Part shown: positions 1-64,000 of the stretch, piece by piece | Numbering within the stretch: the first letter of the stretch is position 1 | Layout: each line of letters starts with the position of its first letter | NCBI GenBank assembly: GCA_029547185.1 | Contig: JAKPPU010000005.1 | Location: forward strand, 1 to 64,000 | DNA: 64,000 nt | Direction of reading: 5' to 3' | From: Deltaproteobacteria bacterium | GTDB lineage: Bacteria > Desulfobacterota > Desulfomonilia > UBA1062 | The notes under the pieces: generated by a model | The model's input: only the letters and a program-made list of their open reading frames with translations | What the model was told of the DNA's origin: nothing | Databases searched by the model: none | Program-made: the position numbers and the translations under genes

Positions 1-1984
1 TGGCCCCTCCGTGACTTTTGACTATCCCGTGTACGACCGCCAGGCCCATGCCGGTGCTCTTATCCTTGGTCGTGAAGAACGGCTCGAAGATCCGCTCAAC
101 CACGTCATCCGGCATACCGGTGCCTGTATCCTTCACCGTGAGCTTGAGGTACTGCCCCGATCGCATATCCGGGCGAAGCCGGTCCTTCTCCAGCCGGGTG
201 TTCATGAGGCTCACCTCGATAGTGCCCGGTTTCGACCCCAGCGCCTCTGCGGCATTGGTGCCCAGGTTCATGACGACCTGGTGGATCTGGGTGGGGTCCC
301 CCAGAACCGTATCGCATCCCACGTGGATGTTCTCCCGAAGCTCGATCGTGCTGGGCAGCGAGGCCTCCAGGAAATGCAGCGCCTCGCGCACGACGGGAGC
401 GACCCGGAGAAGACTGCGCTGCTGTTCGTTTCTCCGGCTGAAGGCGAGTATCTGCTTCACCAGATCCTTCTGTCGATAGGCCGCCTTGAGCACCTGGTTG
501 AGCGGCTGGTACGAAGGGGATTCCGGCCCCGCTTCTTCCAGGAGCATCTCCGTATTGATGATAATGGGGTAGAGGATATTGTTCAGGTCATGGGCGATGC
601 CTCCGGCAAACCTGTCGAGCGCCTCTATCTTCTGCATGTGCATGAGCTGACTCTCCAGCTTCTTCCTTTCCTCGTCAGCCCTTTTCCACTCGGTTATATC
701 CCTGCCGACCCCGTGGACACCGATGAATCTACCCGATTCGTCATAGATTCCCTTGAGGACGCTCTGTATCCAGACAGTTGAGCCGTTCTTGTGATAGTAT
801 TCCAGCTCTACGGTGATCGTTCTCTCCGGATCGATCTCTTCCACGTGGATGCGCTCGAGTTCTCCTTGCATGATTTTCATGGCCTTGGCATACGATTCCG
901 GTGTCAGATAATCAGCCATTTTTTGATTCGATACTTCTTCCGGTGTAAATCCTCTTGCTTTTCCAACCGAAGGGCTCATGTAGGTGAGCTTCATATGTTC
1001 ATCTGTCGTCCAGATGGTGTCGCTCATACTCTCGGTCAGGAAGCGATACTTGGCCTCGCTCTCCTTCAGGGCCGCATTCATCTCCTTCAGCTCGGCGGTC
1101 CGCTCCTCCACGAGCTCCTCGAGGCGATCCTGATATTTTTTGAGCTCCTTCTCAACCTGCTTTCGCTTGGTGATGTTGCTGGCGTTGATGACACCCCCGA
1201 TATACTCACCCGCCTCATTGAACAGGGGTTGGCCGGATGCCCGAATCCAGATATAGCGCCCGTTCGCATTCCGGTAGCGCAATTCCAGCTCGCGGGCGGT
1301 TTTCGATCGGACGCCTTGTGTATAAACATCCATTGCATGATCCCGGTCATCGGGATGGAGGCCATCAAAAATAGACGTGCCGACGAGATCCTCAGGGTTA
1401 TATCCGAGCAATTTGAAGTGGGAGGGGCTGGCATAAACAAACCTGCCCTCGGCATCTATCTCGCTTATGGCATCGCTCATGTTTTCGGTGATGCGCCGGT
1501 ATCTTTCCTCGCTCTTCCGCAGCGTCTCCTCGATCCGCTTGCGCTTGGTGATGTCCTGCCAATAAACAGAAACGCCTTCTGCCGCAGGATTGACCGTAAC
1601 GCCGTACCACGTATCAGTGATCACCCCTTTAGCTTCATAATATTGAGCCTGTCGTTCCTCCATGGCTTTGAGGGCGAAAAGATAGTGATCCGTGCCTATG
1701 AGCTGGGGGAATTTCTCCCAGGCATTCTGCCCCAGGAGATCTGCAGGCTTACAGCCGAGCTGCTCTGCGGATCGTCTGTTGACATAGGTGAAACACCAAT
1801 TGCGGTCCATGGCAAAGAAGCCGTCCTGGATGCTTTCCAGGATGACGTAAATCCTCCGGTTGACTGAAGCGGGCTCCTCATCATGCCTTCTCTCAGCCGC
1901 AGACTGCTCCAGTTCGACGATCCGCCTCTGTGCCTTCAACAGCTCCTGGATAAGCTGCCCTTTCGACCTGCTCGTATCCATCAT
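1..1984 (-). CDS. PAS-domain sensor histidine kinase, C-terminus cut by window edge
   Basis: Reading the minus strand from ATG at 1984 gives one open frame of 661 residues that leaves the window before a stop. The first ~40 residues are a coiled coil. Three PAS-like modules follow (about residues 45-150, 165-280 and 315-435), separated by KRK linkers and a second coiled coil. A HisKA phosphoacceptor box follows (FAGGIAHDLNNI, His near 465), then an ATPase domain with N box (NLGTNAAEAL), G1 (DTGTGMP), F box (EPFFTT) and G2 (STGMGLAVVHG). No membrane segment is visible, so it is probably a cytoplasmic sensor. Any receiver domain would lie beyond the window. The kinase at 7518-9923 shares the same IAHDLxNI...EM histidine-box style, which suggests paralogy. 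The signal is not predictable from the sequence. Confidence 0.9.
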   Translation of the reverse strand, partial: MMDTSRSKGQLIQELLKAQRRIVELEQSAAERRHDEEPASVNRRIYVILESIQDGFFAMDRNWCFTYVNRRSAEQLGCKPADLLGQNAWEKFPQLIGTDHYLFALKAMEERQAQYYEAKGVITDTWYGVTVNPAAEGVSVYWQDITKRKRIEETLRKSEERYRRITENMSDAISEIDAEGRFVYASPSHFKLLGYNPEDLVGTSIFDGLHPDDRDHAMDVYTQGVRSKTARELELRYRNANGRYIWIRASGQPLFNEAGEYIGGVINASNITKRKQVEKELKKYQDRLEELVEERTAELKEMNAALKESEAKYRFLTESMSDTIWTTDEHMKLTYMSPSVGKARGFTPEEVSNQKMADYLTPESYAKAMKIMQGELERIHVEEIDPERTITVELEYYHKNGSTVWIQSVLKGIYDESGRFIGVHGVGRDITEWKRADEERKKLESQLMHMQKIEALDRFAGGIAHDLNNILYPIIINTEMLLEEAGPESPSYQPLNQVLKAAYRQKDLVKQILAFSRRNEQQRSLLRVAPVVREALHFLEASLPSTIELRENIHVGCDTVLGDPTQIHQVVMNLGTNAAEALGSKPGTIEVSLMNTRLEKDRLRPDMRSGQYLKLTVKDTGTGMPDDVVERIFEPFFTTKDKSTGMGLAVVHGIVKSHGGA

Positions 1985-2287
1985 ATGGGTGCCCCGGTAA
2001 AGAAAACCATCACCTTACGTATCGGCTCATCCGTGACGGCCGCATTCTATCCCAACAAACAATAAAAATATCTAAATGAAGAATATATTATAATTAAAAT
2101 CATTTAAAGTTGAAAATGGCATATTTGAGAATTCCGGTCCATGATCGCTATCCTATAATGTGTTCACAGAAACGGCATCGTACAGCCTAACCGGCAGGTA
2201 CTCGATTTTGTTCTCCGGGCAGGAGCAGTGATCCGTTGATGCGAAAAGGGAGAAGGCGGCATTTTACTGTTTGAGCATGAGACGAAG

Positions 2288-2334
2288 AGGGGACAGGTGT
2301 ATTTTCCGCTCGTTTTGAAATACATCTGTCCCCT
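2288..2334. repeat. Inverted repeat of the ggggacag/ctgtcccc family
   Basis: Arms aggggacaggtgtattt and aaatacatctgtcccct pair over 17 bp, with one G-U-compatible mismatch and a short loop. The element lies just past the 3' end of the nitroreductase gene, in an otherwise AT-rich gap (1985-2358) where I see nothing else. Related inverted repeats occur at 5326-5369 and 36267-36329, with a half copy at 34980-34996. It may act as a terminator, as a REP-like element, or both. Confidence 0.7.
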
Positions 2335-2358
2335 GGGTTGATAAGGCCTTGATTCTCC

Positions 2359-2913
2359 TCAATCGATGTAGCTTACTGATCCCTTCCGTGTACGCTCACC
2401 GACCGTGAATTTATTCTCAGCTGCAGCATACCCGACAATGACGGCGCACACGAGCCCGTAGCCGTCAGGAATGCCTGCTTCTTCGGCAAGGCTGCGATTG
2501 CTCTCGCCCTTCAATGCCAGGGTCGGACTGACGAGGTAGCATGATCCGAACCCGAGCCCGGTCGCCATAAGGAGCATGTTCTCCGCAGCCAGGGATGTGT
2601 TGACCGGGCTGTAGGGACCCTCCTCGGGGGCAGAAAGCAGGATGAGCACCGGCGCTCCGTAAAGAGGCTGATACCCGGGCAGGGCTGCCCTCTTCCGGAG
2701 AAATTCGATGCCGGAATTGACCATGGCGTCGAGCGTCCGGTCGTTTATCCTCTGCCGGAGCTCGGGGTTGCGGATCACCGAAATATGGAACGGCCCGGCA
2801 TTCGGGGCCCACCTGCCGGCCTCGATGATCTTCTCGAGATCATCTGCAGGGACCGGTTTGTCCAGGTACGCCCTTACGCTTTTTCTCTTTGCGATTGCCT
2901 CTAAAATATCCAT
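2359..2913 (-). CDS. Nitroreductase family protein
   Basis: This 184-residue protein has the small-nitroreductase layout: an N-terminal AIAKRKSVRAY motif whose basic residues contact FMN phosphate, then the RWAPNAGPFH segment, and a C-terminal GYGLVCAVIVGY...ERTRKGSV region. Such proteins are dimeric FMN flavoenzymes using NAD(P)H. Substrates across the family range from nitroaromatics and quinones to flavin fragments, so the substrate is open. The start at 2913 is preceded by an AGGGAT-like ribosome site. It stands alone between the kinase and a transposase remnant. The family call is firm. Confidence 0.88.
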   Translation of the reverse strand: MDILEAIAKRKSVRAYLDKPVPADDLEKIIEAGRWAPNAGPFHISVIRNPELRQRINDRTLDAMVNSGIEFLRKRAALPGYQPLYGAPVLILLSAPEEGPYSPVNTSLAAENMLLMATGLGFGSCYLVSPTLALKGESNRSLAEEAGIPDGYGLVCAVIVGYAAAENKFTVGERTRKGSVSYID

Positions 2914-2963
2914 GATCTTTATCCCTTCATATTTTTTACCGGCAGGAATCGATCTGATGAACC

Positions 2964-3377
2964 CTACTCCCGAAGCCCCGCGCGGATGGTGTCCTTGAGC
3001 AGGTCTTCCAGGCCGGCTCGTTTAAGCCGGTCTCTCCATCTCGACATGCTCGACGGGTCGATCGGAGGTTTATGCTCGAAGAAGATCCCGCCGCACAGGT
3101 ATTGCCAATAGGGATTCTCCACCCATCTCTCAACCACAGCCTCGTCGCTCAGAGAGTAGGTGTGCTTCAGATAGTGAAGCCCGACCATCAGCCTCACCGG
3201 CAGCCCGGGCCTGCCGCTCTCTTCACTGAACGTCGGCCCGAGCTTCTCTTCGAAGACCTCCCATTCGACCGTGTCGGCCAGCTTTGCCAGGGGGTGCTCC
3301 TCGGAGATGATCTCCTTCAGGCACACCTTGAACATCGCACTCTGGACCGGTCCCTTGCCCCTCTTCTTCGGCTTCAT
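2964..3377 (-). pseudogene. IS5-family transposase N-terminal remnant (DUF772-type domain)
   Basis: The 137-residue product covers only the N-terminal helical domain of an IS5-type DDE transposase. Diagnostic stretches are GRPGLPVRLMVGLHYLKHT, VERWVENPYWQYLCG and PSSMSRWRDRL. Intact family members run to about 400-450 residues and carry the DDE catalytic residues downstream. Here the frame stops right after AGLRE and no catalytic domain follows, because the nitroreductase begins within 50 bp. A TATAAT-like -10 (rc of 3420-3425) lies upstream, so the left end of the element may persist. No terminal inverted repeats were recognised. It cannot transpose by itself. Confidence 0.85.
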
Positions 3378-3487
3378 CTCTGCGGGAATTTTCCTCCCAT
3401 CTCACCTATCTTGCAGAGGATTATACCAGAAAATATATTTATTATATATAAAATTAATGGCTTAAGTCATTCACAGAGACGGGTGTT

Positions 3488-5050
3488 TCAACGCCGCCTG
3501 CACAAGGGCTGGAATGAGTGGTCGAATACATAATCAGCGACCCTCTTGCCCAGTGCCATGCCCTCCGTCTTATCGAAGGGCCAGTGTACGCCGAGATAGA
3601 TCCTGCTCTGTCCGTTGTCTTCCTCGGCAGCGGATAGTGTCTTGAAGGTCCTTGGTATGCGCGGTCTCACGTTCCCTTTGTTGTCCCTCGTAATGCCGTT
3701 GAACTCATCAGAAACGAAGGTGAAGGTGATATTGTCGGTGCCGTAGAACCTGCGGAGGATCTGGAACAGGGCTGATCCGAAGGCGGCATGCCCGGATGTG
3801 TATGAAGGAAAAGGCGGAGTGAAGTTCGGTTCCGTTGTGTTGCTTGCCTGTGCGCCCAGGGGTGTAAAGGTAGGATCGCCGATGGTCAGGCGATTGCCGT
3901 CGCCGGCCCCTGTGGGCCCGGTTCCTCTGTCCGATTCCCGTATGCCGGAGGTCGGCCGCCAGAACTGGTAGAAGTACTTCGTTTCCCAAGAGGCAATGCC
4001 TGCATCGGCCAATGCTGTGTTTACCAGGGCCAGGAGCCGCGCAAGCCGGACTGCATCCGTTCCCATCTGCCGGCCGATCTGGACTGCAATCTCGTTGTAC
4101 ATCCGGGGCGGCGTTCCCATATACGGTGTCCCGTCACAGCTCCAGTAGATCCCGGATATCGTCTGGTCCCAAGTCCGTTTTGTCGGGGTGATTTCGCCGT
4201 CACCGCCGATCGATTTCACTTCCCAATAAGACAAGGTGTATTTGAAGCTCCTGAGATCAGGAGGAGGCGGGGCCATGAACTGTCTGCTCGACCGCAGGAC
4301 AAAAGGCTCAACCCTTCCCCAGTATGCGCCGTAGGCCAGCGGGTCGGGGCTGATCGGGTCCGGCCTCCATTTGCCGGGCTCATCGCTGGGAAAGAAATCG
4401 ACACCGATCAGGGGATCGGGATACTGGGACCCGTCGTCGTTTCTGAGTGCCAGAATGGCCTGTGCAGCCAGGCTTCCGATAGAGATCCCGGCTGCTTTTG
4501 CCTTCCCTTCGGGAATCTGGATCAGGTCATCGGCGAGATGCCTGTCGAAACGTGCCTTCTGCGATGGATACAGAGCAGCCAGTGTATCATGTGCAGCCTG
4601 TGATATTGCAGCGGCCATGGATGCCTTGCCGCACGGTTTGGCTTGCATGAAACCCGTGTAGCTCTGATACCTTCCATCGATCGCATTGACCGCATCGAAG
4701 ATTGCGATCTGTACGATTGCGAATGCCCGGGAAGTTCGGGCAGGCCCGTACTGCTCCCCATAGACCCGATCTTCCCCGGGCGCCACGGGTGTGTGATCGA
4801 TGCCATTGGCATATCCCATGATTTCGTTCCAATATATAATTCTCCCCACCGAGTCGGAGCCGTTCTTGGGCTTTTTGTATGGAGCGAGCCCGATTTCTTC
4901 CGAAGGGGGTTTGCATTGCTCTCCCCATGTTTTCTGAAGATCACCCGTCTGCCCCTGTGCATGTACTGGTATGGACAGTGAAAGCAGGGATGCGATGAAC
5001 AGGCCCTGCAGGAGAACAGCCGACATGTAATATACTGTCTTTCCAATCAT
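3488..5050 (-). CDS. Secreted vanadium-dependent haloperoxidase / PAP2-superfamily protein
   Basis: The 520-residue protein starts with an export signal (hydrophobic core about 9-30, ending near VHAQG). The C-terminal third carries the three signature blocks of vanadium haloperoxidases and class A acid phosphatases: YQFWRPTSGI (Arg365), PSYTSGHAAFGS (His421, corresponding to the PSGH motif) and RIYLGVHWPFD (His489, the presumed vanadate- or phosphate-binding His). Vanadium enzymes in this fold halogenate using H2O2, while related members are phosphatases. The long N-terminal helical half and overall length favour the haloperoxidase-like subgroup. It would act outside the cytoplasmic membrane. 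It is monocistronic and runs toward the IS remnant. Confidence 0.82.
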   Translation of the reverse strand: MIGKTVYYMSAVLLQGLFIASLLSLSIPVHAQGQTGDLQKTWGEQCKPPSEEIGLAPYKKPKNGSDSVGRIIYWNEIMGYANGIDHTPVAPGEDRVYGEQYGPARTSRAFAIVQIAIFDAVNAIDGRYQSYTGFMQAKPCGKASMAAAISQAAHDTLAALYPSQKARFDRHLADDLIQIPEGKAKAAGISIGSLAAQAILALRNDDGSQYPDPLIGVDFFPSDEPGKWRPDPISPDPLAYGAYWGRVEPFVLRSSRQFMAPPPPDLRSFKYTLSYWEVKSIGGDGEITPTKRTWDQTISGIYWSCDGTPYMGTPPRMYNEIAVQIGRQMGTDAVRLARLLALVNTALADAGIASWETKYFYQFWRPTSGIRESDRGTGPTGAGDGNRLTIGDPTFTPLGAQASNTTEPNFTPPFPSYTSGHAAFGSALFQILRRFYGTDNITFTFVSDEFNGITRDNKGNVRPRIPRTFKTLSAAEEDNGQSRIYLGVHWPFDKTEGMALGKRVADYVFDHSFQPLCRRR

Positions 5051-5325
5051 AGAGATTACCTCCCTCTATCAAGGAATGATCATTCTCCAGTTAGCCGGAA
5101 GTTATTCGGGCTTGATGCGGGTATGTAAGAAATCCAAATCACGTGAAGTTTTCTTGCCGGTCGCTGTATTCAAAAAGGCCTGCGGGTGTGCGATCATTCC
5201 TGTGCCGTGCAAGGATCGAAAGGCTGGGTAAGGATGAAGGGCGCCCTGCAAACCTCCTCAATACGCTTCATATGATATACAGGATATTACATAAATAACG
5301 AAAACCAAGACTGGAGGACAGGACG

Positions 5326-5369
5326 AAAAGGAGACAGGCTGACTTTCCGGGAATAATCTGTCTCCTTTT
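5326..5369. repeat. Inverted repeat of the ggagacag/ctgtctcc type
   Basis: Arms aaaaggagacag and ctgtctcctttt form a perfect 12-bp inverted repeat around about 20 nt. It lies just past the 3' end of the GNAT gene, in the 349-bp gap 5051-5399. It is a diverged relative of the ggggacag repeats at 2288 and 36267. The rest of the gap holds the upstream region of the haloperoxidase gene and no recognisable gene. Confidence 0.6.
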
Positions 5370-5399
5370 GGGGGTCCTGAATACCCTGCCATGCGGTTT

Positions 5400-5939
5400 T
5401 TATGCAAGGTCCAAAGACATCGTGAACATGTTGCCGTTTCTTTCTTCCACCTTGTACCGGCATCGCTTCAATACCCTGATCATGGCATAATTTTCCATGA
5501 GCGTTTCGGAAAAGACGCTTTTGGCCCCCCATTGCCTCACGAGGCCTACACTCATGTCCGACAGCGTGTAGCCCAGCTTCTTTTTCTGCCATGGGTCGGA
5601 GACGATCACGGCGAACTCCGCCTTGTCGGTTCCCGACAGCTTTGCGAGGCGGGCGATCCCGATGGCCCTGCTGCGCTCGTCTTCGCTCATCTCTGCGACG
5701 ATGGCCAGCTCTTTCCCGGGGTCGATGTCGCAGAACCTCTGCGCCCGCTCCGGCGTGGCGCTGAACGGGACCAGGAAGCGAAGCCAGAGAGACTCCCTGG
5801 AGCACCCGTTCACGAAATCGGTCCACAGGCCGGTGTCTTCCTTCTTCAGGAGCCGGAACCTGACCTGCCTGCCGTCGATGGAGAACGATCTGTTCGAGAG
5901 GCAGCTTTCAAGATCCTTCAAACTGGCCATTATATCCAT
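5400..5939 (-). CDS. GNAT-family N-acetyltransferase
   Basis: This 179-residue protein has a GNAT fold. Its central strand reads ELAIVAEMSEDERSRAIGIARL, followed by AEFAVIVSDPWQKKKLGYTLSDMSVGLVRQWG, which is the acetyl-CoA pyrophosphate-loop region in degenerate form. The C-terminal RCRYKVEERNGNMFTMSLDL is also typical. Its start overlaps the end of the upstream CoA-transferase gene by 10 nt, so the two are probably co-translated. Stand-alone GNAT proteins next to acyl-CoA enzymes sometimes acylate lysines to regulate them, but nothing here proves the target. Family call good; substrate unknown. Confidence 0.78.
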   Translation of the reverse strand: MDIMASLKDLESCLSNRSFSIDGRQVRFRLLKKEDTGLWTDFVNGCSRESLWLRFLVPFSATPERAQRFCDIDPGKELAIVAEMSEDERSRAIGIARLAKLSGTDKAEFAVIVSDPWQKKKLGYTLSDMSVGLVRQWGAKSVFSETLMENYAMIRVLKRCRYKVEERNGNMFTMSLDLA

Positions 5940-7279
5940 TTGTGCTTCTTCGCCTCGAAGGTGAGCTCGTCACGGAACCGGGGGTGCGCGATCGAGATCA
6001 GCTTCTTCGTCCTGACGCTCAGGGAATCGAGATAGATGTTGACCACGCCGTATTCCGTGACCACGTACTCGACCTCGTTCCTCGTGGTCGTGACGACAGT
6101 CCCCTCGGGCAGCGTCGGCAGGATCTTCGATCTCAGGTTTCCGTCCTTGTCCGTATAGGTCGAGGCCAGCGCGAGGATCCTCTTGCCGCCCTTCGACATC
6201 TTTGCGCCCTGGTTGAAGTTGACTTGACCGCCTGTCCCGCTGTACTGCTTCGTGCCGATCGATTCCGAGGCTGCCTGGCCGGTGAGGTCGAGCATCAGCG
6301 TGTTGTTGATGGAGATGAAGTTGTCGTTCTTCGCGATGTTCTCGGGTTTGTTCACCCAGTGGACCTCTTTGAACTCGAACATGTCGTTTCTGTCGATGTC
6401 TTCGTAGAACTGCTTCGTCCCGACGGCAAAGCCCGTGACGATCTTGTCGGGATAGAAGTTCTTCTTCGAGCAGTTCAGGACCCCGAGCTTGACGAGCTCG
6501 GTCACGGAAGGCGTGATGACCTCGGAGTGCATGCCGAGGTCCTTCTTGTTGTAGAGCATGTGGCCGATCGCATTGCCCAGACCGCCGAAGCCCAGCTGGA
6601 TGGTCGAGCCGTCCGGGATCATCTCAACGATGTACTCGGCCATCCTGTCCTCGACGTCAGTGATCGGGATCTCGGGGAGCTCGAAGATGGGGTTGTGGTT
6701 CTCGATGAAATAATCGATCTCGGAGATGTGGACCTTAAAATCCTCGCCGCAGCACCAGGGGAGGTAGCTGTTGATCTCGCAGATGACGACCTCGGCGGGC
6801 TCGAGGCACTCCTTCCTCGGGAGGAACGAGCCGAAGCACGACTTGTTCACGTACCCGTCCTTGTCGGGTGGGGTCGCCGAGAACACGACCTTGTTGGGCG
6901 CGGCCTTGAGCGCGACCTGTCCCAGGTCGGAGAAGCTGTGCGGCTTGTACGATCCCACGCCCCACTCCATGCAGATCCTCTCGAGGGGGCCCACGAACAT
7001 GGTCTCGATGCTGAAGCTGTCTTTGGCCTCGGGCTTCATATAGTCATAGAGGTCCATGGCGAATCCCTGGTAGATCGTGACGTTCGAAAGCTCGCCTGCG
7101 CGCGAGCCGAGCGCTGTTGAAAAGCCCTTCGGGATGTTCACACCGCCGCCTGCGAAGATCCTGTCGTTCGACCTGATCAGGCCTGCAGCCTCTTCGGCCG
7201 AGATCAGCTTGGATTTGAATTCTTCGATGTACGACCCGTATGCCTCTGTGCGAATGTTGCTCTGTGCCTGTCTGCTCAT
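5930..7279 (-). CDS. Acetyl-CoA hydrolase/transferase family CoA-transferase
   Basis: The chosen start (ATG 7279, MSRQAQSNIR) has a GGGAGA ribosome site 6-7 nt upstream; the frame stays open further upstream but that extension looks non-coding. The 449-residue protein has the two-half class I CoA-transferase fold: an N-terminal AGGGVNIPKGF loop, a mid-protein LGFGGLGNAIG loop and a GMHSE segment, whose Glu253 is the likely thioester-forming residue by position. The C-terminal block is LDLTGQAASESIGTKQYSG followed by GGQVNF. This resembles 4-hydroxybutyrate- or butyrate:acetate-type CoA-transferases. It would move CoA between acyl chains in fermentative or syntrophic metabolism. The exact acyl pair cannot be told. 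A GNAT protein is coupled downstream. Confidence 0.87.
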   Translation of the reverse strand: MSRQAQSNIRTEAYGSYIEEFKSKLISAEEAAGLIRSNDRIFAGGGVNIPKGFSTALGSRAGELSNVTIYQGFAMDLYDYMKPEAKDSFSIETMFVGPLERICMEWGVGSYKPHSFSDLGQVALKAAPNKVVFSATPPDKDGYVNKSCFGSFLPRKECLEPAEVVICEINSYLPWCCGEDFKVHISEIDYFIENHNPIFELPEIPITDVEDRMAEYIVEMIPDGSTIQLGFGGLGNAIGHMLYNKKDLGMHSEVITPSVTELVKLGVLNCSKKNFYPDKIVTGFAVGTKQFYEDIDRNDMFEFKEVHWVNKPENIAKNDNFISINNTLMLDLTGQAASESIGTKQYSGTGGQVNFNQGAKMSKGGKRILALASTYTDKDGNLRSKILPTLPEGTVVTTTRNEVEYVVTEYGVVNIYLDSLSVRTKKLISIAHPRFRDELTFEAKKHKWI

Positions 7280-7517
7280 ACAGCTCTCCCGATGGTGGTA
7301 TCGACAGCCACGGACAGCACGGCCGCCGTACGCCTTTCTTTCAGTTGTGCACCGATGGACGTCCGACCGTCCGTCATGGCCAATCGTCGTTAGATTGATT
7401 GATACATCTGTCAATAGCACCAGGGAGAAACGGTGTGCATCAGGCTGGCTCTCCTTTGCATGTCCGAGGAACGTTGCATGGTTGACGGATTCTTTCCGAC
7501 AAAGGCTCAGGAATTCT

Positions 7518-9923
7518 TTACTGCGTTCCCGCACCTTGGGTGCATGTCCTGCTCAGCCTGGGGAGCAGGATCCTGAAGACCGATCCTTTTCCCGGCTTGC
7601 TCCAGACACTGATGGCGCCGCCCTGATCCTTGACGATTCCCTGGACCACGGACAGGCCCATGCCCGTGCCTTCACCATAGAGCTTGGTGGTGAAGAACGG
7701 CTCGAAGATATGCTGAAGGGTCTTCTCATCCATGCCCACCCCCGTGTCCTTCACATCCATCTCCACGTACGGTCCCGAGGACAATTCAGGCGAGATCCTC
7801 GAGGCCGACTCCTCATCGAGATCGACGCAGGAGACGTCCACCTCCAGGATTCCGTGCCGTTCCCTCATGGCATACGCAGCATTGCTGCCGAGGTTCATCA
7901 GCACCTGCTTTATCTGGGTGGGGTTTGCCTGCACCACGGCATTGCCGGCATGGATGCCGGTCTTTATCTCGATGGTCTTGGGAATGGCCGATCTCAGCAG
8001 AGAGAGGGTTTCCCGCACGACCGATGAGATGTCCACCTCGACCTTTTTCTCGGCTGTCTGGCGGGTGAAGGTCATGATCTGCTTCACCAGGTCCGTGCCC
8101 ATCCGTGCCGCATTCAGTATCTCTTCGAGGAGGGGGTATGCCGGGCTGTCTCTGCCCATGTCCTCCACGGCCATCTCTGAGTTGATGAGGATCGGTGTGA
8201 AGATGTTCTTGAGGTCGTGGGCAATACCGCCTGCCAGGGTGCCGATGGCCTCCATCTTCTGGGACTGCATCATTATCTGCTGGAGTTTTATCTCATGGGT
8301 GATGTCCTGGTTGATGGATATATAGTTGACGATCTTGCCTGCCCTGTCTTTGACCGGCGACAGGGTAAGGCTTATATCGACGGCCTCCCCGGATTTCCTG
8401 CTCATTTTGATGTTGCCGCTCCACGTATTCCCTCTGGAAGCAGTTTCGAAGGGTATTCCCGGATCGAAGTCGCCCACTGCATGTTCGATGAAGAAATCCG
8501 TATTCTTGCCGACGAGCTCTTCTTTTGTATACCCGCTTAACCTTTCAAATGCCGGGTTCACATACTCGATCGTCCATTCGTAGCTGAACAGCACGATCCC
8601 CTCTCCGGCCTGACCGACCGCAGCCCCCAGGCGCAGCATATCGCTCTCCATCTTTTTCTGCTCAGTCATGTCGATTCCGATGCCCATCCTCGATCCGTCT
8701 GAAAGGTCGGCTGCAGCCCAGAGTATGTCCAGTCTCTTGCCGGAGCGCGTGTTCATCACGAACTCTCCCCAGCCCGGACCTGCCTTCGTCACCTGCCGGA
8801 TGATCTCCTTCCGGTATGCCGGATCAGGGAAGGCTGCGGCAATGACGTCCATGTTCTTTGCTTCCTCCTCAGACCATCCGGAAAGCCGTTCGAACTCTTT
8901 GTTGGCCATTACAAGCTCCTTGTAAGGCTTCCATACGGTGACGACGACAGGGATGCTGTCGATGATCGCCTGGAGAAGCTCTTTCTGATTCTTCAACGAT
9001 CGGGCGGTCTGCTCGAGGCTTCTCGTGCGCTCGGCTACCATGTCCGTGAGCTTTTCATTCAGCCTGGTCAACTCTTCCTGGGCCTTTTTCAGATCGGTGA
9101 TGTCGATTGCCGAGCCGATGACACGGACAGCTCTGCCGGAGGTATCATAGGATATCATTCCCCGGACGGATAGCCAGCGAACCTCCCCCCCGGGGCGGAA
9201 CACCCGGTATTCGGCTTCCGCCTCACTGCGGTGCTCGGCTGCAGCCTTTTGCAGATTTTCCAAGACCTTGTGTATATCTTCCCTGGGGGTGACCCTGGAC
9301 CAGGCATCAATGTTTACCGGATAGTCCCGGGGCAGCCCCAGGAATGACAGCAGATCCTTGCTCAGGTTGCCTGTCTTGGTGGCGGGGTCCCATTCAAATA
9401 TGCCCACATGTCCGACCTTCTGGGCAAGCCTGAGCTCTTCCTGGCTCTTTTGCAAGGCAAGCTCCGTCAGCTTGAGCTCGGTATGGTCGACAAGTATTGC
9501 AAGGGCTCCGGCAATTGCACCCGCAGCATCCCGGACAGGACGGGCATAGGCCAATACCGCGATCTCGCTCCCGACATTCTTTCTGACCAGGATCTTCATG
9601 CTCCTGATTGTTTCACCCCGCTGAAGGGCTCGTGAAAGCGGCAGATCATCGGGAGAGATGGGCGAGCCGTCGGGATTGAAGAGCTCGTATCCGCCCTCGA
9701 GCCCATAGGCAGTACCGGCAACGGGCCCTCCCATGATCTCCCGTGCTGCCGGATTGGCGAGGATTATCTTTCCGGCTGAATCGGCTACCACTATTCCGAC
9801 CAGTGAATTATCGAGCAAGGCCTGCAGCAGGGCAGGAGAGTGCAGGAGGTCCTCCACGGGGTCAGGGGCTCCGTGAGGGCCCGTGTTCTTTTCGGCCGGT
9901 GCATCGTCTCGCCTCTTTTCCAT
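7518..9923 (-). CDS. Multi-PAS sensor histidine kinase
   Basis: The complete 801-residue kinase has no membrane segments. Four PAS-like modules are readable: about 30-155 (SLVGIVVADSAGKIILANPA), 165-275 with a PAC-like end, 315-420 (DSIPVVVTVWKPYKELVMAN) and 430-550 (EYVNPAFERLSGYTKEEL). A coiled coil sits near 275-310. The HisKA box is LAGGIAHDLKNIFTP with His569. The ATPase domain shows NLGSNAAYAM, DTGVGMDEKT, FEPFFTT and GTGMGLSVVQG. No receiver domain follows, so a separate regulator is needed, and none is adjacent. Its histidine box is very like that of the truncated kinase at 1-1984. Confidence 0.92.
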   Translation of the reverse strand: MEKRRDDAPAEKNTGPHGAPDPVEDLLHSPALLQALLDNSLVGIVVADSAGKIILANPAAREIMGGPVAGTAYGLEGGYELFNPDGSPISPDDLPLSRALQRGETIRSMKILVRKNVGSEIAVLAYARPVRDAAGAIAGALAILVDHTELKLTELALQKSQEELRLAQKVGHVGIFEWDPATKTGNLSKDLLSFLGLPRDYPVNIDAWSRVTPREDIHKVLENLQKAAAEHRSEAEAEYRVFRPGGEVRWLSVRGMISYDTSGRAVRVIGSAIDITDLKKAQEELTRLNEKLTDMVAERTRSLEQTARSLKNQKELLQAIIDSIPVVVTVWKPYKELVMANKEFERLSGWSEEEAKNMDVIAAAFPDPAYRKEIIRQVTKAGPGWGEFVMNTRSGKRLDILWAAADLSDGSRMGIGIDMTEQKKMESDMLRLGAAVGQAGEGIVLFSYEWTIEYVNPAFERLSGYTKEELVGKNTDFFIEHAVGDFDPGIPFETASRGNTWSGNIKMSRKSGEAVDISLTLSPVKDRAGKIVNYISINQDITHEIKLQQIMMQSQKMEAIGTLAGGIAHDLKNIFTPILINSEMAVEDMGRDSPAYPLLEEILNAARMGTDLVKQIMTFTRQTAEKKVEVDISSVVRETLSLLRSAIPKTIEIKTGIHAGNAVVQANPTQIKQVLMNLGSNAAYAMRERHGILEVDVSCVDLDEESASRISPELSSGPYVEMDVKDTGVGMDEKTLQHIFEPFFTTKLYGEGTGMGLSVVQGIVKDQGGAISVWSKPGKGSVFRILLPRLSRTCTQGAGTQ

Positions 9924-10263
9924 ATGATCTCCCGCTATGTATTCGAGGACCGGGGCGTTCCCCGACCTTAAGCGTATGCCCAGCCATTTTTGCTTAGAAA
10001 AAGCAGAATACAGGAGGTGAATAATATTAGATTAGTGTCACACACAGAGATGATCAAATGTATGGCTGCTTATCGGGCGTCTCCCGAACCGGCATCCCGG
10101 CATCATTCGGCACGCCTCATCTCATGATCGGCACCCGTATTTCTGTTTTTTCACGATTACCGGCGACGGTTTTCTTCCCGGCGGATGAAATCCACGGCAA
10201 GCAGATTCGCTCCAATTTCCCGGGAGACGTCTCCTGCCTCCTCAGACCGTTCAAACAGAGGCC

Positions 10264-10292
10264 TTGATCGCAGGTTGAGTTAGTGCTACGAA
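10264..10292 (+). promoter_or_regulatory. Candidate sigma70-type promoter for ilvE
   Basis: A TTGATC hexamer and a TACGAA hexamer lie 17 nt apart, about 40 nt before the ilvE start. The match to consensus is moderate. It sits at the end of the 409-bp divergent gap 9924-10332 between the PAS kinase and ilvE. The rest of that gap contains no ORF with a credible ribosome site, and I recognise no riboswitch or leader-peptide attenuator in it. Confidence 0.35.
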
Positions 10293-10332
10293 TGTAGGCA
10301 ATTAAGTTTTGGATTAATAGGGGAAAATTTTT

Positions 10333-11409
10333 ATGGATATCAAAATCGTTAAATGCACACCGGACAAACTCAAGGCAAAACCTGCAGATGAATCAAAATT
10401 GGGTTTCGGGAAGATCTTCACGGACCATATGTTCACGGTGAAATACCAGGACGGCAAGGGCTGGCATGATCCCGTCATCGGTCCGTACGCCCCGATCGTC
10501 CTCGACCCCACGGCCATGAGCCTTCACTACGGCCAGGAGATCTTCGAAGGACTGAAGGCTTACCGGGGCAGGAACGGGGACATCTACCTGTTTCGGCCCA
10601 TGGAAAACATCAAGCGGATGAATGCCTCGGCAGAGCGCCTGTGCATGGCCACCATCGACCCCGATCTGTTCATGGAAGGCATGAAGCAGCTCGTCCTTCT
10701 GGAGCAGGACTGGATCCCCCGCGGCGAAGGGACGTCTCTGTACATCCGGCCGACCATGATCGCCACGGAGCCGGCCCTGGGTGTCCACCCGGCTGATCAG
10801 TATCTCTTCTTCATCATCGTCGGTCCTGTGGGCGCCTACTACCCGGAGGGGTTCAGCCCCACGAAGATCTACGTTTCCGAGGATTACGTGCGGGCGGTTC
10901 GCGGCGGCGTGGGCAACTGCAAGAACGCGGGCAACTATGCCGCCAGCCTCTATGCCAGCCAGAAGGCCAAGGAGATGGGGTACACGCAGGTCCTCTGGCT
11001 CGATGCCATCGAGCGGAAATACGTCGAGGAGGTGGGGACGAGCAACGCCTTCTTCGTGATCGGCGATGAGCTCGTTACGCCGCCGCTCTCAGGATCGATC
11101 CTCCCCGGTGTCACGAGGAATTCCGTCATAGAGCTCGCGCGGAGCTGGGGCGTGAAGGTGACGGAGCGGGCACCCTCGATGAGCGAGATCATTGCCGGTA
11201 TCGCGAACGGATCGGTGAAAGAGGCGTTCGCCTCCGGAACGGCAGCCATCGTCTCTCCCATCGGCCAGATCTATTACCAGGGCAAAGAGCATATCATCAA
11301 CGGCGGCAAGACAGGCCCCCTGACGGAGCGCCTGTACAACGAGATCCTCAAAATCCAGTACGGAGAAAAGGAAGATCCCTTCAGCTGGCGCGTGAAGATC
11401 TCGAACTGA
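10333..11409 (+). CDS. ilvE: Branched-chain amino acid aminotransferase
   Basis: The 358-residue product is a fold-type IV PLP aminotransferase of the longer BCAT form. Family blocks include HYGQEIFEGLKAYR, RMNASAERLCM and GNCKNAGNYAAS, with Lys197 as the PLP Schiff-base lysine, then EVGTSNAFFV and LPGVTRNSVIELA. It transfers amino groups between glutamate and the 2-oxo acids of Leu, Ile and Val in the cytoplasm. AGGGGAAAATTTTT precedes the ATG. A terminator-like hairpin follows at once, so it is probably transcribed alone. PanB at 27815 uses 2-oxoisovalerate, the valine oxo acid, so the two enzymes share a branch-point metabolite. Confidence 0.95.
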   Translation: MDIKIVKCTPDKLKAKPADESKLGFGKIFTDHMFTVKYQDGKGWHDPVIGPYAPIVLDPTAMSLHYGQEIFEGLKAYRGRNGDIYLFRPMENIKRMNASAERLCMATIDPDLFMEGMKQLVLLEQDWIPRGEGTSLYIRPTMIATEPALGVHPADQYLFFIIVGPVGAYYPEGFSPTKIYVSEDYVRAVRGGVGNCKNAGNYAASLYASQKAKEMGYTQVLWLDAIERKYVEEVGTSNAFFVIGDELVTPPLSGSILPGVTRNSVIELARSWGVKVTERAPSMSEIIAGIANGSVKEAFASGTAAIVSPIGQIYYQGKEHIINGGKTGPLTERLYNEILKIQYGEKEDPFSWRVKISN

Positions 11410-11425
11410 AGCCAAACATGGTCCC

Positions 11426-11453
11426 GGGGTCAGGTCTTACAGGACCTGACCCC
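11426..11453 (+). terminator. Hairpin terminator after ilvE
   Basis: A perfect 11-bp stem, ggggtcaggtc / gacctgacccc, with a 6-nt loop begins 17 nt after the ilvE stop and is followed by a short T-containing tail (gtttatctt). It fits a terminator, though the T run is weak. The stem resembles in style the ggggacag repeats elsewhere in the window and could be a related element. Confidence 0.5.
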
Positions 11454-11579
11454 GTTTATCTTCAGTTCACCCCTTTAGTTCATCAAGCTCCGTTATATTA
11501 TAATATTATCTTTGTGCAATGAATCTGTCCGTGCACCGTGGTCGATCCCTGTTTGCACATACAAAGGAGGGCTTTATCC

Positions 11580-12350
11580 ATGTTGAATCACATTGATTCT
11601 TTCTTGAAGAACGGGCCGATGGTGACTGCCTGGAACGCGAGAAATCGCTTGAGGTCCCGATACAGCAAGGTCCCCGGGAGCATGCCTGTTTTCTGGTTTA
11701 TCGACAAGGCACTCTATTTCACCGAGCTGTGCTTCGACAGGCCGTTCGACTGGAGATTCCGCACGGACACCGGCGGATTCATTCCTCTGAAGGACCTCAC
11801 GATCAAGGGCAGGAACATCGAGGAGTGCCACTGGTATCAGCCCATGTCGGTAACGGTATTCAAGAGGATCATGGATCACGTGGATATCGATTTCAGCGAA
11901 TTCGAGTTCATAGATTTCGGGTCGGGAAAAGGAAGGGTCCTCCTTCTGGCTGCCGGTTACGGATTCAAGAAGATAATCGGCGTGGAGTTCGCTCAAGAGC
12001 TTCATAACATAGCGGTGAAAAACTTAGCCGCCTACGAATCTGTTACGAAGAAACCCGCCGGGATCGAGCTCGTATGCGAGGATGCCGTGAAGTTCCCTCT
12101 TCCCGACAGCCCCCTGGTCCTGTTCTTCTACAGCCCGTTCGAGGGAAGCGTCCTGGAGCAGGTCATCAGCAACATACGGGAATCGCACATGCTGAATCCG
12201 AGGAAGATCGTTCTGATTTTCCATGGCAGGAACGCCCATTCCATAGCGCTTCTGGAATCTCTGAATTTTCAGAGCAGAGAGATCGAGATCGTCGCCGACT
12301 GGTCGCGGATAGAACACCAGCGGACCATTGTGTTCACCAGCCCGGAATAA
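11580..12350 (+). CDS. Class I SAM-dependent methyltransferase
   Basis: The start at 11580 (MLNHIDSFLK) is chosen because AAAGGAGG lies 9-10 nt upstream; an in-frame extension to 11538 lacks such a site. The 256-residue protein has motif I at about 110-120 (EFIDFGSGKGRVL), an acidic residue at the end of beta-2 (IIGVEFAQEL) and a PLVLFFYSPFE block in the motif IV position. This is the Rossmann methyltransferase fold. The N-terminal ~90 residues contain the GRNIEECHWYQPMS segment typical of a bacterial subgroup of unknown substrate. There are no membrane segments. It is probably monocistronic. Confidence 0.8.
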   Translation: MLNHIDSFLKNGPMVTAWNARNRLRSRYSKVPGSMPVFWFIDKALYFTELCFDRPFDWRFRTDTGGFIPLKDLTIKGRNIEECHWYQPMSVTVFKRIMDHVDIDFSEFEFIDFGSGKGRVLLLAAGYGFKKIIGVEFAQELHNIAVKNLAAYESVTKKPAGIELVCEDAVKFPLPDSPLVLFFYSPFEGSVLEQVISNIRESHMLNPRKIVLIFHGRNAHSIALLESLNFQSREIEIVADWSRIEHQRTIVFTSPE

Positions 12351-12531
12351 AGCTCGGCGAAAAATCCGTATGGGTGGCCCCCGCTTCCCTCGCGGCTGTC
12401 TCTCCATCATTTCCGTGAAGGCTGAAGAGCCCGGAAGATTGAACGACTAGCCTGGTATCTCTTGCGCCGGCATCTTTTTAAGCAAGAGCATTCTTTTTCT
12501 CGGGGGAGAGATTTTTTCAAGAGTGGTGAGC

Positions 12532-12560
12532 TTGAAACTTCATCATTCATGCCATACTCA
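12532..12560 (+). promoter_or_regulatory. Candidate sigma70-type promoter upstream of the DUF3141 gene
   Basis: TTGAAA and TACTCA hexamers are separated by exactly 17 nt, about 105 nt before the DUF3141 start. The -35 match is good and the -10 is imperfect. The surrounding 314-bp gap (12351-12664) otherwise shows no gene-like ORF. The long leader between this site and the start codon has no fold I recognise. Confidence 0.35.
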
Positions 12561-12664
12561 AATCGAGATGTAAGATAAGACCCGCGCTGCAAACCCCACC
12601 ATAATCGTATCTTAATCTCGCCGGACCATTCATGACTATTTTTTAAGCAAACAAGGAGGCCGCG

Positions 12665-14938
12665 ATGGAAAAACAAGAGGCGAAGGTTGCAGACAACCTT
12701 TTCTATCTCACCGGGAAGATCGACAGGCTCTTCACGGACCGCACTCTTGGCGCCCAGAAAGCGTTCATGGACCACGTGAGCAAGACCGTGACGGATGCAA
12801 AACCGATCGAGGCAGCGGCACCGGAGAATCTCTTGCATGCAATGGTCACATATGCGATTGATTTTGCACAGCGGTCGCTCCTCTTCTGGGATGTTTTGCG
12901 CGAGCGCGGCAATATATTCATCGAGCATGAGGAAGAAGGCTCGCCCCCGCTCCTGGCATTTCAGTGGGAGATGGTCTCGGACGGGCGGACTTTTGAGTGC
13001 CCCGTCAATTATGCACTCGTCCGGATCATCCCGCCCGAGGGCGTGGAGGTCGATGACGCAAAGCGCCCTTTCGTCATCGTGGACCCCCGTGCAGGGCATG
13101 GACCGGGCATCGGCGGCTTCAAAAAGGATTCCGAGGTCGGCGTCGCCCTTCGATTCGGACACCCCGTTTATTTCGTGATCTTCTTCCCGGAACCGGAACC
13201 GGGACAGACGGTCCTCGACGTTGCATCGGCCAAGTCGAAGTTCCTCGAAACCGTTATGGAAAGGCATCCGGACAGCCCCAAGCCGATTATATACGGCAAC
13301 TGCCAGGGCGGCTGGGCCTCCATGCTCGTCGCCGCCAACGACCCGGATAAGGTGGGGCCGGTCGTGATCAACGGCGCTCCCATGTCCTACTGGAGCGGCA
13401 GCTGGAGCGGAAGCGGCGCTGAAAATCCGATGCGCTACAGCGGGGGGCTCCTGGGCGGCTCCTGGGTGGCGCTTCTGGCCAGCGACCTGGGGGGAGGCAG
13501 GTTCGACGGCGCCCACCTCGTGGTGAACTTCGAGAGCCTCAACCCGGAAAACACCTTCTGGACCAAGTACTACAATTTATGGAAAAAGATCGATACGGAG
13601 CGCGAACGGTTCCTCGAATTCGAGAGGTGGTGGGGCGGCTACTACCTGATGAACGAGGAGGAAATTCACTGGATCGTCGACAACCTCTTCATCGGCAACA
13701 AGCTCTCCCGTGGCGAGGTGAAGGCCGACCCCGACACCTATGTGAACCTCAAGGCCATCCGTTCGCCCATCGTCATTTTTTCCTCGAGGGGCGACAACAT
13801 CACCCCGCCCCAGCAGGCGATCAACTGGATTTCCGATGTCTACTCGAGTACGGCCGAGATCAAGGCGAACGGCCAGGTCATCATCATGCTCCTGCAGGAA
13901 GACGTCGGACATCTGGGGATCTTTGTCTCCGGCAAGGTCGTCAGGAAGGAGCATACGAAAATCACGAGAGCCCTCCGTTACATCGAGAGACTCCGGCCCG
14001 GCCTCTATGTTATGGAGATCAAGGAAACGCCCGGCAAGGGGGAAGAGAGATACATCACGACCTTCAAAGAAGTCCCTCTGGAAGAGCTCCGGCAGCTCAA
14101 CCATCTGGAAAGGAAGGATGAGAAGCCTTTCCAGGTCGTCGCCCAGGTCTCGGCGATGAACGAGAAGGCGTACACGCTTTTCGGCAGGCCTCTGGTCCGG
14201 AACATGGTAAACGAGACAACCGCTCAGGCGGGCCGTATGCTTCACCCCTTGCGTGCACAGCGCTGGCTCATCAGCGACATCAATCCCCTGATGTGGCCCG
14301 TTGCTGCTATGGCCCCTGCCGTAAGGGCAGGCCGCAAGCCGGTTTCGGAAGACAATCCCTTTTGCAGGCTCGAAGGCGTGTGGTCGGAAATGATCAAAGG
14401 ATACCTGGATTTTTTCCGGGACCTGAGGGATGCCGTAAGCGAATCGGCCTTCTTCCAGATCTACGGCTCGATGGTTGCGATGGGCGCCCCGGAGGATGCC
14501 GAAACCGGCGCACTGCCGTACGAGGAAGAGATACATCCGTGCGAGCCCCCCTACGTGAAAGAAGCCCTTGCCGATATCGACAGGGGCGGATACCCCGAGG
14601 CCGTCGCCCGGATCATGGCGCTGGTGGGCCTGTACGCAGGGCCCATACCTCTGCATCACCTCAAAAGAAAAGGTGAGTTCATCAGTTCGGACGAGGAGAT
14701 GTCAGGCCTTTCCGAAGACCGGCTTCGACAGATCCGTTCCGAGGCCGCGATCATGGCGCACCTGGAGCCGGAGCGAACCCTGAAGGCGCTTCCTCTGCTT
14801 CTTTCCAAAAAGGGAGACAGAGAACGCATCCTGTCGTTGCTGGAAGGGTGGATGTCCCTTGAGGGCATCACCCGTGAGCAGCGCGGCATGTTGAACAGGA
14901 TCGGGGACCTTCTCCACAGGAGTATATCTTCGCCATGA
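12665..14938 (+). CDS. DUF3141 protein, PHA-synthase-like alpha/beta hydrolase
   Basis: The 757-residue cytoplasmic protein matches the DUF3141 architecture: a helical N-terminus, an alpha/beta-hydrolase core from about 110 to 420, and a long helical C-terminus. The nucleophile elbow reads IIYGNCQGGWAS, with Cys213 where ordinary lipases have Ser. VIFSSRGDNITPP supplies Asp377 and EDVGHLGIF supplies His416. A Cys-Asp-His triad is the hallmark of polyhydroxyalkanoate synthases. No phasin, phaA or phaB gene is adjacent, so PHA polymerisation is not implied and the substrate is unknown. The start follows AAGGAGGCCGCG. The gene stands alone, with a secreted-protein gene converging on it. Confidence 0.8.
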   Translation: MEKQEAKVADNLFYLTGKIDRLFTDRTLGAQKAFMDHVSKTVTDAKPIEAAAPENLLHAMVTYAIDFAQRSLLFWDVLRERGNIFIEHEEEGSPPLLAFQWEMVSDGRTFECPVNYALVRIIPPEGVEVDDAKRPFVIVDPRAGHGPGIGGFKKDSEVGVALRFGHPVYFVIFFPEPEPGQTVLDVASAKSKFLETVMERHPDSPKPIIYGNCQGGWASMLVAANDPDKVGPVVINGAPMSYWSGSWSGSGAENPMRYSGGLLGGSWVALLASDLGGGRFDGAHLVVNFESLNPENTFWTKYYNLWKKIDTERERFLEFERWWGGYYLMNEEEIHWIVDNLFIGNKLSRGEVKADPDTYVNLKAIRSPIVIFSSRGDNITPPQQAINWISDVYSSTAEIKANGQVIIMLLQEDVGHLGIFVSGKVVRKEHTKITRALRYIERLRPGLYVMEIKETPGKGEERYITTFKEVPLEELRQLNHLERKDEKPFQVVAQVSAMNEKAYTLFGRPLVRNMVNETTAQAGRMLHPLRAQRWLISDINPLMWPVAAMAPAVRAGRKPVSEDNPFCRLEGVWSEMIKGYLDFFRDLRDAVSESAFFQIYGSMVAMGAPEDAETGALPYEEEIHPCEPPYVKEALADIDRGGYPEAVARIMALVGLYAGPIPLHHLKRKGEFISSDEEMSGLSEDRLRQIRSEAAIMAHLEPERTLKALPLLLSKKGDRERILSLLEGWMSLEGITREQRGMLNRIGDLLHRSISSP

Positions 14939-14987
14939 AGTCGACGCCTGATGGAATAATGTACCCGCTCGGCTCGGGGACGATTTT

Positions 14988-15854
14988 TCAGTCCCCTTTC
15001 GGATGGCCCGGCCGGCCGCGCTGGAGGAGTTCGTCAGGCCTCTGCGGGTTGACGTACCCGCCTCTGGCGGGGTCATAGCTGTTCAGCGGGGAGTCGTAAG
15101 TCCTGCCCGTCTTCGGGTCGTAGGTGGGCTCCGTACCCATCATGCCCTCCCGCCAGTTCTCGCTGGTGCGGTCCCTCGAAGCGTCCCTGTTTTTGCCCGC
15201 CTTGATCAGGGCGGAGTTGTCGAGGGGGTTTTTCCTGGGCTTCAGGAGGGTGTTGATGCCGTTCGCCCCCGCTGCATTCGTCAGGACGATGCTTCCCGCG
15301 ATCCGCGGCAGGAATGAGCGCGCCCGGGCGAAGTCTTCATTCGCGGCCCGGTAACCCACGATCATCGCGTCGTTCATCCCGTAATAGTTCGCAGTGCCCG
15401 CCTTCCATACCCCTTTTACCGGAAGCCCCTTGTCGGTATAGGATACGACCGCCTCGACGAACTTCCATGTCTGGTACGACATCTGCTGATTGGGCAGCTT
15501 TCTGAGGGACACGATCCTGGCGTTCTTATAGTCGGGCACGTGGGTGAACACCCACTGCAGGAATTCCTCAGGAGTCCTCGTTCCCTGCGAGCGCATGATC
15601 GATGCGAGCGCGGCGGCGTACCTTCCGTCTGGGGAGGTCAGGGTGATGCCGGAATTGCTTTCGCTCGCCCGCCATCCCTGCGGCGCCTTCCACGTGAAAT
15701 ACCGCCCCTGGTGCTCCTGAAACGATTGAGGGTTTGCTGCGGCCGCAGGCCTGCCGGGGCCGCCTGCCTGTCTGCCCGCTGCGAGGATCCCGCTGCTCGT
15801 CAATACGGAAAAAAGAAAGGCCGCTGTGAAAGCCGACAGGAAGATTCGGTTCAT
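14988..15854 (-). CDS. Secreted protein of unknown function
   Basis: ATG 15854 (MNRIFLSAFT) is favoured because AAAGGGGG lies just upstream; an in-frame ATG at 15869 is possible. The 288-residue protein has a signal peptide of about 25 residues (hydrophobic core SAFTAAFLFSVLTSSGILA, cut near AAG). The folded middle (about 45-195) contains FTWKAPQGWRASES and GITLTSPDGRYAAALASI, a pattern like small exported PsbP- or DUF1795-type domains. The C-terminal ~90 residues are Gly/Pro/Asn/Asp rich and look disordered. Part of this gene is duplicated in scrambled form at 21011-21150. It converges on the DUF3141 gene. Function unknown. Confidence 0.7.
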   Translation of the reverse strand: MNRIFLSAFTAAFLFSVLTSSGILAAGRQAGGPGRPAAAANPQSFQEHQGRYFTWKAPQGWRASESNSGITLTSPDGRYAAALASIMRSQGTRTPEEFLQWVFTHVPDYKNARIVSLRKLPNQQMSYQTWKFVEAVVSYTDKGLPVKGVWKAGTANYYGMNDAMIVGYRAANEDFARARSFLPRIAGSIVLTNAAGANGINTLLKPRKNPLDNSALIKAGKNRDASRDRTSENWREGMMGTEPTYDPKTGRTYDSPLNSYDPARGGYVNPQRPDELLQRGRPGHPKGD

Positions 15855-16098
15855 ACAACCCCCTTTCATGTGAAAGCCCGGCGTGATGCAGACCGGTCAT
15901 TGCCGTGGCCCGGCTTCGATGTATTATCCGAAAAAAAGACTCTGAGATTTTCTTAGCAGAGAATCCGCAAAAATGCATCGGGATTGTCGGCCGGCAGGCA
16001 TTGCCATCGCCCATTGCCCTTCATGCCTTGATCGCCGGCCGGTTACCTGCTAAACCTTGGGCAATGAGAGGTTTCATGAAATAAGAGGAGCTTACGCT

Positions 16099-17751
16099 AT
16101 GAGCCTTCGGCATGTCTCCATCCGTACGGGCATTGTCATCGTCTTCCTGCTGGTCTCCCTGATGCCGGGCTGTGCAGGCCGGTTCGGGGAGAAAGAGGCG
16201 CCGGCTCACATCGCCCTCACCATCCTCTTTTTCAACGACCTCCACGGCCATCTGCAGCCGTTCGAGATCAAGGATGAGAAAGGCGTCCGGGAGGTCGGCG
16301 GCATCGCCCGGATGGCCGCCCTCATCAGGGACATACGGCAGGAAAACAGCCGCAGGGGTGTCCGGACCGTCGTGCTCATGGCAGGCGACATGCTGCAGGG
16401 CACGCCCATGTCCACGGTGTTCAAGGGAGAGCCGGACATCAAGTGCCTGAATGTCATGGGGCTCGACGCTGCCTGCGTGGGCAACCATGAGTTCGATTTC
16501 GGTCTGGACAATTTCCTCAAGCTTAAAAGCCAGGCAGGGTTTCCCTTCCTGAGCGCGAACGTCGTGCTCAAAGATCATGGCGGGCTCCTCTGCCGGCCCT
16601 TCCGGATGGTCAGCCTCGCCAAGGGCATATCGCTCACAGTCATCGGGGTCACCACCCCGGAATTGCTGACCACCACGAGACAGGACAACGTGGCTTCGCT
16701 CGGCGTGCGCGATCCTGTCGCTTCTGTCCGGGAGATCTATGACCGGCTCCAATCCAAGGGTCCGGTGATGCTGCTCTCCCACAGCCGGCATCAGACCGAC
16801 CGCGACATGGCCGAGGCCATGCCCGGCCTTGCCGCCATCATCGGCGGCCACGACCAGATCCTCCTCGACCCCTGCCGGAAGGTAGGCGGCGTGCCCATAT
16901 TCGAGGCCTTCGAGAAGGGGCGCTACCTGGGCCGCATCGACCTCGAGATCGACCCGGCAACGAAGAAGGCGCGCCTGGTCCGATCCGGTTACATCCCGAT
17001 CACAGCCGGCATGCCCGAAGATGCGCAGGTCGCAGCTATCGTGGCAGACTACGACAAACGCCTGGGCGAGCGGTTCAAAGAGGTGATCGGCCACTCTGAC
17101 ACCTTCCTCGACGGTGAGAGGGAGCGGATCCGCTATGAGGAGACGAGCCTGGGAGATTTCGTGACCGACGTCATGAGGCAGCATACCGGCGCGCAGATCG
17201 CCTTCATGAACTCGGGGGCCCTGCGCGCCAGCATCAGGCAGGGGCCTGTCACGGTCGAGGACGTGTTCAGGGCCGTACCGTATGCCAACGAGCTCGTGAC
17301 CACGCAGCTGACCGGCAGAGAGGTGGAAGAGGTCCTGAAACGCTCGGTGAGCGGCTCCCGTGAAGACGAAGACGGCGGTTTCCTCCAGGTTTCGGGCATC
17401 TCGATCACGGTCGCGGGCAGGCGTGTGACGGACATCCGTGTGGGTCCGGAAGGCCGGCACCTCGATGAGAAGGCCGTCTATACGGTGGTTGTCCCGGACT
17501 TCCTCTCCACGGGCGGCGACGGCTATGCGGTCTTCAAAGGCAAGCAATGCGTCAAGACCGGCCTGCCGCTTCGGGACCTTATCATCGACGCCATCCGCCG
17601 ACAGGGCACGATCGCGGTGAAAAAAGAGGAACGCATCCGGCGCGTGGAGGAGAAGTCGGGCCAGTGCCGACGGCTGAAGCGGGCGGCTTGGGTGCGCACC
17701 CCGACGGGCATTCAGTTCATCGAAGCGGGCTGCTCTCCCTTTGCGACGTGA
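16099..17751 (+). CDS. 5'-nucleotidase / UshA-like metallophosphoesterase, probable lipoprotein
   Basis: The start at 16099 (MSLRHVSIRT) has GAGGAG 9 nt upstream. An N-terminal hydrophobic stretch ends in LMPGC, a plausible though imperfect lipobox, so the 550-residue protein is likely anchored on the periplasmic side. The calcineurin-like domain (about 35-310) shows TILFFNDLHGHL, MAGDMLQGTP, GNHEFDFG, LLSHSRH and IIGGHDQI, all metal-ligand blocks. The C-terminal 5'-nucleotidase domain (about 335-540) has EETSLGDFVTDVMRQ, MNSGALRASI and the substrate-stacking FLSTGGDGY motif. It hydrolyses nucleotides for salvage. Its last 40 bp overlap the end of ppx, which is transcribed toward it. Confidence 0.92.
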   Translation: MSLRHVSIRTGIVIVFLLVSLMPGCAGRFGEKEAPAHIALTILFFNDLHGHLQPFEIKDEKGVREVGGIARMAALIRDIRQENSRRGVRTVVLMAGDMLQGTPMSTVFKGEPDIKCLNVMGLDAACVGNHEFDFGLDNFLKLKSQAGFPFLSANVVLKDHGGLLCRPFRMVSLAKGISLTVIGVTTPELLTTTRQDNVASLGVRDPVASVREIYDRLQSKGPVMLLSHSRHQTDRDMAEAMPGLAAIIGGHDQILLDPCRKVGGVPIFEAFEKGRYLGRIDLEIDPATKKARLVRSGYIPITAGMPEDAQVAAIVADYDKRLGERFKEVIGHSDTFLDGERERIRYEETSLGDFVTDVMRQHTGAQIAFMNSGALRASIRQGPVTVEDVFRAVPYANELVTTQLTGREVEEVLKRSVSGSREDEDGGFLQVSGISITVAGRRVTDIRVGPEGRHLDEKAVYTVVVPDFLSTGGDGYAVFKGKQCVKTGLPLRDLIIDAIRRQGTIAVKKEERIRRVEEKSGQCRRLKRAAWVRTPTGIQFIEAGCSPFAT

Positions 17752-19289
17752 ACGATGATCAGGGGCTTGCCGAAGACCGCCTCGAAGGTTTCGCAGTGCT
17801 TCTCGATGCCCCAGAGCTCGAGCTGGCAGTCTTTGGTCGAGCATACTTCCAGCACGACGCTTCCCTTCTTTCCGCTCAGGAAGCGGGCGCTCTCCACGAG
17901 GGCGGCGTGGCTCCTGTCGAGGCTTTCGGCTATGCGGAGAAAGATGAACTGTCCTTTGACGATTTCCCGGGCCGTCTCGTCCATGCCGGCAAACTCGATG
18001 GATTTGTCGCCGGGCAGCCCCTTCCGGTGGAAGTGGGCCGTCGCGGCCATGATCGAGAGCTCTTCCTGGCTGAAGCCCAGGAGGTCGGCATTACGGATGA
18101 AATAGGCGCTGTTGGCGTGGTGATTGGCGTACGAGAGAAAGGTTCCCACGTCGTGGAGAAGGGCGGCGTAGAAAAAGAGCTCCCGCTCCCACCGGTTCTG
18201 CTGGTGAAGCTCGAGCTCCCGGGCGCTGTCGAAGAGCTCGAGCCCGAGCCGTGCGACCGTCCGGGCATGGTCCTCGTCGAAGTCGCTCCTTCGGCCGAGC
18301 TGCAGAACGCTCGTCTGCCTGACGGAGGACTCGTCCACTGCAGAGCGGTCGATCCGGCAGAGATAGTCCACGAGAAGGCCGTCCCTGAGCTCGCGGTTGC
18401 TGATCTCTATCTCCTGGATTTTGAGCTCGGTGAGGATCGTCTCGAGGATCGCCGCTCCCGGTATGATGATGTCAGCCCGGCTGGGATTCATCCCGGGAAC
18501 GCGTCTGCGCTCCTTGAGCGGAAGGCTGCACAGGTGTCTGGCGATCTGTTTGAGGTCCTTGAGGGCGAGGGTGTTTCTCTTTTCGGGATCTCCTCCATAC
18601 AGGGTCTGGCAGCAGATCTCGGCGAGGTTCTGGATGGTGCCCGAGCTGCCGTAGGTTTTTTCCAGCCTGAGCTCCCTGATCCGCTGGAAGGAGCGGATGC
18701 TCTTGTTGAGCACGTGATCCTGGAGCAGGAGGTAGCTGACGGTGGACACCGGGGCGTTGACGTCGCCCGGAAGGATCGTGCTCAGGCGTATGGCCCCGAG
18801 CTTTACGCTGTCGAGGTACTCATAGTGCTTTCCGTTGCCGACGATGAGCTCGGTGCTGCCGCCGCCTATGTCGATGAAGAGGGACCGGCCCGGGACGTTG
18901 GTCCCTCTCGAAACGCCGAGGTAGATGAGGCGCGCCTCCTCGGTGCCGGATATGACGCGGATGTCGAGGCCTGCCTTTTTCTTGAGCCGCGAGAGAAACT
19001 CGTTCCTGTTGTTCGCGTCGCGGGTGGCCGAGGTGGTGACGCAGACGATGTCGTCGGCCTTGAAGGAGGCGGCCATGTCCACGAAGTTCCTGCACACGGC
19101 AATCGCCCGGTCCATCGAGTTCTCCAGGATGTAGCCGTTTTCGAACTCGCCCTCGCCGAGGCGGATCATCTCTTTCTGGCGGGAGAGGATGGTATAGGTG
19201 TGATTCGAGTCGATGCGGACGATCATGAGGCGCATGGAATTGGTACCCATATCCATGAATGCGATTACCTTGCCCCGATCGTCTCTCAT
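17712..19289 (-). CDS. ppx: Exopolyphosphatase / pppGpp phosphatase family with HD domain
   Basis: The 525-residue protein has the ASKHA-fold Ppx/GppA domain (about 1-310): FMDMGTNSMRLMIVRID, TTSATRDANNR, ISGTEEARLIYLG and the phosphate loop FIDIGGGSTEL. A C-terminal HD-type domain follows (about 330-500), with ALLHDVGTFL, NHHANSAYFI and ATAHFHRKGLPG. Members release orthophosphate from polyphosphate or hydrolyse pppGpp; sequence alone does not separate the two. No ppk lies beside it. Its 3' end overlaps the UshA-like gene by 40 bp on the opposite strand, an arrangement in which antisense overlap of the transcripts is unavoidable. Confidence 0.9.
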   Translation of the reverse strand: MRDDRGKVIAFMDMGTNSMRLMIVRIDSNHTYTILSRQKEMIRLGEGEFENGYILENSMDRAIAVCRNFVDMAASFKADDIVCVTTSATRDANNRNEFLSRLKKKAGLDIRVISGTEEARLIYLGVSRGTNVPGRSLFIDIGGGSTELIVGNGKHYEYLDSVKLGAIRLSTILPGDVNAPVSTVSYLLLQDHVLNKSIRSFQRIRELRLEKTYGSSGTIQNLAEICCQTLYGGDPEKRNTLALKDLKQIARHLCSLPLKERRRVPGMNPSRADIIIPGAAILETILTELKIQEIEISNRELRDGLLVDYLCRIDRSAVDESSVRQTSVLQLGRRSDFDEDHARTVARLGLELFDSARELELHQQNRWERELFFYAALLHDVGTFLSYANHHANSAYFIRNADLLGFSQEELSIMAATAHFHRKGLPGDKSIEFAGMDETAREIVKGQFIFLRIAESLDRSHAALVESARFLSGKKGSVVLEVCSTKDCQLELWGIEKHCETFEAVFGKPLIIVHVAKGEQPASMN

Positions 19290-19504
19290 TAATAGATTAA
19301 TATACGATTTGTTGAAACACTTCCATCATGAACTGTAATCTCAATGAATTATAATACAAAGCTCAGTGCCCCATAAGGCCTTGTGCTCACCTTGACTGGC
19401 GGGAAAAGGCACTCCTTGCCATGGACGTGAGATTCCAGAGGACCCGGGGCTCCTCGAGCCGCCGGTAAAAGACGGAGAGCGGCGCTGTCACTTCCCCGCC
19501 CTTT

Positions 19505-20194
19505 TCATTTCTCATCGAGAGCGTGTGCCGACCCGGCATCCACAGGTGCAGAGGTGAGCCGGTAAAACCTTACCTTCCGGCTGGACAGGACCGTGCCGCC
19601 GATCTTGACATCGCCGATGAACTTCAAGGCCCGGCTCTTTTCCCAGGGCGCGAGGGGGCTCTTTGCCTGGATGGAGTGAGGATAGTAGAAACCCACGACC
19701 AGGGAGAGGCCGTGCTCCTTCTCCCATGGCGTCTCGATAAAGGGGTTCCCGCTGCCGGCGAGGGCCTTCAAGGCCGCCAGCTCAGCCATGCGCCACCGTG
19801 CCTTGTCCGACGGGCACAGGAATTCCTTCGAGAATCTCGACCTCTTCGATACGGCGGGATTGAACTGGCCTTCCTTGAAGATCACGCCCTTGATCCCGCT
19901 GCCATAGATCCTCGCCTTCGAGGGGAAGGCCCGGCTCAGGCGGACACGGTTCATGACCCCCCAGGCGATCGCCTCGTATACGGCCTGGTCGTCGGCATAG
20001 CCCGTAGACAAGCTCTCCGCATAAACGAGCCTCGCCAGCACCTCTTCTTCGGCAATGCGGCCCGCCTCGATCACCGATCGGACGGTGGGAGACTTCCCGA
20101 GATGGAGACAGGCCGGAAGCTCCCCTGCGATTGCATTTTCCAGGGGGAGGGACATGCAGAAGAGAACGGCCACGGCTGCAAGGGTCTTCTTCAT
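19505..20194 (-). CDS. Exported SleB-like cell-wall hydrolase
   Basis: The 229-residue protein has a clear signal peptide (MKKTLAAVAV...LENAIAGE). Residues about 50-130 match the Hydrolase_2/SleB pattern: VLARLVYAES with Glu60 in the catalytic position, AIAWGVMNRV, and GVIFKEGQFNPA. Enzymes of this fold are lytic-transglycosylase-like peptidoglycan hydrolases known from spore cortex lysis and also from non-spore-formers. The C-terminus (PWEKEHGLSLVVGFYYPHS) is not typical and may be lineage specific. It would act in the periplasm. It has no obvious operon partner. Confidence 0.65.
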   Translation of the reverse strand: MKKTLAAVAVLFCMSLPLENAIAGELPACLHLGKSPTVRSVIEAGRIAEEEVLARLVYAESLSTGYADDQAVYEAIAWGVMNRVRLSRAFPSKARIYGSGIKGVIFKEGQFNPAVSKRSRFSKEFLCPSDKARWRMAELAALKALAGSGNPFIETPWEKEHGLSLVVGFYYPHSIQAKSPLAPWEKSRALKFIGDVKIGGTVLSSRKVRFYRLTSAPVDAGSAHALDEK

Positions 20195-20359
20195 CCTTTC
20201 CTCCTGTCATTCGATTTTACCCCCTGTATCTCATCCGGCTCCATGAGGCCTTGCCTCCTTGCCCATCGAGGCAGGACGGCGAAAGGCAGGCACCGATCCC
20301 TCAGGGCAAAGGCATGCCTCGGTTCACCAGGGGAACGCGCCTGTTCAGGGTATGCGCAA

Positions 20360-20800
20360 TCAGCCGGTTCTTCGAAGACCCCAGAGAACGATGACGACAG
20401 CCGGGAGCAGCGCCAGCACGAGGCTGACAGACAGCGCTCCGATCACCGCCTCCTGGAACGCCGTGCCCTTTTTGCCCTTCGAGGCCCCGGGCATCATGCT
20501 CCCGCCCGCATCCCATGCTGCTGCAATGAGGGGATTGATCCAGTTGGCAAAAGCCCCGTAAATCGCAAGGAGGCCTCCAGCCTTCATGGCATGAGGACCG
20601 AGTTTAAGCCTCGGCCAGATGAGACCGAGGACCGTCAGCAGCATGCCGCCCATCACCCCTTCGACATGGCTCGCCAGCCCCATTCTGGGGTTTGCAAACT
20701 TCGGCACGGCAAGGCCGGTAAGCAGTCCGAAAAGCATGAGAAGCACACCGGAGAACGTCAGACGGTGGGAGAGTGTTTGCCCCAAAGCAGCTGTATTCAT
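20360..20800 (-). CDS. Four-helix membrane protein resembling hydroxylaminobenzene mutase (HabA/HabB)
   Basis: ATG 20800 is chosen because AAGGAGG lies 5 nt upstream. The 146-residue protein has about four membrane helices. It resembles the HabA/HabB family throughout: LLTGLAVPKFANPRMGLASHVEGVMGGM, VLGLIWPRLKL (two adjacent blocks), AIYGAFANWINPLIAAAWDAG and a C-terminal VVIVLWGLR. Characterised relatives convert hydroxylaminobenzene to 2-aminophenol, the step after nitrobenzene reduction. Many genomic homologues are untested, so the reaction is inference. A nitroreductase is encoded in the window, but 17 kb away. Confidence 0.6.
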   Translation of the reverse strand: MNTAALGQTLSHRLTFSGVLLMLFGLLTGLAVPKFANPRMGLASHVEGVMGGMLLTVLGLIWPRLKLGPHAMKAGGLLAIYGAFANWINPLIAAAWDAGGSMMPGASKGKKGTAFQEAVIGALSVSLVLALLPAVVIVLWGLRRTG

Positions 20801-21010
20801 TGCACCTCCTTGCATCCCGTTATTCGGATGAGGAAAGAAGAACATTGTTTAATTGGTTGATAAACTAAATAGCAACTTTGTCAATAGTGGAAACACAGAA
20901 TTACATAAAGAGGCTCTTCTCGATATCTGATGCTGCGAGGCGGACATGGCGGGGCATGCTCTCCTCCCTGTGTATTTTTACAGGCAACAGCACGCGTGGT
21001 CTGTAAAAGA

Positions 21011-21150
21011 GATCGATGCGAGTGCGGCGGCGTACCTTCCGTCCGGGGAGGTCAGGGTGATGCCGGAATTGCTTTCGCTCGCCCGCCACCCCTGAGGAAT
21101 TCCTGCAGTGGGTGTTCACCCACGTGCCCGACTAAAGAACGCCGGCATCG
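21011..21150. pseudogene. Scrambled duplicate of part of the 14988-15854 gene
   Basis: Positions 21011-21094 match 15597-15680 in the same orientation with three mismatches in 84 bp. The sequence continues at 21093-21150 as a close match to the reverse complement of about 15512-15570, with a small deletion near 21134. Two neighbouring gene segments are therefore joined head to head. The inverted part still reads TPEEFLQWVFTHVPD then a stop on the plus strand, while the direct part reads GWRASESNSGITLTSPDG on minus. No intact ORF results. The rest of the 420-bp gap 20801-21220 shows no gene. Confidence 0.85.
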
Positions 21151-21220
21151 AAGACAGAAAGAAGGCGGGCTGAGAGGCTTGCTCGTATGAGGCCTGCCTG
21201 GCCCGTACGCTCCCTCTGCC

Positions 21221-21607
21221 TTACATTTTCCCGTAGGTGATGGCATTGATCAGAGCACCCTGCGGGTCCTGGATCACGCAAAACCGGCCGACCTCATGAA
21301 TGTCGGTGGGAGGCAGCAGTATCTTGCCTCCAAGCTGTTCCGCTGTCCGGGCCGTCGAGTCGACGTCGTCCACCGTGACATAGGCGCTCCACATGGGCGC
21401 CATGCCTTTCGCATCTTTCGGGATCGGCATGATGCCGCCGATCCCCCTGCCTCCAGCCTTGACCACGATGTAGGTCATCTCCGGCATCGGCATCTCTTCG
21501 GTTTCCCATCCAAAGAGCTTGGTGTAGAAGTCTTTTGCCGCATTCACGTCCGTCGTCATGAGCTCGCACCAGCTGAATGCCCCGTGCTGTCTGAACTGCT
21601 CGTCCAT
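21221..21607 (-). CDS. VOC (glyoxalase/bleomycin-resistance fold) protein
   Basis: ATG 21607 has AAGGAGG about 9 nt upstream. The 128-residue protein shows GAFSWCELMTTDVNAAKDFYTKLFGW at its start, spanning the first beta-alpha-beta half, and PMWSAYVTVDDVDSTARTAEQLGGKI then FCVIQDPQGALINAI for the second. This is one complete vicinal-oxygen-chelate domain that would dimerise. Members include glyoxalases, epimerases, dioxygenases and binding proteins; the function is not determined here. It is divergent from the AHSA1 gene, and the two share a 217-bp promoter region with TTGATC and TAATAT hexamers on the plus strand. Confidence 0.85.
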   Translation of the reverse strand: MDEQFRQHGAFSWCELMTTDVNAAKDFYTKLFGWETEEMPMPEMTYIVVKAGGRGIGGIMPIPKDAKGMAPMWSAYVTVDDVDSTARTAEQLGGKILLPPTDIHEVGRFCVIQDPQGALINAITYGKM

Positions 21608-21824
21608 GGTTATATCCTCCTTGAGTCTTGGCAATTGATCAAAAGGGCCTGCTGTCTAATATGATAATAACGACCAGGGAATGGATCGCCCACCTGCGTC
21701 TTTCGCTCTTAAAAGGCGAGAGTGGATATTGCCGAGACTGTCCCTTCACGAAATGTTTCCGCGTCCCTATAGGAATCGAAATGGAAAAGTTCATTGCCAA
21801 GAACGGGCAGAAAGGAGATGCGAC

Positions 21825-22331
21825 ATGGAAACGAGAGACAAGTCTTCCGAGGGATCGGGGGAGCTCGTCATAACACGTACGTTCGATGCGCCTCGCGAGC
21901 GTGTGTTCGAGGCCTGGACGGATTGCGACCGCTTCAAGCGCTGGTGGGGGCCGAAGGGATTCACGTCGCCTTCATGCCGGATGGATGTCCGTGTGGGGGG
22001 CGAATACCTCGGCAGCATGCGGTCGCCCGACGGCCATGAGTACTGGAGCAAGGGAAGGTACTGCGAGATCGATGCTCCGGAAAAGCTCGTGCTGACGGAT
22101 TCCTTCGCCGACGAGAAGGGAAACACTGTCCCGGCTTCGTACTACGGTATGAAAGGCAACTGGCCCCTCGAAATGCTTGTGACGGTGACGTTTGAAGAGC
22201 AGGACGGCAAAACCAGGCTCACCCTCAGGCATTCGGGCACGGACCGGATCAGCCCCGAAGACCGTGACGACATGAGGCAGGGCTGGAACGAATCCTTCGA
22301 CAAGCTCGAAGAAAGCCTGGCAGAGCAGTAA
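21825..22331 (+). CDS. SRPBCC / AHSA1-domain protein
   Basis: ATG 21825 follows AAAGGAG at good spacing. The upstream in-frame extension to 21681 is not supported by a ribosome site. The 168-residue protein begins with ELVITRTFDAPRERVFEAWTD and has FKRWWGPKGF and the terminal GWNESFDKLEESL helix, all hallmarks of the activator-of-Hsp90-like START-fold family. Such proteins bind hydrophobic ligands; bacterial ones often pair with VOC/PhnB proteins, as here. The ligand is unknown. Cytoplasmic. Confidence 0.87.
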   Translation: METRDKSSEGSGELVITRTFDAPRERVFEAWTDCDRFKRWWGPKGFTSPSCRMDVRVGGEYLGSMRSPDGHEYWSKGRYCEIDAPEKLVLTDSFADEKGNTVPASYYGMKGNWPLEMLVTVTFEEQDGKTRLTLRHSGTDRISPEDRDDMRQGWNESFDKLEESLAEQ

Positions 22332-22494
22332 AGCATCTGCCGAAGGCAACACGAAAGTCAGGGAAAACGCTCCTGCCTTTCGTGTTTGCATGCTCTTATT
22401 TCGATGGTCTCCCATCAGCTCCAATGCCGGGCTGCGATCCCTGTTTTCCGTCCTTTGGGCTTCGAGGAAGTTTTTGGGACTCCGGGATCGTCTG

Positions 22495-22836
22495 TCAGGG
22501 CTCGGGGGGAAGATAGCGTTTCGTGAAGAATTCGGCGATGCCGGGCGGGGGCGTGACGGTTCCCCGCAGTTCGAGGGAGACTGCACCTGTCGGGCAGGTC
22601 GGGGTGCAGACGCCGCAGCCGATGCACAGATCAGGATTGACTCCGGCCTTGTCGGGAAACAGCTCTTTGAGCTCTTCGAGGGTCTTGTTTTCAAAGGGAA
22701 GCCTGCCTGCGACCTCCGCCTCCTCTTCGGAGAACATGATTTCGAGTATGCCCATGAGCGATGGCGACATGGGTGCGCCTACTATGCCCTGGTTCAAGTG
22801 ACGTGCGAGGTTTTCATACAGAGCCTTCCTGTCCAT
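22495..22836 (-). CDS. Short 4Fe-4S ferredoxin-domain protein
   Basis: ATG 22836 has AAAGGAG upstream. The 113-residue protein has a helical N-terminal domain (MDRKALYENLARHLNQGIVG, then FSEEEAEVAGRLPF) followed almost at once by a single cluster motif CIGCGVCTPTCPTGAVSL (Cys 71, 74, 77 and 81). From memory, proteins with this N-terminal domain are usually much longer, with a regulatory middle part and one or two clusters near the C-terminus. This copy may therefore be internally deleted or a natural short form. It lies downstream of the glycyl radical enzyme and activase on the same strand and might serve as an electron carrier for radical generation. Confidence 0.65.
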   Translation of the reverse strand: MDRKALYENLARHLNQGIVGAPMSPSLMGILEIMFSEEEAEVAGRLPFENKTLEELKELFPDKAGVNPDLCIGCGVCTPTCPTGAVSLELRGTVTPPPGIAEFFTKRYLPPEP

Positions 22837-22962
22837 ACGCACTCCTTTCTGGAGAAAGTCATTCATACATTCCGTCAGCACCCCTTAAAGGGGCTCCCGC
22901 AGATATCCCCTTCAAGGCTGCCGGGCCGGCCGTGAAGCCGGCTGCCTTCCGGAAGTCATAAT

Positions 22963-23076
22963 TCACGCCTTGAGAACGTAGTCGAAAATGTACTTCGAGT
23001 GCGTTTCCAGGGGCTCGGTGCTCTCCATGATCTTGTTGAAGGCCGGGATGATGCTCCGTTGCTTCAAACCGCAGCT
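22963..23076 (-). other. Possible coding remnant between ferredoxin-like and activase genes
   Basis: On the minus strand the frame ending at the stop 22963-22965 reads RSIIPAFNKIMESTEPLETH then SKYIFDYVLKA. This is protein-like and unlike a shadow of a neighbouring gene. It lacks a start codon with a ribosome site, because upstream it runs into the activase gene in another frame. It may be the tail of a lost gene. I do not recognise the family. Confidence 0.25.
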
Positions 23077-24026
23077 TTTGCCTGGCTCGGCCCGAGCGCA
23101 AGGGTGAAGTCCTCATCGCCGGGTCTGTACACCGTGATTCCTTCGGCCTGGAACAGCTCTTCAATACCTTTGAGCTCGGCTTCCGTGGGCGTCCTCAAAT
23201 CGGGGCCGTCGGGAAGGCCGAGCCACGTGCGCTTGACCGCTCCCATCGGGTGATACGGGACCAGGGTGAGGAAACGGATACCGAGGCTGCTGAGAAAGCC
23301 GGCCCATCCTCCGATGTTTTCCTTTCCGTCGGTCATGCCCGGCACGATGGGAAGACGCGGCCAGACCGGCGGGAACCCTTTTTCAGGGCCTGCTTCGACG
23401 AGGGATTTCAGGTTGTGCCTGATCACCGCGTTGTCCGCACCGCAGATCCGTTTGTGCCGATCACTGTCATGGATCTTGATATCGAAGAGTACGAGCTGCA
23501 ATTTACGGAGGAGGGGCGTCAGCCTCTCGAAATCGAAGAGCCCGCAGGTCTCCATCGCGACATCGATGCCTTCATCATGAAGCAGCCCTGCCAGCTTCTC
23601 CGTGAATTCGGGATACAGGGCGGGCTCGCCTCCGCTCAAGGTCACGCCGCCGCCCGAGGTCTTCAGGAGGGAGAACTCGGGGCGCAGCTCCCGGGCGATC
23701 TCTTCGGCGGACCGGGCCACGCCGAATCGCGTCAGGGCGCCGGAGGGACAGGCCTCGACGCAGGTGAAGCATCTTCTGCATCGTTTCTTGTCCCGTTTTC
23801 CGGCTGCTGCCAGGGCGCGCTCCGGGCATCTGCCGACACACGTGCCGCAGCCGATGCAGAGCTTTCCCTTGAAGGCTATCTCCGCCTCCGCCTTCCAAGA
23901 CTCGACGTTCTGGCACCAGGGGCAGCGAAGCGGGCATCCCTTGAAAAAGACCAGGCTCCGTATCCCGGGTCCGTCGTGAAGGCAGAAGTGCTGGATAGAG
24001 AAGATGAGCGGATCAGTTGATCCCAT
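23064..24026 (-). CDS. Glycyl radical enzyme activating protein (radical SAM)
   Basis: ATG 24026 overlaps the end of the glycyl radical enzyme gene by 14 nt, giving translational coupling; an in-frame ATG at 24050 is less likely. The 320-residue protein opens with DGPGIRSLVFFKGCPLRCPWC. Cys31, Cys35 and Cys38 form the CxxxCxxC radical-SAM cluster motif. Two auxiliary 4Fe-4S motifs follow (CIGCGTCVGRCP and CRRCFTCVEACP), then TSGGGVTLSGGEPALYPEF, the SAM-binding GGE block. It reduces SAM to abstract hydrogen from Gly800 of the partner enzyme. The two-ferredoxin insert matches activases of GRE dehydratases, decarboxylases and lyases rather than the short PflA. Confidence 0.93.
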   Translation of the reverse strand: MGSTDPLIFSIQHFCLHDGPGIRSLVFFKGCPLRCPWCQNVESWKAEAEIAFKGKLCIGCGTCVGRCPERALAAAGKRDKKRCRRCFTCVEACPSGALTRFGVARSAEEIARELRPEFSLLKTSGGGVTLSGGEPALYPEFTEKLAGLLHDEGIDVAMETCGLFDFERLTPLLRKLQLVLFDIKIHDSDRHKRICGADNAVIRHNLKSLVEAGPEKGFPPVWPRLPIVPGMTDGKENIGGWAGFLSSLGIRFLTLVPYHPMGAVKRTWLGLPDGPDLRTPTEAELKGIEELFQAEGITVYRPGDEDFTLALGPSQAKAAV

Positions 24027-26490
24027 GAGCAGTCCTCTCGATGATCTCATCCTGGACGTCGGGCTGCAGGTCGTTGAAATAGGCGCAGTATCCGGCCACG
24101 CGGACCACGATCCCCGGGTATGATGCAGGGTCGATCTTGGCTGCCTTGAGCGTCTCGGAATCGAGGATGTTGACCTGTACCTGCATCCCTCCCTGGTCGA
24201 AATAATTTTTGAAGAGGCTCATGAGGGCCTTTCGCCCTGTTTTGCCCTGCACCATCCGCTTTTCGAACTTCAGATTGAGGGCATGGCAGTTCGTCCATTT
24301 CCTGCTGTCAAGAGAGGCGGCAGAGCGCAGGACAGCCGTAGGACCCAGCCTTTCCGATCCGTCCGCGGGGGCGAGGCCGTTGGAGAGCCGTCTGCCCGCA
24401 AGCCGTCCGTTCGGCAGTGCGCCGGTCACCCGGCCGAAGCCCAGGTGGCAGGTCATCGAGTAGAATCCCGGCACGTACTGCCCTCCCCGCGAGTTCTTGT
24501 GGGACCACAACGCATCGCTGAAGGCGTCGGCTGCGAGCTGCGTCATGTGGTCGGCCTCCCTGTCCCCGTTGCCGTAGCGGGGGAGCTTCGTGGCGAGCTC
24601 GACCCTCAAGCTCTCATGGCCTTTGAAGTTTTCCTTGAGGATCCGGACGAACTCTTCCAGACTGAACCGCTTCTCATCGAACACGACCCTCTTGAGGGCA
24701 TAGAGGGAATCGCCCGTGTCGGCGAGGCCAGCGGCCTGGACGGACGTGTAATCATAGAGGCCTCCGCCCCAGGTCACATCCCTGCCCTTATCGAGACAGC
24801 CTTCGGTCAGGATCGAATTCACCGGCGTCGTCCGGATGACCCGGTAGGCCTCCTCTAGCCAGCCGATCACCTTCACCATGTCGGCGACCCCGTGGCGGAC
24901 CTGCTCCCGGAAGGCCTCGAGAACGTCCTCGAAGGTTTTCATCGAGGATGCAGGCTTCGTTGCCGCCCCGAATCGGTGCGGGCCTTCGATCCGGCCCTTG
25001 CCGTGGAAGCGTCTGCCCTCGTTGAGGGCGAGCTCCAGGCAGAGCGGCAGGTTGAAGAGGGCGGCATCCGACGAATTGTACGTGCGGCCCTGACTCGCCA
25101 TCTCCACGCAGCCGATCACGGCGTAGTCCCGGGCATGCTCTTCTGTCATGCCCGCCTCCTCGAGCGTCCTGACCACGGCGGTGTCCCCGAAGAAGGAGGG
25201 GCGGCTCGTCCCCATCTGCAGAAGCTCCACGCTCTTCTCGAAGAACCAGTCGGGGGTTGCGGGATGGATGCGGACGTGCACGGCCGGCTCGCGGGTTAGG
25301 ACTTGAGCGTAGGCGTTGAGGATAAGGCCGGAAAGCTCGTTGGTCGCGTCGTTTCCCTTTTCGTCGGTCCCGCCGAGGGTAAAGGCCTGGGCGACCCCGT
25401 TTCCGCTGAAGAACTGATCGATCCGCTCCGAGTAGAGCGGCATGGTCTCGCAGGCCTTCAGGCAGAAGCTGGCGGTCATCTCGACAGCCTTCTCCGGGGT
25501 CAGCCTGCCCTGCTCGACATCTCTGCGGTAGAGGGGGAGGAGGATCTGGTCCATCCTGCCGAAGGAGAGGCCCTGCTCGAAGTCTTCCAGATTGAGCGCC
25601 ACGTGGACGAGCCAGACCGCCTGCAGCCCTTCGAGATAGGTCCGGGCGGGCTCGAAGGGGACGTGGCGGCAGGCCCTCGCCGATTCGAGGAGCTCGGCCT
25701 TCCTCTGCTCGGATACGCCGGGGCCGTTCGCGATGCGCTCTGCCTCGGCGGCAAGGTTTCCGGCCATGTTCCTGATGCCGTCGATGGTGATCATGATCGA
25801 GCGGAAAAAGGCCCGCTGGTCGGCATCGAGCAGGGAGCCGTCCGCAAGCCTTCCCTTTTCGAGCCTCGACGCGGCCTCCTCATAGGGGCGGCGAAGGCCC
25901 TCGTGCACGACCATCCGGTAGTTCCCGACCTGATGGCCCACACCCGCCTCCTCGGTAACGAAATGCCGCTTGGCCCGGAAGAAATCGAGAAAGTAGGAAA
26001 TGCGTGACGGCCTGAGAAGGGCCCTGGCGCCGACGCTTTTGAAGGCGTGCTTGATCCCGATGCGGAGGAGCTCCGCCTTTTCGAAGGCGCTCAGCTTCAG
26101 GGGGATGGCCCGCCTCTTCAGACGGGCAATGTCTTCGAGGATATTGATCGAGCCGCCCTCGATATAGTAGTTGGCCGCGATGCGCTTCGAGGTCATGTTG
26201 CCGATGATGAGCTCATTGTCGTAGATGCGCGGCCTTCGATGAGAGAAGAGGTAATTCAGGGTCAGGGCGCGGTGGATGAGGGGATGATCGGTCCGGGCGC
26301 TTCGGCGTCCCTCTTCGGAATGCCGGAATTTCTCGATGAGCCTGGGCCGCTCCAGGCAGATCGAGTACGGCGTGGACAGCAGCTCGTCCCTTATGGCGGC
26401 AATACGGGCGCCGGGGGGGGTGAATCCCGCAACCGGTGCCGTGCCCGGCGGAGAGGCCGGAGAGGTCGAGAAACGCTCCATGGCGGACAT
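24013..26490 (-). CDS. Glycyl radical enzyme of undetermined substrate
   Basis: ATG 26490 is favoured by AAGGAGG upstream; the in-frame extension to 26652 is not supported. The 825-residue protein has the PFL-like barrel. The active-site thiyl block is YAVIGCVEMASQG (Cys461, with Glu463 as likely acid/base) and the radical loop is VVRVAGYCAYF (Gly800). A single Cys followed by Val-Glu excludes true pyruvate formate-lyase, which has adjacent cysteines, and places it among eliminases, lyases or decarboxylases. It lacks the GCVEPQ-type Pro of choline lyase and glycerol dehydratase. No microcompartment, aldehyde dehydrogenase or transporter genes are adjacent. It is oxygen sensitive and cytoplasmic, with its activase coupled downstream. 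Confidence 0.92.
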   Translation of the reverse strand: MSAMERFSTSPASPPGTAPVAGFTPPGARIAAIRDELLSTPYSICLERPRLIEKFRHSEEGRRSARTDHPLIHRALTLNYLFSHRRPRIYDNELIIGNMTSKRIAANYYIEGGSINILEDIARLKRRAIPLKLSAFEKAELLRIGIKHAFKSVGARALLRPSRISYFLDFFRAKRHFVTEEAGVGHQVGNYRMVVHEGLRRPYEEAASRLEKGRLADGSLLDADQRAFFRSIMITIDGIRNMAGNLAAEAERIANGPGVSEQRKAELLESARACRHVPFEPARTYLEGLQAVWLVHVALNLEDFEQGLSFGRMDQILLPLYRRDVEQGRLTPEKAVEMTASFCLKACETMPLYSERIDQFFSGNGVAQAFTLGGTDEKGNDATNELSGLILNAYAQVLTREPAVHVRIHPATPDWFFEKSVELLQMGTSRPSFFGDTAVVRTLEEAGMTEEHARDYAVIGCVEMASQGRTYNSSDAALFNLPLCLELALNEGRRFHGKGRIEGPHRFGAATKPASSMKTFEDVLEAFREQVRHGVADMVKVIGWLEEAYRVIRTTPVNSILTEGCLDKGRDVTWGGGLYDYTSVQAAGLADTGDSLYALKRVVFDEKRFSLEEFVRILKENFKGHESLRVELATKLPRYGNGDREADHMTQLAADAFSDALWSHKNSRGGQYVPGFYSMTCHLGFGRVTGALPNGRLAGRRLSNGLAPADGSERLGPTAVLRSAASLDSRKWTNCHALNLKFEKRMVQGKTGRKALMSLFKNYFDQGGMQVQVNILDSETLKAAKIDPASYPGIVVRVAGYCAYFNDLQPDVQDEIIERTAHGIN

Positions 26491-26655
26491 GGGACAATTT
26501 CCTCCTTGAACGATTTGTTCGTCTGCAGGAGCTCGTCGGAAGGCCCCTGCACGGCTTCGTCCATATCTCTGCGGAGCGAGCCGGGCACTGCCTTTGCGGG
26601 CTCCATCGATAGCAATTCCCGGATGTGGGGACCACAAGCACACAAAACTCAATAA

Positions 26656-26841
26656 TATAATTATAGCACGAGCTTCATACCAGGTCCAGGTCAGATCTGG
26701 AAGTCGACCGCGTTCGTCTCCCTGAAGGAAGGGGAGCAGGCCCTAGCCGAAGCCACGGCCCTCCTCAAGGAGCTGCTGGAGCCTCTGGCCGGCTACACCT
26801 GCTCGTATGTCCGCAGCATCCTCACGGGTTGCCGGAACTGA
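26656..26841 (+). pseudogene. C-terminal coding remnant of unknown protein
   Basis: Between the in-frame stop at 26653 and the stop at 26839-26841 the plus strand encodes IWKSTAFVSLKEGEQALAEA, then ATALLKELLEPLAGYTCSYV and RSILTGCRN. This has normal amphipathic, protein-like composition and GC3-rich codons. There is no ATG, GTG or TTG with a ribosome site, and the AT-rich sequence before about 26670 is clearly non-coding. It looks like the 3' end of a gene whose front was lost. I do not recognise the family. The rest of the 495-bp gap 26491-26985 shows nothing else. Confidence 0.4.
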
Positions 26842-26985
26842 TTTCATCGGTGCCGCCATTCGTTGATTCTCATTTGCTTTGACATCGGATGGAGTCTTGC
26901 CCTAAAGATGGTGTCCACAGGCAACATTCCGGACAGAGAGGATCTGTGGTCGGGTCCCGTACGAAAACAATGCAGGAGAATAGTG

Positions 26986-27672
26986 ATGGCAGCTGAAGAA
27001 TACGTGTTCGTACCCACAAAGGGGGAAAAGAAGATATCGGGGATCGTGTCCGTACCCGACGGGTTCATCCGGGGGAAGAAGCCGGGCATCATCCTGGCCC
27101 ACGGTGCCGATAACGACATGTTCCACCCCCTGCTCGTGCATATGGCCGACATGCTTGCCGAGGCCGGATACCTGATCCTGAGGTTCAATTTCCTTTACCG
27201 CGACGAGGGCAGGAAGGTGCCGGACAGCAACGAGGTCCTCACGGCCTCGTGGGTCCGGGTGTACGAGTTCCTCCGGGACCATCCCCTCTACAAGCCGTCC
27301 TCCATCGTCGCGGGGGGCAAATCCCTCGGGGGCAGAATCGCATCCCAGGCGGTCTCGGACAATCTCGTGCAGGCGGCAGGACTCATCTTCCTCGGCTATC
27401 CCCTCCACCCGCCGGGCAGGCCCGACGAGCTCCGGGACTCCCACCTCTATCGCATCAGGGTGCCCATGCTCTTTTTCGCAGGCTCGAACGATCCCTACTG
27501 CAGCATCGACAAGCTCGGCGAGGTCCTGGCGAAACTGGATGCCCCGAGCACCCTCGAGCTGATCGAAGGCGGCGACCATTCGTTCAGGCCCCCCGAGCCG
27601 TCAGAGGCGTCGGAAAAAGAGGTCTACGCCCGCATCCTGGGCACGACCCTTTCCTGGCTCAGGTCGGTCTGA
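26986..27672 (+). CDS. Alpha/beta-hydrolase (dienelactone hydrolase / KANL3-Tex30-like)
   Basis: ATG 26986 follows AGGAGAATAGTG. The 228-residue cytoplasmic protein has a compact hydrolase fold: GIILAHGADNDM (oxyanion region), the nucleophile elbow VAGGKSLGGRIAS with Ser113, an acidic position at FAGSNDPYCS and the catalytic His in EGGDHSFRPP. Cap domains are absent, as in the Tex30/KANL3 subgroup. Substrates in this subgroup are mostly unknown. The gene is upstream of panBC with a 142-bp gap, and nothing links it to pantothenate synthesis. Confidence 0.82.
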   Translation: MAAEEYVFVPTKGEKKISGIVSVPDGFIRGKKPGIILAHGADNDMFHPLLVHMADMLAEAGYLILRFNFLYRDEGRKVPDSNEVLTASWVRVYEFLRDHPLYKPSSIVAGGKSLGGRIASQAVSDNLVQAAGLIFLGYPLHPPGRPDELRDSHLYRIRVPMLFFAGSNDPYCSIDKLGEVLAKLDAPSTLELIEGGDHSFRPPEPSEASEKEVYARILGTTLSWLRSV

Positions 27673-27814
27673 GGAAACCCCGGGGCTCTTTGAGAATACA
27701 TGGATATGAAAAAATTCATGATGGGATGGAATCACGGTATACGGAAGATTCTCCTCACATTTCCCCTTGAACGGATGGGCGATCGATAGTACCTTTGCAC
27801 ATAAGGAGGCGACA

Positions 27815-28618
27815 ATGAAGCAGAAGATCTCTGTAGCCGACATCAGAGAGAAGAAAGGCAAGGGACGGATCGTCGTGGTCACTTCCTACGACTCCACCAT
27901 GACCCGGATCATCGATGCAGCAGATATCGACGTCATCCTCGTGGGAGACTCTGCCGGCAACGTCATGGCTGGTCGCGACAACACGCTGGGCATCACCATG
28001 GATGAGATGATCTACCACACCCAGTGCGTCACCCGCACGAAGCCGGGCGCCCTCGTCATCGGCGACATGCCGTTCCTGTCGTATCAGACCTCCGTGGAGG
28101 ATGCCGTGAGGAACGCCGGGAGATTCCTCAAGGAAGCGGACGCCCAGGCAGTGAAGCTCGAAGGCGGCATCCGGGTGATCGAGCAGGTGAAAGCCATTGT
28201 CCGTGCCGACATCCCGGTAATGGGGCACCTCGGGCTCACGCCCCAGTCGGTCCATGCATTCGGCGGCTTCAAGGTTCAGGCGCGGGGCGAGCAGGCGGCA
28301 CGGCTCCTCAAGGAAAACGCCCTTGCCCTCCAGGATGCCGGGGTCTTCTCCATCGTTCTCGAATGCGTCCCTGCGACGGTTGCCAAGGACGTGACCGACA
28401 GCCTCGACATCCCCACCATCGGAATCGGTGCAGGCCCCCACTGCGACGGCCAGGTCCTCGTGCTTCAGGATCTGCTCGGCATGAGCAAGACCTTCAAGCC
28501 TAAATTCGTCAAGCAGTATGCGAACCTCTTCGACGTCATCAAAGAGGCCCTCGATGCGTACGCAACCGAGGTCAGGGAAGGGGCATACCCTGCACAAGAG
28601 CACTGCTTCAAGGACTAG
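27815..28618 (+). CDS. panB: 3-methyl-2-oxobutanoate hydroxymethyltransferase
   Basis: ATG 27815 follows AAGGAGG. The 267-residue protein is full length for PanB. It carries the Mg- and substrate-binding VTSYDSTMTRIIDAA and LVGDSAGNVMAG blocks, KLEGG, GHLGLTPQSV and GIGAGPHCDGQVLV. It adds a hydroxymethyl group from methylene-tetrahydrofolate to 2-oxoisovalerate, the first committed step toward pantoate. panC starts 4 nt after its stop, so the pair forms an operon. panD and panE are not in the window. Confidence 0.97.
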   Translation: MKQKISVADIREKKGKGRIVVVTSYDSTMTRIIDAADIDVILVGDSAGNVMAGRDNTLGITMDEMIYHTQCVTRTKPGALVIGDMPFLSYQTSVEDAVRNAGRFLKEADAQAVKLEGGIRVIEQVKAIVRADIPVMGHLGLTPQSVHAFGGFKVQARGEQAARLLKENALALQDAGVFSIVLECVPATVAKDVTDSLDIPTIGIGAGPHCDGQVLVLQDLLGMSKTFKPKFVKQYANLFDVIKEALDAYATEVREGAYPAQEHCFKD

Positions 28619-28622
28619 GCCT

Positions 28623-29468
28623 ATGGAGATCATCAAGGACGTCAAGGCCATGAAGGCCTATGTGAAGGCGATAAAGACAAAGGGGGAAACCATCTGCCTC
28701 GTCCCCACCATGGGATACCTCCATGAGGGCCACCTCGATCTGATGCGCATGGGAAGGCCCCTTGCGGACCATCTTATCATCAGCATCTTCGTGAACCCCA
28801 CTCAGTTCGGCGCGGGCGAGGACCTCGACAAGTATCCCCGCGACCTGCCGCGGGATACGCGGCTGGCCGAGTCCGTGGGGGTCGATTGCATCTTCAACCC
28901 CGAGGCGGCGGACATGTATCCCCAAGGGTATGCCACCTACGTGAACGTCGAAGGCATAACCGAAGGGCTCTGCGGGGCATCGCGGCCCGGCCACTTCCGG
29001 GGCGTGACCACCGTGGTCGCCAAGCTGTTCAACATCATCGAGCCCGATATCTCCGTCTTCGGTGAAAAGGACTACCAGCAGCTCGCGGTCATCAGGCGGA
29101 TGGTCGAGGACCTGGACATGAACGTGAAGATCCTCGCCCACGGGACTGTTCGTGAGGAGGACGGCCTCGCCATGAGCTCGCGGAACAAGTACCTGAACCC
29201 CGAAGAGAGAAAGAACGCCCTCGTGCTCAACCGGTCGCTCAAATTTGCACAGGACCGGGTGCAAAGCGGCGAGAGAAATGCTGCTGCCATAAAGTCCGAA
29301 GTCGAGAAGATGATTTCGAGCACGCCAGGCTGCACGATCGATTACGTCGAGATCGTGGATCCCGACCTCCTCCATCCTCTCGACACGCTCGAGACCAGGG
29401 CGGTCATGGCCCTGGCAGTAAGAGTGGGAAAGACCCGCCTCATAGACAATATCACGCTCACTGCCTGA
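28623..29468 (+). CDS. panC: Pantoate--beta-alanine ligase
   Basis: The 281-residue protein is full length for PanC. It has the nucleotidylyl-transferase motif VPTMGYLHEGH (His34 and His37), NPTQFGAGEDLDKYPR, GEKDYQQLAVIRRMV and the KMSKS-like MSSRNKYL. It condenses pantoate and beta-alanine with ATP via a pantoyl-adenylate to give pantothenate. The start at 28623 sits only 4 nt after the panB stop and depends on coupled translation; the longer in-frame reading into panB is spurious. Confidence 0.97.
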   Translation: MEIIKDVKAMKAYVKAIKTKGETICLVPTMGYLHEGHLDLMRMGRPLADHLIISIFVNPTQFGAGEDLDKYPRDLPRDTRLAESVGVDCIFNPEAADMYPQGYATYVNVEGITEGLCGASRPGHFRGVTTVVAKLFNIIEPDISVFGEKDYQQLAVIRRMVEDLDMNVKILAHGTVREEDGLAMSSRNKYLNPEERKNALVLNRSLKFAQDRVQSGERNAAAIKSEVEKMISSTPGCTIDYVEIVDPDLLHPLDTLETRAVMALAVRVGKTRLIDNITLTA

Positions 29469-29661
29469 GGATATATTTCATTGTTCGGGGGTGGGCAGGG
29501 GAGAAAGCGGGAATGACACGGTGGAGAAGAATTCACTCCATAAGTATTAACCATCATGAACGATTCCTTACGTTAACGCCCATGCGCCTTCTTAGGGAAT
29601 GACAAGCCAAATGAAGAGAGTATGCCCATCCATCTCCCTCCAGGAACGAATAGTACCGGAC

Positions 29662-30801
29662 TTATCCCAGCGAGGAGAGGAAGCCTCTGATGAGCTCGGA
29701 GGGCCGGCGGTAGTCGGTAAGGAAGGCGTCGTGGCCGTGCTCGGTGGTGATGTCGGTGTAGGAGACCTGGACATTGAGCGCGGAGAAGAGCCGGACGATC
29801 TCCTTTGACTGGGACGAGGGATAGAGCCAGTCCGAGGAGAACGAGATCACGAGCCCTTTCTTCGTGCGCAGGTCGCTGAAATTCACGCCCCTGTCCCTGC
29901 CTTGCCCCCGGAAGCGCTCCTTGGAGCTTATTGAAGCCATGAGATCGAAGTTGTCGATGGCGTCGGTGATGTAGAGGTAGCTGTTGGCGTCGAATCGCTT
30001 GACGAACGAGACGCCCTGATAGTCGAGGTAGTGCTCCACCTCGAAAGAGGGCTTGAAGATGGCCTTAGAATCCTTGTCCTTCCTGATCCTCCCGAACTTT
30101 TCCTGCATCATTTTTTCCGAGATATAGGTGATGTGGCCGATCATGCGTGCGACGGACAGTCCTCCCTCGGGAGAGATGTCGCCGTAGTAGTTGCCGTTGT
30201 TCCACCTCGGGTCTGCCATGATCGCGCGCCTGCCCACCTCGTTGAAGGCGATCTGCTGTGCGGAATGCTTCATGGCCGAGGCGATGCAGATGAAGGACTC
30301 GAACTGGGAAGGGTAGTCGCAGAAGAACTGCAGGGTCTGCATCCCGCCCATGGAGCCTCCGGCGATGCATTTGAGCCTGTCGATCCCGAGGTGCTTGAGG
30401 AGGATCCTCTGCACCTCGACCATGTCCCTGATCGTGAGAGTGGGGAACGTGAGGCCGTAGGGGCTTCCCGTTGCCGGATCAATGGAGGCGGGCCCGGTGG
30501 TCCCCTTGCATCCGCCGATGACGTTCGAGCAGATGACGAAGTAGCGGTCCGTGTCGAAGGCCTTGCCCGGGCCGATCATGCAGTCCCACCAGCCGGGCTT
30601 TTTGTCTCCCTCGTGGTAGAATGCGGCGTGGGCATCGCCCGAAAGGGCATGCTCGATGAGGATCGCGTTGTCTCTTCGCTCGTTCAAGCAGCCGTAGGTC
30701 TCATAGGCGATGTCGATCCTCTCGAGGGTTCTTCCGGACTCGAACCTGAAGGGCCTGTCCACCGGAAGGATACGGGTTTCGGTAATAGCCTGTCCGCTCA
30801 T
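29662..30801 (-). CDS. metX: Homoserine O-acetyltransferase (MetX family)
   Basis: ATG 30801 overlaps the metW stop by 4 nt (ATGA). The 379-residue alpha/beta-hydrolase shows HALSGDAHAA, GCKGTTGPASI, the nucleophile elbow CIAGGSMGGMQ with Ser150, SFSSDWLYPSSQ for the catalytic Asp and the C-terminal TEHGHDAFLTDY with the catalytic His. It acylates homoserine for methionine synthesis; acetyl versus succinyl specificity cannot be settled by eye, although the GGCKG region is the usual acetyl-type form. The metW-metX pairing supports the methionine role. Confidence 0.94.
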   Translation of the reverse strand: MSGQAITETRILPVDRPFRFESGRTLERIDIAYETYGCLNERRDNAILIEHALSGDAHAAFYHEGDKKPGWWDCMIGPGKAFDTDRYFVICSNVIGGCKGTTGPASIDPATGSPYGLTFPTLTIRDMVEVQRILLKHLGIDRLKCIAGGSMGGMQTLQFFCDYPSQFESFICIASAMKHSAQQIAFNEVGRRAIMADPRWNNGNYYGDISPEGGLSVARMIGHITYISEKMMQEKFGRIRKDKDSKAIFKPSFEVEHYLDYQGVSFVKRFDANSYLYITDAIDNFDLMASISSKERFRGQGRDRGVNFSDLRTKKGLVISFSSDWLYPSSQSKEIVRLFSALNVQVSYTDITTEHGHDAFLTDYRRPSELIRGFLSSLG

Positions 30802-31406
30802 TGCAGCCGCCTCAGCTTGAAGATGCCCTCCTTGGCGAGGAGGTTGTAGACCGGCCACTGGACCTTCGAGATGAAATTCAGCGGGAAAAAGTACCGGGCT
30901 TCCATGATCTCGATGCCCATCTCACGAAGCGACGACTCGAACTCCTTGAGCGAGACGAACCGGAGCACCGGGGTGTCGTGCCAGGTCTCCGAGAGCCTGA
31001 TGCGCGAGCTCACCCTGCCTTGCGAAAGGACGCGGATGCGGTTCCTCAGATAGCCGAAGTTCGAGATGGAGATGATGGCGAACCTGCCGACCCTGAGCAT
31101 CTCGTCGATGACCTTGTAGGGCTTGGTGATGACCTGGAGCGTTGCATTGAGGATCACGCAGTCGAAGCTCGAGTCTGCCCATTCCGAGAGGTCCTTGTCG
31201 ATGTCGGCCTGGTAGACGCAGATCCCTTTCTGGACGCACTGGAGGACCATCTCGTGCGAGATCTCGACGCCGATGCCGTCGACCTGCTTTTTCGAGATCA
31301 GGGAGCTCAGGAGCGATCCGTCCCCGCACCCCAGGTCGAGCACCCGGCTCTGAGGCGGGATCCATTCTTCGATGATGGGGTAGTTCTCGGCAGATATCTT
31401 ATACAA
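30798..31406 (-). CDS. metW: Methionine biosynthesis protein MetW
   Basis: The 202-residue methyltransferase-fold protein has motif I RVLDLGCGDGSLL (about 21-33) and the MetW-specific stretches QADIDKDLSEW, FDCVILNATLQVI and ISISNFGYLRNRI. MetW partners MetX in many proteobacteria and is needed for its activity. Here it precedes metX with a 4-nt overlap, so equimolar production is likely. The 119-bp upstream gap shows no SAM riboswitch that I can recognise. Confidence 0.93.
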   Translation of the reverse strand: MYKISAENYPIIEEWIPPQSRVLDLGCGDGSLLSSLISKKQVDGIGVEISHEMVLQCVQKGICVYQADIDKDLSEWADSSFDCVILNATLQVITKPYKVIDEMLRVGRFAIISISNFGYLRNRIRVLSQGRVSSRIRLSETWHDTPVLRFVSLKEFESSLREMGIEIMEARYFFPLNFISKVQWPVYNLLAKEGIFKLRRLQ

Positions 31407-31525
31407 GCCCTGTCTCCATCCGGAAATATCCTCTTGTTTTCTGGTGCATTTCTAATCCTACTATATTGATAGTAATTTGAAAAGCACTTGTGCAGCGTGA
31501 GAAGGACATTCTCTTCTCCCCCGGA

Positions 31526-32599
31526 TTAAAGGTGCGATGTATGACCGACAGCCTGGAAAAGGGCAGGGGGGCCCGGTTGCGCGACCTCTGCCTGTCCGTT
31601 GTTCATGAGCACCTCGAGGTGGGAGTGGACCTCCGAGACGGCGAGGAAGATCTCACTCTCGGGTATCCCCGGGAAGAGCTCTTCGGCAAGGTCGTAGATC
31701 GACCGGCTTCTGCTCCGTATGGCCTCGTGGATCTGGCGTTTACGCTGCTCGTGGTGATGCCTGTACCGGGAGATCAGGCCTTTTACGTCGTCGATGAACT
31801 CTCCGTGTCCGGAGAATGCGTACCGTACGTCGAGGTCCTCGACCCTGGCGAGCGAATTTTCATATGACCTGAGGCTCTGGTAATCCGGATCGCTCAGGAG
31901 AGACTTGCGCACCTCCATGATGGGGTTGGGGGTGATGTGCCTGATGATGTGGTCCCCGGTGAAGAGGATCTTGCTTTCCGTCTCGTAGAGGCAGCAGCTT
32001 CCGGGGGAATGGCCCGGGGTATGGATCACCTCGAGGCTGAACCCTTCTCCGGAAAAGATTTCTCCGTCCTCCATGGGTATGGCGCCGTCGATCGGGTCGC
32101 AGAGATGCTTGAAGAAGGCCGACCGCCGCTTCATCCTGTCGATGGCGAACTCCGGCATGCCTGCACTCCGGGTGAAATCCATGACCTCTTCGCTCCAGAG
32201 CCCTTCTTTGATGTATTCCCGGGTCGTGCGCCAGATGTCGTCCCTGTGGAGATGGATCGGTATGGGGTGGCCCGCCGCCTTTTCCATGAGCGATGCCATG
32301 CCGAAGTGGTCGATGTGGCCGTGGGTGAGGATGATGCGCTCTATGTCGGGAAAATCGAACCCATGCCCGTTGAGCTGGGAGCGCACCGTCTCGAGCGAGT
32401 TCGGAAACTTGGGTCCGGTATCGATGAGGGTGATGGGCCCCTTGCCGAGCACGAAGATATTCGAGGTGAGCAGATCGCCGAAGCCGGGGAGCTCCAGAAC
32501 AAGGGCACGGATATGATCGGTCTGGGGGAATTCTCTGATTATCACGTATCTGGATTCATCTCTTAAACGAACGGCCCTATTCGGCCGGATCGATGTCAT
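31526..32599 (-). CDS. MBL-fold metallo-hydrolase
   Basis: The 357-residue protein carries the dinuclear-metal motif ILTHGHIDHFGM (His93, His95, Asp97 and His98), followed by the third-His block HTPGHSPGSCCLY, ILFTGDHII and a terminal FSGHGEFI. The C-terminal ~80 residues form a helical winged-helix-like extension (HEQRKRQIHEAIRSRSRSIY, then LAEELFPGIPE), as in LACTB2-like hydrolases. Possible activities include thioesterase, glyoxalase II or nuclease-like; none is established. It lies 35 bp downstream of the small NifU-type gene on the same strand and is probably co-transcribed. Confidence 0.85.
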   Translation of the reverse strand: MTSIRPNRAVRLRDESRYVIIREFPQTDHIRALVLELPGFGDLLTSNIFVLGKGPITLIDTGPKFPNSLETVRSQLNGHGFDFPDIERIILTHGHIDHFGMASLMEKAAGHPIPIHLHRDDIWRTTREYIKEGLWSEEVMDFTRSAGMPEFAIDRMKRRSAFFKHLCDPIDGAIPMEDGEIFSGEGFSLEVIHTPGHSPGSCCLYETESKILFTGDHIIRHITPNPIMEVRKSLLSDPDYQSLRSYENSLARVEDLDVRYAFSGHGEFIDDVKGLISRYRHHHEQRKRQIHEAIRSRSRSIYDLAEELFPGIPESEIFLAVSEVHSHLEVLMNNGQAEVAQPGPPALFQAVGHTSHL

Positions 32600-32634
32600 C
32601 CGGCCTCATAGACCTTGAAATGCAAAGGATTATG

Positions 32635-32868
32635 TTACTGTACCTGCTGTACGGCCTTTACGTCCGGGAGTTCCTTCTTGAGCACGCGCTCGATCAGGGA
32701 TTTGAGCGTCATGGTGGCCATGGGGCATCCGCCGCAGGCGCCCTTGAGGCGAACCTGGACGACGCCGTCGTTCGTCACGTCCACGAGCTCCACATCCCCG
32801 CCGTCGTTGCGGAGAATGGAGCGGGTTTTCTCCAATGCCTTTTCAACCTGTTCACGTTCAATAGCCAT
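32635..32868 (-). CDS. NifU C-terminal-domain iron-sulfur scaffold (Nfu-type)
   Basis: ATG 32868 has GGAGG upstream. The 77-residue protein is a lone NifU C-terminal domain: IRP-like start (KTRSILRNDGGDVELVDV), VQVRLKGACGGCPM with Cys45 and Cys48, and MTLKSLIERVLKKELPDV. These small scaffolds carry a 4Fe-4S cluster between two subunits and hand it to apo-proteins. That is sensible in a genome with radical-SAM activases. An upstream in-frame start at 32913 is not supported. Confidence 0.93.
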   Translation of the reverse strand: MAIEREQVEKALEKTRSILRNDGGDVELVDVTNDGVVQVRLKGACGGCPMATMTLKSLIERVLKKELPDVKAVQQVQ

Positions 32869-33050
32869 TATGTCCTCCGGTGAGATATTCGTTCGGGTAT
32901 GGCAAACTACCATTTCCTCATGTATTTGTCATCTTTATTTCTTTGATGATCCTCATCGGGAAAGGGTTCGCGAGGCCCGCGGGGAACCTGCGAGACAGAG
33001 CCCGTTGCACGCGCCTCCTTCAGGCTTATATAAAGGTCTAACTGATGGGT

Positions 33051-33081
33051 CTTCATCCGGCTGCCCGGGCAGCGGATGAAG
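33051..33081. repeat. Strong palindromic hairpin before the MATE gene
   Basis: Arms cttcatccg and cggatgaag flank the palindrome ctgcccgggcag, giving a 15-bp stem with one bulged base. It contains the first in-frame ATG (33076) of the MATE reading frame, which argues that translation starts further downstream. It could be a terminator, an operator or a leader hairpin; there is no T tract. Confidence 0.5.
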
Positions 33082-33189
33082 AATGTCCACTCCTTCAGGA
33101 TGAAATTGCAACGTTTCAGAAAGAAAGGCCTTTCCTTGACACTGTTTTTCATGGATAAAGGCGGTGATGCAACCGGTTTGGATGCCCGA

Positions 33190-34635
33190 ATGCCCAAGAG
33201 TCTGACAAGCATGCTCAAAAAACGATGGAGCGAGCAGGGAGGGTTCCGCGATGTGCTGAGGCTGGCCCTGCCCCTGATCCTGAGCACGGGCTCGTGGTCG
33301 ATCCAGCAGTTCATGGACCGCATGTTCCTCACCTGGTATTCCGCGGATGCCATCGCCGCCGCATCTCCCGCAGGCATCTTCAACTTTACGGTCATGAGCC
33401 TGTTCATCGGGACCGCGAGCTATGTGGGGACCTTCGTGGCCCAGTATTACGGCGCGAACATGCCCCACCGGATCGGCCCCGCCATCTGGCAGGGCATCTA
33501 TGTCGCGATCATCGGCGGCCTCTTCGTCATGGGGCTCATTCCCCTGGCATGGCCCATATTCAACGCCATAGGCCACGATATGGCCGTCAGGGAGCAGGAG
33601 GTGATCTATTTCCAGTACCTCTGCATCGGCTCCATGCCGCTCATCGCCGCCGCCGCCATGTCGAGCTTCTTCTCGGGGATCGGAAAAACCGTGATCATCA
33701 TGTGGGTCAACCTCGCCATGACGGCCATTAACATCATCCTCGACTACGGGATGATCTTCGGCCGCCTGGGCATGCCGCAGATGGGCATCAAGGGCGCGGC
33801 CATCGCGACCTCGATAGCAGCGTTCTTCAACTTCTTCGCCTATCTCGTCATCATTGTCCGGCCCTGGTACAACCATACGTTCCACACCATCAGGGGATGG
33901 CGGTTCGAAAAGGAACTTTTCTGGAGGCTCGTGCGGTTCGGGGTGCCTTCGGGTGTTCAGTTCTTTCTCGACATGTCGGGGTTCACGGCCTTCCTCATGA
34001 TCATGGGACGGCTCGGCACCGTCAACCTGGCCGCCACGAATATTGCATTCAACATCAACACCATCGCCTTCATGCCCATGCTCGGCTTCGGCATCGCCAT
34101 CTCGGTGCTCGTGGGCCAGTATCTCGGGAAGAACAGGCCGGACCTCGCCCAGAAGAGCACCTATTCGGGCTTTATCATGACCTTCGTCTATATGGCGACG
34201 ATCTCCTTCCTGTACGTGGCCGTCCCCGGACTGTTCATAGAGCCGTTCGCCGCCAGGTCCGACCCCTGGGTGTTCTCGGGAATCTGGAACCTCACGGTCG
34301 TGCTCCTGCGGTTCGTTGCGGTCTATTCCCTCTTCGACACCCTGAGCATCGTGTTCTCGTCTGCATTAAAGGGGGCGGGCGACACGCGCTTCATCATGTA
34401 CATGATCGTAGGCGTCTCGGTCTTCGTCCTCGTGATACCCAGCTATATCGGGATCATCGTCCTCGGTGGAGGTCTCTACATGGGGTGGACCTTCGCATCG
34501 CTCTACGTGATCTTTCTCGGGCTGGGCTTCTTGCTCAGATTTCTCAAAGGCAAATGGAAATCCATGCGGGTCATAGAAGTGCACCCGCCGGCAATCTGTG
34601 CCGAGCGCCGCGAGTGCCCTGCAGTTGAACTCTGA
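33190..34635 (+). CDS. MATE-family efflux transporter
   Basis: The product, about 481 residues from ATG 33190, has 12 membrane helices in two halves. MATE features include the first-helix LALPLILSTGSWSIQQFMDRMFL, the loop-2 YGANMPHRIGPAIWQG and the second-half FGVPSGVQFFLDMSGFTAFLMIMG and GFGIAISVLVGQYLGKNRPDLA. Such proteins export cationic organic compounds or drugs using Na+ or H+. The start is uncertain: 33076 lies inside a hairpin, 33151 has no ribosome site, and 33190 gives the usual short cytoplasmic lead. It is probably transcribed alone. Confidence 0.9.
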   Translation: MPKSLTSMLKKRWSEQGGFRDVLRLALPLILSTGSWSIQQFMDRMFLTWYSADAIAAASPAGIFNFTVMSLFIGTASYVGTFVAQYYGANMPHRIGPAIWQGIYVAIIGGLFVMGLIPLAWPIFNAIGHDMAVREQEVIYFQYLCIGSMPLIAAAAMSSFFSGIGKTVIIMWVNLAMTAINIILDYGMIFGRLGMPQMGIKGAAIATSIAAFFNFFAYLVIIVRPWYNHTFHTIRGWRFEKELFWRLVRFGVPSGVQFFLDMSGFTAFLMIMGRLGTVNLAATNIAFNINTIAFMPMLGFGIAISVLVGQYLGKNRPDLAQKSTYSGFIMTFVYMATISFLYVAVPGLFIEPFAARSDPWVFSGIWNLTVVLLRFVAVYSLFDTLSIVFSSALKGAGDTRFIMYMIVGVSVFVLVIPSYIGIIVLGGGLYMGWTFASLYVIFLGLGFLLRFLKGKWKSMRVIEVHPPAICAERRECPAVEL

Positions 34636-34670
34636 GGAGATTGGTAAGGGAGCAAAGTGCTTGTTCGGAG

Positions 34671-34749
34671 GAGGGGAGGCAGGGGCAGCCCTTCCTCCAC
34701 AAAGATCTTGAAGTCACGCTCGGAGAGGGGAGGCAGGGGTGGCCCTTCC
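34671..34749. repeat. Direct repeat of the element-1 outer arm
   Basis: The segment gaggggaggcagggg-NN-gcccttcc occurs at 34671-34695 and again at 34725-34749, 54 nt apart, differing by two adjacent bases. The second copy forms the outer arm of the structured element at 34728-34923. The first copy has no second pairing partner nearby. This suggests a partial duplication of one end of the element. Confidence 0.6.
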
Positions 34750-34923
34750 TTCACCGGGGACCGCCTTTTGATGCAGCCGAGACCTGCGTCTTAAGGCCGG
34801 ACCCGTAAACTCGCTCAGCTTCGCTTCGCTCAGACAGTACGGGTCCAGGAGGCCTCCGCCTTAAGGTCGGGCTGCATTAGCAAAAGGCGATCAACGGTTC
34901 ATCCAGGGCCACCCCTGCCTCCC
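34728..34923 (-). ncRNA. Structured intergenic element, copy 1
   Basis: The element is 196 nt, oriented on minus. Its outer stem is a perfect 19-bp pairing (34728-34746 with 34905-34923). Inside, reading on minus, come GGATGAACCG, then CGCCTTTTG pairing with CAAAAGGCG, a CTA bulge, ATGCAGCC pairing with GGCTGCAT, an irregular CCTTAAGGC stem, and a terminal stem GGACCCGTA/TACGGGTCC. That terminal stem caps a loop containing CTGTCTGAGCGAAGCG. A GGTGAAGGAAGG motif precedes the closing arm. It lies about 110 nt downstream of the lipoprotein gene in its sense direction. The 397-bp gap 34636-35032 holds only this, a half inverted repeat and a duplicated arm. Confidence 0.6.
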
Positions 34924-34979
34924 TGGCACGCATCGGGAAGTGCAGAAATCGTCATCCCCGTTTTTTCTTGGGGGGAAAA

Positions 34980-34996
34980 TAAATCTGTCCCCTTTT
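34980..34996. repeat. Half copy of the ggggacag inverted-repeat family
   Basis: The arm taaatctgtcccctttt is identical to the right arm of the 36267-36329 repeat, but the matching left arm is absent. It lies 37 nt from the 3' end of the lipoprotein gene at 35033. A partial deletion or a single REP-like unit are both possible. Confidence 0.55.
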
Positions 34997-35032
34997 CTCA
35001 TCCTTTTCTCAGAAACGCGCCTCAACCTTGTA

Positions 35033-36130
35033 TCATGGGACATACTTTCCGCCCGTTATAACTCCAAAGTAATTGAAATCAGGCGGCATCTCATACGCAG
35101 TCCAGCTTATGACGCCACTGTCATCCTTCCAGTGTCCGAATTCGTTCTCGGAGTCATTGAAGCCGACCGCATAGACCGTGTTGTCGATTACGTATATATA
35201 TTGCGGGGACCCCTCGTCTTCCAGGTCCTTGATTTCCGTGTTTTTCCAATAGACAGCCCTGCCATCATGATCCGAATTATAGCTGTAGCCCGCCATGTAT
35301 ACGTCCGAGTCCGAGACGTATATAGCCCTTGCTTCCGAATGTTGATCGTCATCCAAATTTTCGATGTCAATCCATGTTCCGTTTTCATCCATATATCCCG
35401 GCCAATATATAGATGAGGGGTTTGAATACTCAAATCCCGGAATCAGGACGCCGTCGCTGGAGAGGGCGATCGTCATTCCCCCGTTAATCGAGGGCGAGGA
35501 ATCAACTGTCGTGGAATCAGTCCTTGTGCCGTTTTTCCAGTAGCACATAACTTCCTGGTCTGATGAATTAATTGTGTATCCTGAAATATAGATATCCGTA
35601 CCATCGGTGGTTATGCTCACAGCGCTGCCGCCGTTGTCAGCAAGGGTCGGCAGGGCATTCCATACGCCATTCAGCCAGTATCCGGGCACTTCCATTACCT
35701 CTGACTCAGAGCCTCCGACGACATACACGTCGGATCCTTTCACCAGTATGCCCTTGGCACGGGCATCCTCTGTTGCGACAAGAGATGGAAGGCTGGTCCA
35801 CACGTTGTTTTTCCAGTAACCCGCCACGGACACATCATTGTCGTCATTGCAGGATCCTGCAATGTAAATATCGGAACCCTCTATATCGACTGCGGTTGCC
35901 CTTGATCTTTTGCCGGGCACGAGTGGGTCAAGATAATTCAAGACGCCGTCTTTCCAGTAAACCGGGATAAAGACGTCTGAATCGTTGAGATAGAAACCGG
36001 TTATATACGCCCCTGGTGCGGGGGCCGCGGGGGTGCCATCGTTATCATGCCCATGATGGGAACAGCCAGACACAAACATGCTGACCGCCATGAGAATGAC
36101 CAGAACAAATCCATTTCTGCAGAGATTCAT
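35033..36130 (-). CDS. Repeat-containing lipoprotein of unknown function
   Basis: ATG 36130 has GAGGAGG upstream. The signal peptide ends in the lipobox FVSGC, so the 365-residue protein is lipid anchored. The mature part is built of about seven repeats of roughly 45 residues with the pattern (D/S)VY(I/V)AG(Y/S)...(A/P)xYWKNxxxxxL, for example IYIAGSCNDDNDVSVAGYW and VYVVGGSESEVMEVPGYW. This suggests a beta-propeller exposed at the cell surface or in the periplasm. Such proteins are common in Desulfobacterota without a known role. Base composition is visibly more AT-rich than its neighbours, hinting at transfer or relaxed selection. Confidence 0.75.
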   Translation of the reverse strand: MNLCRNGFVLVILMAVSMFVSGCSHHGHDNDGTPAAPAPGAYITGFYLNDSDVFIPVYWKDGVLNYLDPLVPGKRSRATAVDIEGSDIYIAGSCNDDNDVSVAGYWKNNVWTSLPSLVATEDARAKGILVKGSDVYVVGGSESEVMEVPGYWLNGVWNALPTLADNGGSAVSITTDGTDIYISGYTINSSDQEVMCYWKNGTRTDSTTVDSSPSINGGMTIALSSDGVLIPGFEYSNPSSIYWPGYMDENGTWIDIENLDDDQHSEARAIYVSDSDVYMAGYSYNSDHDGRAVYWKNTEIKDLEDEGSPQYIYVIDNTVYAVGFNDSENEFGHWKDDSGVISWTAYEMPPDFNYFGVITGGKYVP

Positions 36131-36266
36131 GCTCAATCCTCCTCGGTTGTCTGTTTCTATGCACATACATCGCCGAGATCCGGTGGGAACTTTAAAAAAA
36201 CTCATCAGACGGAAGCGCGCCTTTTTTTAAGGGAAAGGAAAAGGGTAGGAAAAACAGGAAAAAGTA

Positions 36267-36329
36267 GGAAAAGGGGACAGATTTAAATACCGGGATCAAA
36301 AGAGGGAAAATAAATCTGTCCCCTTTTCC
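36267..36329. repeat. Inverted repeat of the ggggacag/ctgtcccc family (perfect)
   Basis: Arms ggaaaaggggacagattta and taaatctgtccccttttcc form a perfect 19-bp inverted repeat around about 25 nt, upstream of the AT-rich lipoprotein gene. A small GCGGGC/GCCCGC hairpin lies at about 36349-36364. The 322-bp gap 36131-36452 holds nothing else recognisable. Short perfect dispersed hairpins like this resemble REP elements mobilised by RAYT transposases; no such gene is in the window. Confidence 0.75.
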
Positions 36330-36452
36330 ATCATTCAATCCAGACGGACGCGGGCTGTCGCCCGCGCGGCTGAAGACCGCCTTCGGTGTCTCTGGAAACT
36401 ATTGCTTGGGAGACATATGCTATTGTAATGTATCCATGTTGGGAGAAAACGT

Positions 36453-36728
36453 ATGCTCAATAAAGAAACTGCAAAAAGGGTGATTGATTCTCTGCCAGAT
36501 GATGTCTCGATGGACGGGATCATTCATGCCCTCTATGTGAATTTACAGTTTTCGCGTGGCGAAAAAGAGATTCGAGAGGGTAGATGTATCGAAGAGAAGG
36601 GAAAGAAGTCCGGATCACAGGGGTTATTCACGGGGCCCGTGATTGGAAGCCTGAGTAATCAGGTGCATCCAGGCGGACGCGGCGGAGCGACGTCGCTGAT
36701 GCATATGCAGAGCTTGAAACCGTTGTAA
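36453..36728 (+). pseudogene. Antitoxin N-terminus joined to a toxin tail: collapsed toxin-antitoxin locus
   Basis: The ORF encodes 91 residues after GGGAGA. Its first ~45 residues (MLNKETAKRVIDSLPDDVSM, then DGIIHALYVNLQFSRGEKEI) match the short antitoxin-like proteins that precede RelE/ParE toxin genes. After about residue 45 the sequence becomes low-complexity and unlike the family. In another frame, 36584-36658 encodes REGKEVRITGVIHGARDWKPE, the typical C-terminal strand and HGARD motif of RelE/ParE toxins. A deletion thus appears to have removed the antitoxin tail and the toxin front. The toxin is surely inactive; a free antitoxin fragment might still be made. Confidence 0.6.
36584..36658 (+). 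pseudogene. RelE/ParE-type toxin C-terminal remnant
   Basis: Read from 36584, this frame gives MYRREGKEVRITGVIHGARD then WKPE and a stop. The xVRIxxVIHGARDW pattern is the last beta strand and conserved Arg of ParE/RelE-superfamily toxins. About 70 residues of an intact toxin are missing. It overlaps the antitoxin-derived ORF in a different frame. Confidence 0.5.
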
Positions 36729-36738
36729 GGAATATCTC

Positions 36739-37497
36739 ATGGACAAAACGATTCAGCAGAAGATAATCGATTTCCTGGATCCGATCTCGGAAGGCCTCTT
36801 TGTGGCCGATGTACGCATCGGCCTTGGGTATACGAGCGTGCGGCTCGATAATGGAAGCCTGGGGCTCGCGTGGACAGGGCAGGCGCATTCCGGGAGTTGC
36901 ACGTACGAACAGGAGGCGGGGACGCTTGCCGGAAGGCCGGCCCGCAAGCTTCTCGACATGCTTGCAAGACCGGACAATCCGCTTTCCAGAACCATCGGCC
37001 TCGCAACAGCCAATGCGCTTGCCGCCGGGATGGCGCGGCCGGAAGCCGGCTCGGCCGATGTTCTGGAACTTATTGATATTCAGGCCTCGGATCACGTGGT
37101 CATGGTGGGGTTCTTCAGACCTCTCGTGCCGCGGATTCACCGAACCGGCTGCCGCCTGGATATTCTGGAGCTGAAAAGCGAAACGCCCGACACCATGTCG
37201 CCGGAGGAGGGGCGGGCGTCTCTTGCCGCCTGCAGCGTTGCGATCATAACCGGGACATCGATCATCACCGGCACTCTGGACGGGCTGCTGTCCGGCCTTC
37301 GAGATCCCCGAGCCGTCGTAATTCTGGGGCCGTCCACCTTCATGCGTCCGGAGGTTTTCTCGGAAACGCCGGTCACCCACCTCGCCGGGGCCCGGGTCCG
37401 TGACGCTGCAGCCGTGGAGAAGATCGTCTCCGAGGGAGGCGGGACCATGATACTGAAGCACCACATGGACTTCGAAACCATATGCCTCAAGCGGTGA
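36739..37497 (+). CDS. DUF364-type Rossmann-like protein
   Basis: The 252-residue protein has the two-part DUF4213/DUF364 layout. An N-terminal domain (about 1-105) contains VADVRIGLGYTSVRLD and ATANALAAG. A Rossmann-like C-terminal domain has VVMVGFFRPLVPRIHRTGC, SVAIITGTSIITGTLDGLL and VVILGPSTFMRPEVF. The family is thought to take part in heavy-metal chelation or cofactor handling; function is not demonstrated. It starts 10 nt after the broken toxin-antitoxin ORF, and structured element copy 2 follows 47 nt downstream in the sense direction. Confidence 0.82.
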   Translation: MDKTIQQKIIDFLDPISEGLFVADVRIGLGYTSVRLDNGSLGLAWTGQAHSGSCTYEQEAGTLAGRPARKLLDMLARPDNPLSRTIGLATANALAAGMARPEAGSADVLELIDIQASDHVVMVGFFRPLVPRIHRTGCRLDILELKSETPDTMSPEEGRASLAACSVAIITGTSIITGTLDGLLSGLRDPRAVVILGPSTFMRPEVFSETPVTHLAGARVRDAAAVEKIVSEGGGTMILKHHMDFETICLKR

Positions 37498-37544
37498 AGA
37501 TACGAACAGGCTGTCTCTTCACTATGGCGGAGATACCCGGTACC

Positions 37545-37749
37545 GGAGTTGGATGGTCGGGGGATCTGGAGTGGACATTACAGCTCTTTTTGCGAAAGCA
37601 GCCATGAGAAGCCTGGAGGGCGCTTAAGCCCCGTACTGTCTGAGCACAGCGGAGCGGAGCGAGTTTACGGGGCTGCCCTTAAAGAGCAAGCCTTGGCTGC
37701 TTCAAAAAGGGCTGTCTGGCCACGGAAGATTCCCCGGCCATCCAACTCC
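37545..37749 (+). ncRNA. Structured intergenic element, copy 2
   Basis: The element is 205 nt. The outer stem pairs 37545-37564 with 37730-37749 over 20 positions, two of them G-U-compatible. Next come CTGGAGTGGAC (counterpart of CTGGATGAACC), CAGCTCTTTTTG pairing with CAAAAAGGGCTG (one G-U), a CGA bulge, AAGCAGCC pairing with GGCTGCTT, and a terminal stem GCCCCGTA/TACGGGGC capping CTGTCTGAGC...GGAGCGAGTT. The loop is shared with copy 1. It occupies most of the gap between the DUF364 gene and the convergent membrane-anchored coiled-coil gene. Confidence 0.6.
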
Positions 37750-37781
37750 CGCCCGGAGCAAGAAATTCCAGGCGGAACAGT

Positions 37782-38285
37782 CTATTCTTCCTTCTTCTGC
37801 TCGGATTCGATGAGCTTCGGCTCCTCGCCGTTTATCGGCAGTGCCTGCTGGGTGACGAAGACCCTCCGGAAGAATGCGGTGATTCCGGTCTCCGATTTCT
37901 GCACCTCTTCTTCGGCCTCTTTGAGCACGATCTCCCAGGTGGGTGCGAATCCGGGCGCCCGTGCGAGCATGGAGTGGACGGCCCTGTCATAGATGTGGAG
38001 CTGGCGGATCTCGGAGCGGCCCGGCTTGTTCTGCAGGGACCTGACTGTTATCCTCAGGTTCTCGTTCTGCTTCCTCAAGGCCTCGACCTCGTTCTCCCTG
38101 GTCATGTGGCCCTTCGTCTCTATCTGCATCCTCGTGTAGAGACTCTCCTTGAGACTCGCGATCTCCTTGCGGAGGCTTCTCATGCGGATCATGCCCTTTA
38201 TCCATACGACGATGCTCACGATGAGACCGATGAGCAGCCCGGACAGAAACGGGTGAAGGGTGAGAAAATCGAAGATCTCTCTCAT
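37782..38285 (-). CDS. Membrane-anchored coiled-coil protein of unknown function
   Basis: ATG 38285 (MREIFDFLTL) gives 167 residues; the in-frame upstream extension is not membrane-protein-like. One N-terminal transmembrane helix (about 11-30, PFLSGLLIGLIVSIVVWIKG) is followed by a coiled coil (about 32-80, RSLRKEIASLKESLYTRMQI and later heptads). A small C-terminal region contains FAPTWEIVLKEAEEEVQKS and FFRRVFVTQQ. The bulk would face the cytoplasm. I do not recognise the family. It is divergent from mazG with a 188-bp gap. Confidence 0.7.
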   Translation of the reverse strand: MREIFDFLTLHPFLSGLLIGLIVSIVVWIKGMIRMRSLRKEIASLKESLYTRMQIETKGHMTRENEVEALRKQNENLRITVRSLQNKPGRSEIRQLHIYDRAVHSMLARAPGFAPTWEIVLKEAEEEVQKSETGITAFFRRVFVTQQALPINGEEPKLIESEQKKEE

Positions 38286-38473
38286 ACGGGTAACCCTGCC
38301 TTTTTTGTCTTGTATCCCCCGGGGCCGCCAAATGCATCTCCGAGGACAGTTCTTTCTTATATATCCCTTTGGAGGATATTTATACAAAGAAAATCGGACA
38401 TCTTTGCTGCTTGTTCCCGCAGCGGATTGTGGGATATGGTTCTTGCAAATCGTTTTGGAGGGAATATCTCTTC

Positions 38474-39277
38474 ATGAATAAAGACACAAAGAGGATGAAG
38501 GCGATGAAAGAATTCGACCGGCTGGTGGAGATCTTCGAGATCCTCAGAGCGCCGGGCGGCTGCCCGTGGGATGCGGAGCAGACCCACAAGAGCATAGCCC
38601 GCTGCTCGATCGAAGAAGCCTATGAGCTCGTGGATGCCATCGACAACGGAAACATCGGACACATGCGCGAAGAGCTCGGCGACCTGCTCCTCCAGGTCGT
38701 CTTCCACAGCACCATTGCCAAGGACCTGGGCGAGTTCACGATCGTCGATGTCATCAATGACCTTGCGGACAAGCTCATCTACCGGCACCCCCATGTCTTT
38801 GCGGATGCGGATCTAAAGGACGCGAAGGAGGTCATCAAAAACTGGGACCGCCTGAAGAAGAAGGAAGAGGGCAAGCAGGAGCGGAAGTCGATCCTCGACG
38901 GCATTCCCGAGGCGCTGCCGGCCCTTCTCTACGCACGCAAGATCCAGTCTGCGGTGTCGCGGGTTGGCTTCGACTGGGACAACCCTCAGGCGGTGATCGG
39001 CAAGATCAGGGAAGAGGCGGACGAGCTCCTCGAGGCAGTGAAGAGCGGGGATGGAGAAGAGATCGAGAGCGAGATCGGAGACCTCCTCTTCAGCATCGTG
39101 AACCTGGCACGGCATGCAGGCGCCGATCCGGAAACAGCCCTCAGAAAGACGAACAGGAAGTTCAAGGAGCGCTTCTCGAAGATCGAGGACGAGGCAAAAA
39201 AGAGGGGCATCCCCCTCGAAGATATGAGCCTCGCGGAAATGGATGAGATCTGGGAGTCGGCGAAAAGAAAGGCATGA
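38474..39277 (+). CDS. mazG: Nucleoside triphosphate pyrophosphohydrolase MazG
   Basis: From ATG 38474 the product is 267 residues, the usual two-domain MazG length. Domain 1 shows LRAPGGCPWDAEQTHKSI, EEAYELVDAI and REELGDLLLQVVFHS (the EExxE...ExxD metal site). Domain 2 shows VSRVGFDWDNPQAVIGKI, EEADELLEAV and EIGDLLFSIVNLAR. MazG converts NTPs and dNTPs to monophosphates plus PPi, cleansing the pool and tempering the stringent response. GGAGG lies 12 nt before 38474; nearby in-frame ATGs at 38495 and 38504 have closer AGG sites, so the start is uncertain by about 10 residues. Confidence 0.94.
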   Translation: MNKDTKRMKAMKEFDRLVEIFEILRAPGGCPWDAEQTHKSIARCSIEEAYELVDAIDNGNIGHMREELGDLLLQVVFHSTIAKDLGEFTIVDVINDLADKLIYRHPHVFADADLKDAKEVIKNWDRLKKKEEGKQERKSILDGIPEALPALLYARKIQSAVSRVGFDWDNPQAVIGKIREEADELLEAVKSGDGEEIESEIGDLLFSIVNLARHAGADPETALRKTNRKFKERFSKIEDEAKKRGIPLEDMSLAEMDEIWESAKRKA

Positions 39278-39563
39278 TGGGCAGACTTCAGGATGCATCG
39301 ATGGCTCCGGCTGTTTTTCCGTCCGGGATCGCGATCGGAGGATACCCGTTTTCGGACTCGCAGCCGGGATCGTTTTTTTGGGCTGCGGAAGTGCCGGAGC
39401 TGTCCGATCTCGAGGGACCCGGCCGGCCTGAGGGCCCCGGTCGGGATTCAGAGGTTTCCCTGGCTCATCCCTTACGCCACCCTCTTATCATGTTTTCACA
39501 ATCCTTGTGTCCCTTCCTCCATCTCTTGACTCATAGCTTGAAATCATTATTACTTTGCTGAAC

Positions 39564-40946
39564 ATGCTGGATGCTTTCCTTCATATCATAAGCCTTCTCG
39601 GCCACTGGGGCTATCTGCTCATATTCCTGGGGCCCTTCCTCGAAAGCTCCGCCTTTCTCGGCCTGATCGTTCCAGGCGAGATCGTCATGGTCCTGGCAGG
39701 GTTTCTTGTGTCCCATGGATATCTCGATCTTATCGACTGCATCGTGGTGATTTCCCTGGGCGCGATCCTGGGCGACAGCACCGGGTATGCCATCGGGAAG
39801 ATGGTGGGGAAGGGCTATTTCGAGCGGCACGAGAGGTTCCTTCTTTTCAAGCGCAGGCACGTGCGCAGAGTCGAAGCGTATTTCGCCAGGCACGGAGGCA
39901 TGACCGTGTTCTGGGGCAGGTTTGTCCGCCTGCTCCGGGTTCTCGTGCCTTTTACCGCCGGCATGTCCGGTATGCGCTTCCGGAGTTTTGTTCTCTATAA
40001 CATTGCGGGCGGCGCACTCTGGGCGGTAACCTTTACCCTGCTCGGGTACTACTTCGGCCGGAGCTGGCAGCTTACCCAGAAATGGACGGGCAGGGCAGGG
40101 GTCTTCATCCTGTTCATGGTCCTCGTGATTGCCGTTTTCGGTTATCTGTACCGGAAGCTCGTCGAGTGCCGGGAAGAGATCTTCCGATGGTTCATGGGCA
40201 TGCGATCTTCTCCTGCAGTGAGAAGGTTCGAGCAGGAGCACCCGGGATTCATCACCTTCATCAGACGCAGGCTCTCCCCGAGCTCATACCTGGGACTGCA
40301 CCTTACTGTCGGGCTGATCCTGAGCGCCCTGTTCGTCTGGATATTCGGCGGCATCACCGAGGACATCCTCACCAATGATCCGCTGGTGGCCGTAGATAAC
40401 TGGGTTGTGGGCCACGTCCTCTTCTTCAGGTCCCCCCTTGCCGATCTCGTCATGAGAGGGATAACCCGGCTCGGCGGGACGATATTCATCGCGCTCGGCA
40501 CCGTTGCCATGGTGGCATGCCTGATCTTCAGAAGGCAGCTCGACGAGGCAGCAGGCTTTGTGGTGGCGGTCATGGGCGGGAGTATGCTCGGTACGATACT
40601 GAAATACATCATCCACCGGCCGAGGCCCATCAGCGAGACGACCCTCACGGCTGTCAGCGGATGGAGCTTCCCGAGCGGCCATGCCATGATGTCGATGATC
40701 TTCTACGGCATGGTCGCCTACGTGCTGGTGCGTGCGTTCGATTCCTGGAGGCTGAGGGCCTTTTTCATTACCATGGCGGGTTTCATGGTTTTCGTGATCG
40801 GGATGAGCAGGATATACCTGCAGGTACACTACCTGAGCGATGTGCTTGCAGGCTTTACCGGCGGTCTCTTCTGGCTGACCGTCTGCATTACGGGCCTCGA
40901 GGTCTATAAGGACAAGAAGAAGGCCTTGAGCCCGGACCACACGTAA
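39564..40946 (+). CDS. DedA (SNARE-associated/VTT) - PAP2 phosphatase fusion membrane protein
   Basis: The 460-residue protein joins two membrane modules. The DedA part (about 1-200) has FLGPFLESSAFLGLIVPGE, GAILGDSTGYAIGK and the signature FWGRFVRLLRVLVPFTAGM. The PAP2 part (about 235-450) has KYIIHRPRP, SFPSGHAMMS and SRIYLQVHYLSDVLAG, the full lipid-phosphatase triad. DedA proteins act in lipid-carrier flipping and PAP2 enzymes dephosphorylate lipids such as undecaprenyl pyrophosphate, so a fused flippase/phosphatase for recycling lipid carriers is a reasonable inference. ATG 39564 is used; TTG 39555 is an in-frame alternative. Confidence 0.92.
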   Translation: MLDAFLHIISLLGHWGYLLIFLGPFLESSAFLGLIVPGEIVMVLAGFLVSHGYLDLIDCIVVISLGAILGDSTGYAIGKMVGKGYFERHERFLLFKRRHVRRVEAYFARHGGMTVFWGRFVRLLRVLVPFTAGMSGMRFRSFVLYNIAGGALWAVTFTLLGYYFGRSWQLTQKWTGRAGVFILFMVLVIAVFGYLYRKLVECREEIFRWFMGMRSSPAVRRFEQEHPGFITFIRRRLSPSSYLGLHLTVGLILSALFVWIFGGITEDILTNDPLVAVDNWVVGHVLFFRSPLADLVMRGITRLGGTIFIALGTVAMVACLIFRRQLDEAAGFVVAVMGGSMLGTILKYIIHRPRPISETTLTAVSGWSFPSGHAMMSMIFYGMVAYVLVRAFDSWRLRAFFITMAGFMVFVIGMSRIYLQVHYLSDVLAGFTGGLFWLTVCITGLEVYKDKKKALSPDHT

Positions 40947-41219
40947 AAGGCAGCTTCCCGGGGTTTTAGAGATCCCTTGATCTTTCAGCAGAACATCATA
41001 CACCGTTTGCCGCTGATGAGAGAGAGGCATCCGGTGCCGCCACGGACAGCGCAGGAGAACACATCCCGTCCCTTTGATTATATATTTCAGGGATGCCGGA
41101 GCGGGCCATGAAACCAGCAGTCGATGTCATCATAAACAAAGCCTCAGGCGGATCAGTGCGGGGTCGATCTTTTCCTCTCCGGCCAGGGGTGGATTCCGCT
41201 CCGGCCTTGACGGCATTTC

Positions 41220-42578
41220 TCAGATATTCAGCACGTAATACCTCAGCCAGACATAGATCATGGAGATGATCACGGACTCGATCATGAGCGGCATGCCGTA
41301 GAGCATGAACCTCTTGAACGAGATGGGGCTGCCCATCTTTTCCGCCATGCCCACGACGATCACGTTGGCCGACGCGCCGATAGCGGTGCCGTTCCCGCCC
41401 AGGCAGGCGCCCAGGGCGAGCGACCACCACAGAGGCATGAGGTCGGGATGGTGGAGGAGAGCCGTTCCCTGGAGGCTCGGCCAGAGCTGCTTTGCCATGT
41501 CGATGATGAGGGGATTCATGGTCGCCACGTAGGGGATGTTGTCAATGAAGGCCGAGGCGAATGCGGAGAACCACATGACCACCATGCTCGTGGCAAAGAG
41601 GTTGCCCTGGGTGATCTCGAGCACCTTGACCGACATCCATGTGATGAGCCCTACCTTGACCACACCTCCGATGATGATGAAGAGCCCGACGAAGAAGAAG
41701 AGCGAGGTCCACTCCACCTCGGAGAAGATGTGGTGCGGCTCCTTGATCCTCGAGACGAGAAGCAGAGTCGCAGCGCCGGCGAGGGCGATCGTGGCGGGCT
41801 CCATGTGGAGCATGCCGTGAAGGACGAATCCGGTCATGGTCAGTCCGAGCACAATAAGGGCTTTTCTGATAAGCACCGGATCTTTGATGGCCTCCTTCTC
41901 GTCCATGGCCATGACGCGCCGGCGAAGCTCTTCCTTCACCGTCATCCTGCTGCCGAAGATGAATCGCAGGGTGATTACATAGGCAGCCAGAATAATGATG
42001 ACTACCGGGGCGAGGTTGTAGATGAAAGCCATGAAGTCGAGCTGGGCCCTCGATGCGATCATGATGTTCGGAGGGTCGCCGATCAGGGTGGCGGTGCCGC
42101 CGATGTTCGAGGCGAGGGCCTCGGTGATGAGAAAGGGCACCACGTCGAGCTCGAGGGCCTGGCAGATGAGCAGGGTAACGGGTGCGATGAGCAGGACCGT
42201 AGTGACGTTGTCGAGGAAGGCGGACAGGACGGCCGTCACCACCGAGAAGACGGCCATGATCATGAAGGGCCTGCCCTTGGCGAACTTGGCGCTCCTGATG
42301 GCGATGTACTCGAAGATCCCGGTCGGACGCATGATGTTGATGATCACCATCATCGAAAAGAGCAGGAAGATGACGTTCCAGTCCACCCCGAGTTCTACCG
42401 AAGAAAACGCCTCCTCCTGGGTCACGATCCCGAGCACGATCATGAGCGCAGCCCCGGTGAGGGCGATGATGGTCTTGTGGATCTTCTCGGAGATGATCAG
42501 CGCATAGGCCAGGATGAAGATTGCTGTTGCCGTCCAGAATGCAGCTTGGGGGTTCATCGATGCAGTGGCAAAACTCAT
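41220..42578 (-). CDS. ArsB/NhaD-family ion transporter
   Basis: The 452-residue integral membrane protein has about 11-12 helices. IT-superfamily ArsB/NhaD/P-protein features are visible: LDNVTTVLLIAPVTLLICQ, TEALASNIGGTATLIGDPPN, SAFIDNIPYVATMNPLI and GACLGGNGTAIGASANVI, the paired re-entrant-loop motifs. It may exchange Na+/H+ or export anions; no arsenic genes are nearby. Its start overlaps the stop of the upstream CBS gene by 4 nt (ATGA), so the CBS protein is likely its cytosolic regulator. Confidence 0.88.
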   Translation of the reverse strand: MSFATASMNPQAAFWTATAIFILAYALIISEKIHKTIIALTGAALMIVLGIVTQEEAFSSVELGVDWNVIFLLFSMMVIINIMRPTGIFEYIAIRSAKFAKGRPFMIMAVFSVVTAVLSAFLDNVTTVLLIAPVTLLICQALELDVVPFLITEALASNIGGTATLIGDPPNIMIASRAQLDFMAFIYNLAPVVIIILAAYVITLRFIFGSRMTVKEELRRRVMAMDEKEAIKDPVLIRKALIVLGLTMTGFVLHGMLHMEPATIALAGAATLLLVSRIKEPHHIFSEVEWTSLFFFVGLFIIIGGVVKVGLITWMSVKVLEITQGNLFATSMVVMWFSAFASAFIDNIPYVATMNPLIIDMAKQLWPSLQGTALLHHPDLMPLWWSLALGACLGGNGTAIGASANVIVVGMAEKMGSPISFKRFMLYGMPLMIESVIISMIYVWLRYYVLNI

Positions 42579-43060
42579 TTTCTATTTCCTTTTCCTCCTG
42601 TAAGGGCTTCGGCTATGGCAAAGAAGAGCTGGCATTCATAGATCATGCCGGTGAGCCTGCCCGTGGGGTCGACCACGGCAATGGTCGAGATGCCGTGCTT
42701 GAGCATGTGGTCGACGCACTCCATGAGCGAGTGGTCGCCTTTCACCGTGATGACCGGCGACGACATGATCTCGGAGACCCGTTTGCCGGAGATGTTCTTG
42801 GCCAGGGACTCGAGCATGCCGTCCCAGGTGAACAGGCTCAGGTCGGTGCTGTACATGTAGGGCGGATAGATCGCCTTCAAAATATCCTTCATGGAGAGGA
42901 CCCCGATGGGTATCCCCGAAGCATCGAGAACAGGCAGGGCCCTGGCACCCTGCGTTTCGGCTTTGGACCTCACGATGCGGATCTTCTCGATGTACTCCTT
43001 GAGCTCATCATCGGCCTTGAGCAAGGCATCAACCTGTACCATCAGATCTCTTGCCTTCAT
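42575..43060 (-). CDS. CBS-domain protein
   Basis: ATG 43060 follows GGGAGGATCC. The 161-residue protein contains a CBS pair. The first CBS has an inserted helical stretch (VQVDALLKADDELKEYIEKI, then ALPVLDASGIPIGVLSMKDIL). The second is complete (EIMSSPVITVKGDHSLMECV, then HGISTIAVVDPTGRLTGMIY). CBS pairs bind adenosyl nucleotides and gate attached enzymes or transporters. The 4-nt overlap with the downstream ArsB/NhaD gene supports a regulatory subunit role. Confidence 0.9.
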   Translation of the reverse strand: MKARDLMVQVDALLKADDELKEYIEKIRIVRSKAETQGARALPVLDASGIPIGVLSMKDILKAIYPPYMYSTDLSLFTWDGMLESLAKNISGKRVSEIMSSPVITVKGDHSLMECVDHMLKHGISTIAVVDPTGRLTGMIYECQLFFAIAEALTGGKGNRK

Positions 43061-43269
43061 AGGGATCCTCCCGTATCGAATGATAAGGCGGGCAGTGCCG
43101 CCGTTTCCGACTATACTAGATAACGTACTGCCCGGCAAATCAAATGCTGGACTTTTTTCATATTCCTGCCGTGATTGCCTTCTTCATTCACCTGTTCATG
43201 AGAAGGTGAGATTGAGATATGTCTTCCACGGTCATATTCTTGAATCAAGGATGAGACAGGGAGAGGAAA

Positions 43270-44397
43270 ATGGATAGTAAAACACTGAAAGGCCGCATGG
43301 AGCGCTGCCGCAGGCTCATGGCGGAAAGAGGGTTCGATGTCCTGCTTCTGACGAAGCCGGCAAACATGTTCTATATGACGGGAGACGGCCGTCTTTGCGC
43401 ATTCACCATGATCACCGGGGGCGGTGAAGTCGCCCTCGGCGTGCCCAAGACAGATGTCGAGGATGTCGCGAATACCGCTCATTACAGCCACCTGACCGGC
43501 TTCGATGATGAGGTCGGGATGATTCACGCCATCGGCCATTACTTCCAGGAATTCGGGATCGAAAAGGGTACGGTCGGGCTCGAGTACACCTATCTCACCC
43601 AGTCGATGTTCTCCATGCTCACGCATCCCCATGCCAAGCCCGAAGATGTCGCTCCCCGGGACTGCACGGCCATCCTGTCCGAGCTGCGGATCATCAAGGA
43701 CGCGGAGGAGATCGAACGCATCGGGCAGGCTGCCAGGGTTGCCGATGCGGGAATGGAAGCGGCCGTAAGGCATGTCAGGCCGGGCGTGACCGAGAGCCGG
43801 ATCGCAGCAGAGGCGGAGTATGCCATGAGACAGGAAGGTGCCGACGGATTCTGGCTGTCCTATATCAGCTCGGGAGAGCGGACCAACATCGCCCACGGCC
43901 TGCCCACCCAGCGGACAATACGGGAAGGCGACCTCGTGATGATCGACATCCATCCCATCGTGAACGGCTACAGCGCGGACATGTGCCGCACGATATGCGC
44001 GGGCAGGCCGACACCTGAGCAGGAAGACGCCTTCAGCCTCTACCTGAGGGCCCAGCAGAAAGCGATCGGCATGGCAAGGGCCGGCATGGGTGTGGCAGAG
44101 CTCGAACAGGCTCTCCACGGCGTATTGAGGGATGCCGGACAGGCAGAGCATATCTTCGGTCCGCCGATCCATGGTGTGGGCATAGAGTTCGAAGAGTCTC
44201 CGCTGCCGCCGGGGCATGCCTTCTTCCATGGGGAAAAAGCCCCGGAGCCGCTCAAGGCGAACACCGTCATCGCCGTAGGAAACTGCGGCCTCTATACCGG
44301 CCCCTGGGGAGTACGGGTAGAGGACACCGTCGTCGTCACCGGCGACGGCCCGACGGTCCTCACCACCTATCCCCGTCAGTTGCGGCAGGAGGCATGA
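43270..44397 (+). CDS. M24-family (creatinase/aminopeptidase P-like) protein with altered metal site
   Basis: The 375-residue protein has an N-terminal creatinase-type domain (about 1-135) and a C-terminal pita-bread domain. Metal-site blocks are VMIDIHPIVNGYSADMCRT (two Asp), GPPIHGVGIEFEE (His) and WGVRVEDTVVV (Glu). The usual fourth block, ExGxY (as in VEPGLY), reads VGNCGLY, so the metal-binding Glu is missing. The protein may therefore bind fewer metals or, like creatinase, work without them. A dipeptidase call would be unsafe. ATG 43270 follows GGAGAGGAAA. Confidence 0.85.
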   Translation: MDSKTLKGRMERCRRLMAERGFDVLLLTKPANMFYMTGDGRLCAFTMITGGGEVALGVPKTDVEDVANTAHYSHLTGFDDEVGMIHAIGHYFQEFGIEKGTVGLEYTYLTQSMFSMLTHPHAKPEDVAPRDCTAILSELRIIKDAEEIERIGQAARVADAGMEAAVRHVRPGVTESRIAAEAEYAMRQEGADGFWLSYISSGERTNIAHGLPTQRTIREGDLVMIDIHPIVNGYSADMCRTICAGRPTPEQEDAFSLYLRAQQKAIGMARAGMGVAELEQALHGVLRDAGQAEHIFGPPIHGVGIEFEESPLPPGHAFFHGEKAPEPLKANTVIAVGNCGLYTGPWGVRVEDTVVVTGDGPTVLTTYPRQLRQEA

Positions 44398-44456
44398 CGG
44401 GAGACCCGATTCATGGTTGCCTGACAAGTGAAAAAAACGCTATTGAATGATTTTAA

Positions 44457-44918
44457 ATGATTAAGAGATATATCCGGACCCGGCTGATCGAGCCTGCCGT
44501 CTTTCTTCTCAGGCAGGGGATCTCTCCGGAGAAGATCGCCATGAGCATGGCATGGGGCCTTACCCTGGGCACGCTTCCCGTCCTGGGCGTGACCTCCATC
44601 CTGTGCGTCGGGGTCGCCCTCCTCTTCCGGCTGAACCACGTCGTGATCCAGATTGCGAACTGGGCAGCCTATCCCCTGCAGCTCGCCCTCTTCATCCCTT
44701 TCTTCATGATGGGGGCACGTCTCTTCGGAACGGAACCGATCATGAGGGATGCCTCGTCGCTCGTGACTGTTTTCCAGTCGGGCTTCGCGGGCAGTGTTGA
44801 GGTCCTGGGCACCACCATGCTCCACGCCGCCCTCGTGTGGGCCTTTGTCGCGCCGTTCATGATAGCCGTTCTCTACCGGGCCATCAAACCTCCACTCGAG
44901 AGGATCATGAAAAGCTAG
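44457..44918 (+). CDS. DUF2062 membrane protein
   Basis: The 153-residue protein has three to four hydrophobic segments and the DUF2062 signature: RQGISPEKIAMSMAWGLTLG, then LPVLGVTSILCVGVALLFRL and NHVVIQIANWAAYPLQLAL. The family is inner-membrane and of unknown function, often near lipid or glycosyltransferase genes. It starts 60 nt after the M24 gene on the same strand and may be co-transcribed. Confidence 0.85.
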   Translation: MIKRYIRTRLIEPAVFLLRQGISPEKIAMSMAWGLTLGTLPVLGVTSILCVGVALLFRLNHVVIQIANWAAYPLQLALFIPFFMMGARLFGTEPIMRDASSLVTVFQSGFAGSVEVLGTTMLHAALVWAFVAPFMIAVLYRAIKPPLERIMKS

Positions 44919-45077
44919 GACAGATGTCGCTATCGGTCTGCCGGAGCTGCCTGAGCTTCGCCCTCAAGGACTCGAGAAACCGTACCATGGACGGATCGAT
45001 CCCTTCGAGAACAGCACTTGACAAGACCTCCAAACTCGCTGATGAATGAATCTCTGGGATCCGAGGAGGGAAGGCGC

Positions 45078-45467
45078 ATGAAATTCCTTAGAATTTACCA
45101 TGTCTTCGTCATTGCCGTTCTGTGTGCCGGGATACTTCCGGGCTGTTCGGATCGTCCGACCGAGAGCTCGACCGTGCCGGCCGAGATCATCGGGGTATGG
45201 ACGACGCAGAATCAGGAGAGTGCAGGCGTCTCCATCGAGTTCAAGGAAAGGAGCGTCATCATCAGCTCGGATCTCGGGGTCGTCGAGAACTCGGTTACGA
45301 AGGTGAAGTCGGAAAAGGGCGCTGCGGGCGGCAGCACGCTCTACTCGATCTCCTACTCGGACAAAGGCGGGAAGACGAACCTGATGGAGGTCGTCTACTT
45401 CCCGGAGCAGGAGGGGACGATCAGGTTCAAATCCGATCCCTCGATGGCGTGGAAGAAGTCTAAATAG
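45078..45467 (+). CDS. Small lipoprotein
   Basis: ATG 45078 follows GAGGAGGGAAGG; the longer in-frame start at 45018 lacks a site. The 129-residue protein has a lipoprotein signal ending in ILPGC. The mature part is a small beta-rich domain (IIGVWTTQNQESAGVSIEF, then TNLMEVVYFPEQEGTIRFKS) resembling lipocalin-like or DUF-type folds that begin with a GxW strand. No function can be assigned. The AT-rich 255-bp gap that follows carries the upstream region of the pilus cassette. Confidence 0.78.
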   Translation: MKFLRIYHVFVIAVLCAGILPGCSDRPTESSTVPAEIIGVWTTQNQESAGVSIEFKERSVIISSDLGVVENSVTKVKSEKGAAGGSTLYSISYSDKGGKTNLMEVVYFPEQEGTIRFKSDPSMAWKKSK

Positions 45468-45722
45468 CAAGCAAGATTCCTGAACAAGAATCGGTAGGTC
45501 GATCAAGGCACCATCAATAGCCCTACCTGACAGGAAGTAATCTTATATTCAAATTATGCTAATAAATGGAGGATAATTAGGCAAACAATAGCATAAAAAA
45601 TATAAGACATTAAAATCAATCAAAATATAAAATGAATTAACCTGAAGGGGGGATATTGACGATAGAACAAGTAAACTTTGCGCATCAATGTTTTCGGCAA
45701 CTCACGAATAAGGAGCGGTATC

Positions 45723-48700
45723 ATGAAGAAGCTTACTTCGGCGGCATATCTTGTCCTCCTCCTCATCGCCGGGATCCCCGTTTTCGCCGATGACACTGAT
45801 ATCTTCCCGGCAGCTTCCAGCAGTGTACCACCAAACGTTCTCATCATCTTCGATAATTCGGGAACCATGAATGATCCGGTCCAGCAGATAGAATATGATC
45901 CGGATTATCCTTATGGAGAGCACATAAATCATCCGGGTAAAGCATATACCAAGGACAGGGTCTACTATTATTACAAATCAACGTGCGGGGGCCACGAGTG
46001 CGACAATTTCGAAGCATTCCCGCCCGCCACCAAGGCCATAAAAAACCCGAAACCCGTGATGCTGGCAGATGCCGCTACGGAAACTACGACCATCCTGGAC
46101 CCGACCACCTGTAACGTGACAAACGGAGCCGTGAATTCATTGAGGCAGTCCGGATGGTGGATGGGATACATCACGGACGTTCCGAACGGTCCGTATACGT
46201 GCGACAACGCGACCAAGATATACCGTCTCTACTCCGGCAACTACCTCAACTTCCGCACCTGGCTCGATGAGGGACACGCCCCCACGACAGGGGCTACTCT
46301 ATCCAAGCTGGAAATCGCAAAGACGGTCTTAAGCGAGCTTTTGGCAGGAACAGATGATAACCTGGTCCGTTTCGGCCTCATGGTGTACCGGGGTGGAAAC
46401 CAGGCCGGACAGGGAGGCCAGATCCTCGCACCCGTAGGGTCCTCGGACAGCCAGATCATGAGCGCCCTGAACAATGCGACGGATCAGGTGTCGGACCTGG
46501 TGGGCCACACACCCCTTGCAGAATGCCTGGCAGAGGCAGGGCTCTACTTCGCGGGCAAGGATTCCTGGTCGAACAACAACGACAGCGTTCGCTACACCTC
46601 CCCGGTGCAGTGGAGGTGCCAGAAGAATTACGTCATCATCCTTACGGACGGTCTCTCCACTTCGGACGAGGGGGTCAACAACCGCCAGCAGGACATCATC
46701 CACAACAGAGACAAGAACGGGAATTCGATGCCCCAATATTTCGGCAAGGCCATCGGCAACTACGATCATGATACATTCTCGGACGGAACCTCCGTTGATC
46801 CAAGTACGAATGACCAGGGCGGAACCCACTGGCTCGACGATGTGGCAAAGTTCCTCTATGAGGAAGACCTCATCAAGGGCAGGACCGATTCCGCTTCAGA
46901 ATCTTTCGACGACGAGTACTTCCCCAAACAGTTCATTTCAACCTTTGCCATCGGCTTCGGCAGCGGGACCGACTTTTCCTTCCTCGGCCGGGTGACCGAC
47001 GATACCCATGGAAGAGGGAAGTACTACAGCACGACAAACGGCGCCGGCCTGTCGCTCGCCCTCCAGGATGCCGTGGGCACGATCATCGCCGCGAACTCAA
47101 GCTTCATCGCACCGGTCGTGCCGGTAAACAGGCTCAACAAGGTGTATTCCGGCAACAGCGTATACCTTTCCCTTTTCAAACCTGATGCAACCGAATCTTT
47201 CTGGAGAGGAAACATCAAGAAATTCGGCCTGAGCGACAGCGGAGAACTCCTTCAGAAGGACGGAACCCCGGCTGCCGATGCAGGCGGACAGATCGTGAGC
47301 ACTGCTTCGTCGGCATGGACTTACAGCTCAGGAGACGGTAGCGTCGTCGAAGAGGGAGGGGCCGGTGCCGTGGTTCTCAATCAGAGCACGCGCCACTTCT
47401 ATACCTATAACGGAACGGTCAGGGATCTGACGGATGGAGCGAATGCATTCAGCGCAGCGAATGCCGACGTGCTGGCCGCCGTGGGAGGGAGTGATATGGA
47501 GGCGGCCGATCTCGTCAATTGGCTCACGGCGAGAGGGGATTATGCCCTGAACGGTGCCTCAAAAAGAGTCTGGGTTTTGGGAGATTTCCTTCACTCGAAG
47601 CCGGCGACCATGTTCTACGAAAACAGTACTATTCTTTTTGCAGGCTCCAATGATGGGTTCCTGCATGTTTTCGCTGATGACGACGGAGGGTATCCGAACG
47701 ATTTGAGCAAACATACCCTGAGCGAATCCTGGTGCTTCGTGCCCCCGGAGCTCCTGCCGAGACTGCACGAACTCAGAGACAGCAGCACGCATCCTTATTT
47801 CATCGACGGCACGCCCGTGCTCTTCGATCTGGGATCGTACCGGTACCTGACCTTCGGGTTCAGGCGTGGCGGAGACAAGTACTACACCCTGCGGGTCGGC
47901 GGTCTGGATGGGAGTAACTATACAGCGCCTTATTATGCCTGGGATGTCGGGCCTGATAAATTGCAGGGATATGGGAATGAAACGCTCGGCCAGTCCTGGT
48001 GCAGGCCATGGGTGAGCACCATCAGGGACACTTCCGGGACGAACAAGAGGGTGCTCCTGTTTGCGGGAGGGTATGATGCCGCCAACCAGGACCTTGACAG
48101 TCCGGCTTCTTCAGATACCAAAGGCAGGGCGATATTCGCCGTCGATGCCGCCACCGGGGCTCTCCAGACCACCCTGAACTTTAACCACGGCAACTATCCC
48201 AGTATGACGAATTGCTTCGTGGAGCTTGTCGCTTTTGACAGAAATGGCGACGGATTGGACGATACCATCTATTCGGGTTCTCTGGGCGGCGACCTCTTCG
48301 GCTTTTCCGACCGTAACAAGAACGGAACCTGGTCGATGGTGAAGGTTTTTCAGGCCAGGTCGGGAGATACCGCAAATATGCTCCTGAAGTTTCTCTACGA
48401 ACCGGATGTCGCCCTGGAGACCTTTGGTGATTATATCTATATCGGAACCGGCGACCGGGAACACCCGTCAGAGACTGCGACGGTCAACAGGCTCTATGCG
48501 ATCAAGAATACCTGGGCTTCTTCCTGGACAACACTCACCGAAGCCGATCTGGTGGATGTGACTGAGTACAATTACACATCCCCCGTATTTGCAGGCCTCC
48601 AGAGCGGAAATGGATGGTTCATCAAGCTCAATGAGCAAGCAGGTGAAAAGGTGGTTTCCTCACCGCTCGTTTACAACGGGATCGTCTTCTTTACGACCTA

Positions 48701-49019
48701 TACGCCCGGAACCGGCAACAGCTCCGACAAGTGCTCTGTCGAGGGTTTGGGCGGAGGGAGACTCTATGCCCTGAACTACCTCACGGGAGAGGCCATACCG
48801 AATCTATTTAATAATGAGGATTCGTCGCAGCTTGGCAGGGAGGACCGCTACAGGGAGCTGGGTGTCGGCATCCCATCCCCGCCGACCCTTGTCATTACGG
48901 CTTCAGGCGGGGCAAAGCTGATTATCGGAACGGGTGGGGCCGGCGGTACCACAGGGGCTGAGACTATCGAGATTCCAAGCACCAGCAGTGCAAAGATATA
49001 CTACTGGAAGCAAGACTAA
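45723..49019 (+). CDS. PilY1/PilC-type pilus tip adhesin
   Basis: ATG 45723 follows AAGGAG. The signal peptide (MKKLTSAAYLVLLLIAGIPVFA) precedes a 1098-residue protein. The N-terminal part has a von Willebrand A-like domain (VLIIFDNSGTM near 37-47, a variant MIDAS, and YVIILTDGLSTSD near 300). The C-terminal half is a PilY1 beta-propeller: VLGDFLHSKPATMFY, FAGSNDGFLHVF, SYRYLTFGFRRGG and the calcium-loop-like DRNGDGLDD at 839-847 followed by SGSLGGDLFGF. PilY1 proteins sit at the type IV pilus tip and control extension, adhesion and surface sensing. It leads a cassette of minor-pilin genes, the reverse of the common order. Confidence 0.9.
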   Translation: MKKLTSAAYLVLLLIAGIPVFADDTDIFPAASSSVPPNVLIIFDNSGTMNDPVQQIEYDPDYPYGEHINHPGKAYTKDRVYYYYKSTCGGHECDNFEAFPPATKAIKNPKPVMLADAATETTTILDPTTCNVTNGAVNSLRQSGWWMGYITDVPNGPYTCDNATKIYRLYSGNYLNFRTWLDEGHAPTTGATLSKLEIAKTVLSELLAGTDDNLVRFGLMVYRGGNQAGQGGQILAPVGSSDSQIMSALNNATDQVSDLVGHTPLAECLAEAGLYFAGKDSWSNNNDSVRYTSPVQWRCQKNYVIILTDGLSTSDEGVNNRQQDIIHNRDKNGNSMPQYFGKAIGNYDHDTFSDGTSVDPSTNDQGGTHWLDDVAKFLYEEDLIKGRTDSASESFDDEYFPKQFISTFAIGFGSGTDFSFLGRVTDDTHGRGKYYSTTNGAGLSLALQDAVGTIIAANSSFIAPVVPVNRLNKVYSGNSVYLSLFKPDATESFWRGNIKKFGLSDSGELLQKDGTPAADAGGQIVSTASSAWTYSSGDGSVVEEGGAGAVVLNQSTRHFYTYNGTVRDLTDGANAFSAANADVLAAVGGSDMEAADLVNWLTARGDYALNGASKRVWVLGDFLHSKPATMFYENSTILFAGSNDGFLHVFADDDGGYPNDLSKHTLSESWCFVPPELLPRLHELRDSSTHPYFIDGTPVLFDLGSYRYLTFGFRRGGDKYYTLRVGGLDGSNYTAPYYAWDVGPDKLQGYGNETLGQSWCRPWVSTIRDTSGTNKRVLLFAGGYDAANQDLDSPASSDTKGRAIFAVDAATGALQTTLNFNHGNYPSMTNCFVELVAFDRNGDGLDDTIYSGSLGGDLFGFSDRNKNGTWSMVKVFQARSGDTANMLLKFLYEPDVALETFGDYIYIGTGDREHPSETATVNRLYAIKNTWASSWTTLTEADLVDVTEYNYTSPVFAGLQSGNGWFIKLNEQAGEKVVSSPLVYNGIVFFTTYTPGTGNSSDKCSVEGLGGGRLYALNYLTGEAIPNLFNNEDSSQLGREDRYRELGVGIPSPPTLVITASGGAKLIIGTGGAGGTTGAETIEIPSTSSAKIYYWKQD

Positions 49020-49037
49020 AGAGCTTAAGGGGAGCAT

Positions 49038-49496
49038 ATGAAGAAAAATATCTTCAGGATATTCATTACCTCGATGGTTTTCGTCACGATAGCCCTGCCT
49101 CTCCGACCGAATGTCTGCAGAGCAGAGAAGATATCCGATTATGACCTGATCATGAAGCTGGAATACTCCTGCTATCAGGGCATGATCACATCGGTGAGCT
49201 CTGCGGGAGATTATCTCGTGCTGTCATCGCAGAAGAGGATCTGTCTCGTCGATGTCTCCTATAAGGGAAGCGTCTTCTTCACGGCAATCCACAGTGGTGA
49301 CAATGACCTCGTTGATGCAGCCAGATTGAAGCCCGGTGACTGGGTGCTTGTATGGGGAGGAGGATTGAGGGGCGACGCTGTTGCGGCAAAAGATATCTTT
49401 CTCTTATCCGGTAGACTGTCTGACGGAGAACTCAAGGATTTTATCCAGAAGAGGTCTCTCAAGTCGTGGCATAAGGAAGTGTTCTTAATCAATTGA
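49038..49496 (+). CDS. Exported protein of unknown function in the pilus cassette
   Basis: The 152-residue protein has a signal peptide (IFRIFITSMVFVTIALPL, cut near CRAE). The mature part has alternating strands (YQGMITSVSSAGDYLVLSSQ, then LKPGDWVLVWGGGL), suggesting a small beta-barrel or OB-like domain, and a basic helical tail. It lies 18 nt after pilY1 and overlaps the upstream in-frame extension of the pilW-like gene, so it belongs to the operon. A periplasmic helper for PilY1 is a guess. Family not recognised. Confidence 0.75.
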   Translation: MKKNIFRIFITSMVFVTIALPLRPNVCRAEKISDYDLIMKLEYSCYQGMITSVSSAGDYLVLSSQKRICLVDVSYKGSVFFTAIHSGDNDLVDAARLKPGDWVLVWGGGLRGDAVAAKDIFLLSGRLSDGELKDFIQKRSLKSWHKEVFLIN

Positions 49497-49519
49497 AGAG
49501 AACTGAAGGAAGACCATAC

Positions 49520-50164
49520 ATGAAAAGCCAAGCTCTTTTGCTGGATTGCATCGCGGGAGACAGGAAGGGGCTCACCCTGATCGAGCTCATGGTCGCATTG
49601 CTTTTGACCATGGTCCTTATGGCAGCGGTATACACCACGTATCAGGTCCAGAGAACCACGAGCGATGTCCAGCACGAAGTTTCCTCTGTTCAGCAGGACC
49701 TAAGGGCCGTTCTCGACATCATGGCCTGGGATATCAGACAGGCTGGATGCGACCCGACCCTCCAGAGCACTGCAGGTCTCGTCATCACCCAGACGGGACC
49801 GACGAGCATATCGTTCAGCATGGACCTCAACGAGGACGGGGATACGGCAGATACGGACCCTGCCGAGCAGGTGAGCTATACCCTCGACGGGACGAAACTG
49901 CAGAGAAACAATATCGCGGCGAATGTCGTCACCACCCTTACGAGCAACGCGACAACACTCGGATTCACCTACTACGATGCCGACAACAACGTGATCATGC
50001 CTACGGGCACAGGCGGAACCTCTCTTACAACGGCAGAAGCGAATAGCGTACGGTTCGTCGATATACATATCCAGGTCCGGAGCGACAGGATCGATCCGGA
50101 CACCCATGACTATATCAGGCGCAGTATGACCAAGCGGATCAAAATGAGAAATCTGGGAATATGA
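49520..50164 (+). CDS. PilW-type minor pseudopilin
   Basis: ATG 49520 follows GAAGGAAGA. The 214-residue protein has a prepilin signal: a basic leader, then KG^LTLIELMVALLLTMVLMA, with the conserved Glu at mature position 5, cut by PilD. The N-terminal helix continues (VQHEVSSVQQDLRAVLDIMA, then WDIRQAGCDPT), a strong PilW hallmark. The C-terminal region is beta-rich. Minor pilins prime type IV pilus assembly and carry PilY1 to the tip. Confidence 0.9.
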   Translation: MKSQALLLDCIAGDRKGLTLIELMVALLLTMVLMAAVYTTYQVQRTTSDVQHEVSSVQQDLRAVLDIMAWDIRQAGCDPTLQSTAGLVITQTGPTSISFSMDLNEDGDTADTDPAEQVSYTLDGTKLQRNNIAANVVTTLTSNATTLGFTYYDADNNVIMPTGTGGTSLTTAEANSVRFVDIHIQVRSDRIDPDTHDYIRRSMTKRIKMRNLGI

Positions 50165-50189
50165 CAAAGACGAGAGCGGGGATGAGAAG

Positions 50190-50585
50190 ATGAGAAGGCT
50201 GACCCCAAACGATGGCGGATTTACCCTCCTGGAGCTGGTTGTTTCGATCCTCATATTTTCCCTGGGATTCCTGGGTGTAACGAAAATGCAGCAGTATGCG
50301 ATCATGGGAAACAGCTTCAGCATGCAGATGAGCAACACGATCAACATCATAGACAACCAAGAGGAATACTTGCGGGGGCTGAATATCGGGGACCCCGACC
50401 TCACGCTCGGCAACCATAACGGGGGATCCGTAACCCGTCAGGGAATCCAGTATGATCTGTCCTGGACGGTGAGCACTACAGGGCTCGGACCTGCGGTGAA
50501 CGCCCGCGATATTGATATTCAGGTGGCTTGGGTGGAAAAAACCGTGAACCATCGCGTTGCAATGAAAATGTTCCGGTCGAACTAG
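50190..50585 (+). CDS. PilV-type minor pseudopilin
   Basis: The 131-residue protein has the prepilin motif GG^FTLLELVVSILIFSLGFL, with the mature Glu5 present, and the PilV-like continuation GVTKMQQYAIMGNSFSMQMS. The C-terminal strand DIDIQVAWVEKTVNHRVAMK (the V.W.e pattern) is typical of PilV. It starts 25 nt after the pilW-like gene. A GATGAGAAG ribosome-like stretch precedes the ATG. Confidence 0.88.
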   Translation: MRRLTPNDGGFTLLELVVSILIFSLGFLGVTKMQQYAIMGNSFSMQMSNTINIIDNQEEYLRGLNIGDPDLTLGNHNGGSVTRQGIQYDLSWTVSTTGLGPAVNARDIDIQVAWVEKTVNHRVAMKMFRSN

Positions 50586-50598
50586 GGCGGGGGATCAT

Positions 50599-51039
50599 AT
50601 GGACATTCGTCGTGACAACAGCGGCATGGTGATGGTGATGGTTCTCCTGTTCATGCTGGCAGCGATTCTGATAGGCATCTTCATGATGAGATCGACGATC
50701 ATCGAGACGAAGATCGTAACGAACGAGAAGGAACACAATCAGGATTTCTACCTTGCCGAGAGTGCGGCAGAAATCATCCTCCCCCAATTCGATGACATCG
50801 TGAGCGCAGCCGCATGGGTCGTCGACAACCGCGTGAACATTTCCGGTAAAATGCCTGCAGGGAGCGCGCTGGCCGGAGCAAACGTGGGAATCACCCTGCG
50901 GCGTGTCGGGAACCCTCCCGTGGGATCGGGTGCCAGTGCTACGAAGACAACTGCATATTACTACAGGGTCGACGCCACTGTCGGAGATCAGAAGGTGGAA
51001 ATGGGGATCTGGAAGGCATTCCCTAAACCGGGAAGCTGA
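50599..51039 (+). CDS. PilX-type minor pseudopilin
   Basis: The 146-residue protein begins RDNSGMVMVMVLLFMLAAI, a PilX-like N-terminal helix lacking Glu5 after a Gly cleavage site, followed by FMMRSTIIETKIVTNEKEHN and DFYLAESAAEIILPQF. The AESAAE segment is a PilX hallmark. It follows the pilV-like gene by 13 nt and closes the cassette. No FimT/GspH-like or PilE major pilin gene accompanies it here. Confidence 0.82.
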   Translation: MDIRRDNSGMVMVMVLLFMLAAILIGIFMMRSTIIETKIVTNEKEHNQDFYLAESAAEIILPQFDDIVSAAAWVVDNRVNISGKMPAGSALAGANVGITLRRVGNPPVGSGASATKTTAYYYRVDATVGDQKVEMGIWKAFPKPGS

Positions 51040-51047
51040 CAGGATTG

Positions 51048-51770
51048 CTAGAGAGATATGATGCCGGTGATGGGCAGATGGTCGGAGGCGAGGATGGTCT
51101 CCGGGTTGGTGAAGGCATCTATCCCCTCGAGGAGCCCTTCCGGAGAGACGAGGATCCTGTCGAGAGAGAACATGGGGCAGAAGGAGGGAAAGCTCTTCGG
51201 ATGCCTGGTCTTGGCGAACAGGGCGTAGAGCGTGTCCAGAGACGAGTTTATCGGCGACCACTCATTGAAGTCGCCCATGAGCACGACGTTCCCGAGAGGC
51301 CTTGAGGTAAGCGCCCGGATGATCATGTCTGCCTGAAACTTCCGCTCCGATCTCTTCAGCCCGAAATGAGCCGTGAGCACCCTCAGATTCCTGTCTCCTA
51401 TCCGGATGACCGCGTCGATTGCACCCCGGGGCTCGTACGGGTGGGCGCTCAAGTCGATGGTCCTGATCCTCGTGAAGGGAAATCTGCTCAAGAGGACGTT
51501 CCCGAAGTGGAAAGGCCTCTTGAAGAAGGTCGGGCCGAGCGCTGTTTCCATCCCCGTGATGTTCGTAAAGAAGGTTTCGTCGAGGTGCCCGCCGTACTCC
51601 AGGGAAAAGGTGGCTTCCTGCAGGGCTATGATATCCGCCTCCAGCTCGCTTATCACCCGCATGGCCCTCATGGGCACCTGACGGTTGTCGATGCCGATCC
51701 ATCCGTGCACGTTGTACGTCGCGATACGGATTCTCCTCGATGGAGTTTCCCTCAGGCGTTGAGGCATCAT
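51048..51770 (-). CDS. Endonuclease/exonuclease/phosphatase-family protein
   Basis: The 240-residue protein has the DNase I-like fold: RIATYNVHGWIG, ADIIALQEATF (catalytic Glu), VLTAHFGLKRSE, VVLMGDFNEWSP (Asp/Asn) and LASDHLPITG (Asp-His). All catalytic residues are present. Substrates may be nucleic acid or phospholipid head groups. Its start overlaps the stop of the PLD-VTT gene by 4 nt, and such EEP proteins are often paired with membrane phospholipase D proteins, so a lipid role is plausible. Confidence 0.88.
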   Translation of the reverse strand: MMPQRLRETPSRRIRIATYNVHGWIGIDNRQVPMRAMRVISELEADIIALQEATFSLEYGGHLDETFFTNITGMETALGPTFFKRPFHFGNVLLSRFPFTRIRTIDLSAHPYEPRGAIDAVIRIGDRNLRVLTAHFGLKRSERKFQADMIIRALTSRPLGNVVLMGDFNEWSPINSSLDTLYALFAKTRHPKSFPSFCPMFSLDRILVSPEGLLEGIDAFTNPETILASDHLPITGIISL

Positions 51771-53911
51771 GGAGACTTCCCGCCGGCAGACTTTCGGGAT
51801 ATCCGCCTCGTTGTCTTCACGAGCCAGATGAGGATGGCTGCAGCGAGGACCACGCTGCCTGCCAGAACGGCGATATTGAGGATGGACGGCTCGAGAATGA
51901 AATTCTTGAGCGACTCCGTAAAGAGGGTGATGGCGAATATGCCCGGCAGCATGCCGATAATCGTGCCGATGAAAAAGTCGCGGAACCTGATATGAGAAGC
52001 GCCTGCCACGAGATTGATGATCGAATACGGAGCTATGGGAACGATTCTCAGGACGACGACGGTAAGGAGACCCTCCTGCGCGAGAGTTCTGCTGATCCTG
52101 TTGATCCGCTTCCCTGCTACCGCTCTCACGAACTTCCGGCCCAGGGCAAAGCCCAGCCAGAACATCATGGTCCCGCTCAGGAGAGCTCCTCCCATGGCCA
52201 GGGCAAAGGCTGAAAAGGGCTCAAAAATGAATGATGTGGCGACGATCAGGACCAGGATGGGAAAGGACACCAGACCTCCCAGCAGGTACAGGGCGAGGAT
52301 GATGACAGGTGCCAGCGGGTTGTCTTCCAGGCCCTTAAGCTCTTGCATGATCACGGAAACGTTGAGGTACTCCGAGAGCGGCGACCAGCGCCACAAAACA
52401 GCGAAGAGGGCCATGACGAGAACCAGCACGACGAATCCGATGAGCCGCTTTCCTCCCGAGCTCTGGTTTTCCTCTCCGACGAATCTCTCGACGAATTTCT
52501 CCGCGCGAATCGGGCGCTCCGGGTCCACCAGGTAGGGCTCTGCCAGGATATTGTCCGCAACCGGCGAAGGCCCGAGGGGAAGGAGAACCCTGTGTGCATT
52601 GTTCAATGCGTCGATTGCCTTGATCATGGAGCCTGTCTTCTCCAGCATCTCGCCGACATGTGCGGCCGTAGAGTCGAGATGCTCGGCCAGCAGCCTGTTT
52701 CGCAGGTCGATACATACCCTGCAGGCTTGCGGATGTCCGGTCGTCTCCATGCTGAGGTCGCATTCGGTATCGAATCCCATGGACCGGTTTGCCAGGTTCG
52801 AGGAGCCGATACGCAGGAAGGTATCGTCGACGATGAGGACCTTCGAGTGGACCTCGATCAGGCTGTCCTCGCGCCCCGGGATCTCGGGATAGTAGAACCC
52901 GAATCTCCCGTAGGTGTCCAGCTTCCTCACCCTCTCCACCAGGTGGGACCTGATGGCGTCCATGGTATACTCCTCGAGCCATCCATGGCTCTTCTTTCTC
53001 GTAATGATGACCACTTCCGGGCCGTCTTTTTCCTGGAGCCTCTTCGCTATGGCCCCGGCTATCTTCGAGGAGGTGAAAAACGGATTCTCTATGTAAATGA
53101 TCTTGCGTGCGGACAGAATCGCATCCATCCAGAGAGACTCCACCTCGCGGACCTCGGGCCTGCCGCGGTATGCAGGCTCTGTCCGTGAGACGGCCACATC
53201 TATCTCGCTGATGTCCGGATGGAACCGCTCCGGCCACGGGTCGGCCTTCACCCCGTCGGGCTTCGAGAGGTGTCTGCCGGTTGCGTTATGCCACCGCGAA
53301 CGGTAGAGATCGCCGAGGATGGAGGCGACCTCTCCGTCCACAAGGAGCTGGACATCGTGGAAGGGGGGATACTCTTTGCCCCAGGGGTCGATTCGGCGGG
53401 GATCGTACGGCTGATGCTCCCTCACGTCCCATCGTCTGTTCGTCAGATCGATCCCCCCGACAAAGGCAATGCGGTCGTCGATGACGACGATCTTCTGATG
53501 ATGAGCGGCGCCCAGCGGCAGAGAGTTGTCCTGGTAGAAATGAATCTTTTTGCTCGTCTTCCAGTCGAACACCCACACGGGAAACGGCTCCCGCTCCAGT
53601 GCGTAGAGCATGGCGTAATCCCAGAGCAGGATATGGATATCGAGGCCGGGATTCTTCGAGGAGATGTAATTGAGGAACTCTCCGAGGCGGCCGGGAACAT
53701 CGCGGTCGCCTCCGTCACGGACGAGTTCGGTGCGGCTGTCGATATCCCAGCCCGTGATGTAGATCGAGCGCCTCGCGTTCATGGCGGCATCCACGAATGC
53801 GGAGAAATACTCGGATGCATCGATGAGGAAGGAGACACGATGGGCCCTCCCCATCTTCCAGTAGTTTTTCCCCTTCATGAGTATGGAGTGATTGTTTTCC
53901 ATGGCATACAT
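51767..53911 (-). CDS. Phospholipase D-like protein fused to a VTT (DedA-type) membrane domain
   Basis: The 714-residue protein has two HKD motifs: HHQKIVVIDDRIAFVGG (His138, Lys140, Asp145) and HSKVLIVDDTFLRIGSSN (near 360). These form a complete PLD or cardiolipin-synthase-like active site. The C-terminal ~220 residues are membrane helices of the SNARE-associated/VTT type (GGLVSFPILVLIVATSFIFE, then VVLRIVPIAPYSIINLVAGA). A soluble transphosphatidylase tethered to a lipid scramblase-like domain suggests phospholipid remodelling. It leads an operon with the EEP gene. Start 53911 is used; ATGs at residues 4 and 12 are alternatives. Confidence 0.9.
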   Translation of the reverse strand: MYAMENNHSILMKGKNYWKMGRAHRVSFLIDASEYFSAFVDAAMNARRSIYITGWDIDSRTELVRDGGDRDVPGRLGEFLNYISSKNPGLDIHILLWDYAMLYALEREPFPVWVFDWKTSKKIHFYQDNSLPLGAAHHQKIVVIDDRIAFVGGIDLTNRRWDVREHQPYDPRRIDPWGKEYPPFHDVQLLVDGEVASILGDLYRSRWHNATGRHLSKPDGVKADPWPERFHPDISEIDVAVSRTEPAYRGRPEVREVESLWMDAILSARKIIYIENPFFTSSKIAGAIAKRLQEKDGPEVVIITRKKSHGWLEEYTMDAIRSHLVERVRKLDTYGRFGFYYPEIPGREDSLIEVHSKVLIVDDTFLRIGSSNLANRSMGFDTECDLSMETTGHPQACRVCIDLRNRLLAEHLDSTAAHVGEMLEKTGSMIKAIDALNNAHRVLLPLGPSPVADNILAEPYLVDPERPIRAEKFVERFVGEENQSSGGKRLIGFVVLVLVMALFAVLWRWSPLSEYLNVSVIMQELKGLEDNPLAPVIILALYLLGGLVSFPILVLIVATSFIFEPFSAFALAMGGALLSGTMMFWLGFALGRKFVRAVAGKRINRISRTLAQEGLLTVVVLRIVPIAPYSIINLVAGASHIRFRDFFIGTIIGMLPGIFAITLFTESLKNFILEPSILNIAVLAGSVVLAAAILIWLVKTTRRISRKSAGGKSP

Positions 53912-54037
53912 CTGGGGACCGGTTCCTCGGGCTTAAGCGCTGCTCCTTAAGAATATAGTGCAGCACGAAAGAGCCGGCTCAAGGACTCTTGCCCTTCGTT
54001 GGCTTTTGTTCTGGAATGAATTGTTAAGAGCATGCCG

Positions 54038-54216
54038 AGGGAGTCGGGGGAAGCCTGGATGAACCGTCAAGCGCCTTTTGCTAAAGCAGACCAGACGGAG
54101 TCGGAGGCCTCTTGATCCCGTGAATGAGCAGAGCGAATCACGGGATCGGCCGTAGACGGAGTCTGTGGATGCTTCAAAAGGCGGTTTAGGTGAAGGAAGG
54201 ATTCCCCCGACTCCCT
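54038..54216 (+). ncRNA. Structured intergenic element, copy 3
   Basis: The element is 179 nt. The outer stem is a perfect 15-bp pairing of agggagtcgggggaa (54038-54052) with 54202-54216; its closing arm touches the treZ stop codon. Inside come CCTGGATGAACCG, identical to copy 1, CGCCTTTTG with CAAAAGGCG, a CTA bulge, AAGCAG with the GATGCTT side, GGAGGCCTC, and a terminal 10-bp hairpin GATCCCGTGA/TCACGGGATC over a shorter loop containing TGAGCAGAGCGAA. GGTGAAGGAAGG precedes the closing arm. It fills the 303-bp gap 53912-54214 and is antisense to treZ. Confidence 0.6.
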
Positions 54217-55969
54217 ATCCTCCGAACGAATCCTGGACAGACTTCAGGATAACTACGGTTTCTCCGGGCAGGGTGAGCTCGCCTTCATGGATGGCGACAT
54301 CTCCGTTTGAAGAAAGGAGCACCTTCCTCTCGCCCCCGTCGGGCAGGGGAAGAGTCCTTTCCCGGCCGGATATGTTGCATGCGGCAACGATCGATCCCCG
54401 TGTGATGACGATCCATTCCTCATCCTCGTCGTATTCCGCCGACACCCCTCTTAAGTCTCCGTCCTTGAGGTCTGAGAGGGACCTGCGGAGGCCGATGAGC
54501 GCCCTGTACCAGGCGAGGACCGATGCGTGAGGCTCTCGATAGGGCTCTTCCCAGTCGAGCTTCGAGAGCTCGAAGGTGCTTTCGGCCTGAGGATCGGGGA
54601 TTTCATCGGGGTTCCATCCGAAGGCGGCGAACTCGCTTTTCCTGCCTTCGGACACCGACCTTCCCAGGTCTTGGTCCTCGAAATCGGTGAAGTACAGGAA
54701 GGGCGATGATGCATCCCATTCCTCGCCCTGAAAGATCATGGGGATAAAGGGGGCGTCGAACAGGAGGGCGGAGGCGATCATGAGCTTGCCCTTATCCATG
54801 AGCATGCCTGCCCGTTCTCCTTTCGCCCTGTTCCCTACCTGGTCGTGGTTCTGCAGGCATGAGACGAACCGCTCCCCTCCGAGCTCTTTAACCGGCCTCC
54901 CGTAGGTGCGCTGCCGGTAGAGGGAGTAGCGGCCGTCATAGACGAAGACATCGGTAACCGCTTTGGCGATATCCGACAGCGATCCGAAGTCCATGTAGTA
55001 CCCGCTGCCTTCCCCTGTGAGCACGGCATGGACGGCGTGGTGAAAGTCGTCGCTCCATTGGGCGTCGATCCCATAGCCCCCGATTTCCCGTGCCTCGACT
55101 ATCCGCGGGTCGTTCAGGTTGCTCTCTGCAATGAGGAAGAGAGAGCGCCCGAGCCTTTTTGCGAGTATGTCCACTTCACGGGAAAGCTGATCGAGGATGT
55201 GGACGGCCGAGGTATCCACGATGGCGTGGATTGCATCGAGGCGCAGGCCGTCCATATGGTAGTCTTTGAGCCACATGAGGGCGTTGTCGATGACGAACCT
55301 CCTGACCTCGTCGCTGCCGGGGCCGTCGAAGTTCATTGCCCTTCCCCAGGGGGAGAGGTATCTGTCGGTGAAATACGGCCCGAACCGGTCGAGATAATTC
55401 CCCTCGGGCCCCAGGTGGTTGTAGACCACGTCGAGGATCACGGCGAGACCGAACTCATGGCAGGTATTCACCAGGGTCTTGAGCGCTTGCGGCCCTCCGT
55501 AGGGCTCGTGCGGTGCATAGAGATCGACCCCGTCATATCCCCATCCGTGCCTTCCTGAAAAGCTCGCCACCGGCATGAGCTCGATATGGGTCACCCCGAG
55601 ATCGATGATGTGGCCGATATGTCCGATCACACCCTCGAAGGAGCCCTCGCCGCTGAAGGTGCCTACGTGAAGCTCGTAGATGACCGCGTCGGAAAGGGGT
55701 GGAGGCTGCCAGCGGCGGTCCGTCCAGGGGAAGAGGCCCTGATCGAGCATCCGCGAAAACCCGTGCACACCGGAGGGCTGCCATGGGGACCTCGGGTCGG
55801 GGAGGGGATCCGAGCCGTCTACCACGAAGGCATAGTCGGTGCCGTGTCCTGCCTGGGGGCTGTCGAGAAACCACCATCCTCTGCCGGCGCCTTCCATGGG
55901 GTAGGGCCTGCCTTCGAGTATCATGAGAACCTGCCGGGCCTGAGGAGCCCATACCCTGGTTACCGCCAC
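54215..55969 (-). CDS. treZ: Malto-oligosyltrehalose trehalohydrolase
   Basis: The 584-residue GH13 enzyme has an N-terminal beta-sandwich (about 1-90), then the barrel. Markers are IELMPVASFSGRHGWGYDGV, DVVYNHLGPEGNYL, DGLRLDAIHAI (nucleophile Asp near 245), LIAESNLNDPR (acid/base Glu) and CLQNHDQVGNR. The C-terminal beta domain ends near VVILKSV. It releases trehalose from maltooligosyl-trehalose made by TreY. It is the last gene of the glgX-treY-treZ run, 44 nt after treY. Confidence 0.95.
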   Translation of the reverse strand: MAVTRVWAPQARQVLMILEGRPYPMEGAGRGWWFLDSPQAGHGTDYAFVVDGSDPLPDPRSPWQPSGVHGFSRMLDQGLFPWTDRRWQPPPLSDAVIYELHVGTFSGEGSFEGVIGHIGHIIDLGVTHIELMPVASFSGRHGWGYDGVDLYAPHEPYGGPQALKTLVNTCHEFGLAVILDVVYNHLGPEGNYLDRFGPYFTDRYLSPWGRAMNFDGPGSDEVRRFVIDNALMWLKDYHMDGLRLDAIHAIVDTSAVHILDQLSREVDILAKRLGRSLFLIAESNLNDPRIVEAREIGGYGIDAQWSDDFHHAVHAVLTGEGSGYYMDFGSLSDIAKAVTDVFVYDGRYSLYRQRTYGRPVKELGGERFVSCLQNHDQVGNRAKGERAGMLMDKGKLMIASALLFDAPFIPMIFQGEEWDASSPFLYFTDFEDQDLGRSVSEGRKSEFAAFGWNPDEIPDPQAESTFELSKLDWEEPYREPHASVLAWYRALIGLRRSLSDLKDGDLRGVSAEYDEDEEWIVITRGSIVAACNISGRERTLPLPDGGERKVLLSSNGDVAIHEGELTLPGETVVILKSVQDSFGG

Positions 55970-56013
55970 TCTTCACCTCTGCACTGCCGCTTGAGAACGG
56001 TCTGCTTCATCTC

Positions 56014-58665
56014 TCATATCTCTTTGACCAGCAGGGCTGCGGGGAATGTCTTCAGGAGACCGTCCATCAGGGGAGAAGGTCCGGCAATCTCTTCACCCGA
56101 GAGCACGTTCTTCCATCTTCCCTCCGGGATTTCTGCCCTGGTGCCGGCCCAGGAGTTTCCCCGTTTCAGAACGAACCTCTGCGTGACGACAGCTACCTCT
56201 CCTCCCCGGAGGAACCCGAAGGCAAAGTTTTCCTTGGGGCCGGTGAATGAAATCGGCTCATAGGATCCCTTTTCTCCGAAGGCTCGCGGCAGGTCTCTCC
56301 TGACCATGAGCGCCTGGCGGATGACCCACAGTTTGGGGAGGCCGGTGTCCATGTGGGAGACGATCTGCACTTCCTTGAGGTCGTCGAGCGTCTCGAGCAG
56401 GCTTCGGCGCAAGGCAAAATCCACCGGTCTGCGGTTGTCGGGATCGACGAGGCTTAAGTCCCACAGGTCGCATCCCTGATATATGTCGGGAATTCCGGGC
56501 GCGGTCATCTTGATGAGCGTCTGGGAGAGCGAGTTGATGCGGCCGGGCTCCACCAGGGGTTCGACGAACGAGGCAACGTCCGCGATGAACTCCCGATCCT
56601 GCATGAGGCCCGTGATGAAGGACTTCAATGCTTCATCATAGGCGGGATCGGGCTCTGTCCATGACGTATGTGCCTTCGCCTCCCGGGTGGCCTTTTCCAT
56701 GTATCCGAGGAGCCTCTCGATCCCGATGGGCCACGCCCCGACGAGGGTCTGGTAGAGGAAGTATTCGGTGTTTCTGTCCGGGAACCCGCCGCTGCGGTAG
56801 GGATCGGCCATTGCCGACCATCGTTTCACCGCCTCGAACCATGCCCCCGGGATCTCGGAGAGAAGGACCAACCTCGCCCTGACGTCTTCGCTGCGCTTTG
56901 TATCGTGTGTGGAGGTTGCAAGCATCATGGAGGGATAGGACTCGAATCCCTCCTTCATGCGGGAGTGGAACTGCCCGGGTTCGATGCCGAACGATCCGGG
57001 ATCTCCTCCCACCTCGTTGTGTGCGATGAAACGGTTGAAGCAGTAGAAGGCAGTGTCCTCGGCACCCTTGGCCATGACCGGAGGAGTGAGCTGCTGGATG
57101 CGCATGACGAGCTCCGATTCGAGCTCTCCCGTAACCTTGAGGAGGAGGATGTCGCCGATGAAGGCGATCAGGTCGGGGTCTGTGTCGGATGCCTGCCCGC
57201 GGGCATCGTCGATAACCTTCTGGATGATTCTCCGGTCGTCATCGGAGATCCAGCCGGCCCGGGCATTCACATAGGTCCTGTAGACAGGGAAGGATGCGAT
57301 GAGCGCTCGCAGGGCACGGGAAATCTCCGGCCGGGAATAGTCACGGTAACGGCGGTGATGCTCGCAGATCGAGAGCATGAGCGTGGCGAGGCGGTTCACG
57401 TCGCTGCCGAAGAGCTTTTCAATGACCTGGAGCCTCTTCTCCCTGAGGACCTCTTCATATGTGCATCTCTCGCCGGTGAACTCGAAGTAGAATGCCGAAA
57501 ACTCTGCTTCGCTTGCAGGGCAGGTGAGGAGATGGGTGAGGAGATGGATGAACTCGTAGCCCGTGGTTCCATCCACTGGCCAGTCTGGACGGAGGCGCTC
57601 ATCGGGGCTGAGGATCTTCTCCACGATGAGCCAGGTTCCCGGGCTTGCCCTCCGCAGTCTGCCGAGGTAGCCTGCAGGCTCCCGAAGCCCGTCGGGATGG
57701 TCGATCCGCACCCCGTCGAGGGTTCCGTCTTTCAGCCATGAGAGGATCAGCCCGTGGCTGTCCTCGAAAACGTCCTCGTCTTCCATCCTCAATCCGACCA
57801 GGGAGTTGATGTCGAAAAACCGGCGGTATCCGAGATCCTGGCTTGCCGTACGCCAGAAGGCGAGCCGGTAGTTCTGCCTGTCCAGCAGCGCTTCAAGCGA
57901 GTCGGGGTGAACGTTGAGCTCCTTGATGAGTGCATCCACGAGCCTGGCTGCCTCGAGATTCTCATCCAGGATCCTGCCGAGCAGGGTCCGGATGATCTCC
58001 TTGTCCCGATGCCGCCTTCGGGTGCTGATCCGATCCGTCGCGCTATGAAGGGGCAGCGAGCCGAGGCTGTCCGCTATGAAGAGGAGCTCGCCATTTGCCA
58101 GGTCCTCTCCTGCGCGGGACAGGAGAGGCGCCAGTGAGCTGGGATCGACCGGAAACACCTGCTCGCGGTACCGGATGAAGAACGCGCCTCCCCTGCGTTC
58201 GAGGCGGATCTCTCCCGCTTCGAGCACCCGCCCGAAATGATCGTGCAGAATGGGCAGGAGGATCTTGTTTGCAAACCTTGAATCGACCGGATCCCAGTCG
58301 ACGTCGAAATATGATGCATAGCGGCTCGACTGGCCGTTTTCCAATACGTCCCACCACCAGGTGTTGTCAGCACTCGAGATCGACATGTGGTTGGGCACGA
58401 TATCCAGGATCTGCCCCATGCCTTTTTGTGCGAGCTTCCGGCAGAGAAGCTCATGGCCGGATTCTCCGCCCAGCTCCGTATTGATCTTCACGTGGTCGAC
58501 CACATCGTACCCGTGCGTGCTCCCCGGGGCAGCCTGAAAGTAGGGTGAGGCATAGAGGTGGCTTATCCCGAGGTCGGCGAGATAGCCGAGGATGTGCGAG
58601 GCCTCGTTGAACCCGAACCCGGACCGAAGCTGGACCCGATACGTGGCGACAGGGATTGAAGCCAT
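56014..58665 (-). CDS. treY: Malto-oligosyltrehalose synthase
   Basis: ATG 58665 follows AGGGAG; the in-frame extension to 58752 runs into glgX and is rejected. The 883-residue GH13 protein starts with ATYRVQLRSGFGFNEASHIL and has SHLYASPYFQAAPGSTHGYD, DIVPNHMSIS, DGVRIDHPDGL, LATSTHDTKRSEDVRAR and DIYQGCDLWDLSLVDPDNRR. These are TreY-specific. It isomerises the reducing-end alpha-1,4 bond of maltodextrins to an alpha,alpha-1,1 bond. It sits 10 nt downstream of glgX. Confidence 0.96.
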   Translation of the reverse strand: MASIPVATYRVQLRSGFGFNEASHILGYLADLGISHLYASPYFQAAPGSTHGYDVVDHVKINTELGGESGHELLCRKLAQKGMGQILDIVPNHMSISSADNTWWWDVLENGQSSRYASYFDVDWDPVDSRFANKILLPILHDHFGRVLEAGEIRLERRGGAFFIRYREQVFPVDPSSLAPLLSRAGEDLANGELLFIADSLGSLPLHSATDRISTRRRHRDKEIIRTLLGRILDENLEAARLVDALIKELNVHPDSLEALLDRQNYRLAFWRTASQDLGYRRFFDINSLVGLRMEDEDVFEDSHGLILSWLKDGTLDGVRIDHPDGLREPAGYLGRLRRASPGTWLIVEKILSPDERLRPDWPVDGTTGYEFIHLLTHLLTCPASEAEFSAFYFEFTGERCTYEEVLREKRLQVIEKLFGSDVNRLATLMLSICEHHRRYRDYSRPEISRALRALIASFPVYRTYVNARAGWISDDDRRIIQKVIDDARGQASDTDPDLIAFIGDILLLKVTGELESELVMRIQQLTPPVMAKGAEDTAFYCFNRFIAHNEVGGDPGSFGIEPGQFHSRMKEGFESYPSMMLATSTHDTKRSEDVRARLVLLSEIPGAWFEAVKRWSAMADPYRSGGFPDRNTEYFLYQTLVGAWPIGIERLLGYMEKATREAKAHTSWTEPDPAYDEALKSFITGLMQDREFIADVASFVEPLVEPGRINSLSQTLIKMTAPGIPDIYQGCDLWDLSLVDPDNRRPVDFALRRSLLETLDDLKEVQIVSHMDTGLPKLWVIRQALMVRRDLPRAFGEKGSYEPISFTGPKENFAFGFLRGGEVAVVTQRFVLKRGNSWAGTRAEIPEGRWKNVLSGEEIAGPSPLMDGLLKTFPAALLVKEI

Positions 58666-58675
58666 TGCCCGCTCC

Positions 58676-60898
58676 CTATGAGAACGGAAGGGCTTCGCAG
58701 CCCGGCCTGAATCCGCCTTGCCTGCCCGAATATTTCTCCTGCACCTGATCATTGTCTGCGGAAACCGAGATGATGGTCCTCCTGGTTATCGGGGGAACCA
58801 CCCTCTTGAGAACGACGAGAGACCTTTGCCCGACTTCGATCTCCTCGGCCGATGAATAGGTTTGCCCGTCGTTGGAGAATGAACCGTCCCCCGTATCGAG
58901 CACCTTGACCCAGAGCCTCCCCCACTTCTTCGAGGGGAGAGTGAAGATGATGGGTTCGTGATGTGCATTGAAGAGAAGGTAGAAGCTCTCGTCGAATACG
59001 CGGTTTCCGTATTTGTCGGGGCTCGGTATCCCGTCTCCGTTCAGGAATATGCCTATGGATTTGGCAAAACCCTGCCCCCAGTTCTCCTCGGACATCTCCT
59101 GGCCGTCCGGGGTGAACCAGCTGATGTCGTCAACAGTGCTTCCATGGATCGGCCTGCCCTGGAACCATCGTCTGCGGGTAAAGATGGGGTGATCCTTTCT
59201 GAACCTGATGAGCCGTGTGCTGAACCTGAATAATTCTCTTTCAATGGACGACCAGTCATACCAGGACATCTCGTTGTCCTGGCAGTAGGCATTGTTGTTG
59301 CCCTTCTGCGTCCGCCCCATCTCGTCTCCGCCCAGCAGCATGGGCACTCCCTGGGAGAGCATGAGGGTGGCGAGGAAGTTCCTTTTCTGTCTGGCGCGCA
59401 GGTCGAGGATGTCGTGATCGTCCGTCGGCCCCTCGAAGCCGCAGTTCCATGAGCGGTTGAAGCTCTCACCGTCCCTGTTGCCTTCCTTGTTTGCCTCGTT
59501 GTGCTTGTCGTTGAATGAGACGAGGTCGTGCAGGGTGAATCCGTCGTGTGCGGTGATGAAATTGATGCTGGCAAAGGGCCTGCGCCGGGTATTCTCGTAC
59601 AGGTCGGAGCTTCCGGTGAAGCGCGAGGCGAACTCGCTCAAGGTCTGATCCTGGCCCCGCCAGAAATCGCGGATGCAGTCCCGGTATTTGCCGTTCCACT
59701 CTGACCACAGGGGCGGGAAATTCCCCACCTGGTAGCCTCCGATACCCACATCCCAGGGCTCTGCTATGAGCTTCACCCGGCTCACGACCGGGTCCTGCTG
59801 AATGAGGTCGAAGAAGGCCGAGAGGCGGTCTACTGCATGGAGCTGCCTGGCAAGGGTGGATGCGAGGTCGAACCTGAACCCGTCCACGTGCATGTCTACC
59901 ACCCAGTAGCGCAGGGAGTCCATGATGAGCTGAAGCACATGCGGGTGGCCGACGTTGAAGCTGTTGCCTGTCCCGGTGAAGTCGGTGTAGTAGCGTTTGT
60001 CCGATTCCTCCAGACGGTAGTACGATGCGTTGTCGATTCCTTTGAAGCAGAGCATGGGGCCCAGGTGGTTGCCTTCCGCCGTATGGTTGTAGACGACGTC
60101 GAGGATCACCTCTATGTGCTCGTCGTGGAGGATCTTGACCATGTTTTTGAATTCCCGGACCTGCTGGCCGGCCGATCCCATGCTGGAATATCCGTTATGG
60201 GGGGAAAAATAGCCTATCGAGTTGTACCCCCAGTAATTTCTCAGGCCCTTCCGGATGAGATTGTGGTCGTGAACGAACTGGTGGACGGGCATCAGCTCGA
60301 TGGCCGTTATCCCGAGCTCCTTGAGGTATTCCAGGATCACGGGATGGACTATGGCCTTGTACGTGCCTCGAATGGCCTTGGGTATGTCCGGATGAGTATG
60401 GGTGAAGCCCTTTACGTTCACCTCGTAGATGATCGTCTCGTTGAAGGGACGGTGAAGATGATGATCGTCTCCCCAGTCGAAGTGCGGGCTGATCACGACG
60501 GACTTGGGGACGAAGGGGGCGCTGTCCGCCCTGTCGGGCTCATCGCCCGCACCGCCCATGCGATAGGGAAAGAGGGCCTGGTTCCACCTGATGTTCCCTT
60601 CGATCGCCCGGGCATAGGGATCGAGAAGGAGCTTGGCGGGATTGCACCGGTTCCCTGCCGAGGGCTCCCACGGGCCGTGCACCCTGAAGCCGTATCTCTG
60701 TCCCGGGCTGATTTCCGGCAGATACGCGTGCCAGCAATAGGCAGTGACCTCGGGAAGTGCAATCCTGGTTTCCCTGCCAGAATCATCGAAGAGACACAGG
60801 TCTACCTGCTCAGCGATTTCGGAAAAGATTGAAAAGTTCGTTCCATAGCCGTCATATGAAGCGCCGAGAGGGTAGGGCTTCCCGGGGCATATCTCCAC
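58676..60898 (-). CDS. glgX: Glycogen debranching enzyme (GlgX/TreX type)
   Basis: The 740-residue isoamylase-type GH13 enzyme has a CBM48 domain (GTNFSIFSEIAEQVDLCLFD), then barrel markers YEVNVKGFTHTHPDIP, DVVYNHTAEGNHLGPML, DGFRFDLAST, LIAEPWDVG and NFITAHDGFTLHDLVS, and PMLLGGDEMGRTQKGNNNAY. It cuts alpha-1,6 branches of glycogen to free maltodextrins, feeding TreY and TreZ, so TreX is the functional name in this context. GGAGG precedes the start. A TTGATA and TATACT-like pair about 60-90 nt upstream may be the operon promoter. Confidence 0.95.
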   Translation of the reverse strand: MEICPGKPYPLGASYDGYGTNFSIFSEIAEQVDLCLFDDSGRETRIALPEVTAYCWHAYLPEISPGQRYGFRVHGPWEPSAGNRCNPAKLLLDPYARAIEGNIRWNQALFPYRMGGAGDEPDRADSAPFVPKSVVISPHFDWGDDHHLHRPFNETIIYEVNVKGFTHTHPDIPKAIRGTYKAIVHPVILEYLKELGITAIELMPVHQFVHDHNLIRKGLRNYWGYNSIGYFSPHNGYSSMGSAGQQVREFKNMVKILHDEHIEVILDVVYNHTAEGNHLGPMLCFKGIDNASYYRLEESDKRYYTDFTGTGNSFNVGHPHVLQLIMDSLRYWVVDMHVDGFRFDLASTLARQLHAVDRLSAFFDLIQQDPVVSRVKLIAEPWDVGIGGYQVGNFPPLWSEWNGKYRDCIRDFWRGQDQTLSEFASRFTGSSDLYENTRRRPFASINFITAHDGFTLHDLVSFNDKHNEANKEGNRDGESFNRSWNCGFEGPTDDHDILDLRARQKRNFLATLMLSQGVPMLLGGDEMGRTQKGNNNAYCQDNEMSWYDWSSIERELFRFSTRLIRFRKDHPIFTRRRWFQGRPIHGSTVDDISWFTPDGQEMSEENWGQGFAKSIGIFLNGDGIPSPDKYGNRVFDESFYLLFNAHHEPIIFTLPSKKWGRLWVKVLDTGDGSFSNDGQTYSSAEEIEVGQRSLVVLKRVVPPITRRTIISVSADNDQVQEKYSGRQGGFRPGCEALPFS

Positions 60899-61091
60899 AC
60901 GTCCTCCTTCTTGTGGTGTGCACGGTTATCTGTCTCCCTGCAGTGATGGAAGTATAGTAAAAATAAGCAGTACAATATCAAGGCATCGATACGGGCATCT
61001 CCGGACAGGGCAAACCGAACCCCTCATGAGAGCGGGATCCGGTTTCGCTGGGAGAAAGGAGGTATATGTGTTCTTCCTGTGTCCTTAAAGG

Positions 61092-61394
61092 CTAGTTTAT
61101 CGGCGAGACGCGGATGTTCGGCTGGCTGGGGACCTTGTAGAGGGTGAAGAAGATCCCGTTCTCAGGGCTCACTGCCACCGAGATGAAGTTGTTTGCGAGC
61201 CTTCTCCTCAGCGAGATGACGCTTCGGTGCAGGTACCATGTCCGGTAGTGTCCGGGGATTCCGAGCAGGCGCCTCACCTCGGAAGGAGGAAGGATGAACC
61301 CCTGGCTCTCGCGGCTGATGAGATCTCGGATCACGCGTACGGCGTTTCTGCATTTTTCTTCTTCGAGGATGCTTATGTCTTCTCCCATCATCAT
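61092..61394 (-). CDS. Small protein of unknown function
   Basis: The 100-residue product (MMMGEDISILEEEKCRNAVR...) has a helical N-terminus, a SEVRRLLGIPGHYRTWYLHR segment that could be a helix-turn-helix, then RSVISLRRRLANNFISVAV and a short beta-rich tail. It is basic in the middle. A winged-helix DNA-binding role is possible but not established. The GAAAGGGGGC stretch before the start is a good ribosome site. It is divergent from the response-regulator gene, with a 285-bp gap. Confidence 0.6.
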   Translation of the reverse strand: MMMGEDISILEEEKCRNAVRVIRDLISRESQGFILPPSEVRRLLGIPGHYRTWYLHRSVISLRRRLANNFISVAVSPENGIFFTLYKVPSQPNIRVSPIN

Positions 61395-61679
61395 GCGCCC
61401 CCTTTCTTTTCTCGGAAGTGCCTAAAACCTCATGATTGCACCATGCCGGTGATAACTGGTCAGCAATGTCTGTGCCAAAATAAAATCTCCTATAATCAAA
61501 ATATTGTATGATGAAGAACAGGGGGGCTGACAATGCGGGAGAAATTATTTTCCCAAAATATAAGCAAAACATTTCCTTTCCATGAAAGGCCTTGAACTCG
61601 GGGGGAATACCTGGCAAAATATTTTGAGGCCCGAGGAGAGCTTGCCCTGCGTACGGCCTTCATGAGATAAGGAGCAGGA

Positions 61680-62312
61680 ATGATCAAGGTCTTGATTGCC
61701 GACGACCACCCCATCGTGAGAACAGGATTGAAGCAGATCATTGCCGAAGAGCCTGACATCGAGGTGGTGGGTGAGGCTTCAAACAGCGGGGAAGTGATCG
61801 ACTACCTCTGGAAGGGGGTGTGCGACCTCGTGCTTCTCGATATCGGGATGCCGGGGAGGAGCGGCCTCGAGATCATCGGTGAGATCAAGCAGATCAGGCC
61901 GAATATCGGGGTGCTCATCTTAAGCATCTATCCGGAAGAGCAGTATGCCGTCAGAGCTCTGCGTGCGGGTGCCTCCGGCTATCTCACCAAGGCGAGCGCC
62001 CCCATCGAGCTCATCCAGGCGATCCACAGGGTGTCGAAGGGGGGAAGGTACGTCAGTCAGAACCTGGCCGAGATCCTGGCCTCCGAGATAGACAAGCACA
62101 GCACCAAACAGCCCCACGAGCGGCTTTCCGACCGTGAATACCAGGTCATGCTCATGCTCGCATCGGGCAGGACCGTCACCGAGGTTGCCCAGGAGCTCCA
62201 TTTGAGCGTGAAGACCATCAGCACGTACCGGGCGAACATCCTGGAAAAGATGAGCATGAAAAACAACGCCCAGCTGACGTTCTATGCAGTGGAAAACAAC
62301 CTCATCAAATGA
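61680..62312 (+). CDS. NarL/FixJ-family response regulator
   Basis: The 210-residue protein has a receiver domain (about 1-120) with acidic pair Asp8-Asp9, phosphoacceptor Asp54 (LVLLDIGMPG), the Ser/Thr switch region and LTKAS with the conserved Lys. The LuxR-type helix-turn-helix (about 145-205) has LSDREYQVMLMLASGRTVTE and LSVKTISTYRANILEKM. It binds DNA after phosphorylation by the HisKA_3-type kinase that starts 8 nt downstream. AAGGAG precedes the start. Confidence 0.95.
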   Translation: MIKVLIADDHPIVRTGLKQIIAEEPDIEVVGEASNSGEVIDYLWKGVCDLVLLDIGMPGRSGLEIIGEIKQIRPNIGVLILSIYPEEQYAVRALRAGASGYLTKASAPIELIQAIHRVSKGGRYVSQNLAEILASEIDKHSTKQPHERLSDREYQVMLMLASGRTVTEVAQELHLSVKTISTYRANILEKMSMKNNAQLTFYAVENNLIK

Positions 62313-62319
62313 GCGGCAC

Positions 62320-64000
62320 ATGGATGACAGCACCAAGACGAAACGACAGGTGAGCATCGGGCAGGTCCATGCCGGGGGGGGAATCGATCCCGGCGGCGTA
62401 TTGTCGAGCCGCCCCGATTTCTACCGGTTTCTCCTCGACCATTTTCCCGATGCGGTCTTGATCGAAGACCAGAACGGCAGGATCCTCGAATGCAACCGGG
62501 CAGCCCTCGAGATCTTCGGGTATGCCCGGGAAGAGATGCTCGGACTCAATATCAAGGACCTGGTGCCGAGGGAGGTAGCGTCTTCGATCCCCGAATTCAT
62601 CGATGAAACGAGCACGACTGCCGGGGTCTTCGTCTGGATCGGCTGCAGAAAGAGGAACGGCACGATATTCCCGACGCAGTACTGTACCCAGATGATCGAC
62701 ATCGAGGGCAGGAAGAGGATCCTCACCTTCATACGGGATGTGAGCGAGAACTACTGCTGCAGGCTTCCCGTGCTCCATGGGCAGATAGCCGGTCCCGCCC
62801 CTGTCTTCCACGAGTATCCCGACCTGTGCCTTACCTGGGAGTCGAGGGGAGACACCTTCGTGCTCATCGGCTATGACGATCGGGCCATAGGATCGACGAG
62901 GGATCTCATAAAGAACTACATCGGAAGGACCGTCCATGAGCTCTACCACGAGAGGCAGGACATCATTTCCGATTTCACCCGGTGCTTTACCGAGAAAGCG
63001 GTCCTCAAGAGAAAGACCCTCTACAATATGTTCACCACCGGAGAGGAGCGGATTGCGGAGATCACCTACACATTCATCCATCCCGGGCTGGTGGTCATGT
63101 ATCTCGAGGATTTCACCGAGAGGGATACGGCCGAGGCGCTGAACCGGAGCTTCGTGAGGAGCTCGCCCGTAGGGCTTTGCCTCATCCAGAACGGCAGGAT
63201 CAAGTATGCAAACCCCAAGCTTCAGGAATACATAGGATGCCGCGAGAGCGAGCTCGACGAGGCAGACATCCTCACGTTCATTCACCAGGACGACAGGCAT
63301 CTCATCAGTGAAGCCCTCGCCCAGGACCACATCGTGGAGACGCCCGGCATGCCCATCGAGCTCAGGCTGCTCACCAAAGGCCGGGACCTCAGATGGGTGA
63401 TGGTCACCTTCACGACGATCCTCTATCTTAAACGGCAGGCACTCCTCCTCACCCTCGTGAACATCACCGAGAACAAGCGGGCAGAGGAGTCTCTCAAGGA
63501 AAGCCAGCGCATTCTCGCCACCCTCATGGGAAACCTCCCGGGCATGGCATACCGGTGCAGGAACGACCGGAGATGGACGATGGAGTTCGTCAGCGAGGGA
63601 AGTTACGCCCTGACGGGATATGCGCCTGCCGAGCTGATCGAAAGCTCGAAGGTGGCTTACGGAGATCTGATCCACCCGGACGACCGGGAGTTCGTCTGGG
63701 GCTCGGTGCAGGGTTCGCTCAAGGCCCGCGAGAGGTTCCAGATCATGTACCGGATCGTCACTCCCAAAGGGAGGGTCAAGTGGGTCTGGGAAAAGGGAAT
63801 GGGGATATTCTCTCCCGAGGGAGAGCTCATCGCCCTGGAGGGTTTCATCAGTGACATCACGGACCGCAAGCTCACCGAGGAAAAGCTCAGGAGATCGAGA
63901 AAGCAGCTTCGTATCCATGCAGAGCACCTCCACTCGGTGCTCGAGGGTGAGCGGTCCCAGATCGCCCGGGAGATACACGACGAGCTCGGCCAGATACTCA
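62320..64000 (+). CDS. NarX-like PAS sensor histidine kinase, cut by window end
   Basis: From ATG 62320 the frame stays open for 560 codons to the window end. Sensor modules are readable at about 28-150 (DFYRFLLDHFPDAVLIEDQN), 165-275, 280-390 (SFVRSSPVGLCLIQNGRIKY) and 395-520 (LPGMAYRCRNDRRWTMEFVS). A coiled linker leads to ERSQIAREIHDELGQIL, the HisKA_3 phosphoacceptor box with its HDELGQ motif; the ATPase domain lies beyond the window. No membrane segment appears. It starts 8 nt after the regulator stop and forms a two-component pair with it. Confidence 0.92.
   Translation, partial: MDDSTKTKRQVSIGQVHAGGGIDPGGVLSSRPDFYRFLLDHFPDAVLIEDQNGRILECNRAALEIFGYAREEMLGLNIKDLVPREVASSIPEFIDETSTTAGVFVWIGCRKRNGTIFPTQYCTQMIDIEGRKRILTFIRDVSENYCCRLPVLHGQIAGPAPVFHEYPDLCLTWESRGDTFVLIGYDDRAIGSTRDLIKNYIGRTVHELYHERQDIISDFTRCFTEKAVLKRKTLYNMFTTGEERIAEITYTFIHPGLVVMYLEDFTERDTAEALNRSFVRSSPVGLCLIQNGRIKYANPKLQEYIGCRESELDEADILTFIHQDDRHLISEALAQDHIVETPGMPIELRLLTKGRDLRWVMVTFTTILYLKRQALLLTLVNITENKRAEESLKESQRILATLMGNLPGMAYRCRNDRRWTMEFVSEGSYALTGYAPAELIESSKVAYGDLIHPDDREFVWGSVQGSLKARERFQIMYRIVTPKGRVKWVWEKGMGIFSPEGELIALEGFISDITDRKLTEEKLRRSRKQLRIHAEHLHSVLEGERSQIAREIHDELGQIL

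What the first reader, a model, noticed from the sequence alone, without database searches (positions are those of the whole stretch)
34728..54216. Three dispersed copies of an undescribed structured element with covarying outer stems
Elements at 34728-34923 (minus), 37545-37749 (plus) and 54038-54216 (plus) share the same order of parts. These are a G-rich outer arm, CTGGATGAACC (CTGGAGTGGAC in copy 2), CGCCTTTTG paired with CAAAAGGCG (extended and G-U containing in copy 2), a 3-nt CTA/CGA bulge, AAGCAG-type inner stem, a CCCGT...ACGGG terminal hairpin with TGAGC...AGCGA in the loop, and GGTGAAGGAAGG before the closing arm. The 15-20 bp outer stems are fully paired (only G-U exceptions) but differ in sequence between copies. 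That is covariation, not conserved terminal repeats as in a MITE. All copies are intergenic. This could be a structured RNA, a hairpin-mobilised element or a 3' regulatory module. I cannot match it to a named family.
Basis: partly seen in the sequence, partly recalled or inferred. Interest (0 to 1): 0.85.

Follow-up and report, generated by a model that had tools for sequence, protein, structure and literature searches.

The report
Mobile DNA hairpins behind stop codons
The three repeats belong to an unnamed family of about 39 copies of a long hairpin, apparently mobile, that nearly always lies just behind a gene's stop codon in one fixed direction and seems to be shaped as folded single-stranded DNA rather than as an RNA.

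Summary
The three elements are real. They belong to a family of 39 copies in this genome, also found in six other species of the genus and one other genus of the family. Rfam has no match. The outer stems covary as a helix: 24 double compensatory events (19 without one shifted copy) against a tree-based null mean of 1.0, maximum 7 of 300. Only 2-3 single pairs are significant, none in the outer stem.

In 35 of 38 copies the 3'-side gene points at the element, stop codon a median 20 nt away. The folding strand is antisense to that gene: G.T mismatches outnumber A.C, it folds better in 35 of 36 copies, and its tips are mostly purine-N-A triloops, as in stable DNA mini-hairpins. Eight of nine orthologous sites in a sister species lack it.

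Best reading: a non-autonomous ssDNA-hairpin mobile element, working like REP or attC but meeting neither definition (no GTAG, no attC boxes, no Y1 transposase found here). The enzyme is unknown; an RNA role is not excluded.

The parts
34718..34931 (-). Copy 1 with conserved ends: GCGTGCC (34925-34931), hairpin 34727-34923, 3' end CTCTCCGAGC (34718-34727)
34663..34717 (-). Fragment of a second copy (its 3' end and a remnant) abutting copy 1; blastn match 34648-34700; same arrangement at G000:C117
   Evidence: and reading
33211..34635 (+). Predicted gene whose stop codon faces the 3' side of copy 1
   Evidence: own codon-scored ORFs
37545..37749 (+). Copy 2, second subfamily (CTGGAGTGGAC / GGCCACGGAAG)
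37782..38285 (-). Predicted gene whose stop codon faces the 3' side of copy 2
54030..54227 (+). Copy 3 with conserved ends: GCATGCC (54030-54036), hairpin 54037-54217, 3' end CCTCCGAAC (54219-54227); short tip TGAGC-AGA-GCGA
54215..55924 (-). Predicted gene whose reading frame runs into copy 3; its stop codon (54215-54217) lies in the outer arm

Best explanation
A family of non-autonomous mobile elements, about 180-215 bp in this genus, that act as folded single-stranded DNA. One strand folds into a long imperfect hairpin with a conserved tip (TGAGC - short stem - GCGA, mostly capped by a purine-N-A triloop) and a conserved purine-rich internal loop (GGA opposite GGA). Inferred cycle: an enzyme supplied in trans recognises the hairpin when that strand is single-stranded, for example during replication, and places the element in one direction just behind stop codons. 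Shown: the repeat family, the fold, which strand is favoured, the gene-relative position in this genus, unshared insertion sites, one copy with homogenised arms and one with its core inverted relative to its ends. Inferred: ssDNA as working form, transposition as the way of spreading, the unknown enzyme. Agreement of the arms may be kept partly by selection and partly by template-switch correction.
For: 39 dispersed copies. Helix-level covariation: 24 double events (19 without the shifted copy L070) against null mean 1.03, maximum 7 of 300. Triloops at 29 of 36 own tips, 28 purine-N-A, 17 of 21 distinct hairpins, against 8 of 85 other intergenic inverted repeats in part of G003. 3'-side gene opposite in 35 of 38, p 7e-8; 8 of 9 in G003. 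8 of 9 orthologous sites without a tip in G003; at the ninth the G003 element faces the other gene. Arm homogenisation (L015 = L174) and inverted core (L029 = L056).
Against: No mobilising enzyme and no autonomous copy found. No target-site duplication recognised by eye, and no within-species polymorphism could be tested. G.U wobbles and tandem G.A pairs suit RNA too. 76 single changes break outer pairs on the tree. The triloop control required perfect stems of 7 or more and is not matched for stem length; in G010 only 15 of 28 tips are GNA, its G.T excess is not significant (7 to 3) and it has no gene bias.
Confidence: 0.55

Rival explanations
1. A structured RNA of the reader's strand: an independent small RNA, perhaps itself copied into many sites (SINE-like).
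For: Covarying helix, G.T rather than A.C mismatches, strand stability also with RNA parameters (33 of 36), tandem G.A motifs at the tip.
Against: No conserved promoter or terminator seen in the aligned flanks (T-rich stretch in 12 of 27 right flanks, not directly behind the stem). Triloops instead of GNRA/UNCG tetraloops. No Rfam match. No reverse transcriptase domain found in this genome.
Confidence: 0.2
2. A member of the REP/REPIN world moved by a RAYT (Y1) transposase.
For: Position within about 20 nt of ORF 3' ends and supply of stop codons are known for REPs (PMC3733652, section 15). Y1_Tnp genes occur in 7 of the 8 relatives searched in the family and in 4 of 5 further genomes reached through loci.
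Against: No Y1_Tnp in this genome at E<=10 although it has the most copies in its genus. No element tip in 20 stretches holding RAYT genes of relatives. GTAG in 0 of 39 feet; GTGG in 13 of 39 gene-sense feet, about 6 nt from the stem rather than 0-2 (inspection). Much longer than the 20-40 bp REPs.
Confidence: 0.13
3. A variant integron recombination site (attC-like) spread by an integron integrase.
For: Integron integrase at C210:27183-28109 (452.7 bits, cut-off 265) and in G001, G003, G004, G006 (G002 and G005 not searched). As in attC (recalled), the site follows an ORF and the strand antisense to the gene folds.
Against: 0 of 39 elements have an RYYYAAC / GTTRRRY pair. The integron stretch of G006 shows an ordinary-looking 57-bp attC. 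G010 has 32 model hits but no integrase above the cut-off. Neighbour genes look like ordinary chromosomal genes (judged by eye).
Confidence: 0.05
4. A 3'-UTR RNA module or terminator read in the sense of the adjacent gene.
For: Stop-codon adjacency and fixed direction in this genus; near absence between divergent genes (1 of 34 against 9 of 33 window gaps, p 0.006).
Against: The gene-sense strand is the less stable one and carries the A.C side of the mismatches. No T-run directly behind the arm. Gene relation differs between lineages. Sites not shared with G003.
Confidence: 0.06

Closest known systems
REP / REPIN / BIME elements (GTAG and CGTC families; PMC3733652, abstract and sections 6 and 15 read)
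   Same: Dispersed palindromes, mostly close to ORF 3' ends, between unidirectional or convergent genes, sometimes supplying a stop codon; proposed ssDNA mobility.
   Different: 180-215 bp instead of 20-40 bp, elaborate conserved internal loops and tip, near-fixed direction relative to the gene, no GTAG tag, no Y1 transposase found in this genome.
Integron attC sites
   Same: Imperfect hairpin behind an ORF, sequence-variable but structure-conserved, folded strand antisense to the gene (attC features recalled).
   Different: No R-box pair in 39 of 39, longer, single dispersed copies, not in cassette arrays.
Bacterial MITEs such as ERIC/RU elements (recalled; PMC2759123 seen as listing and abstract start only)
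   Same: Short non-autonomous intergenic repeats of 100-230 bp with palindromic character.
   Different: Outer arms vary between copies while staying paired; the two conserved ends are not clear inverted copies; no target duplication recognised.
STAXI and OTH-22-1 motifs from structured-RNA screens (PMC2864571, PMC8632094; passages read)
   Same: Comparative-genomics structures where ssDNA was weighed against RNA by loop type or by attC-like boxes.
   Different: STAXI has UUCG tetraloops, which favour RNA; this element has purine-N-A triloops, which favour DNA, and no attC boxes.

Membership tests
REP/REPIN (RAYT-associated) | GTAG or GTGG tetranucleotide 0-2 nt 5' of the hairpin | tested here: not met
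   GTAG in 0 of 39 feet; GTGG in 13 of 39 gene-sense and 1 of 39 reader-side feet, about 6 nt off the stem by inspection; rule from PMC6006769 passage
REP/REPIN (RAYT-associated) | Y1_Tnp (RAYT) gene in the genome, flanked by the repeat | tested here: not met
   none in this genome (96% complete draft); no element tip in 20 RAYT stretches of relatives
Integron attC | RYYYAAC ... GTTRRRY box pair | tested here: not met
   0 pairs in 39 elements with 60 nt flanks
Integron attC | Integron integrase in the genome | tested here: met
   452.7 bits in this genome, over cut-off in 5 of 6 genomes searched
MITE | Conserved terminal inverted repeats and target-site duplication | tested here: inconclusive
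   conserved ends differ (GCGTGCC / CCGAAC); no duplication seen by eye; no exact empty site available
Known structured RNA family | Match to an Rfam model | tested here: not met
   0 at gathering score in the window; 7 loci at E<=1, no match on the element
Retron or retro-element RNA | Reverse transcriptase in the genome | tested here: not met
   RVT_1 none in this genome, G001 and G006; present in G003, G004 and G010
Intrinsic terminator | T-run directly behind the hairpin | tested here: not met
   not behind the gene-sense arm by inspection; T-rich within 25 nt of the other end in 12 of 27

The most novel reading that the evidence does not exclude
A new class of ssDNA-hairpin mobile element whose GNA-capped tip is a recombinase recognition module shared across phyla (Syntrophaceae-related bacteria, a Geobacter, Sporomusaceae, possibly Bacteroidota), and which in one lineage is inserted directionally behind stop codons by an undescribed enzyme.
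Probability: 0.3. Interest if true: 0.8.

Novelty: new variant of a known kind. Interest (0 to 1): 0.55.

Why it matters
Known bacterial hairpin repeats of this behaviour are short REPs with a dedicated transposase, or integron sites. This family keeps an elaborate fold with DNA-type loops, is oriented to stop codons in 35 of 38 copies, and carries a tip motif also found in other phyla. If confirmed, it points to an unrecognised ssDNA-processing enzyme. It also shows how strand choice, G.T against A.C mismatches and loop type can help to separate DNA structures from RNA structures in genome screens.

Tried and rejected
RNA family: no Rfam match. RAYT: not found in G000 and not linked to the element in the relatives' RAYT loci. 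Retron origin: no RVT_1 in G000. Integron attC: integrase present but no attC boxes. Viral, phage or plasmid carriage: exact tip pattern 0 in viral contigs; element query no match in phages or plasmids; the Sporomusa query gave two partial plasmid hits, one over the tip. Autonomous parent: blastn hits were full or fragmentary copies, none read as halves around an ORF. Literature: seven searches, of which looked for this element or its kind (one search was on GNA hairpins); none of the listed titles names it.

Weak points kept in view: five of the 24 double events come from a one-base shift in L070. 76 single changes break outer pairs. In one search cells are related copies, so the tree count is safer; the G010 excess there is not significant. 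One search used 36 of 39 copies (L067, L171, L174 left out); one search used 31 of 39 (first subfamily; L067 and L174 dropped); one search used 36 of 39 own copies (no tip by regex in L049, L167, L171); 31 of 32 G010 hits were fetched. L060 and L067 share near-identical flanks, so 39 may include a duplicated or redundant locus. Genes were called by my own codon-scoring script, not by a standard gene finder. Site occupancy used the tip pattern only.
Full report
WHAT IS THERE. The three copies are at the stated places and each folds as one long hairpin far below shuffled controls. The assembly is an unnamed 4.19 Mb draft of 215 contigs, 96% complete. blastn with copy 1 gave 40 places, fragments and reverse re-hits included. 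A covariance model of 29 cores gave 39 distinct copies besides five reverse-strand re-hits; two of them, L060 and L067, share near-identical flanks. With the same model 8 of 60 genomes had matches: this one, G001 to G006 of the genus (G002 and G005 weakly), and G010 of another genus of the family with 32 hits; none outside the family.

ANATOMY. GGA faces GGA and GA faces GA in the internal loop (inspection). The second subfamily has CTGGAGTGGAC / GGCCACGGAAG there. Conservation fades within about ten bases outside the stem, and no promoter or terminator is conserved in the aligned flanks (32 left and 27 right flanks of 39).

COVARIATION. On 31 copies of the main subfamily the 17 outer pairs show 24 double Watson-Crick-to-Watson-Crick events on a FastTree tree and 435 of 527 paired cells. 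Shifted registers show 1-4 events and 153-239 cells. 300 tree-preserving nulls give a mean of 1.03 events (maximum 7) and 251 cells (maximum 327). Five of the 24 events are a one-base register shift in L070 (window copy 3), leaving 19. The same tree has 76 single changes that break a pair. Single pairs rarely reach E<=0.05: two and three, all in the core. RNAalifold saw both-side changes in 21 of 33 predicted pairs. So the helix is supported, although most pairs are not proven one by one.

WHICH STRAND FOLDS, AND AS WHAT. As tree events in the own outer stem the count is 31 to 13, p 0.01. Tips are triloops in 29 of 36 own copies, 28 of them purine-N-A; of 21 distinct hairpins 17 have a triloop. 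In G003/G001/G004 10 of 12 are triloops (8 GNA), in G010 22 of 28 (15 GNA), in the Sporomusaceae group 60 of 62 (58 GNA), though on only 5 distinct hairpins. Among 85 other intergenic inverted repeats of G003 with stems of 7 or more, 8 have triloops, 2 of them GNA; that control is not matched for stem length. GNA loops with at least two G-C pairs are known as extraordinarily stable DNA mini-hairpins (PMC4686876, passages read). Loop type has been used the other way round, UUCG for RNA, in a published screen (PMC2864571, passages read). I therefore favour ssDNA, but G.U wobbles and tandem G.A pairs do not exclude RNA.

POSITION. With ORFs scored by codon usage, the gene on the 3' side lies on the opposite strand, pointing at the element, in 35 of 38 copies (p 7e-8). 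Its stop codon is a median 20 nt from the element edge, taken as 36 nt beyond the core (range -21 to 207). The 5'-side gene is unbiased (20 sense, 15 antisense). The exceptions are L041, L046 and L059. Only 1 of 34 copies with both neighbours called lies between divergent genes, against 9 of 33 window gaps of at least 60 nt (p 0.006). In G003 8 of 9 copies follow the rule, in all relatives 11 of 13. Convergent genes can each carry their own copy in mirror orientation (L049/L065 and L050/L172 here, two sites in G003). In G010 there is no bias (13 opposite, 16 same). In the Sporomusaceae group the left-hand gene is in sense in 39 of 48 and the right-hand gene opposite in 31 of 49. The rule therefore belongs to this genus and not to the hairpin as such, which argues against one conserved mRNA function.

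MOBILITY. Nine 3'-side neighbour genes have an ortholog in the 1,195,596 bases of G003 that I fetched. Eight have no element tip within 500 nt downstream; for L059, where the element lies upstream of that gene, the stretch behind its other neighbour has none either. At the ninth, L062, G003 has an element of another subtype that faces the other gene. Fragments abut full copies (34663-34717 beside copy 1, the same arrangement at C117; a half copy ending at the tip beside L045). L015 (= L174) has both arms with CTGGATGAACC, as expected from template-switch correction within a palindrome, and L029 (= L056) has its core inverted relative to its ends. Such processes can also create compensatory changes, so covariation is not by itself proof of selection. 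No exact empty site and no within-species comparison were available.

SPREAD OF THE TIP. The exact tip pattern occurs in 73 stretches of the genome collection of 84,980 species: mostly Sporomusaceae and CTSoil Bacillota MAGs (Sporomusa, Pelosinus, Anaerospora among the named), plus the genus studied, a Geobacter, a Negativicutes and a Clostridiales MAG. It is absent from viral contigs. In a 395-genome sample of the phylum a slightly shorter pattern occurs in 6 genomes and the reversed control pattern in none. In Sporomusaceae the tip caps a different long stem. A Bacteroidota plasmid matches the Sporomusa query over its tip at 84% (not followed).

MECHANISM AND RIVALS. A ssDNA-hairpin mobile element fits best: repeat family, unshared sites, directionality, arm correction, DNA-type tips. 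It works like a REP or an attC site but is filed as neither: GTAG in 0 of 39 feet (GTGG in 13, about 6 nt off the stem), attC boxes in 0 of 39. The genome has no detected Y1 transposase, although 7 of 8 relatives searched in the family have one, and no reverse transcriptase match. The integron integrase of the genus goes with an ordinary-looking attC in G006. REPs too lie within about 20 bp of ORF 3' ends and can supply stop codons (PMC3733652, abstract and sections 6 and 15 read), so the location has precedent; in those parts I saw no report of a fixed direction relative to the gene. The enzyme remains unknown, which is the main gap.

NOT IN PRINT. Sequence-string searches of the held papers gave 8 papers, unrelated by title. 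Searches on hairpin, REP, MITE, Sporomusa and structured-RNA terms listed no title naming such an element. This covers only the open-licence library and mostly listings.

Noticed in passing
G000:C210:27183-28109 (L315, L320): Integron integrase gene near a contig end; the same in G001, G003, G004 and G006, with one 57-bp attC-like site visible in G006 (L323).
   Followed up: partly
Distal flanks of L041, L043, L048, L055, L062, L065: A second short palindromic repeat (GTCATTCCC...GGGAAT type) lies within 75 nt of the gene-distal end in 6 of 39 copies.
   Followed up: no
L044, L045, L046 distal flanks: Related sequence (GACAAGTGCAAAACAGGTATCCTC and similar) continues beyond the distal end of these copies, as if a longer unit had sometimes moved or been duplicated.
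   Followed up: no
G010 loci L178-L208: In the other genus the hairpin is embedded in a longer repeat bounded on both sides by TTTATATGAAAA-like sequence, sometimes in tandem.
   Followed up: partly
Sporomusaceae loci L093-L165: A separate family of repeats carrying the same tip on another stem, followed by a second hairpin TTACTTTTGG...CCAAAAGTAA in many copies.
   Followed up: partly
NZ_AP025311.1 54655-54709 (Aureibacter tunicatorum plasmid): 84% match to the tip region of the Sporomusa element in a Bacteroidota plasmid.
   Followed up: no
L060 (C156:128922) and L067 (C106:137): Two copies with near-identical flanks; a duplicated locus or redundant assembly.
   Followed up: no
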